DNA of 64,000 bases from Diphasiastrum complanatum (lineage: Eukaryota > Streptophyta > Lycopodiopsida > Lycopodiales > Lycopodiaceae): NCBI GenBank assembly GCA_029204225.1, contig MU832642.1, positions 1 to 64,000 of the forward strand, read 5' to 3'. Made by a program: the position numbers and the translations under genes. Below, piece by piece: positions 1 through 64,000 of this stretch. How positions within the stretch are numbered: position 1 is the stretch's first letter; each line of letters begins with the position of its first letter. Below the pieces are notes generated by a model. It did no database searches and had not been told where the DNA came from. It worked only from the letters and a program-made list of their open reading frames with translations.

Positions 1-548
1 TTCTGTTAGACATATCATCGGAGTCACCCAACACCACAACTCTAGATCACGTCATTCTTCTCTAGGACACCTAGGACAGTTCTAGAGTCCGCTAATACTG
101 GTGATGATGTGATGATGATGATGGAGATGATACACATGCATGCGCACTTGCATAGAGATTAGAGACAATGCATTAGACAGAGTCATGTTGTGGCACGAGC
201 TATCCGACCTACGATGGGGAGATGCACATCTCATCGATAGTCTTCTAGACGACGCTAGCAGCGCATTCCTTCCTATTGCAGCTCGCATTACATCGTTTCT
301 CATCCCCAACAAAGCATGATGATGACACTATACTATGTTTTTTAGACTATTAGCAATATCGCACATGTTTTTGTACATTACATTTCACATTTCAGAGCAT
401 AGTTTAATTCAGTTTGTTTACTTAGTAGTTTATCTACATGTACTTTCTAACTGTTTTCGGATACTTTTTATGCGCTCCCACTGATACCACACACTTGACA
501 TGTACCTTTTAGTCGTCTATGCCTTTTGACATGGAAAAGACATTAAAT

Positions 549-610
<62 letters not shown>
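1..610 (+). mobile_element. 3' end of an L1-like LINE with (TC)n tail
   Basis: This is the 3' untranslated end of a LINE lying in the same direction as the host gene. The part at about 100-245 resembles, by eye, the 3'UTR of the minus-strand LINE relic near 44400-44520. At 515-542 lies the conserved tail hairpin (inner stem ATGCC/GACAT with one mismatch, outer stem GTCT/AGAC), followed by ATTAAATAAAAA and a (TC)n run at 554-610. No ORF2 coding remains in the window. The left end is cut by the window edge. Confidence 0.7.
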
Positions 611-611
<1 letters not shown>

Positions 612-2087
612 TATGCATACGTCCTTGAAGTATTGAGACATTCCGTTTCACAATAAAAATTGGCCATCAATTATTATGATTTGATTTTCTTATGCCATTT
701 CTGCAATATGGAACGTCTTGCATATGATCACATTCATCTATGTAGTACTAAATTGTATTCATATGACACCAGGTTTTGAGGTTTTTCTATGCTCTATAAA
801 TACACCTTAGAGAGTTTTTAGAATTTCAATATGATTGTGTTAGAATCTTTACAATGCATATCAATCTCAAAATGTTACTCTGAATATCCCACGCTACGAT
901 AATTCTGTAATATGCATATCAAAATGTCTCTAATGAATGTGCAGAATGTGGATCTATGACATGCATTTATTATCCTGCCGTTTACTATTGACACAAGTAT
1001 TGCTCCACATGACTTCACATAGCTCCTGTACTTTTATTAAACATGGGAAATTTTAATTTAGCTTTTTGATGTAAACTAAATGGTCATAAGCATTAGAAAT
1101 TTGATAAATATTGTAGAAACACTAGCAACTCACTAGATCCTACTTTACCCACAAAGTCCTCACATACTCTATTTGATGTCCATTGTTCATGACATTGAAG
1201 TATTGTAGAGGAAACTAAGCAATTGTGAGCATACAGCAGATTTTTTTTTGTGGAGATGTTAAAAAGGTAGAAAATAGTAATTTCTTTTGCATTTCATGCA
1301 AGTCACTCCTTTGTACTTAAATTTTATTCCACAACGCAGACCACTCACCACAATTGCAAGTGTTGATTCTTGAAGAATAAAAAAGAATCCACCTATTCAA
1401 GAAGAAAGTGCTAATTTTTTACATATAATTTAGAAAACTAGAAAATAGCAATTCTTTTTGCATGTCAAACTGGTAGTTTTAATGACAAGTATCGACTCTT
1501 GAGCAATGAGTGGACACAATATTTGTCCATAGGCCAAGAGTCCAGGTTTATTAGCTACAACTTAATGTACTCCAGCCTCGAGACTAAATAGTCCATACTC
1601 TAGGTTATTGACTACAACTTAGTTTAGTCTAGACTCAAGACAAAAATACTTCCAAGACTCAAGAAAACCAATCAAAACATAATCATCAAAAATAAAAAAG
1701 TAGATTATCTTTTATTCAAAATCAGGCCCTATCGATTCTTTTTGTGATTTGTGGCTCGGACCATGATTCATTGGAATTATTATTTCACGTACAGGAATGT
1801 ATCAGAATGCTTGGTGATGTAGCTTGGAGTGAAGTCCAATAAAACTTTGTTGTTGCCCTTTTTTCATGATCTTTTTGAAACACACAATTCGGTTGGGTTG
1901 GTTGAGAAAACAGAATTTTTTTTGAATTGTCGCGAAAAACATTATTGGTTTCACGTTCTTCAAAACTTTTAGTTTTTTTTTGAATCTTTCATGTGAGTTT
2001 TTCCTTTTTGGGTAGAAAATGGTTCTTATTAATGTGCACCAAGTTTGGCTATGTAGTGGTTATGTTCTCTTGGCAAACATCATGCAG
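611..2087. other. AT-rich intron or upstream sequence, nothing recognised
   Basis: No exon or transposon could be recognised here. The preceding PLAA exon, expected to finish the segment after the WD40 repeats, was looked for and not found, so it probably lies left of the window. The segment ends in a TTCT-rich stretch and the acceptor CATGCAG at 2081-2087. Confidence 0.5.
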
Positions 2088-2160
2088 ATTGGAGAGTTAG
2101 TAGATGGACCGGAGGATTCAATAACTGGAAAGGTACTAAATGGCGTCACTTATGACCATG
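2088..2160 (+). CDS. PLAA: PLAA exon: post-WD40 linker and start of PFU
   Basis: The acceptor is CATGCAG and the donor is ATG|GTGAGG. The exon reads [14 protein letters not shown] and then VLNGVTYDH. This matches the stretch that leads into the PFU domain in PLAA proteins, typically IG(D/E)VVDGP...YDYVF. It ends in phase 1, and the missing codon is completed to Val by the next exon. The first codon boundary coincides with the acceptor, so the upstream exon should end in phase 0. Confidence 0.8.
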
Positions 2161-5100
2161 GTGAGGTTTCTCCCTAGCTTTGTCCTTTTACATGGTTTGC
2201 TTTTGAAGTTTGGCTACCTCATTCTTGCTATGCCCTTGTTTAGCCCTCATATACTTGCTCATATGTGTTTCGAATTGGGGTTTGTAGTGTTTGATGTAGA
2301 TATTGGAGATGGCGAGCCTACAAGAAAACTACCGTATAACAACGGCCGTAAGTGCAAACTTTGATGTTGCTAGTTTCAATAGCGGTTCTCAAGCCTTTTT
2401 ATTTATTGGAATTGATTGGCGGAGGCTAACTTTTAGACTAAGGTTGAGTTAGTACGATGCGGTTTTATTGTAAGGTGAAGAAACAATCACATGGTGTTGA
2501 AAATTTAAAACTTCAAGGTTTCCTACAATTCATAGTACCTTAATTTTTAATTGGCTTTTAGTAGTAGGTCTCTTTGTCGTTTGGTTTTTCATCTTACTAT
2601 AGCATTTGTAGGCCCGAGTATGTTCTCTTGTACCATTCTACTTTTGTTGGTTGAGTAAAACATGCACGATGGTTTGAATCATACAATTTGCCTCATCATT
2701 TCAACACCTTATGGAATCAATGGGCAATCTTTTTGGAAAACACATTGCTTTCATGTAGGCTGGGTCATCCATTAGAGTTTCTCTCTTGTATGAAAATCTC
2801 ATCAAGGCAATCAAGAGAGATCTTTCAACTAGTTTTGATATGAAAGATTTAGCGCTTGTGCACTATTGCCTTGGAGTAGAGATTTGGCAAAAGAAGGGTG
2901 GTGTTGCACACACCCAAACCAAGTACGTGTAACGTGACTAAAATGCTTGAACGCTTTAGGATGAGTGATAGTAAACCATTCTCTACACCAATCGAAGTTG
3001 TTAAGAAGCTGTCAAGTGAGGATAAAAGTTAGCTACTGGATGCATCGTTGTTTTGTCAACTAGTTGGATTTTTGATTTACCCCTCTACTACACATTGGAA
3101 AGCTGCGAACATATAGCTAGCTAAGAATCCTGTATTTCATGCACGCACTTAGCACATCTTTAATAGAGGAAAAGCTTCTATCTAGAGAAATTGATATGAT
3201 ACATTGCAGGATTGAAGACTAGCCAGCTGATGTCTTTACAAAAGCTTTAAGTCATGATAAATTTGAGTTGTTAAGGGAAAAACTCAAATGTATGTGAAAT
3301 AAACTAGCGCTTTAAGGGAGAGTCTTAGGATAAGAAGCCCTGTTTATATTCAGCTAATCCTTTTTTGTTCTAGATAGTAATCTTTTAACTTTTAGTACAT
3401 GCTACATTGACAAGGGCCATGTTGACGACACTCGAGTTTAGTGAGTTGGGACGGTTGTCCCATAACGGGGACTGTTTTGCCATGCAACGGTACCCCCCAA
3501 AAATAGTGCTTATATATATAGTTGCCTCTCTTCAATTATCTAATATACAGTTCCTATTTGTTTGCTTGGGGAGTGGCATGCTATTTCCTTCAATTTTTTG
3601 TGATTCAGATTGATAGATAGCTTGTCAGATTCATAGTTAAAATTGCAAGATTGATCTTTTACATAGATTTATTTCAAGTTTTGTTTTGGGTTTAGTTTTG
3701 GGCAAGCTCAAATCGAAAAGCTTAGTCCACTCACATAATATGTGCATGCAATATTTTTCACCTTAGCTTATTTTGGGTTGAAATTGGGTCCACTGTGCCT
3801 TGTGATGCTGAGTTGCCACCATATCCAAAGTTCTTCCTATTTTTATTTGGTGCAATATTTCATGTGGGCCCTAGCACAATAGAAGGTAATGTCAAGTTCA
3901 TTTCTTGTTTACTACAACTATCTAGTGATGATGCTTCTTTGAAACATGTGGGTCTTGTATATAATTATTCATGCACTCCTGTTACTTCTATTCAATCATC
4001 CATTTGTGCACCAAGAAAACTTTGGAATTGGGTTTTTACTAAATAGGGAAAAATTAAGGAGTTTGTAATTGGACACTTGCAATTGAGGTGTTTAAGCTCT
4101 TTTTCGGCTTGGGGTCTTTTAAAAATGAATCTTGACCCCAAAACATCATGTGAATAATTTTTGCTTTAACTTAGGTCACCTAAGTCAAGTAATGGAGGTG
4201 CCAAACTATATGAACAATGTAGCTTCTTAATAGGTTGCAAAAGCACTAGAACGACCTTAACCTATGAGATTGCCTTTCTAGACCATTCCGTGAGAAGAGA
4301 CCTAGAACCTTCCATGCTTGGTTTTAGAAGGCTTTAAATAGCCTCCACATACTTAGTATTGTAATGAGGGGTCAGAAGCTTTTTTATAATAGAACATAGT
4401 GGCTAATTTTTTTGTTGGAAGTCTTGTAAAGCAGTTTATTGTCAGTTGTAAGACAATCTTCATGGGAGAGTTATTACATCTTGATTGTTTCCAACTGTAT
4501 TATGCCATTATCTTTTAAATTTATCTTCCGACACACAGTGAGTTGGTGTGTCATGCTTGAGTTTGGCTTGCCCAACGCTGGTTCAATTCTTTGTGATCCT
4601 ACAGGTTGAAATACCAAGAGCATTATTTTGAGATTTCTTCTTAACTAAAATAGTAAATGTTGATGCACAAACTTGGTTTTGAAAGTGCTTGAAGTCTAAT
4701 TTTAATCAATGGTCTCAGAAGAACCTGTAGACAATATTAAATTGACATTGTTGTTGTTACTGTATCTTCTTGATGGTTGTATTAGCAAGGTGACTCACCT
4801 AGAACTTGATGTATATATTGGTACATATGTTTAGTGCATAAGATGTACGCCAAATACAGGCCTCTACATGTGGCAACTTCCTACTCACATGTCGGCCCCC
4901 GTTTTTTTAATGGCAGAGAATCCATATGATGTTGCGGATCGTTGGCTGTTGAATGAAAATCTTCCTTTAGTTTACAGGCAACAAGTTGTCGATTTCATCA
5001 CGCAAAATACAGGGCAAAGATTACCACAACTTGACAGCACATTTGTTGATCCATATACTGGTGGTACGCTGATGTAGCTATAATTTGTATATATGTTATT

Positions 5101-6010
5101 TACTATTGTATTCTTGAACCTAATCTTGACAAAGGCATTGGCTTATGAAGCAAAATTTTGCATTCTTTATGGGTAGAGTCCTTATGATCCAATAGCTTTG
5201 TCGAGTTGAATGTATGGTGATTTTATCCCTGTTCAAATCAATTAAGCTTTTGATGAAATCTTCAAAAGAATGTTTCAAAAAAGTTTCTTCTTCATGGAGT
5301 TGTAGCTCAGAACCTCTTTTCATGCTTATCATTATTGATTGCTAACCCTCTTGAATAAGCAATAAATCCTAGCTTTATTATCATAAATGGCCATCAAGAA
5401 TTGGGAATTGTAATATCGTCTAGACAACTTAAATTTTAGATGCCTAGTTCTAACAATAAAATCAAAACTTAATTGTCACTCGAATGTTAATCAAAACAAA
5501 GTTTCTTCGACTTTAGAAGCTTTATTTCCTTGGTGCAGATAAGCATGAAAGAAATGCTATTTGGTTGTCAAAATAAAGCGGTAATTTCAAGGTACCATTT
5601 AACTTCAAGTATGATGGTTTCTGAGATACTTTACGATCAACAATAAGTGGATAGATTTTTTGAGCTATTAATTGGGGCGTCATTAATTGTATTGGACATC
5701 TGATGCAGAAAGTGAAAGTGAATGATCAGGGTTTAGGGACTCCTTGGAAGGAATTGTAGGGATGGAAACTCAACTCTTTTAAGAAAACCCTTGTTAAGGC
5801 CATGCGTTACTTTAGGGACACACATTTAAGGGCACTTAGCAATTGGGTGCACTATTTCCTTCCAAAAGTGCAACCTCCCTTGTTATTCAAATTATGCATT
5901 AAGGTTCGTTAACATAGAGATTAAGGACATTCATTTGACAAATTTTGATTATTGAGATACTTTGTGGGAGAAATAATAACTATTTTGCTTGTAGGGCTTT
6001 TTCTATGACT

Positions 6011-6101
<91 letters not shown>

Positions 6102-9100
6102 AGAATTAGAATTATTATTATTAACGTCTTTTGGTGCCCAGGGGCACATAAGACAAAAGAGAGTACAAAATGTGAGAAGCATTGTCCGCATAAGGACTTA
6201 TTTACCAATGAAAAGACAGTAAAACTAAAACTAAAATATCGATCTCTCTGTCTCTAAGAGAAAAAGTATCCAAGCTTGACCACCAGCTGGTGAGGGTACA
6301 AAGCAAGAGCTTAACCACCTGCTCCGCGGAGGAAACTAGCTACGAGCAAGCTGAAAGTAATGAGTGATGGTAGTAGTGGGTCGTGATGTAGGCTGGTGGG
6401 AGGCGTATGAAGATCTAGTAGCACTGGATCGAGCCGAAACTCTCTGTGTCTTCGATCTTCGGACGGGGACGTCAAAATCCGCAACCGAAATATCCACTCT
6501 GTCTCGCTTCTGGAAGAACTGAGTAATGTGAGCCTGACTGGAATCCATATCTGAGAGCGTAGGTAGAAGTGAAGCTCGTAAAATATACATCTCTCTCAAA
6601 AGAAGACCCACACATCTAGCATCTGGATACTCGAGGAAGGAGCTCAACGTGAGGGGAATATCTCGGTATAAACAATGGTATCGTCCTCTAATCTCATAGT
6701 ATACTGGGCAGCGAAAGATGAAATGAAACTCATCTTCCACCTCCTGAAGAGAACAAAGCTGACATATCCGCTGCAATCTGGGAGTGTCTGTGTATCTACC
6801 TGTCTCGATAGCAAGCTGATGAGAAGAGACTCGAAGCTGTCCTATACGATATCTCAGACCAAAAGATAGCGTCTGTGTAAGATAAACTGGAAGAATAGGC
6901 AAGCCCGAAACGTCCAGCCGTAAAAGATGTGTGCCATAATAATGTAGCTTGACCCTATCTGGATCAGGATGTGACCATATAGTGCGTATGTAGCTCCGGT
7001 AAATCTGCTGTCTGATATAAGGATGGGTTCCATTCGGAAGATCAAGTGCGGATAAACCCCAAGTCTGAAGAAGGGCTGAGACACTGCGATACCAAGAGTG
7101 CTTGGCTCCCTGATCTGCAAGGGTACAAGATGAAGTGAGAGCAGCAACAATGTATCTGGAGGTATCTAGATCTGATACCCTGTGAAGAAAGGTGATGATC
7201 TGAAACATAGCACCAACAACTAATGGAGGAGAAGCAAACTCGGCTAGTATGATATCATGTGGTACTGAGGGCTTAGCCCGAATTATCCTACTGAGCATGA
7301 GAATCTGGATACGAGTAAGATCTCTCCATGTATCGCGTGATAAATCAGGGCACCAAGTCTCAGCCGAATATAGCACAACTGGGGAGACAGTAGCAGAAAA
7401 TAGTAGGCATCTGGTAGCAGGATCCTGCACATAATAAGTAGAGCAAAATCTCTCCATATGCACAAGAGCGGTATGCCCCTTGCGGAGCCTGGCGGTGGCT
7501 GCTGGTCGAAAAGTGAGTAGCGGACCAGAGAAAAGAACTCCCAAATAGGTGTAGGAGGTCACGATCTCAATCGGTAGCCCGTCATAATAGAAAATCACAT
7601 CTCTCATATGCTGTCTGTTGGTGTTAAACACCATAATCTTAGTCTTCTTAAGGTTAACCGTCAATCCCCAACGCTGGCAAAAGTGATGTAAAGCAGAAAG
7701 GTGACTCTGTAAACCAGCTGCAGAGGATGAGAGGAGAACCACATCATCAGCGTACAAGAGAATGGGGATAATAATGTCTGCTAGGGGACAGCCCTCTCCA
7801 CCTTCCTCGCGAATAATCCGCTCGAGGTCATCTATATATAGTGCAAAAAGAGTGGGTGATAAGGGGCAACCCTGCTTCACCCCAATGGTAGAATGTATCT
7901 GTGAGGACCAGCCACTACCATCTCTGAAACGTGCCAAGACTCGCTCATATAAAGTAATGATCGCAGCAATAGTATCCTCTGAAAAGCCAAGTGAAGACAG
8001 TCTCTGGAAAAGAAGATGTCGTGGAACAGAGTCAAAAGCTTTGCGAAAATCCACAAAGCAACAGTAAATTCTCTGTTTCCGATGTCGAGCCTCCTCAATA
8101 ATGCATCTCAAAATGAAGATCTGGTCTGAAGTAGAATATCCCGGTCTGAAACCAGCTTGACCCATAGCGTGTAAACCCTCAGTTTCAGCAAAAGATCCAG
8201 TGACTGTCTGTAGTATAGAGCCATATATCTTAGCTAGAGTGTGGCCAATCATAATGGTGCGGTAGTTTCCTACATTCATGGGATCACCTGCCTTGAGGAT
8301 GGGGTGAAGGATATTAGTACACCAAGCCGTAGGAAAACCAGAAGTAACAGCTGTGTTAAAAACATGAGCAATGTAAGGGGAGATGAGATGTGCTACGGGC
8401 TTTAGGAAGTCTACACTTAAGGAGTCATAGTCAGTGGCTTTATTTAGTTTGGCATGTTTAATGGCGTTTTCAACCATGTCAGGGGTGAAAAGTGAGCAGT
8501 GGTCAGGTCTCGGTGAGAGTGAGGTAGGAGGAGAGTCCGTGGTATATAAATCCGTGGCATACTCGATCCAGGATTCGATGGCTATGGGGGCCAATGTTGA
8601 AGAGTGTCTGGTGAAATGTTTCCAGAAAAAAGAGGAGGAGGGTGAATCTAAAGAGTTGATCATTTTTTGGCAGAGTGATTGTAGGTACTTGATCTTCTTT
8701 GTTCTGGTGGTTCTATGATATTCTTTCTGGCATTGTTTGAGTGTGGCAGGGGAGTGTGACCTGGCATATGTCACATGATTGTGAAGAGAGCGGCATTCTG
8801 CATCATACCATCTGTTGTGAACACTTCTGTGAGATGATGTCGTTTTGGTGGGGAAGGATGAGGAAGCAGCAGCTAAGAGGGATGTAGAGAGAAAAGTGGC
8901 TTGCTGGTCAATTGGTGCCATGAACGGGAAGTTAGCGAGTAGTTGGGATAAGATTGTGGTGTAATTAGTGAATCCAGATTGGGTGAAAGGAATACGTTTA
9001 TGAGTGGGAAGAGAGCAAGAAATTTGCAAAGAAGAGGTTATGTGACCAAGTGAGATGTGTAAGAGTGAGTGATCGGAAATGGTAGGGGGTGTGATGGAGA

Positions 9101-10935
9101 AATCAGAAATGTGAGAGATCAAAGCAGGTGATCCAATGAAGTAGTCGACCACACTATGTCCTCCACCATGAGGATAGCATGTATATGCTGATGAGGAAGG
9201 CCACTGTGTGAGGCCATTCAAAATGGCAAGAGCGTGTGTCTCTGCTAGAGTGATCAACTGCTCCCCGAAAGATGTAGCTGGAGTGTCTGCATCCTGTGAT
9301 ACCCGGTCTAGCCCCATATCCAAAGGGTAAAGCCTGAGAAGATCCGTAGCTGCATGAAATTCGGTTTGTCTAGAGCTTGTGCGGGCGTTGAAATCACCTG
9401 CTAGTAAAATGGAACCCTGCTGAGAAAAGATAGCAATATCATCTGAGAGAGCCTGAAAAGGGTCCCCGCCAAACTCAGCAAACACTGAGGTCTGTGGAGC
9501 AAAATAGCATACAGCTATATAGATGTCCTGAGGTAATCCCAATAGTGAGCCAATAATGTGTAACCAAATATAGCGAGCGTATGGATCTTGTTTAACCATC
9601 TGAACTGTGGTGTCTCTGTATAAACAAGCTACTCCTCCAGATCCTCGACAAGTTTTTCCCCTAACAAATGGACGAAAAGCAGAATGCCAAGAGTACTCCT
9701 GTATATTTGGAAGAGGATGATATAAGGACTCATGAGTTTCAGCCAACAACAAAATGTCGCATTTTCTAATAAAATCAGCAAAGTCTCCGGCTGATGACGA
9801 AGATAAAAAACCATTACAATTCCAGAAGCCAAGTCTCAAATTGGTAGGGGATCTCGGGTAGCTTCTATATCCGGGGGCCCCTAGTTCCTATTGTGGAAGG
9901 TCGAAAAATCTCGGTTTCCCGTCAATAAAAACAACCCTTTGCCCTTTCTCTTTCGCTTCAAGGATAATCTTTTTTCTTGCCAACCATTGAGTATTTGTTA
10001 AGTCATCATCCATATAAATGAAAGTACCTTTAAGCTTTGCCCTAAGCCGAAGGGCAGCATTGCGTTGTGAAAGCGAGCGGAACTTGATAAACAAAACATT
10101 GTCATCAAATTTACTGCGCCAAGCAGTATCAAAACCGTCAGCCACATGAGATAACTTGGAAATGAGCAAATCCGTAGCTTCTTCCAACGGTTTTCCACCA
10201 TTGGCAATGCCTCTTACTCTAATGTTAAAGGCTTTTTTGGCCCTTCTGGCTTGTTCACCCAAAACTGTCTCCAAATCGTTTTCCTTCGGAAAAGATGAAA
10301 TCTGAGAGTGATTACCTTGCTTAAGGATCGATGTCGTTTCTTCAACCTGTTTTGCGAGTGATGAGAGTTTGCTGCCCATATCATCCGGTTTGAAGAGTGC
10401 TGCCCACGTTTTCGTCTCCTCGACTTGTTTCTCCAAGCTATTGATCTTGTTGGAAGTCTCCTCCAAGGCACTTTTTTCTGCAATTCGTTGCTTAAGATAT
10501 ATATTTTCTTGCTCAAGCTGCTCCACACGTTCCGTGACACCAAAAAGATCCTTAGCTAACTTGCTATTTTCAGCTTCAAAGAGGTGTAGTTGTTTCTTAA
10601 GTCCAAGAATTTCTTGCCGGATAAAACTAAGATCATAAGCAAAAAGACTTTCGGTAGGTTTGGAAGGAGTGTAGTCAATGGCAGCCATGTTGATAGTTTC
10701 TGTCACCGAAGACGGCTCCTCCATCACTACCGGTGATGGGGGGGTGTCCAACAGGGAGGGGGGTGTAAGAACACCCTCCTTTTTCTTAGGTGCCATAGGA
10801 GGCGGTAAGCAGATGGAGGAGAGAGAGAGAGAGAGATCGCGCGATGAGAGGGAAGGGAGGCAGATTTGGCCACGGGAGCAAGGGGCGAGGCAGGAGGGAG
10901 AGCGGGGGTAAAGGAAACAAGAGTGAGGGTAGAGG

Positions 10936-11009
<74 letters not shown>

Positions 11010-14000
11010 GGAGCTTAAAGCTCAATCATCTATAAAACTAAATAACTGCAAATACAATGCAAAAAGACAGCTGGCCCAGTCAGGATCCAATAGCCTAGAA
11101 TCATATATCACGATGCCCATCAGCATGAAAGAAATGGTGGATGGTATGCTGTGAAGGTGTGATTAGATGTGCCCTGGACCTGTCGCCGGATAGGCCGTCG
11201 ATGTCGTCTCTGCTGCCGTGGCGCTTTGGGCTGTGATCTAATAACTGACTGTCTCTCTAGCCGTCGACATGGTCTCTGATGCCGGTGTACGAAGGAGTCG
11301 GGAATCTCGGCCTCTCCATCTGAGTCGCTGCCTATGGGTACCTCGGATCTCTGTCTCCGACGGGATATGCACTCATCAATGCTCAGCTGTGTCAGGGATT
11401 GTGTACCATCTAGTCTCCTCCTCCTCAGGTCTGACATCTCTCGGATCATCAGTGCGACACATCTAGGGTCCTCATAAGATATCAAGGTAGAAAGTGTAAC
11501 TGGGTGCTCTCTGAACAAGCAGTAGTACTGCCCCCGTATCTCATAGTAGGCTGGACATCTGAAGAGGAAATGTGACTCATCCTTAGTCTCATGCATAACA
11601 CACATGCTACAAAGCCGGTCCTCTCGTGGGGTGCCACTGTATCTGCCAGTCTCAATAGCCAGCTGATGTGAAGAAACCCGAAACTGACCCATCGCTATCC
11701 GCAGACTTTGTGATATACTCCTCAACAAGTAACCAGATACTATGGGGCAGCCAGCCGGATCAAGAGATAGAAAGTGTGTACGATAAAACTCACTCTTGGT
11801 CCCCAATGGACCCTGCCAAGTGATATGAAGATATGATCTGTAAAGGAGGCCTCTGATGTACTGGTGGGTGCCCGCAGGTAGATCATTGATCTGGATACCC
11901 AATGTGGAGAGGAGACGACAAGCCTGGGAGTACCATGAGAAAAGGTGTCCCTCTGAGTGTAGGCGCCGGGATGAAGATAAAGCTGCAACTACATAATGTG
12001 TACCCCCGTCCTGAAGATCCTCTAACCTCTGTATGAATGTCACAATATGGAATAAGGCCTCAATCTGAATGGGGGGGACCGCGAACTCCACCAAGATAAT
12101 CTGGTGTGGTACTGAGGGCTTAGCCCGTATCATCCGGGAGAGCAAACGAATCTGGAGCCAGGAGATATATGTCCAATCAGTAGCTGTCAGACCAGTACTC
12201 CATGTCTCGGAAGCATACATAGCTGAGGGCACAACCATAGTGTCAAAGAGCCGACACTTACTAGTCGCATCTCTGATGTGTGAGCTGAAACATAGTCTCT
12301 CCAAATCTACCAATGAGGCATAGCCCTTCCGTACCTGGGAAATAGTTGCGTGTCTCATGCTGGACGTAGGCCACGAGAATAGTACTCCTAGATATTTATA
12401 GGAATCAACAACCTCTAGGGGATGACCATCCCATAGAAGCTCCTGCCGCATCATGAAAGACCTAGAGGTGTTGAACACCATAACCTTAGTCTTGGCCACA
12501 TTCACCGACAAACCCCACCGTGTGCAGAAAGAAAGAAGAGCATCTAAGTGTCGCTGCAAACCCTCTCTCGTCCGTGAAAGCAAAACCACATCATCAGCAT
12601 AAAGGAGAATAGCAATAATGAGGTCGCCCAATGTGCAACCCTCCCCTCCATCACTCCGTATAACATGCTCTAGCTCATCAATGTAAAGACCAAAAAGTGT
12701 AGGAGAGAGTGGACATCCCTGTTTGACACCAATAGTACTGACCACCTCCGGTGAAATAACTCCTGATAGTCGGACCCTGCCAATAACTCGCCTGTACAAT
12801 GCTACTACCGCCTGTATAGTATCCTCCTGAAAGCCCCGATCATGAAGTCTCTGTATCAATAGATGCCTAGGCACATAATCAAATGCCTTGCGGAAATCCA
12901 CAAAGCAGCAGTATACACACTCCCTCTTGGCCTTAGCCTCCTCAATGATGGACCTCAAAGTAAAGATATGATCCGATGTAGTATATCCCGGTCTGAAACC
13001 CGCCTGTCCAATGGCATGGAGTGATCTAGCATCCATCTCTGTACTGATTTCTGACTGTAGGATAGAACCATATACTTTGGCGCAGAGGTGACTGATCATA
13101 ATGGTGCGGTAGTTGTCAGCTTTCATGGGGTCCCCGCCTTTGTGGATAGGGTGAATGAGGTTTGTGGACCATGGAGAGGGAAAATCAGAGGTGACAGCTC
13201 GGTTGAATAGGATGGAGAGAAAGGGTGAGAGGATGTCGGGAGCATACTTTAGAAGTTCAGCCTCTAGTTCATCAATGTCTTTGGCTTTATGGGAATGGAG
13301 TCGTGTGATGGCCTTTTCTATAAGTTCGTTAGTGAATATGGCAGAAGTATCCGTGAGACAAGAGGTGGGAAGAGGAGGGGTATCTGGGATGGTGTAGAAT
13401 GATGTGGCATATGCGACCCAAGTGCTGAGGTCTGTGATCCGTGGTGGGGGTGACCGTGGAAGGAACCTCTTCCAGAATGAACCTGAGGAAGAACTAAAGA
13501 GGAGATCCATCAGTTTCTTACCCTGACCAATCTCGTATGTGATTTTCTTTTTTTTTGTGGTTCTGCGGTAGACACGAGATATGGTTTTGGTCATATGAGG
13601 AAGATGGGAGCGAGCATATATGAGGTTCTGATGTAGCTGGATGCATTCTTGATCATACCAGGGGTTATAGGGTCTATGACGTTGCTGGTCTTTGGGCCGT
13701 GGGGATGGAAAGGCAATGGAAGCTGCAGTATGGATGGTCTGGACAAGAAAGAGGGACTGCTCCTCTAAAGTATGCTCATGTGGGAAATAGGTAAGGAGAT
13801 CGGAGAGGGCTTCTCTGTATAGTGGTGTGTGATGTGAAGTGTAGCGGTAGGTGGGTTTAGCTGTAGGGGTCGAAGAGAAAATAGGTGTGATGTGGAGATG
13901 ACCGACAGAGAGTGAGAGATATGAATGATCAGAAAGAGTGGTGCGGTGTACAGAGAAGGATGAAATGAAGTGAAGGAGAAATGGTGAACCCATGCAATAG

Positions 14001-15194
14001 TCGACGACTCTCTAAAGTCTCCTGCTGTAGCTGAAGAATGGATACCATTGCAGTTCCATAAACTTAACTGCAATGCTTTTGTGAGGGCCCAGATCACCCT
14101 TTTTCCCAGTGCTTTGGCTTCGCTGAAAACCTTCCTCCTTTCGGCAACTTGCATAGGTGTGAGATCGTCGTCCATGAAGACAAGGGTACCTCTCAGCCTA
14201 AGGACAACTTGCCGCTCCTCTATTCCCGTGAACCGTATAAGTGTAGTTGGATCTCTTTTAGTTCTCCACGCTTTTTCCATTCCGTTGTGATGGTGGGAAA
14301 GTGTATCCATGAGGAAACTGGATGCTTCGGTAATTGGAGCCTTAGTATCTTCAATTCCTCGCACCCGCACATTTAGAGATTTATACTTCCGCATTTCTTC
14401 TTCGGATATGGTGGCTGAGATGACGCTATTGAAAGTGTGTGTACCTTCTTTACCGTCTTCTTTGAATAGAGAGGCCCATGTTTTGGTTTCCGCCTTATGT
14501 TGCTCAATCCGTTCCTCCAATTCTTGGATGTTTGTGGTGCTGGCTGGTTCTTCTTTTCTGCTCAAGGTCTCTTCCAAAGATATGATCCGGGCCATCATAG
14601 TTTGCTTCTCGATTGCCATAGCTTGTATTGTGGTTTTCAATTGACCCATTTCCATCCTTAGGTAGCTAGATTCCAGTGTAATTTGTTCCATGCAAGAGAG
14701 AAGGTACTGTTCAAATGCTTTCGTAGGAGAGTAGGCTTCTTTAGGGAATGAGAGATGATAATGGGAGGGGGCAGGAGAACCATGGAGAAAGGAGAGGGCC
14801 AAGGAAGAGGGGGGAGGGCTGTGAGCAGGCAGCGAGGGGTTGGGAAGGGCCAGCAAGGGGGTGGGAGGGGCGGGAGTAGGCTGAGCAGACAGCGAGGGGG
14901 TGGGAAGGGCCAGCAAGGGGGTGGGAGGGGTGGGAGTAGGCTGAGCAGGCAACGAGGGGGTGGGAGAGGTGGTGGGAGAGGGAGTAGGCAGCAAGGGGGT
15001 GTGTGAAGGGCCAGCGACAGGCTGCAAAGGAGAGGGAGGGGGTAGCGAAGGAGAGGGAGGGGAGCGAGGGGGAGGGGAGCGAAGGCTCCCCTTTTTTATG
15101 GCCATGGAGACCCGCTGAGTGCGATGGAGGTCAGATGGGAGGTGAGTGCGACCAGGGTAGGGCGAGCTAGGCCAGGACAACAGCCATCACCATC

Positions 15195-15277
<83 letters not shown>

Positions 15278-17364
15278 ATAGAATATATTAATGTCTATAG
15301 AGTGCCCTTGGGCACAAAAGACAAAGAAAAAGTACATCAGAACGGAGCATTGTCCATGCCGGACTTATTTCTATCAGCTAAAACTAAAAGCAGAAATTAA
15401 CTGGAAATAAAAACCAAAGCTTAATCTCCAGACATGGTGAGGGTACAAAAAGCAGTAGGATAACCACCAACTACGTGGAGGAATAAAACTCACTAACTGA
15501 GAGAGAAGAACTGTGTGATGGTGTGAGGCACATGGTGGCCTCTGGTGACGAACTCTGGATGGTCGAGGAAGACGCTGGAGCTTTGGTCGACTAGTTGGAA
15601 TGTCAAACTCACTATCCGAAGTATCCTCTCTAGCTCTTTTTTGAAAGAAAAGTGTAATATGTGGCTGGCTGCAGTCAACATCCTGATCATCCGACAGAAG
15701 TGAAGATCTCAAAGAGAACATCTCTCGCAAAAGTAAACCAACACATCTCGCATCTGGATAGATAAAGAAGGAACCAAGCGTGAGTGGAGTGTCCCGATAC
15801 AGACAGTGGTATTTGCCTCTGATCTCATAATAAGCTGGACATATGAAAATAAAGTGAAACTCATCCTCAACCTCCTGTAGAGTACAACACTGACAGATCC
15901 GTAATGGTCGTGGCGTGTCTGTGTATCTGCCGGTCTCAACAGTGAGTTGATGAGAAGAGACCCGAAGCTGACCAATGCGGTAGCGCAGGCCAAAAGACAG
16001 CGTCTGAGAGAGAGAACTCGATCTAACGGGAAGCCCTGAAGCATCCAGGTGAAGAAAGTGAATGCGGTAGAACTGAAGCTTAACTCGTGATGGATCTAGG
16101 TGAGACCAAACAAAATGTATGTATGCTCTATAGATTTGTCGGCGAATGAACGCATGAGTCCCATTTGGGAGGTCAGACATAGATAATCCCCATCCATGTA
16201 GAAAGTCCGAAGCATACTGAAACCATGAAGACTTAGCCCGTTGCCCGGCCAAAGTGCGAGAAGATGTAAAAGCTGCTACCACGTATCTGGAAGAATCAAG
16301 CTCTGAGACTCTGTGAATGAACGTGATGATCCTGAAAATAGCCTCTACAATCAGTGGAGACGCAAACTCCGCCAAAATAATCTCATGAGGAACGGACTGC
16401 TTGGCCCGAATCATCCGGCTAAGCATGTGAATCTGCAAACGTGAGATGTCACTCCAAGTGTTAGATAAGCCTGGGCACCATGTCTCCGCTGAATACAGTG
16501 CAACTGGAGAAACAGTCAGTCGAAGAAAAGAGGCGACAATGTGTGTCCGCGTCATGCACGTAATAAGTGGAGGAAAACCTCTCCATCTGAACAAGAGCAG
16601 AGCGCCCCTTGCGGAGCCTAGCCAATGCAGCTGGTCTAAAAGAAAGCAATGGACTAGAGAAGAGAACACCCAGGTATGTGTAAGACGCCACTATCTCTAG
16701 AGGCTGTCCATCAAAATAGAACATAGTCTCTCATATGCTGCCTGTTGGTGTTAAACACCATAACCTTAGTCTTACCAATGTTCACCATCAGCCCCCATAT
16801 CTTACAGAAAGTATACAAGGCATCCAGATGTCGCTGAAGTCCAGCAGCCGAACTAGAGAGTAGAACCACATCATCTGCATAAAGAAGGATAGGGATAATA
16901 AAATCTGCTAGAGGACAGCCATCTCCACCTTCTTCCCGAATGATCCGCTCAAGGTCGTCAATGTATAGAGCAAATACGGTGGGTGATAAAGGACCTGCTT
17001 TACTCCGACCGTACTATGAATATATGAAGACCATCCATCTCCAAAACTCTCTCATATAATGTGATGATAGCAGCAATGATCTCCTGTGAGAAACCAAGGG
17101 ATGCCAAACGCTGAAGCAGCAGGTGTCTCGGAACCGAATCAAATGCTTTGCGGAAGTCCACAAAGCAGCAATAGACTCTTTGTTTCCTGAACTTCGCCGC
17201 CTCAATGATACATCTCAGTATGAATATCTGGTCCACTGTGGAATAGCCTGCTCTAAAACCTGCCTGTCCCATAGCATATAACTCCTCTGTCTCCGCATGA
17301 GAGCTGATGATAGATTGCATAATCGAACCATAGAGCTTAGCCATAGTGTGGCTGATCATAATAG

Positions 17365-17446
<82 letters not shown>

Positions 17447-20400
17447 AGTTTTATTAATGTCTTTTCCATGCCAAAAGGCATATAAGACAAATAAGTACAT
17501 TTCAAGTATGTGGACCACAAGGGAGCATATGAAAAACGTCTCTGAGACTGAAAGAAAAGCATATAAAAAAGATCTAAATACAATTACTAGTGTTAACTAA
17601 ACTAAAAAGGTATAAAGCAAGAAATAGCTATGTATAATGGGAGCAAGCCGCAGATCATGCCCTAGAGGTGATAATGATACTGTTGCTACTGCTGCTGCTG
17701 CTACTGAAGAAAGATGTAATACAGGAGTGAAACTGAGATCCGCTGTCGTCGTCGAATGTAGGAAGGATGTCTTCTCGTGGTAGGACAAATAGGTTTGACT
17801 GCAGGGTAATGCTGGGATCTTACCTATTCAATCACAAAGCATTCTCAAAAGAAAGAGAGAGATGGCTAGAAACCCTCTTGTAGAAACTCGTGGACAGCCA
17901 AGGAGAATAGCGAGTATTGCTTACAAAAGTGTCTCATACAAATGGGATGCACACATATATATAGTCCAAGATGACTATCTAACTTCATGACTATTGGCTA
18001 TCCAACTACTTGACTATTGGCTATCCAACTACTTGACTATTGGCTATCCAACTACTTGACTATTGACTATCCAACTTTCTATAAGTTACATAGAAAGAAT
18101 AAGGTACCTCCAATATGTCAAGTTGAGGTACTTAATGTCACAATTAGGCCTAGTGGACCCATGAGTCCCTACCAAGTTAATTTCATACTAACTTAGCTAA
18201 CTCTAAGTTTAGTAGGCCTAATATAATAAATGACCATGGTTACACAACTCTCGACCTTTTGGGTCAAAGTAACCTATGGTAATGTAAGCAATTCCATTTA
18301 CATTCCAACACCCTCCTTAAATGGAAATGCATAACATAACATGAAGTAACTTCTCGAAAGAGAAAAATGCAACTTGCTGTCCGAACTTCATGTCGCCAAA
18401 TAAACTTCGCACCGAAGTAGTCGAAACCTCATCCCCAATCATATCCAACATATAAAGGGAAAAGAATGCGTAATAATGAAGCATCAAGTCGAAGGGTAAG
18501 GATTTGCATGCTCCATCCGAAGTAGGGAACCAACATAAACTCGACAATAAGTTGAAACATGAACTTGTAATCCATTATAGGCTCCCACATCATTCGAAAA
18601 AACTTCTTACCATAAGGACAATAAAAAAGAGTACCAAACTCTTTTGACATCACATCCTCCCAAACCTTACCATCAATGACTTGCTCACATAGAATAGGCA
18701 ATGTACCATCATCATGATGAAGAGTAAGTGTAGAACCAAAAACATCAGCAAGAGGTACTGATTTTAAAGAGGCATGTGCCTTCCCTTTGTAGTAAGACAT
18801 TTCTTTGTTGTCCTGCAAAGTCTCCAATAGCGGACAAGGAACTGTTATGGGCTGTTCAACACTTTGCTGACCAAAGTGTCCCCAACATGGACCATGTTGT
18901 CCATAATCTTCCGCAGGCTGTTCCTGAAGCATAATGGACTGCTCATGATGTAAAATGGGCTGTAAATGACCAAAAGAACATGACCGAACCTGCTGTCCAA
19001 CGTCTTCATCATAAAAATTTGGCAAACTATCAAGAGATGCATCAACGATGGCGTCATCAAAGCTGTCTCTCGAAGAGGCATGGGATGACATAGAAAATTC
19101 TTCAAGTAATGAAAAATTTTCTTCAAACAAATGCTCGCTCTTAACACTTTGAACAAAAGTACTAATTGACACATGTCGACTCTCTCCTCGATTAGTACAA
19201 AAAGGTTCCAAAGAGTGCTCGAATTTTTTAGCCTTTGCTAAAACATCAAATTGAAAATGATCCACTTTGTTGTCCTGCAAAGTCTGCAACAACCATTTAG
19301 GGACTGGTTTGGGCTGTCCAACAGCCTTGCCTTTGTCAACACTTTGCTGTTCAAAGTGTTCCGAACTTGGACCTTGCTGTCCAATGTCTTCAATAGGCTG
19401 CTCTTCACCATAAATAGGTTCTTCTTGATGAACTATGGGCTGCAAAATTGAAGAAGTAGTGGGCTGTCCACTAGAAGTTGATGGCAGTTCCTTATCTTCA
19501 TGATTAGATGGCAAAACCAAATCTGGAAATATTTCAAGATATGCATCATGGGGGAAGTCTCCTTTCATGACATGAGTGGGCACAACATCATAGGAGGTCT
19601 TTTCATCAAAATGAACATCACGACTCACTATGATTTTATTAGTATCCATATTAAACAACCTATAGCCTTTGCTTTCGCTACTATAGCCAACAAATATGCA
19701 TTTGACTCCTTTATCATCAAGCTTGGTTCTTAGCTTATCGGGAATGATAGCATAAGCCATGCAACCAAATATGCGTAAGTGAGAAACAGTAGGCTTCTTA
19801 CCATACCAAACTTCATAAGGAGTTAATGCCTTAAAGGCTTTAGTAGGACACCGATTACTAATGTAAGCCGCCGTTATAACCGCTTCAGCCCAAAACTTGT
19901 GAGGTAGGCCTTGAGCATGCATCGAGCCATCTCCATGATAGTGCGATTCTTTCTTTCGGCAACACCATTTTGTTGAGGTGTGTAATGGGTTGTCATTTGA
20001 TGATGGATACCTTTTCTTTGAAGATAAGTAGCGAATGTACTCTTTATAGGTTCCCCTCCTCGGTCGGTACGTAAGATCTTCAAAGAGTGCCCAAACTGGT
20101 TTTCTATCATTGCTAGAAAATCCTTAAAGCGTTGAAAAATTTCAGATTTTGTCTTCATAGGATAAATCTATGTAAATCTTGAAAGGTCATCAATAAAAGT
20201 GACAAAGTACTTACATCTTCCAATGGATTTGGTCCTCATTGGACCACATACATTGCCCTCAACTCGAATAGTTCCATCAATTTGAAAAGCTTGCCTTTGA
20301 AATTTTCCAAGTATGCATCCTTCGCATACATGTCCTTCGGGATGCTCAATATTAGGAATGTCTTCAACTATATTGAATCTCTTCAACATCTTCAAGCTAG

Positions 20401-23400
20401 CAAAGTTGAGATGTCCAAACCTAGCATGCCATAATTCAGCCAACTCCCAAGAATGTGAACTTGATGCAACATGAAGCTCTTCGCTCATAGGTATCCATAA
20501 GGAACAATCCACCACGTAATGTTCCCGAAGTAATGATCATAAGAGATCTCTTTGGGTCTTTGATAAGACATTTGTCTTCTTTGAATTCTACAACCAATCC
20601 TTGGTTCATAATTGTCGACATCGAAATGAGATTCTTTTTTGTTTTTGGAACATAAAGTACATTACGAATGTACTTCTCCTCATCATTGGGTAAGATAATG
20701 GGGATCACTCCAATACCTTTGATAGGACAAGAGGTGTTATGAACACCTTGAACTTTGCTTCCATCATGCACTTTTACAAGCTTTGTGAAGACTTCTTTGT
20801 CATAAGTCATATGGCGTGTGGCACCGCTATCAATCACCCAATCAATAGATGAAAAAACAGCAACTTGTAAAGCTGAAGATGAGCTGTTTTCTGCTGAAAA
20901 ACCAGCAAGATTTGATGTGGCAGAAATCTCGTCTTGAGGAGAGATGAGATTATTAGTGACAAAGGCATAATCATTATTGAAAAGATTATCCTCCTTTCCA
21001 AATTGTTGTTCCAAAGTAATGATTGCGGTACTTGTATCGTTACCTTTCTCTTTTTCCTTTGCAAGCCTCTTCCTACATTCTTTGATGTGATGCCCAATCT
21101 TCTTGCAATAGTGGCACTTACCCTTCTTCTTGGAGCCTTGATCTTGATCTTCCTTAGATTTTTGATCATCTTTGGAAGTTTTGAAAGAAGGCTTCCCTTT
21201 CATCAGCATCTTGATGATTTTCTGCAACCAAAAAGGGAATAAGATAGCTTCCTATTGGCGCCCTCCTGCAAGCAATATGATCACCTAAAGACTCTGATAC
21301 CATGTAGGAAATAGAAGCCTATTCAATCACACAAAGCATTCTCAAAAGAAAGAGAGAGATTGCTAGAAACCAAGGAGAATAATCAGTATTGCTTACAAAA
21401 GTGTCTCATACAAATGGGATGCACACATATATATAGTCCAAGATGATTATCTAACTTCATGACTATTGGCTATCCAACTACTTGACTATTGGCTATCCAA
21501 CTACTTGACTATTGACTATCCAACTTTCTATAAGTTGCATAGAAAGAATAAGGTACGTCCAATATGTCAAGTTGGGGTACTTGATGTCACAATTAGGCCT
21601 AGTGGACCCATGAGTCCCTACCAAGTTAATTTCATACTAACTTAGCTAACTCTAAGTTTAGTAGGCCTAATATAATAAATGACCATGGTTACACAACTCT
21701 CGACCTTTTGGGTCAAAGTAACCTATGGTAATGTAAGCAATTCCATTTACATTCCAACACACCCAACTGACCATGCCAGGCTCGATCGAGGTAAGCTCTA
21801 TAGATGAATCGTCGGATGTAATCATGGGTACCAGAAGGAAGTGCATGGATAGAGATACCGAGTGTGCCAAGAAGTTTGAAGGCCTGAGAGAACCAAGCCA
21901 AATGGTAGCCTTGACTGTGAAGGTTCTGGGATGAAATGAGAGCAGCCCGAATATATCTCTGCTCAGAAGACTGGAATGCACTGACGCGCTGTATATATGT
22001 GATGACCTGGAGTACGGCATCAAGGTACATAGGCGGGACCGCAAACTCAACAAGGATGATCTGGTGTGGAACTGAAGGCTTAGCCCGAATCATGCGTGAG
22101 AGCATAGTGATCTGTAATCGCGAGATACTGGCCCAGTCAGATGAAGTAAGACCAGTGCACCATACAACTGATGCATATAAGGCTATAGGAGAAACAATGG
22201 TGTCAAAAAGCCGACACTTACTCGTGGCATCTCGAGTAGACTTACGGAAGCAAAATCTCTCCATCTGGGTAAGGGAGGCATGGCCTTTCCCAAGCCTACT
22301 AGAAGCTGCCTGTCTCTTACTAAATATAGCACCAGTAAAAAGTGTATTGGGATGTTTTCGGAGTGACAAAGGTATCTCAGAGCAGATCAGGAGCACTATT
22401 GGGGTGAAGCAGGGGTGTTCCCTCTCTCCCACACTTTTTGGATTATATATTGATGAGTTGGAGAGGGTTATTGAGCAGTGTGGCGGATCTGGTTGCAGAC
22501 TCGGAGACATCTTGATCGCTATTCTTCTTTATGCAGATGATGTGGTTCTACTTTCACTTACTAGAGAGGGGTTAAAGAGAGATTGATTGTCTTCATGGTT
22601 TCTGTTCCAAATGGGGCCTAGGGGTGAATGTTGCGAAGACCAAGGTGATGGTCATCAACACTAAAGTGCCATCACTAGTAAGACTGTGTCATCAGAGAAA
22701 CCAAGGTCTCGTATCCGCTGAATGAGTAAGGAGCGTGGGACAGAGTCGAAGGCTTTCCTGAAGTCCACGAAGCAACAATAAACTCACTCTCGCCGGTGCC
22801 GAGCTTCCTCAATAATGGCTATGAGAATAAAGATATGATCATTAGTAGAATAATGGGCTCTAAATTCAGCCTGGCCCATAGCATGCAATCTCCTGGTCTC
22901 TGCCTCAGTACTCACAACTGATTGAAGAATAATGCCGTACAACTTCGTGATAACGTGCCCAATCATAAGAGTCCAATAGTTACTAGGATTCATGGGATTG
23001 GGGTGGATGATGTTGGTGCACCAACAAGAAGGAAAACCGGAGACAACGGCTTGATTGAGTAGAGTGGCTAGGAGAGGTGATAGTAAATCAGTAGCATCGA
23101 TTAGAAGCTTGGATTCAAGGTCATCAATATCCCTGGCTTTACTGGTATTCAGTTTCTTGATGGCGTTGTGGACCATATCAATAGTGACGAAGGTAAACTC
23201 AGAAGGTCTAGGGGAGATGGAAATAGGTGTGTCAGTATCAATGGTATATATGGTAGTGGCATAATCAATCCAAATGCGCAAATCATCAAGGAGCGGAGGT
23301 GGAGCACGGGGAATGAACTTACGCCAGAATGCGCCTGTGGAAGAACTATAGCGGGGTAAGTGAATGCTGATAGGTGCGAGTGAGTAGTCAAAAAAGTATT

Positions 23401-24094
23401 TGGGTGCACGAGGCAATGGTGGGGGTGAGAACTGTCGAGGCAAAGAAATAGTACCAAGGGCTAAAGAAAAGGAAGGAATGATCAGAGAGAGTGGTAGGAG
23501 AGATACGAAAATCATGGATGAGTGAGATGGATGATGGTGATCCCATAAGGTAATCAACAACACTATGACCGCCACTGTGGGGATGGCAGGTGTATTTGCC
23601 AGAGTTAGGCCAGCAAGTTAAACCATTAAAAATGGCCAACTCATGAGCTTCTCCTAATTGCAATAAGTATTCGCCATAGGTGGTAATGGGGCCCAAAATG
23701 TCCTCAGAAATCCTAGTAACACACAAGTCATCTCCATCAAGGGCACGTACCCGAAGCTGGTCCATAGAATCATAAAAATCTGTTTGCCGTGAAGCTGTCC
23801 TGGCATTAAAGTCACCGGTGAGAAAGATTTAACCTCGCTCTGCATATCTGATAATATTTGTAGAAAGATCAATGTAGGGTGAACCAATACCCTCCACAAA
23901 GGAAGAAGATACTAGAGGGAAATAACAAGCTACAACAAAGATGTCTCTGTCAGAACCAACGCTATGCGCATCAATGCGGAACCAAATGTACTGTGAGTGT
24001 TCATCATGACTGATGAACTCAAAAATAGGATGCAGTGACTCCCTATATACGCAAGTGACCCCACTAGAACCCATCCCACTAGCAGATCTCACCT

Positions 24095-24163
<69 letters not shown>

Positions 24164-26951
24164 AGAATTAGAATTAGAATTATTATTATTAACGTCTTTT
24201 GGTGCCCAGGGGCACATAAGACAAAAGAGAGTACAAAATGTGAGAAGCATTGTCCGCATAAGGACTTATTTACCAATGAAAAGACAGTAAAACTAAAACT
24301 AAAATATCGATCTCTCTGTCTCTAAGAGAAAAAGTATCCAAGCTTGACCACCAGCTGGTGAGGGTACAAAGCAAGAGCTTAACCACCTGCTCCGCGGAGG
24401 AAACTAGCTACGAGCAAGCTGAAAGTAATGAGTGATGGTAGTAGTGGGTCGTGATGTAGGCTGGTGGGAGGCGTATGAAGATCTAGTAGCACTGGATCGA
24501 GCCGAAACTCTCTGTGTCTTCGATCTTCGGACGGGGACGTCAAAATCCGCAACCGAAATATCCACTCTGTCTCGCTTCTGGAAGAACTGAGTAATGTGAG
24601 CCTGACTGGAATCCATATCTGAGAGCGTAGGTAGAAGTGAAGCTCGTAAAATATACATCTCTCTCAAAAGAAGACCCACACATCTAGCATCTGGATACTC
24701 GAGGAAGGAGCTCAACGTGAGGGGAATATCTCGGTATAAACAATGGTATCGTCCTCTAATCTCATAGTATACTGGGCAGCGAAAGATGAAATGAAACTCA
24801 TCTTCCACCTCCTGAAGAGAACAAAGCTGACATATCCGCTGCAATCTGGGAGTGTCTGTGTATCTACCTGTCTCGATAGCAAGCTGATGAGAAGAGACTC
24901 GAAGCTGTCCTATACGATATCTCAGACCAAAGGATAGCGTCTGTGTAAGATAAACTGGAAGAATAGGCAAGCCCGAAACGTCCAGCCGTAAAAGATGTGT
25001 GCCATAATAATGTAGCTTGACCCTATCTGGATCAGGATGTGACCATATAGTGCGTATGTAGCTCCGGTAAATCTGCTGTCTGATATAAGCATGGGTTCCA
25101 TTCGGAAGATCAAGTGCGGATAAACCCCAAGTCTGAAGAAGGGTTGAGACACTGCGATACCAAGAGTGCTTGGCTCCCTGATCTGCAAGGGTACAAGATG
25201 AAGTGAGAGCAGCAACAATGTATCTGGAGGTATCTAGATCTGATACCCTGTGAAGAAAGGTGATGATCTGAAACATAGCACCAACAACTAATGGAGGAGA
25301 AGCAAACTCGGTTAGTATGATATCATGTGGTACTGAGGGCTTAGCCCGAATTATCCTACTGAGCATGAGAATCTGGATACGAGTAAGATCTCTCCATGTA
25401 TCGCGTGATAAATCAGGGCACCAAGTCTCAGCCGAATATAGCACAACTGGGGAGACATTAGCAGAAAATAGTAGGCATCTGGTAGCAGGATCCTGCACAT
25501 AATAAGTAGAGCAAAATCTCTCCATATGCACAAGAGCGGTATGCCCCTTGCGGAGCCTGGCGGTGGCTGCTGGTCGAAAAGTGAGTAGCGGACCAGAGAA
25601 AAGAACTCCCAAATAGGTGTAGGAGGTCACGATCTCAATCGGTAGCCCGTCATAATAGAAAATCACATCTCTCATATGCTGTCTGTTGGTGTTAAACACC
25701 ATAATCTTAGTCTTCTTAAGGTTAACCGTCAATCCCCAACGCTGGCAAAAGTGATGTAAAGCAGAAAGGTGACTCTGTAAACCAGCTGCAGAGGATGAGA
25801 GGAGAACCACATCATCAGCGTACAAGAGAATGGGGATAATAATGTCTGCTAGGGGACAGCCCTCTCCACCTTCCTCGCGAATAATCCGCTCGAGGTCATC
25901 TATATATAGTGCAAAAAGAGTGGGTGATAAGGGGCAACCCTGCTTCACCCCAATGGTAGAATGTATCTGTGAGGACCAGCCACTACCATCTCTGAAACGT
26001 GCCAAGACTCGCTCATATAAAGTAATGATCGCAGCAATAGTATCCTCTGAAAAGCCAAGTGAAGACAGTCTCTGGAAAAGAAGATGTCGTGGAACAGAGT
26101 CAAAAGCTTTTTGAAAATCCACAAAGCAACAGTAAATTCTCTGTTTCCGATGTCGAGCCTCCTCAATAATGCATCTCAAAATGAAGATCTGGTCTGAAGT
26201 AGAATATCCCGGTCTGAAACCAGCTTGACCCATAGCGTGTAAACCCTCAGTTTCAGCAAAAGATCCAGTGACTGTCTGTAGTATAGAGCCATATATCTTA
26301 GCTAGAGTGTGGCCAATCATAATGGTGCGGTAGTTTCCTACATTCATGGGATCACCTGCCTTGAGGATGGGGTGAAGGATATTAGTACACCAAGCCGTAG
26401 GAAAACCAGAAGTAACAGCTGTGTTAAAAACATGAGCAATGTAAGGGGAGATGAGATGTGCTACGGGCTTTAGGAAGTCTACACTTAAGGAGTCATAGTC
26501 AGTGGCTTTATTTAGTTTGGCATGTTTAATGGCGTTTTCAACCATGTCAGGGGTGAAAAGTGAGCAGTGGTCAGGTCTCGGTGAGAGTGAGGTAGGAGGA
26601 GAGTCCGTGGTATATAACTCCGTGGCATACTCGATCCAGGATTCGATGGCTATGGGGGCCAATGTTGAAGAGTGTCTGGTGAAATGTTTCCAGAAAAAAG
26701 AGGAGGAGGGTGAATCTAAAGAGTTGATCATTTTTTGGCAGAGTGATTGTAGGTACTTGATCTTCTTTGTTCTGGTGGTTCTATGATATTCTTTCTGGCA
26801 TTGTTTGAGTGTGGCAGGGGAGTGTGACCTGGCATATGTCACATGATTGTGAAGAGAGCGGCATTCTGCATCATACCATCTGTTGTGAACACTTCTGTGA
26901 GATGATGTCGTTTTGGTGGGGAAGGATGAGGAAGCAGCAGCTAAGAGGGAT

Positions 26952-26992
<41 letters not shown>

Positions 26993-29900
26993 TATTAATA
27001 TCTTTTGGGTACCCTGAGGTACATAAGACTCAAAAAAGTACATGTCAAGTGTGATTAAAGGGTAACATTAACTTTTCTTCAAAGTATTTGCATGGTTCTT
27101 AATGTTCAATTGATGTAGACTAAAGTTTCAGATGGGAAAGTTTTATCGTCCTAGGATAAGAGATCAAATCTGAATCTATATATGAAAATTTAAGTTACAT
27201 GACTCCACATACTCCACACTCTACGAATTTGGAACTTTGAAGTATGTCTTTGGGAAGTCACTTTTCAAGGTCAAAAGCAATATATAACTAACAAAAATAG
27301 AATCTATTTTCTGGCTAGTGGCGTGTTGCATATTTTTTCAACATGGTTATGTGTGTGCATGCATGTACATGTGTGAGTGCGCATGTGTAGGCCTGCAAAG
27401 AGCTTACTTTGGTATCATGTCGTATTCTTTTCATGTTGTAACTCTAAGAGGATTGAAAAAGTACAATTTATCATCCTTCTAGGTTTATAAGAGATCCATA
27501 TTCTTCTTAAATGTTGGAACGCATCATTTGAAATAGACATATGTCCTGCGTTCTACTTGTTACAAAGTCTTTACATTTTGGTACAACTCTAGTGCTACAC
27601 CTCTTTCAGATTTATAGATTTCCATTATCTGGTTTTGAATGCTGATTTTCATGGTCAAATTTGTGATACAAATTAACATTTCTTGATTTTGCACTTGGTT
27701 TTTGCAGCAAATGCATATGTGCCTCGTCAACAACAGTCACAAAAGCCTAGTAAGTGTGCAAACTTCTATAAGAGATGATGGTTTTCCTGGTCTTGACATA
27801 AAGAGTTTCTTAAACAAAACTAGTATTATATCATAATCCTTACCATAATTTGCATTTAAACGTGTTTGGACAAACATATCGCTATGTCATTCCCAAATGA
27901 GTCTGTTTTGTACTATGAAGCATAATACGGAGCAATAAAATATTAATCCATTTTTTTATGGACAAGACTGAAGCCAATCGTTTCTGCTACAAGAATTTGA
28001 GAGAAAAGGAGATTGGGGTGCTCTAACAACTATTCAATAGTGATGAATGGTGGAGCTAGCAACATAGACAAGGTGATTGTGAGCAGCAAATAAGTAATTT
28101 GGTGGTGGTAGAGAGAGAAACAAACACAAGTTTGTGGCAACTTCTAGTGTGGTTTTGTGTCATTTTTTTGTGACTACAAATTTCGTTTTCAATGACTTCT
28201 TTTGTTAACGTTCATTGTAGCAAAGCTAGGAAGTTCTTCATGCAAATTTTTTTGCATAGTTTTTATCCCGTGGATTGTTGTCATCAAATATAGCAAGGTG
28301 CTACATTAGATGCAATTGGAGGAGAGTAGGGTTTATGAATGCCTCCCTGCTTTATGCTAGTTGATTACCAAAGTTTTCGAAGCAGTTTAAGGTGTTTTCA
28401 TAGTACATATTTGTGCTTGCATTTTTGTAGTTTAGGGTTTAGGGTTTGCGCAATCAAATTTTTTTATATATATATTGTATTTCATCACTTCTTTCTTCAC
28501 CCATGGTAGGTGAGTGTGGAGGTGGCATGTGGGAGGAGGTTGTGTTGTTGGATCAAAATTAGGTCCCCATTGTGGATCAAGGTCCAAAAGATAGTGTTGC
28601 CTTTGTTGAAGCCACGATCACTTTAATGCTCGCATGAGGGTGAGGTCGCATCTTTTGGGCTTACGCAACCTAATGAAAGGAAACATGCTATTACTCTGTG
28701 CACATAATTTGTCAAGGACAAGCAAGCCATGCTTCTAGAGGCTTATGGTGAGATTAACATTCGTGCATCCTACATCTCTAGGTGCAACACCTATAGCGCT
28801 TTTGCTATGAACTTAATCATAGATGTTGGTATCAAATGAAGCATAAGATAGCAAAAAACGTTTGCATACGCAGACCTTCCATGAGAATCAAAATAAGCTA
28901 TTACAAGAAGTATATGTTGTATCGTGTGTAAATGGCTTAAAGCATCTTGTACTTATTTCAAAATAATCGTTGAAGGGGGAAATATTGGAAAAGTGTGATA
29001 GTGATTTCATTTGCAATGAGTCATCTGACATGTGCTTGAGTTGTTTATTCCTTGTAATGTCAAAGTCCCCAAGCCATATTGACATAACCGATTATAAGTT
29101 GATGAGTTATTGTTGTCGATAGTTCAGGGAGATTCTTAGAGTCCAACAGCTCTAATGTGACCCCAGATGGCATGTTACTAGAGGACTTGAGGCCAATGGT
29201 GATACTCCTTTTGTTTCAAGGCTAAGGTGTGAGGAGAGTGGTATCTAGCATAAACAACTTGTTTATGCAATGAGAAACACTCCGTGTCATACCATCTGTT
29301 GTGGGTGCGTAATGAGATGAGAAAGTTTTCGAAGGATATGTTGTATTGGCAAATTGTAAAAGAGATTGAGATAAGAAGGCTGCTTCGACGAGGTGAAGGG
29401 AAAGCCATGGAGAAAAGTGGTTAAGGATGAGGTGTAAGTGGGAAGACCTGACGGAGAGAAAGTTGGGCGAGGGCGATGGATGGGTCGGTGTGTCGTGACC
29501 GTGGTAATAGGATGTCCAAGGGATAGAAGCAGGAGGGAGTGATCAGAGATGGTAGGAGGTATAAAGTGGAAGGTATGAAGGAATGGGATCAAAGCCGGTG
29601 AACCAATGAAGTAGTCCACAACACTATGTCCTCCCCCATGTGGGTGACAGGTAAAATATGACGATGAAGGCCAACCAGGAAGGCCATTCAATATGGCTAA
29701 GGAATGGGCCTCTGCTAAGCCAAAATCAACTGCTCTCCAAAGTGAGTAGCCGGAGTATCTGCATCGTCCTGTCCAATCCCTTAGTTAAAAGCAAATCTTT
29801 TGCCTCCTGGATGGGCTTATCCCCGTCGGGAATCCCTCTAACTCGGATATTGAGGGCTTTTTTAGCTCTTCTTTCTTGCTCAGAAAAGACATTTTCTAAT

Positions 29901-32900
29901 GTAGAATTCACAAATGTGTGCTGAACCGCCGCTTGAAGATTCAGCCTTACCATCATTTTTGAGAACTCCCCCCTCCCAATGGGCGCCCTACTACCCTCAT
30001 CTAGATGGCCCATGGACCCCTCCAATGCACTATGGAGTTCCATGCTCATCCAATGAGAGAGAGAGAAGCCTAGGGGAGTTAAAGAATCTCCAAGAGCCTC
30101 CATAGGCTTATGGAAGGTCAAGAGACTCCTTCCATAACCTATGACTCTTTGAATGCCTTTCTTGTGGGAGTTGGGAACTCAATGGACACTTTAGAAGGGC
30201 GGCCTCCTACTAGGTCCCATTGCCCAAGTTGTGCATGTATACTTTGGTCCTAGACCAATAAAGTGATATGGTTCAAGGTTGAGGCCCAAGGTCTAAAAAA
30301 ATAGTCATCCAATGACTTTCTAACACCTCTCTAGGTTCCATACCTCCATCCAAGGTATAGACACCTACTTGCCCTTAATCTAAGGCACCTATCCTTAATA
30401 CTAAGGGTACCCCTTATCCAAGGGTCACGTGACTCCATACCTCCAACTAAGGTATAGTCACTTGTCTGCCCTTATCTAAGGGCACATACCCTTAATCCTA
30501 AGGGTACCTTGCCATTTAGCCTCCAACACTAAATGGACTAAGGGGTCTGAAGTACTGCTAGTTACATAGGTATGTAACAATATGGTTGGCTTTGGGCCTT
30601 ATTATTCATTGTTTGGACATTTGGACATATTACTGGAGAGTGGGGGCCTTATTCGAGGGCGCACTAATATCCCTCCCAGTTGGGCCCTAACCACTGGAAG
30701 CTTCCTTCTAGGGCTTCCTCTAGGCTAGGGTTAAGTCTTGCTTATGTGATGCTTTCATAGCTTAGCTCTAGATCAATTGTGGCTTCATGCGTAACTTGGT
30801 ATCAGAGCACTTTCCTTTGCACCACTTTTGCAGATTTAGTAAAGGCTGTCCATCGCCCTACTAACCCATCACTTTCGTTGATTTTTTCATCAGATTTCCA
30901 TCGTTTGTCCAGATTGACCTTACCATGTAAAAACATAATGCTTTTTGGTTTCCGAGGGAAGGCTCGAACTTGGGACCAAAGAAACTTTGGATGCCAAGCT
31001 AACCCACTCAGCCAACCCATTTGGTTTGTAAAAACATAATGGCAATAACAATCTTGGTACTCTTTGTGAGTTGTGCATGGAAAATGACTATTCCATCGAT
31101 CCAGCCAAGACAACACCACATCAGGATGTCTGTAAAGACCACTAGGGAAAACCCCTAAGATGAGGATAGGAAAACACAACAACAGAGACTATGGAGCCAA
31201 AACCACCCAACCAAACCTAGATCCCTCCTGGATCTAGCCCCCAAGCCATGCCATTTGATAGCAAGAGGAGAAGAGCTCAACTGGTAACCTAGACCAAGTC
31301 GTCGACGAGATAATCTCTACCTCAATCTATAGAGAGTAGGATCCTGTGCATGAACCCATGCAATCCCCATGCAGGTCAACTATAAATAGGTCGCAGCTCT
31401 TCATGCATTCCTCCTGCTTATATCCGTCACATGTACATGCAATACTCCATATGTCTCAATTAGAGTGTCTGGGTCCTCTCAAGGTCATTAGTCACCAACA
31501 GGCCTCGACGTGGAATTAAATTTCGGCGTGACCAGTATCTGGAGGGCCGGTCTACCATATTAGGACTATTCTATGTCTTTAACTGAATATGGCTGTAACA
31601 TTCTTCCTCCCTTAAACAGGTTCTGTCCTCAGAACAGGAAAAAGAAAACATGAAATTATTCCTTAAGCTTTCAAGTCTTACCCATGAATCATTATTCTTA
31701 GTCTGATCTTTTCCATCTGAATAAGTACTCCGAGATGCAACAATTCTTCAATTGCTTGCCTCTACTCAAGAATACTAACTCAAATTCCAAAGATACACTA
31801 AGCTATAAATCTTCCAAATGGGTTGATCTACTCCAAAATAAAAGTTCATCACCTTCATGTAATCCAAATTCTATATTAACTCAGGTGAATTAACATATAT
31901 TTTTGAGGCTAAATCCCTAATTATAGTCTAAACTTATCCACAATTTCTTGCAGAAAATAATGCTTCTTGGTACAATTATTCTTAGAATACCAAAATATTC
32001 TAAAATACAACAATTCAATTAAAATCTCTAGGAGATCCATCAAGTCTCAGACAGCTATAACCCGATCCAGAGTACTGCAGTTACTCGAAGGAGTTAATAT
32101 CCCCATTTCTAGCACCATATGCCAGAAATCAGCAACTATTTGTATCTATAAATTTGGAGATATAGACTGAACTTTGTACACAAGTACTTATAGACTACAA
32201 TCTGTAGTAGAATACCATCCACTAAGGTAAGCAAAATCTCCTCATAAGCAGAAAACAATTTACTTAATAAGAAATGCTTGTGAGATCCATAGAACTCAAT
32301 AAAACACCGGAGTAAAGATTAGAAATCATACACTTATAATAAATAAGTATCTGTTTATGATTCCAACCAAGTCAGCTGAATTTGAAAAATTCAGTTTACC
32401 ATTCTTGGAATCATTAGGATCCGGTATCGAATTGAGCTCTCAGGGATACTATCACTAATGAATCAAGTCTATTCCTCAACTGAGAAATACTCACCCAAGA
32501 ATTCCGTATATCCTATGCACACAATTTTCTGATGAATCCAAATGACTTATAAATTATGTGTCTTACAAGCAATACACACAAAACAAACAGTTTTCGGCGA
32601 ATTCTCTTCACACTGTCCGTTTTACCAATTAACTTCCACAGGAGTAAATCAACTACTCAAGTTAATTGCCCATGATTTAGAAATCTTAAATGTCTAGGTG
32701 CAGCTCTTGATTGTACTAGTACAACACCACATTTAGATCCTTATCCAAATCACTCTTAAGTTAACCTATAGATCTATCAGAACAGATCTGTTAACTCTGC
32801 AAGTAATTGTCAAACACAATACTCGATCATATGTCTATGTCCGCCGACTAGATTAAGTGCACCAGATAACCTTAGTAACCAGGAATACATAGTAGATCCA

Positions 32901-35900
32901 AACAAGATTAAGCGTGCACATATGAGAATAATCTCACTATGACCCAGTACATAAACACATATGTCCATATCTGGCAGATTCCTTTAAAATCCGCATATGT
33001 TACTCACATATATCATTGAGAATCTTGTAACTTAGCTACTAAAGAATTCTATTTCTCTTGAGTAAATAACATATTTGGGAAATCTCTGAGACTAAGAACA
33101 CATTCTCTCTCACGAGTTTTCCAACCCAATTACCTCTTGGACCAAATTTCTTCCATTTAATCAACCCCTCCCAAATCCTAGTACTCCAACCAAGATCAGG
33201 TTGATTCAATATAGACACTCCATTATCAAAATTACTTCTATCCCTGCCAACTGGGATTAGTAACTTCTGATCTTACTCAATACTACTTATAATGATTTCC
33301 AATTTCAATCCTTTTCTAGTTCCAGATTGTTCCACACAATCCCTAGAGAATTTCTCTCAACTTTGTGCAACTAATAGGTCCTTATAAAAGAATCTTACTC
33401 ATCACTTCACCTCTCCCTTTAAGAGAAATTTCCAATTTCTTATAAAGGTTTTTTTTGGAGAGATGATAAATGAAAATCTCATAATCGTGAAAAGTCAATA
33501 ATAAATGCCTTCCAAATAGGATTCACTCTATTATACACATGACTTTTCTTCTAAGTATTCTCAATACGAGTGATAGTAACTATCATCTATTTGAGCACTA
33601 TCTATGCATAAGAGACAATCTGGGATTAAGAAATTGAAAATACCAACATCCTGGAACATTTCAAATTCCAAGCCTTATCCAAGTAGATTATAAACAGTCC
33701 TTCCAAAAAGAAATTCCCATACTTGAAGGATCATATGAATTTTAGTGTGAGGTCCATATTTAAGAAATTCAAAAGAAGTAAGGTTCTTTAAAAGGTGAGA
33801 AATAGCTTTTAAGGGTTTCCGATTTGGAATTTATGAGATACCATTGAGGGATCCGGTTATGATCCTCTCCGAATACCCTAAACAAGTTTAACCAATGGTT
33901 TCAACTATTAGCATTACTAATGTAAATAATTCTCGCACAAGAATTCCCCTTTGAAATCATTGATGTCCCAGACAATCGGTTCTTTCTCCAAGAAAGTTCT
34001 TTGCCTTTAGATCTGCTCATCAGAAAATCAAAAAACTTATCTGACCATCCTATATCCAACATAGGATCTGATCTTCAACCATTCCCAGAAAAATACCTCC
34101 TACCATTGAATTCTCCATTTCCTTAAGTTTTCACTGTAGACGACAATATCATCTAAGAATACCACTAGGCATTGTCCCCGGTATGGACGAGAAATCTCAT
34201 TCATAAACAGTTGAAATAACCCAGGTGTATTCGTCAGAAACCAAAAGGAACCATTTGAAATTCAAACCAACTGAAGTATAAGTAATAGATATCCAATATC
34301 TATATCCGAAATGGTATAAGGAATTCAATTTCTTCAAGAAGATCTTTAACCACATTATCTGATAATCCAGAGATGTTAAAAACTCCATTTGGAATTCCTA
34401 TACCAGATATGCACATATCTATTCCACCAAGTACTGGAGTACCCCCATATTTGTTCCTAATGGACCACAAAAATCCATTACAAAATTGTGATTTAACAAG
34501 AATCTGCACATGGTTTTACCGTCATATAAACAACCCATCTGGTTGGTACTAACATTACCGAACTCCTACCAACTGAGAGCTTAGGAATAAGGCTCTTTAC
34601 AGTACAAATGTGAACCAAGTGTCCATTCTCGTTCCATCACTATTTCCATTAACAAATAGGGTCAACTCATGGTCCTATAGATATCTAAAATAAATTCAAC
34701 TTAATGAATTCAATAAACCGGTGATATGCAATTTTCTTGCAAGGATTATTTACCAATCCAAATTACATAACACAATCACATTTACCCTCAGGTGTCTCAT
34801 TTTCTTCCTCCCTTAGATTTTTTGGTTACCCGAAAAATTTCATCAGCGAAGGCACCGAAAACTCCTTTGACACAAGTAAATGCTAGGCTGCTATCCTTTT
34901 GACTACACTAGCTTAAGTATTACTTCGTTAAAGTTGCCTAAAACTAATGGGAAATCCATAAAATTTCGACCCGGGTACTCTTTTACGATATTCAATACAC
35001 TTGTTTTTTATCGAATATAGAGTTACCTTCAAATATTATGACCTTTATTCCATTTATTCACTTTAACAATTATCTCAAAAGCTTTAGTTTGCCCATAGAA
35101 TCAATAAACCGTTAACGGTTCAGTACGGTTCTGAGAACCGTACTTTGAACCGTACGGTTCACAATCTTTTTTTGGGCAGAACCGTATAAACCGTGAAATA
35201 AATAATTAATTAATCGATTAATTTTTTTTTCCCCCACCCCCAAAACGAGCTATGAGGGGTTTTGGGGGGAAAATTAAAATAAATAAATAATTAATTGATT
35301 TTTATATGAACCGTACCACGGTTCAAGGAACCGTGGTACGGTTCCTTCCATTGTTCCCAGGACCCACGGTTTTGGGAACCGTGGGTTCTATGAGTTTGCC
35401 CAATCCTAACGATCAAAATCATTGAGAACAAGCCTATCGGTGCTCCACCGAGTCGAAAAGGAAGAACCCTAAGCACCATTTAACTCAATTTACAAGGAGT
35501 ATCGATACTCGAGAGTTAAGTGGTTAAATAGCATAGTACCAAGGAATCGAAATCCCTTTACCGGGTACATGCCTGATAACCGTACCACTTCCATCGTTTT
35601 GTCAAGATCGGTTTAGGAAAATTCAGACCGACTAATACAGCTGGACACAAAAACAACGGTACCAAAGTTCCACAAAAAATTTGGCTTACAAGTAACTGTC
35701 AAGGTAACCCACCAAAGCCTAATGTCAAGTTGATAAGGTCTAGTACGTGCATATTGTCCAAGGAGAAGAAAAAACCAAATTCAAAAAAAATTCATGCACA
35801 ATGAAAAAGCCTAGACCACACAAAACCTCTCATGACACATAATCAAAAACCCTAAAAGGTTTTTTTTATAAAGAAAGGGACGGTAGTTCCCTGCTCCAGC

Positions 35901-38900
35901 CGCCACCATCGTGACAGCTGAGTCTTCACCAAGCGAGAGGGAGGGAGAGATTTGCAGTGGGGTAACGCTCCTCCTCGGCCCTTATGCTGCCTCATCAGTT
36001 AAAAATCAAGCACCCATCACCGTCTTGACTAGCAACAGTGAGCTTCACCGCCATTCCATGCTAAATCCAGGTCAGATGGCGCTTTCCAACAGCTCGAAAT
36101 CAGGCGCTACGTTGTCATGGTTAGAAACAGGCTTTACAGCCCTTTCAACTTGGCAGATTGTGTATCCTGTTCCAGCATCCACTAAAGCCTACCATCAGCC
36201 CTACATCACTTACAGGTAACTCTCTGAGAGGATTCTATAGTAAGGCGGACAGAGGATTCAAATAGAGCCATCGAAACGAGGGTTCCACGGTCTAGACCAG
36301 CGCCCTACTCGTTTCACAGATGGCCTTACCACCACACTGGTGAACAACGAGCAAAGGCTCTCAAAAGGATTCATTTTCATGTATGAGTCACATTCCAAGC
36401 TACTCTTTTTCTTCAACAGGTTTGCTTGCAGGGCAGCGACCCTCTAAAGCTTCCCTTTGTAACTGAACAGAGGTGCCAACCTCTACCAAACCAGATTTAA
36501 CAAAGGTTCAGAAACATGCTTCAGTGTTCCAAAGACAAGGAAAGGAGTTACTGTATTTTACAGCTCTAAAATCTTTCTACAGTCAGCAAGCAACAATCCA
36601 AGAAAGCTTTCACAGGGTTCAACTGCATGCATCACTTACACCAAATCTTTATCTGATTTTCTAAAGAATGGGCAACTACAATTTCCATTCTATGTTTTCA
36701 GTTTGCATGAAACACAAGAGGATTAGTCACAAATTCTCCACATGCAATCATTAAATTCAAGATTTCCAGCAATAGTTAGTTTATTCATTCAGGATAAATT
36801 GATTCCTCATCAATCTATCAACAAACATTCTGCTACTAATCTGAATCTAATCTGTCCAAAACATTATGGATTCATGCAAATTGTTCAACCCAAAAAACAG
36901 ATTTAGACAAAAAAGTGGATCTACTCATGCAGATCATTCTACTTCTAATGAAAACTTTCTCAAGGCTTCAGAAAAATAGGAACGAATTCCTCACTAATCC
37001 ACAACATCTCTAATAAAATCAAACAAGGAGAAGAGCACTCTACCACCAAGTTTGAAAAGCATGCTTCACACATGAATTAGTGAATCCAAACCCAACTTCC
37101 CTTGACAAAACAGCACTCCATCCGGGATGTGAATCCAAGTGCGTACTTGTCTCCATCCCATCCAAGACCGCATCTTAGCCGGGCTCTGATACCAATGTAA
37201 AGACCACTAGGGAAAACCCCTAAGATGAGGATAGGAAAACACAACAAGAGAGACTATGGAGCCAAAACCACCCAACCAAACCTAGATCCCTCCTGGATCT
37301 AGCCCCCAAGCCATGCCATGTGATAGCAAGAGGAGAAGAGCTCAACTGGTAACCTAGACCAAGTCGTCGACGGGATAATCTCTACCTCAATATATAGAGA
37401 GTAAGATCCTGTGCATGAACCCATGCAATCCCCATGCACGTCAACTATAAATAGGTCGCAGCTCTTCATGCATTCCTCCTGCCTATATCTGTCACACGTA
37501 CATGCACTACTCCATATGTCTCAATTAGAGTGTCTGGGTCCTCTCAAGGTCATTAGTCTGGGTCCTCTCAAGGTCACCAACAGGCCTCGACGTGGAATTA
37601 AATCTCGGCGTGACCAGTATCTGGAGGGCCGGTCTACCATATTAGGACTATTCCATGTCCTTAACTGAATATGGCCGTAACAATGTCGGTCCTTCTTGTT
37701 GCCCAAGAAGAACTCTAGGTTAAACATAGGGTGCGGGCCATGACTAGCTTTGGCATTGCCACTCATGGTTAGTTGTTGCATGCCTAGACTGCATCTCCAA
37801 GATTTGATTCTACACAATGGGCTCCACTACACACTAAGGGAGGCTTGCTAAAAAATACGGGAAGAGCTTCATAACAAAAAGCCTAGAAGACTTGAGAGCT
37901 CTTTAAGAATGCCAAGCCAAGGTAACGCAGGTGAATGATGAAAGTAAGGCTTCTATCCCCATTCCACACCTTTTTTTCACCTCCCTAAGCCCTTACTAGG
38001 CGCGGGCCCAAAGGGCACCACCTAGTGTGTGCATGGCCCCTACTCATATGTGGCAGCCCTTATGGGCTCCACCTCACCCCTAGGTCACCTGGTCAACACC
38101 CTCCATAAGTCACCTCACCCATGTGACCCTTGGTGAAGTCTATCCCCCATATTCAAGGTCATTTTATGACCCCACATGATCTTCTAGGCCTACCCTTGGA
38201 CCCCTATACCTCCTCCGCCTCCTTTATAAATATGTTTCTTTAAGTACTTATTTTATCTCTTTTTGGCTTTCAAGTTTACTTATGAACTTAGCAAACAAGT
38301 TCTTTTAACTTAGAAAACAAAGCTTTTAAGGTATAAACAGTAGTTATTATAGTGTATTTAGTCAACTTAGAAAGGGGGAGGTAAGTTCTTCTACTACTCC
38401 CTCATCGTCCTTTGTCACGACTACTTGCGCAAATGCAAAGGTGGAGGGGGAAGTGAGCGTACACACCTTTCAAGCTATCCTCATGACCTTACTCACCAAA
38501 TAAGATCTTCATTCTATATTTTATTGCATGGACAAAGTTTTGGGCACAAAAGCAATGCACAACCTTTGTGTATACTCATTGATCAATCCACAAGAGCTCT
38601 ATGAGAAGATATGCTCTAATTACATCATGTATATGAACATTGTAGTGAGAGCAAGTTCTTGCAATATGATTAAGTAGTTTCTCCACTTTCCAAACATATA
38701 GGATTGTACTATTAGTCCAAATAATATTTGTTTTGGCATTGAGAACATTGTATAAGACTAGAAGCAATTTGAGTTAGATTTATCTATTATGCCATAATTT
38801 CTTGATAAAGAAACATTGCATGTAAGAACAAATGTAAGATTTCTCTATGCTTTTGTGGTTTCAAATAAAGTATATAGCAATAATAGAACTATTAGTCTAT

Positions 38901-41900
38901 TTTTGGAAGATATATTGCAGTCATGGGGAAAGATATTCCTAATGTACATTGGGATGATATGAGCAACTATGTTTCTAAAATGTACCTTGTTTCATTCATA
39001 TCCTTGTTGACTTTAACAGGCTCTGTAAGTAGCTCGAAGGAAGATAAAGCCTCTTCGTTGAAGCACATTCCAAAGGTACTTGTTTTCCTTTCTTGTTTCC
39101 CTTTTCTACCTATAAACTTTGGGAAGCACGTTCAATGAAAATTCATTCCTTGTATAAAACACAAGCAAAGGAATTACAAACCATACTTCTAGTGTTTGAA
39201 TTTTTTTTTATTTTTCTTGGACAATTCTTTTTTGAAATGTGTAGGGACAATAGAGTAGTTGGAGGATTAGAGGATAGTAGAACCATGCTAACTCGGAGGA
39301 GAAGAATAGTAGATTGAGTGGTAGAATAACATGCCAAGTAGCTCGATATATTTTAGGAGCAAGCAAAGCAAAGGAGAGCTGTGGTAGGGGAGCAATGATT
39401 GGTTGAAATAGAATATGATAGGAGTAGATGGTTAGGGGTAAAGTTGTAATATTCTTGGAGAAGCACTAGAGATCGTAAGGAAGGAAGTATCTAAGGATTG
39501 AGGGATGCATATGGTATGTATGCTGTTAGTGACAATAGTAGAGAGAAGAAGCATGCCAATAATGGCTTAAATATGTATCTTTTTCTATTACGACAACCTT
39601 GGATGTTCCATATTTTGGAATGATACATTTCATGATCCCTAGTATGTAATCAACAAGGATAGAAGTGCTGAAAATTTACTAGCAATCGTTGTGATTTCCT
39701 AATGCTTTGTGCTTGGGTTTTTTTTATTTTGGGGGGGGGAGAGAGAGAAGAAAGAAAGCTTCATTAATTTTCCATGCCAAAAGGCATATAAGACTAGTAA
39801 AATACATGTCAAGTGTGTGGTATCAGTGAGAGCATATGAAAACGTCTCCAAAATCATAGCAAAGAAAACAACATAATTGAATACTATGAACTGAAATGAG
39901 TGAGATATGTACAAGTACAATGTTGCTAGATATACAAAGTGAGGTATAGCAACATCAATATGATCTAGCCAGAGGGTTATGTGCTTAATGGCAAAGAGGA
40001 TCGTGTCTGTAAACTCCACAAGGCGTTGTATGGCCTGAAACAATCTTCGAGAGCATGGTTTCATCGAATCAACTCATTCTTTATCGAACAAGGATTGAAC
40101 CAAGCTCTGCAGACTGTAATGTTTACTTCAAGGCCATTCGACAATCCTTTATCATCATCACACTGTATGTGGACAATACGTTGCTATTCGACAATAATAT
40201 CGAATTGATAAAGAATACCAAGAGGATGTTGTCTCTAGAATTCGAGATGACAGATCTTGGAGAAGCTCATTACTATCTTGGGATCCAAATCCACAGAGAC
40301 AGCTCCTCTACATTACTCAGCAGAGGTATATCACATGTAAATAATGCACTTGAGGTAAAGAATGCTGGGATTATTTCATTTTACTGGTTTTATTAAAATC
40401 ATGGCATGCCAGTGTTATCTATTCTGAGCTATCTAATGTGTTTGAGGCATTGATTATTTCGTTCAAGCTGCTGTCATCCTGTCTAATCGTACATTAAGAT
40501 TGGTTGCCTTTTAAAGATAGAAATGTGTCTAGTTTTGATATATCTTACACACAATGGTTTTTTTTTTCGCATCTTCTTTTGGCTAGCTTCCTAAAACATC
40601 ATGAATTTCAAGCTTGTACATTCTCCTATGGATCGGGTACAGGTTGACTCGTTAGTCCCTTAGGGTTCCGGGGCCCGTAGTTCGGTAGTTCGGGATAATA
40701 ACCCTTAGGTACTAGGATCTAAGAGGGCTTGGTCTATATCCATAGGGAGCGCCACTAAGTGGAGGGCACCCTTAGTAACTAAGGGTGGGTCCCTAGACTT
40801 GAGTAGGACCTAAGTGCTCCACATGCACAGTGGTAACTGTGCATGTGAGAGGTATGCATGATCTCCCTGGAGGTCAAGCGCTGGTCCTCCAAGCTATATG
40901 GTGGCCTGTGGGTGTAGAGCCAGGTACTGGAAGGATAGTGGGTGGAGATCCAGAGTCATCCTGCCATTGTGTTGATCTTTGTCCAAGTTCCTAATAGTGG
41001 TATCAGAGCCTTGGATCTTGGTGTGGATCGTGGACCATCATCTTTCTGGTTGTTCTTTTTGCCTCCATAGCTCCTTGGAGGTGGCGCTCCACTTCTAGGA
41101 GAAAGTTCTCTACGTTCTCCCTCAACCAAGGTCCGTTTTCTGTGTAGATCGGATCGTTGGAATCCTCTAGGATAGGCGCCCCCTTCCTAGGCAATCAATC
41201 GAGGATTTTCCCTGGTTTCACCATTTTTTCAATTCTGAAAATTACTTGTCTTACCAGTCCCCTCTCCGGCATATTCACTCGTTGGAGGCTTAGATCTTGT
41301 TCGATTGAGCCGGAAATTTGGGGGCATCCTTGAGACACCAGTCGCTGAGGGATAGAGGTAATTTCATTCCAATCAGATTCTTCAATCCAAAGTTATGGCA
41401 AGTTGAAGCCGAATTTTCTGATTTCTGGACAGATTCGACCACTTGGAGTTGAAGGCTCGGCAATTGCAAACGACTAAAGCTTTTTCAGTGGTTCAAAGCG
41501 GGATCCCATGAAAACGTTTCCGAATCTGTAAAAGAAAATGCATCTAGTGTGAATCTAAGTACACAGACCACTGATGAAGACACAATACATGTATGAAACA
41601 TGAAGATAGCTGTGTATGGTGGTAAAAAAGCCTAAAATCATTTCCTAAAAATGGTGGTGATGTTGATGCTACTACTGCTGGAACTATTGAAGAAGGATGT
41701 AATACATGCTGTAGGAAGTAAGGCTGGGGTAAGCTGCCGATGTTGAATGTTGGAGGGACCTCTCCTCGTGCAAGGACGAGTAGATCTGGCTGTAGGGTAA
41801 CACTGGAAGGTGCACCATCTCTGAGCTCTGTGGGAAGTCGTATCATCATCCTCCTCATTGTCCTGCGAATCTGAGTATGGTCACGGTTGCGTCTGGAGAA

Positions 41901-44900
41901 AAAGGAGGTGATATGAAAAGACTGGAGATCTCTTTGTAGTTGAAGCATCTCTTGTATCATAATTGCAATGCAGCGTGGATCCTCGTAGGTAACAAGAGAG
42001 CTCAGAGTGACAGCAGGTGTATGTTGGGCATGTGAAGATGAAGTGCTCCTCAATCTCGATCTCACCTATGGAACATTACTAGTAGATCCTATCCTCTCGT
42101 GGGGTACCCTAAAACCGTCCAATCTCAACCTGAAGTTGGTGTGTAGAGACACAGAATTGACCCAGTATGAATCTGAGACCGTGTGATAACTCAGAACACA
42201 GGTAGTATGGTAGAAGTGGTATCCTTGATACATCTGTCTTCAAAAAGTGAAGCCGATAAAAGTCAGGTTTGATCCTCAACTGACCACGCCGAGCTCGATC
42301 AAGATAGGCTCTGTAGAGGACCTGTTTGATGTAACCATTGGTCCCTGAGGGAAGGGCAATGATGGAGATGCCAAGTGTGTCAAGTAGGTGAGGAACTTGA
42401 GAGAACCAAGCTAACTAATAGCCCTGACTATGCAAGCGCTACGATGACATGAGAGCAGCTTGCACTTTGCTCAGAAGTCTAAAACTCACTGACTCGTTGG
42501 ATATATGTGATGAGCTGGAGTAGGGCATCAAGGTACATGGACTGCAAAATCTGCAAGGATGATCTAGTGTGGAACTGAGGGTTTAGCCCCGTATCATATG
42601 TGAGAGCATAGTAATTTGTAATTGCAAGATATTGGCCCAATCAAATGAGGTAAGACCAGTGCACCATGTTGCTGTTGCATATATATCTGTAGGTGAAACT
42701 AGAACCACATCATTTGTGTAAAGAAGAATGGCAATCGGGATGTCTCCAAGCTTGCATCTAGACCCACCACACTGCTCAATGACCCTGGGCATGGGAAGAT
42801 GAAGGGCTTCTCAATCTCGATCTCTCCTATGGAACATAGCTGGTAGATCCTATCTTCTCGTGGGGTACCCTGAAACTATCTAATCTCAATCTCAAGCTAG
42901 TGTGAAGAGACACAAAACTGACCGAGTATGAATCTAAGACCATGTGATTCCCCAGAACATCGGTAGAAGTGGGATCCATAATACATCTCTCTACAAAGTG
43001 AAGTCGATAAAAGTTGGATTTGACCATGCCAGGCTCTGTAGACCCATCTGATGTAATCATGGGTACCAAGGGCAATGATGGAGATGCCAAGTGTGTCAAG
43101 CAGGCGAGAAGCTTGAGAGAGCCAAGCCAACTGATAGCCTTGACTATGTCAGCGTTGGGATGATATGAGAGCAACTTGTGTATATCTCTTCTCAGAAGTT
43201 TGAAACGCAGTAACGCGTTGGATATATGTGATGAGCTAGAGAATGGCATCAAGGTACATGGGCGGGACAGAAACTCTGCAAGGATGATCTTGTGTTTGAT
43301 TGATAGTTTAGCCCGTATCATACGTGAGAACATAGTAATCTGTAATCGCAAAATACTGGCCCAATAAAATGAGGTAAGACCAGTGCACCATGCTGCCGCT
43401 GCATCTAAAGCTGTAGGGAAACGGTGATGCTAAAAAGCCGACACTTACTCCATGCATCTCAAATAGACTTACGGAAACGAAATCTCTGCAGTGGGGCAAG
43501 AAAAGCATGACCCTTCCAGAGTCTAGTAGAAATTGCCTATCTCATACTAAAGATAGGTCCACTAAAGAGTATGCCTAAGTAAGTGTAAGATGAAATAATC
43601 TCCAGTGGCTGACCGTCCAAGAGGAGTTCCTATCTCAGCTTAAAGCTCCTGGAACTATTGAAGACCATCACTTTGGTCTTCCCAATGTTAACCCCTAGGC
43701 CCCATCTGGAACAGAAGTCATCAAGGCAATCATGTTGTCTTTGTAGGCCCTCCTTGGTAGGTGAGGCTAGAACCACATCATCTGCGTATAGAAGAATGGC
43801 AATCGAGATGTCTCCAAGTCTGCATCCACATTGCTCAATGACCCTCTCCATCTTGTCAATATATAGCCCAAAAAGTGTGGGAGAGAGGGAGTACCCCTGC
43901 TTCACCCCTCACCCCAATGGTGCTCATGATGGGCTAAGAAATACCCTTGTCACACCGAAAACATCCCAACACTCTCTCATAGAGAGCTAGCATTGCAATA
44001 TCTATTTCATTAGAAAAACCAAGATCATGTATCCGCGAGGATAAGTAAGGAGCGTGAGACAGAGTCAAGGTTTTCTTGAAATCAACGAAGCAGCAAACTC
44101 ATTCTTTTCGGTATCGAGCTTCCTTAATGATGGCTCTGAGAGTAAAGATATGATTTTTGGTGGAATAAACTAGCCCAGCCCATAGTGTGCAATCTCCCAG
44201 TCTCTACCTCAGTGCTCACAGCTGATTGAAGAATAGTACCATATAGCTTCGCAATGATTTGTCCATAAGTAAATACTATGAGCTGAAACGAGTGCGATAT
44301 GTAGGAATATAAATGCTGCTAGTATACAAAGTAAGGTATAACAATATCAAAATCATCATTAAGAAGAAGGATGTATTGTGATTTATAACATGAGGTAACT
44401 TTGGTAGCTGCAAGTGTGTCTCCTCATGATAGGACAAATAGCTCGAGCTGCGACATGCCTATGAATGGTGCACTATCTCTGGTCTTTGTCAATAAGTGCA
44501 TCATCATCCGCCTCATCATCATTGTACTCTGGGTCCCGACGTGGTAACATAGCGGGAATCCTCACATGTTACGAGCAATTGGAGTGTGGTGGGCATGTCA
44601 CAAAATAGGCAGTGGTATCTCCTTTCAATCTCATAGTATATAGGTCATTTGAAGATAAAATGTTCCTCAGACTCCACCTCCCTCAAATATCATAACTGGC
44701 ATATCCGCTCCTCTCTCGGAAAACCAGGAACCTCCCAGTCTCAATACCCAACTGATTTGATGATACACAAAGCTGGCTGAATGTAAATTTGAGACTATGT
44801 GATAAGCCTGAGTCCAAATACTGTGGTAAAATTGTGAACCTTGGTACGTCTAGCTCCAATAAATGAATCCAGTAGTAGTCGGGTCCCAACTGACGCCGCC

Positions 44901-47900
44901 AAGTGTGATCAAGGTATGCTCTATATAAAAAGCGTCTGATATATGAATGAGTACCTAAAGGAACATCTATGATAGAGATACCAAATTACTCAAGGAGGAG
45001 GTGGGATGCCTGAGAAAACCATGACATCCATAACCCCGATCATGAAAGTAGTGGTTCAAAGCAAGCGCTATCTCCTCTCTGCATCTGGAAATGCCTGGAC
45101 GCTTTAAATATATGTGATAAGCTGGAAGGCTGCATCTATCTATGTAGGTGGAGTAGCAAACTTGGCAAGGATGATCTAATGTGGAACAAAGGGCTTTGCC
45201 TGAATCATATGAGCTAACATGGTAGCTTGATATTGGCCCAGTTGAGGAGGAAAGGCCGGTAAACCATAACTCTGCTGTATATAAGGTTGTGGGGGTGACA
45301 ATGGTATCAAAAAGTCTACCCTTACTCGGAACATTCGGAATGGACTCCGTGAAACAAAAGCTCTCTAACTGAACAAGGAAAGAGTGTCCCTTACCAAGTC
45401 GAGTGGTGGCTGCCTATCGCAGACTTAATGTAGGACTAGTGAAAAGTATCCCCAAGTAAGTGTATGAAGAAACCACATATAGGTATTGTCCATTGAAAGT
45501 AAGTTGTTGACACTACATGAAAGCCCTAGAAGTATTGAAGACCATAACAGTTCATGCCCATGACTAGTCTCGGGTAGCGTGTCCACGCTAGGGATCAGTA
45601 GACCAACAACCCGTAAGTTAATTGTGACTATAGGGGAATTGGGGCCCTTATGTGTACATGGTCATAATTAATGGTTGTAGGCCTAAACACATGGTGGTGG
45701 AGTTAGTATGGGTCTTTCAGTGAGTCATTAGGGAACTGGATGACGTGGCCCAGATAGGCTGCAGAGGTGTCCAGTGAGGTGTCACAGTGCACTACTAGTG
45801 GTGCATGGGCCTTGGAGGGTATAAGTATACCTATTGGGCTCTCACTAGTGTATGCTTGATTCTATGATTGGTAGCTACATGCTGCTAGTGTGATTCCTCT
45901 TTCCATGACTGTGATTGATCCATAGCTTGGGGGCTAGATCCCTACGTTCTAGGTTTGGTTGGGCTGGTTTATCCACCACCCGTTCCCTTGTGTTGTTGCT
46001 TTGTTTGGCATGCTTAAATTTGTATCTTGTGTGTAGGACTATATAATAACCTTGGTCTTCCCAATGCTCACCCCCCATCAGCATAAAGAAGAATGGCAAT
46101 CAAATTGTCCCAAGTCTACAAATAGATCCACCACACTGTGAGATGACCCTCTCCAAACTCCAACTCATCAATATATAACCCAAATTGAACCTGTGAAAGA
46201 GAGCAACCGTGCTTCAGCCCAATGGTGCTCCAAATATGCTCCCAAAACTCTCTCCTAAAGAGCCATTACGGCCAGAATAATGTCAATGGAGAGCCCCAGG
46301 TCACAAAGTTTCTGAGTGAGCAAGGAGCGTGGGACATAGTCAAAGGCTTTCCTGAAGTCCACAAAACAACAATAAACCTTCTCTTTCGTGTGCTTCCTGT
46401 CCTCGATTAGAGCCTAAACAATGAAGATATGGTCAGTGGTAGAGTAATGGGCTTGGAGCCCTGCATGGCCCAAAGCATGTAATCTCCTGGACTCCACCTC
46501 TGAGCTTACTACAGACTGAAGGATGATACTATATAGCTTTACAAGAACATGCCCAATCATGATAGTGTGATAGTTACCACGGATCATGGGGTCACCATTT
46601 TTGTGAATAGGGTGGATGATCTTGGTGCACTAGGAGGATAGGAAACCAAAGATAACTGCCTGGTTGAGGAGAGTGGCCAGGGTGGGGGCAAGTAAGTCGG
46701 CAACATGAATCAGTAGTTCAGATTCAAGGTCCTCAATGTCGCATGCCCTATGGGCCTTCAGTCTCCTAATGGCTGCAAGGACCATAACAAAGGTGAAGAA
46801 CGTGAACTTAGATGGTCTAGGAGAGATAGAGATGCGGAGTTAGTGGGGTATGGTATATAGGCCAGTAGCATAGTTGGCCCAAATCTGGAGGCCATCCAGG
46901 AGAGGTGGTGGGGCACGAGGAATAAACTCATGCCCAAAACTGCTAGAGGAAGAGCTAAAAAGGTGGTCAACAAGACGCTTTCCTTCAGAGTCATCATAGG
47001 CACGCTTTTTGCAATGAAGTGTATGATTATATGATTTTTGGGAGGAGCAGAGGAGGTGAGAGGCATGAGTATGCACATGAGTGACAATATGATGAAGGGA
47101 GTGACATTTCGTGTCATACCACAGGGGGTGTAGGTAGCGAGGTGATGAAAAATGTTTGGATTTTCCATTATGAGGCTTAGAAGGAAAAGCCAGAGAGGCA
47201 AGACTGTGAAGAGATATTGTAAGGAAAGTTGCTTGTAATTCCAGTGGACTATCATGAGGAAAGGAATGGATTAATGAGGCAAGAGACTCTTGGTACAATG
47301 GAATGTGCATCTAGGTGCACGGGCAAGCGTGGGCTGAGAAGATGACTGAGGGTTGGGAGGTGGCCAATAGCGAAAGAGAGGAAAGAGTGATTAGAGATAC
47401 GAAAATCAGAGATGAGCTAGAATTCGGTCAACAAGTTAAGCCATACAAATGGCTAACTCATGGACCTCGCCAAACTATAATAAGTACTCACCATATGGGG
47501 TTGTAGGTCCCGAGCTATCCTCGGATATCCTGGTAACACCCATCCCATCACTGTGAAGGGCATGAACATGAAGCTGGTCGATAATATCAGGGAACTTTGA
47601 CTGTCATGTGAAATAAGGAACTAGTCTCCATGTGATATGAAATCTACCAAGTCTCCTGCAACAGTTGAGGAATGGATACCATTATAGTTCCACAAACCAA
47701 AACGAAGGCTATGTAGATGGGGACCCGGGTTGCTCCAGTACCCGAGGACCCCAAATTCTGAACTACTAGAATATGTAACACTGTTAGCTTCCTTTCTTAA
47801 GTATGGTTGCCCAAGATCGCTTCTCGATTTTATCGTCCAATTCTTTGAGTCTGTTGGATGGCTCTTGTCATGTACTTATATTCCTGCCTTAGTGTGAACA

Positions 47901-50900
47901 CATCGAACTTGTAAATTGTAAATTTTGGTAACTTGTTGACCTGCTTGTTTTTGGTGTAGGGTATTGGGTCTTAACTTATAGGTTGCTGGACTGACCTCCT
48001 AAAAAGTAGGAGAGTTGTCCTGTCAATGGGACACATGTCATATGGTGTCAGGGTATTGCCAAGTGGCAAGCGCATGGGGCTTGCCATCTATGCAGCAAGT
48101 GGCTGGGAGGAGACTAGCAACAATGCTCGTATGTGTTTATGCTTGTAACTTGATATGTACGTTCAGGAGAAATCAATAAAGTGGATAGTTGGTGCCTACT
48201 TTGGTCTGCTTTGGGTTTAGCTTTGTGAGATTTGGTATCAAAGCAGTTCCTTTCCAGTATTGTGTGGGGTTTGGTTGGCATCACTTTCACCTTGAGTTAG
48301 GGTTTGTTGGGAGCTAGATGGGCCATTGCCCTACTACAGGTGTATTTCTGAGCATTTTGAGAGACCTTAAGCTTATAGATTGGAGCCCTATGGTGTATTG
48401 TTGGCCTTTGGGCAGCCTTTGGGCATCTCTTGCTATCTAGCTTCTTCTTTTTTCTTTGCTTTTGTAAAAATCAGCCTTCTTTAGATTTGCAAAAGTGTTT
48501 GTAACGTTTTCAATTCTCAGTATTGTTTGGATCTAACAATTGCAATGGGTTTCTAGTGGTAGGTTGTTAGTGGGGTAGAGCCTATCAGATTCCTATTCAG
48601 TGATTTCCTCGTCAGTTTCAAACCCTTGTTTGCTGGTTTTTGAAGCAAAAGAGTTTGTAGGTTGCTAGAATTCGGCTGTAAAAGATCTATTCTATCCAGC
48701 TCTGATACCGTAAACTGTGAACTCTAAGGGAAGGTTCCTTCTAAATTTAACACCACAAAACGTGAACTTAACTTGCATGTAAATTATTCTTGAAATTTAC
48801 TCAATCTTTTCGAAAGATAAATGAATTCCAGGACTTAAAAAAATCAAATACAATTGAAAATTCAATTTTCTAATATAAGAAGATTGAAGTAAACCTTGCA
48901 TGAGGGTGATAACTTGGTTGTGGTGATGGACTGTGTATGTGGCAAATGCACAATGCATCAAAATATGGACCTAATTACTTACTGGATCCAGGATAAAAGA
49001 GATTGACGAATCATGTTCTCTGAGAATATTTAGTAGCTTGGAAAGGACTGCAGTGCTAGATGTACTTAGGAGAGTTAGTTTAGAGGTCAGAGAAAATTTA
49101 TCCAAACTTTGTCATCGAGTTACAGACCAAACATGATCTTACAAACACCAAGCCAGTCAATCCATCATCACATAGCATGTTCTGTGAAAAGGCTTGACAT
49201 GTAGCCCATATGTGCTAGGTCATTGGTGTGTCAAAAGTCCTGACCGAGTGAACCTACTTGGCAAGCGATCAAAATTGCTTGTTAAAGATGGCCTCTTGGG
49301 TCTAGTCATTTGCACCTAAAAGATTTGAACCCTGGCCAATTGGCGGCTAAGGTGGTCGTCAGATCAATGAGCCATGTCATGCATTCGAAGAGGCTGCTGG
49401 TAGCTGCTACACCAGATTGATCTGTCTATAGGAACAAATTTCTGTTCAAGTGCTTGATTAACCACTGGTTGACATGTAAACTACCAGAGAGGGTTGTAGC
49501 AATCTTAAGTAGCTGCATATGATAGGGAGGATCACCAGCTGGCTTGGAGTTGGTGAGCTTGGAAGACGGAGTCCTCAAAGATTATAAACTGGAGCTTTTG
49601 GTCTCAGGCTTGGCATAGAGTGCATAGATAGAACAAGACAAACGATCTTTTATTTAGCGATAATATGTATCAACGGCTGGCAACAAGAAAATCATTACAT
49701 TTCCAAAGCACAGATTTAGCCTGATGCTCTTTGTAGAAACATAGATCATCCTACTTCTTATGGTGTGCTTCCTTTCAAAGATCTTTGCTTGCCCTTCGTG
49801 CATCCAACACACTTCCCTTCCAACCTCAGCCGTTTCACCTTTTCCAGCTCTGGCCTTGTCTTGCTTATTCTGAAGCATGACATCCTTCTTCACTTGCATG
49901 AGTGGAATGGAAAGGAGCCACCAACCAGCATATCGCATCAATCGCTAGAGTTGATGAAATAAGACTAAACTATCCTAAAGTGTATCCTAAGCCACGAAAA
50001 TGCTTAGGCTATATGCATGGTAAGATCCTTTGGATTTCTCTGGAACTTGTGCTCTTTGTAGACAATTGTTTTTACAATATTATTTGTATTCTTTCCAGCT
50101 GAGTTACGTATCTTCGTTAAAGGGTATGGCATTCAAAGGCACATGATAGGAGCTGGGCATGGACGGCAAAAGCACTAGCACGTTTGAGAAGAAGAAAGGT
50201 TAGCTTATAGGGGGCTGTATGTTGTTGAAAAGAAAATAGGAGCTTTAGGTTGAGGAATGCAAAGCATCACACAAGCTGTTTTCAGAATTTGTGATTAACA
50301 TTTGAGTCTGAACTTCAAAGACTGAAATTCCAAATGGCATCTCATGGGTCAATATCTTTAAGGTTGGACATTATCTCCTGCCTGTGGATTAAACACTGAC
50401 ATTTCCGATTGTCAAATCTGGTTGACATGAAGATGGAAAAGTTTTACTTATAAGGATTTTAATAAATCTATTTTTTGCATGCTGATGATTGCAGATTGTT
50501 GATCTATAGGCTGATATTTTGCCTTGAATGTTTGCAGAAAGGCATGTTAGTATTTGATACAGCACAATTTGATGGGATTGGAAAAAAGATCATCGAATTC
50601 AATGCGTCTCTACAAGTGGAGGTATTGACCATTCTTCAGAATTGTGATGCTTAAACGAGCAGCTTCTTGGGGACCTGTCTTTTTTTCTGGTTACTTCTGG
50701 AATCTTTCTAACAAAACAAATAAAGTAACAGGAATCTTATGCTTTCTAGCATATGTATCAATGTCATGCCAAACATCACTGTACAGGACAGTCAATTCTC
50801 TTTCAGGAACCCACAACTGCTGTTTTGAAGGAGAATGATGTGGCACGCCTTAAAGCTATTATTTTGGTCTTAAAAGATACTTCGCACTATCATGCTAGCA

Positions 50901-53900
50901 GTTTCGCTGATGCTGACTTCAATCTTCTGACTGCAATACTTTGTTCATGGCCCATTCAATGCCTTTTTCCAGGTTTGGACAAGTGTTATTACTAATTTGT
51001 GGTATCCTATTTTCCATAGGTCAAAAGAGATTTAAGTTTGTATAGGAATCAATGTTGGTAAATGGCTTCATAGTCACATGAGGATAGCTGTTAGCCTGTA
51101 TTGTGAAAGGAATTCGAAGGTTATGGCTGCCTGCTAGACGCCACTAATTGATCAGAGTTTGAGTAAAAGGCAGAAGTAGTCTCATAAATAAAGTTTGATT
51201 AAATCATGAAGATGATTTAAGTTTAGACTATATCTGACGCCAAACTGCAAACTGACAAGATACAAAAAGTATGCCCGTGATACATTCAGGGTGTTACAAT
51301 CCCTACTTACTGCAAACCTCCAGGTGCCGGTTAACTACAAGAGACCGAACGATTCACGTTCCACCCCGCTGCAGGACCTAATCCGGGTCCACCCTCCGTG
51401 CCCTGGCATGTGACCGTATCAAGCTGGATCCGACTTCCATCCTAGTCGGCATCCCATACCACCACCTAGACTCTCAGCCATCTCTTGCCTCATGCTAGCA
51501 TACATCTTGGCCGTGCACACGCTCTCCATCCACCTCCTCCTAGGTAGATAGAATGGATGGCAAATGAGCCCTCCTCCCCTTATATACCTCCAAGGAGAGA
51601 GACTCCAAGCCATGCGCACTCTTGGATCATGACACGTGGCAACCATGCAGGTTCATGAGTCACCGGTCAAGCCTACAGGCCCAGTCGTCGTCCAGTCTCA
51701 AGTTTGGGTTTGGGACCCAAGGGAGTTGGGTCCCTAACATTCCCTCTTCCTTAAAAACTTCTTTATCTAAGGAAGGAAACCAGGAAACCTCTGTTTAAGA
51801 TCATGTTCCTTTTCCCAAGTATCATCATCCTCAAAACTTCCTTTCCAACGAACCAAGTACTCAGTTACCTGCCGGTTCCTGAGCCCACGTTGACGTACAT
51901 CAACAATGGCCTGTGGTTCAGTAGGTACAAAGGATGTCAGGTCCTCCAGCCGAACTAAGTCCTCCTAAAGTATCAAGTCATCCTTTCCACCAAGTCGTTC
52001 CTTTAAACGACTAATGTGAAATACTGGATGAACTTTAACTCCTTGAGGTAGCTCCAGCTGATAGGCATTCCGATGGAGTTTCTTTACTATACGGAATGGC
52101 CCTGCATAACGAGGTGATAATTTAGGACATTTTCCAGTCTTTAGTACCTTAGAATCTTTTGGAATTTTAGGATATACCCAAGCCCCCTCCTCATAGACAC
52201 TAGGTAGTCGCTTTTGATTAGTGTAAAACTGGGCTCTATCCTGAGCCATTTTTACGTTCTCGCGAGCAACAAGCAACATTCCTTGCATGTCATGCAGGAA
52301 ATCTACTGCTGCTTTAACCTTGAGGCCTTTGAGGCCCACTGAAATGGGAGCCCTAGGCTGGAAACTATACATTAGAGAAAATGGACTAAACCCCGTCGCT
52401 GAGTGCTTTGCGCTGTTATACGCAAACTTAATCATTGGAAGGTACCTTTCCCAATCCGACTGTCTTCTGGAAACACATGCCCGAAGCATATCTTCCATAG
52501 ACTGGTTTGTCCTCTCTGTCTGACCATCCGAATCAGGATGATCTGATGACCCCAAACTTAAAGTGGTCTCTGATTTCTCAAAGACCGCTTGCCAGAATTT
52601 GCCAGTGAACTTAGGATCTCGATCACTAACAATATCATTCGGCAAACCAAACAACCTGAACAACTTTTCAACGAAAAGGTGAGCAAGCTCAGAAGCTTTG
52701 ATAGTTTAGTTGGTTGGTATGAACTGCGCCATTTCAGTTAACCTGTCAACTATTACCCAAATGGCATCATTTTGCTTACCCGCCCGAGGTAGCGCAACCG
52801 CAAAGTCCATGGAAATACTTTCCCATTTTCTTTTGGGAATTTCCAAGGGCATTAGTAAACCAGCTGCCTTAAGTCTTTCAGCTTTATTAACTTGGCATTG
52901 TGCACACTTGCGAACATATGCCTCCACTTGACTTTTTAAGTTTGGCCAATAAAAGTTCCTATTTACTAAGTCAAGCGTCCTTTGTGAGCCAGGGGTGCCC
53001 TGCACACGGGTTATCATGACATTCATGTAGGATTTGGGCCCTTATATCATCATTTTTTGGCGCACAAACTTTTCCATTCCGGAAAAGCAACCCATTCCTA
53101 ATAGAATAGTCTCTCTGTATCTTGTCCTGAGGAGAAATCTTGGAATCTTGCATTCCAAGCTCATCACTAGATCTAGAAGAACTTGCCAGGACGTCTAGCC
53201 AAATACGACCGAAGTACCTATTGGTCTTACACGAATCTCTTAAGGACAGATACAACTCAGATTGGATCTCAGAAAAGCTTAACTGATTAACCTCTCCAAT
53301 TCGGCTTAAGGCATCCGCGACACTATCAGAAGTACCTTTCCGGTACTCAATGTCATAATGAAATTCTTGGAGCATCTCTGACCATCTGGCCTTACGACCC
53401 CTAAGGTCGACCGCATCGTTAATATACTTTAACGCTTGATGGTCAGTAACTATAGTAAACTGGGAGCCATATAAATAATGTCTCCAAACTTTCACGACAT
53501 GAATCACAACAAAAAGTTCCTTGTCATAGGTGGAATACCGAGCAGGGTCCAACTTCTTGCTTTCAAAAGCTACGGGTCTACCATCTTGATATAGGACTGC
53601 GCCTATAGCATAGTCACTGTCATCCGTTTCAAGTGCATACGGCTTGTTAGGATCCACTATGTGTAGAATAGGCGCTGTAGTTACACAGTATTTGATGTTC
53701 TCAAAACTCTGATTCAACTCTTCAGTCCAAGTAACCGGAGGTCTGAACTTACTTTGCGGGCTAACTCTTTTAGCCCCTTTGAGGACATTCGTCAAGGCCA
53801 ATGCAATTAATGCATAGTTCAAGACAAATCTATGAAAAAACCCCGTAAAGCCCAAAAAAGGACTTAACTTCTCGGATGGTTTTAGGGATAGGCCATTCAC

Positions 53901-56900
53901 ATACTTGTCGGACTTTATTTTGGTCAATTTCCAACCCATGGTCCGAAATAATGTGACCAAGGTATAACAACCTTTTCTGGAAGAACACACATTTGGACTC
54001 CTTGGCAAAAAGCTTCTCCTGTCTAAGTAGCTTTAAGACAGTCCTGAGATGCTCCTCCAAGGTCTTACTATAGATGAGAATATCATCTAAGTATACAATC
54101 ACAAACTTTCCCAGATATGGACGAAGAAGATCGTTCATCATAGCATTTGTCAAGCCAAATGGTAAAACCAGAAACTCATAATGGCCGTACCAACCTGGTT
54201 TTCTCAACATCCTCAGTCTTTATGTGAATCTTATGATACCTTGATCTCAAATCGATTTTGGTGAAGTACTTTGCACCATGCAATCGATCAACCAGCTCAT
54301 CCATTCGCGGCAAAGGATAACGGTTTTTAATCGTTAATTTATTCAACTTTTTAAAGTCCACACAAAGACGAGTGCCTCCGTCTTTTTTATCAACAAGGAG
54401 CACAGGTGCCCCCCAAGGAGATTTACTAGGCCTAACATGGCCCATCTTAAGGTAATTTTGCAGTTGCCTATAAACCTCATCCTCCTCGGTCGTACTCATC
54501 CTATATGGATACAGTGATATAGGAGAACTACCAGGAATCAGTTTAATACTATGGTCAACACCCCTAGAGGGGGGAAGACCCTCAGGAAGCTACTCAGGAA
54601 ACACATCATTAAAATGTTGCCTAAGTTTCCTAAAGATTTCACCTTCTGGTGAGTTTTCTTGCTTTAGGTTATTAGACATTAGTTCCATTTGGAGATTGTA
54701 AAATTGCAAGCTACGATCTTCATGGTAAGTAAAATCTCTTAACCAACATAAATAAGAATTGCAATCAACAACATCCATACATTTAACTGTTTCCAAAGCA
54801 GAAAGCATATTTAGAGTAGAAATATCAAAACAGGGTTTTGTAGTGGTCCAGGTTTGGCAGTACGTAGCCGCCTTGCTCCTTTGTAGTTTGATATTTCTTT
54901 GCAAACTCTTGAGATGCAAGCAAATTCTTGCTAGGTTTAGTAGGCGTGATCATGTGCCTTCCTCAGCTGCCAAGGCCTGTTCTATTTGTGGGTCAAGTTG
55001 AGGGGAGAGAGGTGGTGAAGGATTAGAATCAGCAATTCATTGAGATTCTGGAGAAAATTGGTGTTGGATGAAGGGAAAGTTAGTGATGTCGATGGGATTA
55101 GAAGCGGAAGAGTGAAAAAGATGGTGTTGAGAGCCAATACCACCAGAGCCCTATGGATTGGGTAGAACTGGTGAGTATCCATGAGCAAGCAGGAAAGGAG
55201 AAACACCTGTGCTGGAACTAACAGAACTGTTATAACTATACTCAGCCAAACATAAATGCTGATCCCAATCACGACCAGAAGGAGAAACATAATGTCGTAA
55301 ATAGTCCTCCAATACCCGGTTAATAACCTCAGACTGACCATCCGCAGAAGAATGATAAGCAGTGCCCATAAGTATCCTAACATCCAAGATACGCATAAGC
55401 TCTGTCCAAAAACCTGATGTAAACTTGGTATCCCGATCAGTAAGTATAGATCGTGGGAGACCATGTAAGCGGAAAATCTCAGAAATAAATATACGACCAC
55501 ACTGCTCTGTTGTAATAGTACGTCTGACTGGTATGAAATGAGCTTGTTTAGAAAACCTATCAACTACCACCAAACAAGAATCATGACCACGCTGAGTACG
55601 GGGAAGACCTAAAATGAAGTCCATAGATATATCAGTCCACTGGTGGGAAGGAATAGGCCAACTTTGAAGTAGACCGCCAGGTTTTTCACGGGAATACTTG
55701 TTACGAAGGCAAAAATCACAAGTATGAATAAGGTGGGAAAACTCACGCTTCATGGAAGGCCAATAAAAATGTTCTTTCAAACGGAACAAGGACTTATGAA
55801 AACCAAAATGGCCACCAACAGGAGACGAATGGGCATCAAGAAGGAGCTGTGGACGTATGTCGAGAGTGTTGGGAATACATAACGAACCATAGTGAAACAA
55901 ACGATGATGAATAAACCTGGTGAGGGTGAGAGGAAGGACGAGAGGCAGATGACATAACATCACGAAAGTCTGGACATGTGGCATAAGCCTGAGGAAGATC
56001 GTCATACCAAGAGTGGGGAGACGTAACAAGACTGTAAGTAAGAGCAGGTAAACGAGACAAAGCATCAGCAGCAGCGTTACTTTTACCATGCTTAAAATGA
56101 ATATAAAAATGAAAGGACTGTAAAAACTGAAGCCAACGGTACTGACGATCACTAAGATCCTTTTGTGTATACAAATAACGAAGTGACTGGTGATCAGTAA
56201 AAACATCAAACGGAACACGATACAGATAATGACGCCACTTCTTTAAAGCAAAAATGATAGCAAGCAACCCTTTTTCATGAGTGGAATAGCGCTGCATACG
56301 AACGAAGACGACGGGATTCATATGCAATAACACACTGACGCTGACGTAACAAAGCACCTAATCCTGTGGAACTAGCATCAGTCTCAACAGCAAAACGCTG
56401 GGAAAAATCTGGAAGACATAAAACAGGGGTAGTGGTAAGCTTAACCTTCAAAGTATCAAAAGCTGACTGACATGCGGGAGTCCAAGCAAACGAAGTTTCC
56501 TTTTTCAATAGAGCATGCAAAGGAGATGCAAGAGTGGCAAAATGAGCAACTGGTTTACACTTTCCAAGCAGAGGACGAAAAATGTTATTCATGACATTCT
56601 GAAAAGTGGGCGGGCCATTGGTAACACCAAAAGGAAGGACACGAAACTCATACAAACCAAAGTGGGTACGGAAAGCTGTCTTGTGCTCATCAGGAGGATG
56701 CATACGAATCTGTTGATAACCGGAACGGAGGTCAAGTTTAGAAAAGATCTTGGCTTGGCCTAACTGGTTACCATCCTTCTTATCAACAAGTAAAACAGGA
56801 GCACCAAAAGGACTGTGGCTAGGAACAATAAGGCCTTGACGTAATAAAGCAGACACCTGACACTTTACTTCCTCGCGCTCAACAATAGACATACGAAAAG

Positions 56901-59900
56901 GAGGACGAGAAGGAGGTGATGCAGAGGAAACAAGGTCTATATGGTGGTTGACATCTCGTAAAGGTGGTAACTGAGTCGGCTCTCTAAAACATGCTCAAAT
57001 TCACGCAACAGTTTAGAAAATACCTGTGGCAAAGGTGGTGCATCCGCAATAGGCTGAACTGGTTGAACAAAAAAAATAGCCGCACAGTGGGCCTTCGGGA
57101 GGCTCCGTATGAACTGCTTCCCGGAAATAAGCTGATAGTCCTGTCGAGAATCAATACCGGAAAATATATGCTGAGTACCATCATGAGAGAATGTCAATGT
57201 CTGCTGCTGGAGGTCTACTGTAACCGCACCAAGGGATGCAAACCAATCAGCACCGAGGATAAGATCGTACCGTGTAAGTGGAATAATATGAAAATCTGCC
57301 TGACCAAGGAAGTCTCCAATCCGATATGAAAGCTGCTGATACATCTGCGTGCTAGGAAAAGAGTGTGCGTTGGCAACCTCAACATGCAGGGGATGAGGTG
57401 TAATGACTGGCATCATAGCACGAATGCGTGTAATAATATGACTGCTGAGAAACGAGTGAGTGCTACCCGTGTCAACAAGGGCAATAAACTCACGACCAGT
57501 GATACGTACGCGAAGACGGATATGGCGTGGACCCGGCTTACCGGCCCAAGTAGCATAAGCAAGGTGAGCATGGCATACAGCTAGATCAGGGGGATCAGGA
57601 ACAGGCTCAGTGGGTGTGGCAAACTGATCAACAGGTGGGTCATCATCAAGAATATGAAGGCATATGGTAGAATCAGGACTATCATCAGGTGTGTCAGCAT
57701 CATGGAAATAGACGGCAGTAGCAGTGGCAGGCTGTCGGCAATCACGGGCGATATGATCAGGACTCTTACAGTTGAAACATAAGCGCTTTTCACGGATCTC
57801 AGACATCTCAGGCTGTGAGTAGCGACGAACAAAAACAGGACGAGGAGAAAAAGGAGGACATGGTGCAGAAGGAAGAGTGGACGAAGGTGAACTGACAAAT
57901 GTGGGACTAGTAGAGGATGGAGAGGAAAAAATAGGATGTGTGAAAGGACGCGAAGGACGAGAAACAGAGGAAGAGATGGAAGAGTACTTGTGCTGCAGTG
58001 CGGTAGCAAGGGAGATGGCGTGAGAAAGAGTGAGTGGATAAAAAGAAGAAACATCATACCTAAGTGCGCCTCGTAGACCAGCAACGTAGCGAGAGATGAG
58101 CTCCAATGTAGAAATGTTTGGGAATAGATAGGAAAGCTCTGTAAACCGTGTCGTATAAGCAGCCAAGTCACCAGTGTGAGATAAATTGCGAAAGATGTCG
58201 CGCTGTCGAATAAGCCACTGAGGATCAATCATCGCTAGGCGGAGTGCGGTCATAAACTCTGTCCAACTAGCAAGGCCAGGGTGTGAAGCCGTCTGGCGAA
58301 ACGTGCGCCACCAAGTAGCAGCACGGCCCTCCAAATGTGAAGCAGTCAAATGTATCCGCTGAATGTCAGTCTTAGGAAACATAAGGAAGTAGGTCTCAAG
58401 CTTAGAATACCAATTCTCGAGTTCATTCCCATCAGATGACCCAGAATACACAGTAAGCTGAACCTTATCCTTAAAGTCTCGTGGCAAAGGACCATAAGAT
58501 GAAGGAGTCTCGGGTGGTGGAAATGTACGCTGTGGGGGAACAGGTGGAGATAGTGGAGAAACACTGGACTGTAATGATAGTGTAGCAATCTGGGCAGAAA
58601 GAGCAGTGAACGTCTCTCGTAACTCCTGGCGTAAATGAATGCATACATCACTCATGGCTTCCCTAAGATGATCTCGGAATTCATGCCGTACTTCGTCAAG
58701 GTAAGTGGAAGACGGAATGCGAGGCTCTGAAGATGTAGGGGAAGTATCCATGGTCAAGGAATGCAGGAAGTGAAGAGAGTGTAAGAAAAGCTTAATATCG
58801 GAGGGAGCGGACTTTTGTCGTCACCCAAATACGCTTTAGGTACACAAACGACACTAAGAGCAAGAAAGGAAATGACAAATGTCAAGAAAAGGTGTGGAAA
58901 GCAAGGACAAACCAGCAAAGATACCTCTCGATAGAGCTCCAAGCGTGTGCGAAGAGCTGGCTGGAAAATGTGACCACAAGGAGAATGAAAGTGGGCGCTG
59001 GACAGCCTCCAATCAATGCTGAAAATATGGCTGGAAATCTGTGGAAAACGTGATGAAATAGGGCGATGGACAGCCTCCAATCAAAACTGAAATATGGCTG
59101 AAACTCTGCTGGAACAATGGCTGAAAAATGTGATGAAGTAGGGCGCTGGACAGCCTCCAATCAATGCTGAAAAGATGGCTGGGAATCCTCTCCCTAAATC
59201 AAATGGAGAATTCAAAAAAAAAAATAGAGGGAAAAGGATTTGGAACTCGTGCGCCGGAAATAATCTGCCCAAAAAAAAAAAAAAAAAAAATTTCCGGCCG
59301 CCAAATTTAGCGGAAGTACTTCCGCTAACTATCTCCTAAAGCTCCGGCAAGGAAAATGATCTGATGGGAGTTGGTCCTCCTCCAAACTGTTCTGAATGTT
59401 GCTGAAGCAAAGAGATGAAAGCCCTTAGCAAAGAGAGAAAAATCAGCAAGGAAAATGGGCACCCAATCAGAAAATCAGATCTGAAATTCAGCAATCAGGA
59501 AAGTGCTATGATACCAAGCGATGATCAAAATCTCGGGTGTTGAATCAATGAAGCATAAAAGACAGCAATAGACTAAAGCCCTACAAGCAATAGACAAGAC
59601 AATAGGTTCTCTCACGAAGAGCCCAAGCAATACCAATCAATAATCTGAAAAATGAGTGTACAAATGCCCCTATAAATACCCTACCAATGAACCCTAAAAT
59701 AGGAATTCAAAAGTAAAGGGAGGCAAAATGTGGAGGGAAAATAGTGCGCCCTCCTACGGGCCCCCACTCCACATATAACCATATAATAAGGGCTCAAGGC
59801 CAGTCAATGTCATAAAAAAGGACCCAGTGCGGGTCATAAGCATATAAAAAGGCTCTGGGGCCTGTACATGACTAATATAAAATGCGTAACCAGAAATATA

Positions 59901-62807: not shown

Positions 62808-64000
62808 GTCACCTTCAAAACCATTTTTGAGAGAATTCTATCAAGTTAGTTTAAGTCTATAAGAATTTATTATGTTCTGTTTTTCTGTCAAAAAGCTTCT
62901 TGATGAAATTTACTATTTTGTTGTAGAAATTTACCCAAGTAGGAAGATAAGACCGAAGGAGATATGCATATTGACTAGAGGGTTTTGAACTGCTTCTATG
63001 AGCAATATCGAGCTTTATCATCTGAACTAGTAAATGTTCTCTCTTGTATAGTTGGTTGTGTTGATGATTTTAGGACATTTTCTTGAAAAATTATAAACCC
63101 ACTTCTACCAAACTGGTTTTGGATCATGTGGAGGAAGGGAAGTGGTAGAAAATATAGGTACAATGAATCTCGATTCAAAGGGTTTCAAGCTCTTTTTAAG
63201 CTTTTCATTTTGATGCAAGATTACTCCAATCCATTACTTGAACCTTGTTTGGATAAATTTTCAAGTGTAGCATTCAATGCTATACTCTTTGGAAGCCAAG
63301 GAGTGCATGAGAGTAACATTAAGGTGCCTTATGCAAAATCTATGCTAAAAGCGCTTGATTGTCACTATATTTCAGATGGATTTCTTTTGTTCTTTGCTCA
63401 ATTCGAATCTTTCAAAACGTTTTCAAATTTTCCAATCTCGAGGAAGATCGTGCTATGTTCAAAATTCAAATATAATGATGACTATGGTCCTCAAGAGCTA
63501 GGCATAGGACAAACCAACCCAACTAAATGTGTATGAACCTATCACACACACATCCTTGTGCTATGAGGTTACTAATGAACACTCAAGCCACAATTAGGCT
63601 CCTAGCAATGGCATCTTATATTGCCAAAGCTCTCTCAGGATGTGATTTAAGCCTAAAGTTTGAGTAGATAGCAAAGATCATAAGAGCATCAAGAAAGCAA
63701 TGATGACATTTATTTATAACACTAGGGCAAGCTATTCCCTTTTTTTGAGTCAACCAGCCTAAGACAACTCTCTTGTACTCATTGAAAGTTTCTAAATATG
63801 ATACACAAATAATATTGGCTTGTATTGACTAATTAGAGTCCATATGGTCTCCTAACCAGTGCCTAAGGTCTCTTAACGTGTGGTTAGAACTTGTTAATTG
63901 GGGTTGACCAAGGTCATGACAATTGTTTTCTTTGATTGCAACATCCATGCTCATTAAAGCTCATAATCTATTAGTGACCATATCTATGATACGGTTTGTT
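62808..64000. other. Intron start, nothing recognised
   Basis: AT-rich sequence. A 136-codon open frame at 63126-63536 (+) has no recognisable family and no PUL similarity. It could be chance or part of an unknown decayed element. Confidence 0.45.

Follow-up and report, generated by a model that had tools for sequence, protein, structure and literature searches.

A head-to-tail chain of L1-like LINEs with (TC)n runs at its junctions

Members of the LINE chain

Analysis of the window, by which we mean the whole 64,000-nt stretch of DNA presented here, revealed six LINE units that lie in one orientation on the minus strand and, read on that strand, follow one another in the order D, LINE-1b, LINE-4, LINE-3, LINE-2 and LINE-1a, as the first-pass annotation had described. 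D (26990..27053) is a LINE 3' end only, about 64 nt long and including a 3' hairpin. LINE-1b (24162..26953) is truncated at its 5' end and is open across its ORF2 part, corresponding to aa 317-1167 of LINE-1a, with no stops and no frameshifts in 851 aligned codons. LINE-1a (6099..10941), the full copy at the other end of the chain, has both ORF1 (9888-10796) and ORF2 (6336-9839) open and encodes endonuclease and reverse transcriptase (RT) domains. These two copies are 99.6% identical across 2.8 kb, with 8 substitutions in 2794 nt, and their tails differ by one 6-nt unit, which is compatible with RT slippage. Gene conversion between LINE-1a and LINE-1b could mimic youth.

The other members share about 69% DNA identity or less. 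LINE-4, also 5'-truncated, is present as a 5' piece (21761..24098), which has a deletion of about aa 263-399 and an inverted stretch near 22326-22683, and a 3' piece with the 3' hairpin (17443..17822), both on the minus strand; two in-frame stops were found in the three parts examined. Nested between the pieces is a Copia LTR retrotransposon (17823..21760, minus strand; LTRs 21318-21760 and 17823-18311), which LINE-4 predates and whose LTR distance is 0.0207, or about 2% (gaps excluded, 441 columns). A greater age for this Copia, based on 88% LTR identity, was dropped because a 23-bp repeat indel, along with further gaps, made up most of the differences. LINE-3 (15274..17366) is 5'-truncated, with four frameshifts counted. 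LINE-2 (11004..15196) has an open ORF1 and an open RT ORF, lacks most of the endonuclease region and has a 3' end unlike those of the others; the presence of such an endonuclease-deleted member in the chain is new here.

(TC)n runs inside and outside the chain

All five internal junctions consist of an uninterrupted (TC)n run of 36-77 bp on the minus strand, located between D and LINE-1b (26954..26989), LINE-1b and LINE-4 (about 24099..24161), LINE-4 and LINE-3 (17367..17442), LINE-3 and LINE-2 (15197..15273), and LINE-2 and LINE-1a (10942..11003), and an 86-bp run (6013..6098) closes the chain. Each run matched the 2-bp unit at 100%, and the positions agreed within one base with those of the first-pass annotation; the end of the chain itself, previously placed at 5064, is corrected to about 6013. 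The accompanying proposal that every member starts at such a run held for the five later members (LINE-1b, LINE-4, LINE-3, LINE-2 and LINE-1a) but not for D, whose 5' flank is not TC, so that five of the six readable 5' ends within the chain lie in TC. The 5' ends of the five later members all differ.

A scan of the 64-kb window for pure dinucleotide runs of at least 16 nt recovered eight, all of them TC. Seven are LINE tails, namely the six in the chain and that of element E (554-608), and the eighth lies inside the 5' region of LINE-1a (10819-10836). Because TC runs make up only 0.7% of the window, finding five of five junctions in TC is far beyond the expectation for random positions, at a locus that was chosen for its pattern. 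The 5' end of LINE-1b falls directly after an internal TCTCTCT of the full copy LINE-1a, whose 4843 nt contain just three sites with a 7-nt TC run. No TC microhomology was found at the matching LINE-1a places for the 5' ends of LINE-3 and LINE-4, and a search for shared words between the 161 and 121 nt flanking the chain found no target-site duplication longer than 6 nt.

Two further LINE 3' ends lie outside the chain. Element E (1..608, plus strand) comprises the 3' portion of a LINE-4-like element, and its (TC)n tail carries no insertion; element F (39739..39990, minus strand) is the 3' end of an old LINE whose TC-rich tail has decayed. In all, seven elements end in (TC)n and one, F, in a decayed TC-rich tail. 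In addition, at 41.5-47.7 kb there is a head-to-tail stack that is older and whose junctions are free of TC, which counts against reading the chain as built on tails.

Coding domains and the 3' hairpin

ORF2 of LINE-1a matched the Pfam domains Exo_endo_phos (2.5e-14) and RVT_1 (1.5e-33), and this pairing of an AP-type endonuclease with RT in ORF2, together with the absence of LTRs, is characteristic of the L1 clade. When the RT was compared by sequence, R2 chains (best 5.5e-24) came slightly ahead of human LINE-1 (1.4e-21). In human ORF1p, the L1-clade ORF1 product combines a coiled coil, an RRM and a C-terminal domain. The six best structural matches of the predicted ORF1 model were all human LINE-1 ORF1p, five of them with E <= 0.001, at TM-scores of 0.22-0.33 and from a weak model (mean pLDDT 61, 2 sequences), while a sequence search of the PDB with ORF1 found no ORF1p. 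The putative human-L1-like ORF1, which comes from this weak prediction, is new here. The endonuclease model (mean pLDDT 31) was too poor for a structural search. Neither Rfam at gathering scores nor ARAGORN reported anything in the window. Viral contigs gave no matches to the tail pattern and three stretches aligning to ORF2, none related, and alignment of ORF2 in genome contigs of other collections gave 39 stretches, again none related; a comparison of ORF2 with plasmids yielded one match, to Alicyclobacillus, with 25% identity over 35%.

Ahead of the TC run lies a conserved 3' hairpin, found at 6126..6154 on the minus strand in LINE-1a. In an alignment of seven 3' ends, which left out LINE-2, 91.4% of cells were paired, compared with 31-56% in slid controls. 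The conserved 3' hairpin with compensatory changes typical of stringent-type LINEs, in which the RT recognises it, is present in these seven 3' ends, with two pairs changed on both sides and with the caveat that 63 of 500 shuffles reach the same pair count. LINE-2 has neither the hairpin nor any 3' block in common with the others. The hairpin is conserved in two of the three lineages, an observation that is new here. Among plant L1 elements, the LINE1-1_ZM group of maize and sorghum likewise has a stringent-type hairpin close to its 3' end, in which compensatory changes are seen (PMC3747384).

Origin of the chain and comparison with known LINEs

The chain contains at least three lineages in a row, and its members are unlike in age. 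A single event for the whole row is unlikely because the near-intact LINE-1b lies upstream of the older LINE-4 with its stops, inversion and Copia. We consider it likely that L1-like LINEs insert at (TC)n and that the chain was built on its members' own tails, a reading that rests on one locus, chosen for its pattern. Insertion into their own (TC)n tails, as proposed in the first-pass annotation, stands as the best reading for the chain locus, where the junctions lie in TC and both the 5' ends and the ages of the members differ. Under this model, the element RNA would end in (UC)n and be held by the RT through the 3' hairpin, while in a (TC)n run the (GA)n strand would be nicked or otherwise exposed, allowing its 3'-OH to pair with (UC)n and prime cDNA synthesis. 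The far end of the cDNA would join inside the same TC run, in the case of LINE-1b via the TCTCTCT match, and every insertion would leave a fresh (TC)n run as the next target, with run length potentially maintained by RT slippage and later microsatellite mutation. The non-TC 5' flank of D counts against this model, as do the missing hairpin of LINE-2, its loss of most of the endonuclease region, the lack of TC microhomology for LINE-3 and LINE-4, and the failure to find a longer target-site duplication.

Insertion could also have proceeded with no endonuclease targeting if (TC)n tracts are prone to breaks or nicks and (UC)n-ended LINE RNA opportunistically uses (GA)n ends as primers once they are exposed. 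LINEs are known to insert at DNA ends independently of their endonuclease (PMC2881922), and LINE-2 lies in TC despite its deletion, although mobilisation in trans or a later loss of the region could account for this; we nevertheless regard this explanation as unlikely, given that LINE-1a retains a Pfam-recognised endonuclease domain, and note that cutting and priming preference look alike at this locus. Template jumping, in which the RT, on finishing one RNA, continues on a second RNA from its (UC)n 3' end, would bring in several elements at once with no TC target for each. It would likewise place the elements tail to head, with truncated ones among them, and the succession of D and LINE-1b could have arisen in this way. 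In vitro, a LINE-type RT is known to jump between templates, but the same authors suggest that it may be unnecessary in vivo (PMC8857657), and as an account of this chain it is improbable, since lesions differ between members and the Copia in LINE-4 is older than the split between LINE-1a and LINE-1b.

TC runs and a 2.8-kb near-identical pair are typical places for misjoins, and contigs ending in TC could have been joined through false overlap, but such an assembly error is very improbable, as real DNA with TC ahead of a truncated LINE would still be needed, and the chain has five such junctions, all different. Unequal exchange or segmental duplication of one LINE unit would fit the near-identity of LINE-1a and LINE-1b, and unequal exchange with identical junctions had been named in the first-pass annotation as an explanation that would remove the case for targeting. 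The junctions proved to differ, and this scenario, to which we assign almost no probability, fails because near-identity is confined to LINE-1a and LINE-1b and each of the five 5' ends is distinct. Moreover, exchange between TC runs presumably cannot bring TC to a truncated 5' end unless that end already lay in TC.

If insertion into their own tails is correct, the 3' tail and the target of a LINE would be the same simple repeat, making tail, primer pairing and site choice testable jointly; the chain would show self-seeding of LINE clusters, and long TC microsatellites could originate as retrotransposon tails. If the elements come from a plant, as is likely, a dinucleotide tail would also be added to those of plant L1 elements: Table 3 of PMC3747384 covers 233 L1 families of flowering plants, of which 224 end in (A)n, none in another repeat and nine in no repeat, unlike the (TC)n tails of the chain, which lack poly(A). 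Among the titles and abstract openings listed in literature searches, none mentioned a plant LINE whose tail is (TC)n. More tentatively, and with somewhat less than even confidence, we raise the possibility of a superfamily of L1-like elements in land plants, comprising at least three old lineages, in which poly(A) was replaced by (TC)n, (GA)n/(TC)n is the general target and mixed-lineage chains form on the elements' own tails, with one lineage inserting although most of its endonuclease is missing, either through priming alone or by being moved in trans.

Zepp and Zepp-like L1 elements of green algae (Chlorella, Coccomyxa, Chlamydomonas) insert into copies already present, giving arrays in which 5'-truncated copies abound (PMC8226300, PMC3446292), similar to the chain described here, in which L1-like copies, LINE-1b, LINE-3 and LINE-4 of them 5'-truncated, lie in the tails of earlier copies. 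The Zepp tail is listed as (A)n (PMC3747384 Table 3), whereas the tails of the chain are (TC)n and several lineages share one chain; clustering at one place per chromosome is a feature of Zepp. The best reading, by analogy, is that the chain builder may work like the algal Zepp with (TC)n in place of poly(A).

A simple repeat also serves as the insertion site of Kibi, a member of the R1 clade that targets (TC)n, and of Togen, both microsatellite-targeting LINEs of animals, but these elements belong to other clades and have a genome-wide target preference that has been shown, whereas the chain is known from one locus. For Togen, a LINE of fish, the insertion site is (TG)n (PMC4640811). Strong target preference within a plant L1 lineage is a feature of the L1-CS LINEs of Cuscuta europaea, 91% of whose 97,860 scored elements lie near one satellite (PMC8091179). 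Unlike in the chain, the L1-CS target consists of two sites in the satellite monomer rather than of a dinucleotide repeat or the tail of the element itself.

The head-to-tail chain

Read on the minus strand, the row of LINE units D (tail only), LINE-1b, LINE-4, LINE-3, LINE-2 and LINE-1a proposed by the first-pass annotation is real and has a single orientation. Five of its six TC runs join a LINE 3' end to a LINE 5' part; the sixth has the LINE-1a 3' end on one side and non-LINE DNA on the other. Tandem Repeats Finder returned pure 2-bp runs at 554-608, 6013-6098, 10942-11003, 15197-15273, 17367-17442, 24099-24160 and 26954-26989, and a script found eight pure dinucleotide runs of at least 16 nt in the 64 kb (these seven plus 10819-10836), all eight TC/GA. 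The reading that the LINE inserts at (TC)n, so that chains grow on their own tails, rests on one locus, chosen for its pattern.

In LINE-1a (6099-10941, minus strand) both reading frames are open, ORF1 over 302 aa and ORF2 over 1167 aa. At 9839-9888 the two ORFs share one frame with a single TAG stop between them, and ORF2 lacks an opening ATG (the ORF listing gives TTG). LINE-1b, a copy of the last 2.8 kb of LINE-1a with 8 substitutions in 2794 nt and one 6-nt tail indel, has no stops or frameshifts (851 aligned codons). LINE-3, ~69% alike to LINE-1 at the DNA level, has four frameshifts and no stops (612 aligned codons). LINE-4 holds a nested Copia LTR retrotransposon, has lost ~aa 263-399 and is inverted over a stretch near 22326-22683; it shows two stops in the three parts scored, which lie outside the inverted stretch and the piece beyond Copia. 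LINE-2 keeps ORF1 and the RT ORF open, with 50% identity to LINE-1a ORF2 over the RT part, but jumps from ORF2 aa ~22 to ~230, most of the endonuclease being gone. The endonuclease region is partly or mostly missing, with differing breakpoints, in three LINEs: LINE-2 (13990-14010), a fragment (29199-29899) and an old unit, X (~47470-47594).

The 3' ends

A hairpin, with the tail ~10-35 nt beyond, is common to seven aligned 3' ends: LINE-1a, 1b, 3, 4, D and, outside the chain, E (LINE-4-like, plus strand, its TC tail free of insertions) and F (an old end, its TC tail decayed). In the alignment 91.4% of cells are paired, falling to 31-56% when the partner is slid by 1-3 columns. Two pairs are altered on both sides, a count attained by 63/500 shuffles; the covariation score was attained by 2/500, and further pair types showed no excess (3 vs a shuffle mean of 3.9). 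Among single-sequence folds of six 3' ends, LINE-1a, 3 and 4 were outdone by just 0-3 of 200 shuffles, and D, E and LINE-2 were equalled by 15, 25 and 27.

LINE-1a and LINE-4 are alignable only near the 3' end (40/51 identical; score 41 vs a shuffle maximum of 32). The 1a-D and 3-D alignments also exceeded their shuffle maxima, 3-4 tied (29 vs 29), 1a-E, 1a-F, 3-E and 3-F fell below, and LINE-2 exceeded the maximum with 0/7 partners. TAA and TTCTAA units immediately precede TC at 6099-6125 (LINE-1a) and 24162-24188 (LINE-1b), and their difference of one 6-nt unit is what RT slippage would leave.

Origin of the chain

Unequal exchange with identical junctions, which the first-pass annotation had set against TC targeting, is not what we find: the 5' ends of the five members after D all differ, and exchange or duplication is very unlikely as the origin. 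An element that did not already lie in TC would not gain TC ahead of its truncated 5' end by exchange between TC tails. A single event is likewise unlikely, as LINE-1b is so close to LINE-1a, yet its neighbour LINE-4 predates Copia, with an LTR distance of 0.0207 per site. At plant substitution rates of 6.5e-9 and 1.3e-8, Copia dates to ~0.8-1.6 My and the 1a/1b split to 0.11-0.22 My, the latter subject to the caveat of gene conversion between the two.

For insertion at TC, TCTCTCT directly precedes the point in the full copy where the LINE-1b 5' end begins, which fits microhomology joining to a TC target; the 4843 nt of the full copy contain three sites with a 7-nt TC run. Such microhomology is absent for LINE-3 and LINE-4 at the matching places of LINE-1a, a diverged comparator, and no outer target-site duplication of the chain is visible. 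Counting against TC targeting, D, the final ~64 nt of a LINE, starts outside TC. An older decayed stack at 41508-47710 also counts against it: at least three LINE-4-related pieces lie there head to tail in one orientation with non-TC junctions, the 3' hairpin and tails gone. This stack would be either the worn remains of a chain or the product of internal duplication. Within ORF2, LINE-3 (17366, aa 529) and old unit Y (44264, aa 532) start ~3 residues apart, by chance or through a common RT stopping point. As described for Bov-B, a repeat tail does not have to imply a repeat target (PMC13295347).

Precedents and element class

Insertion into TC has precedents in its way of working. Zepp of green algae is described as growing, as proposed for this chain, by nested insertion into existing copies with frequent 5' truncation (PMC8226300, PMC3446292); unlike the TC tails here, its tails are listed as (A)n (PMC3747384, Table 3). 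Microsatellite targets are reported for animal LINEs (PMC4640811) and a satellite target for a Cuscuta L1 lineage (PMC8091179). L1 families ending in another repeat, e.g. (CA)n, account for 8/15 in green algae and 0/233 in flowering plants in the same Table 3 (PMC3747384). The combination of TC tail, L1-like element, probable land-plant host and multi-lineage chain was not found in the titles and abstract openings searched.

The AP-type endonuclease and RT domains of LINE-1a ORF2 (Pfam), with a weak ORF1 model whose best six structural matches are human LINE-1 ORF1p, point to L1. The naming stops at L1-like, because in sequence comparison R2 chains come out as slightly better matches to the RT than human LINE-1 does. 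The 19 of 24 ORFs of at least 150 aa in the window that were scanned with Pfam gave retroelement domains or nothing. The Copia primer-binding site resembles the land-plant type. Two further LTR pairs lie at 31131-37682 (93.6% identical) and 51292-60919 (93.5%), the latter enclosing Gypsy-type domains.
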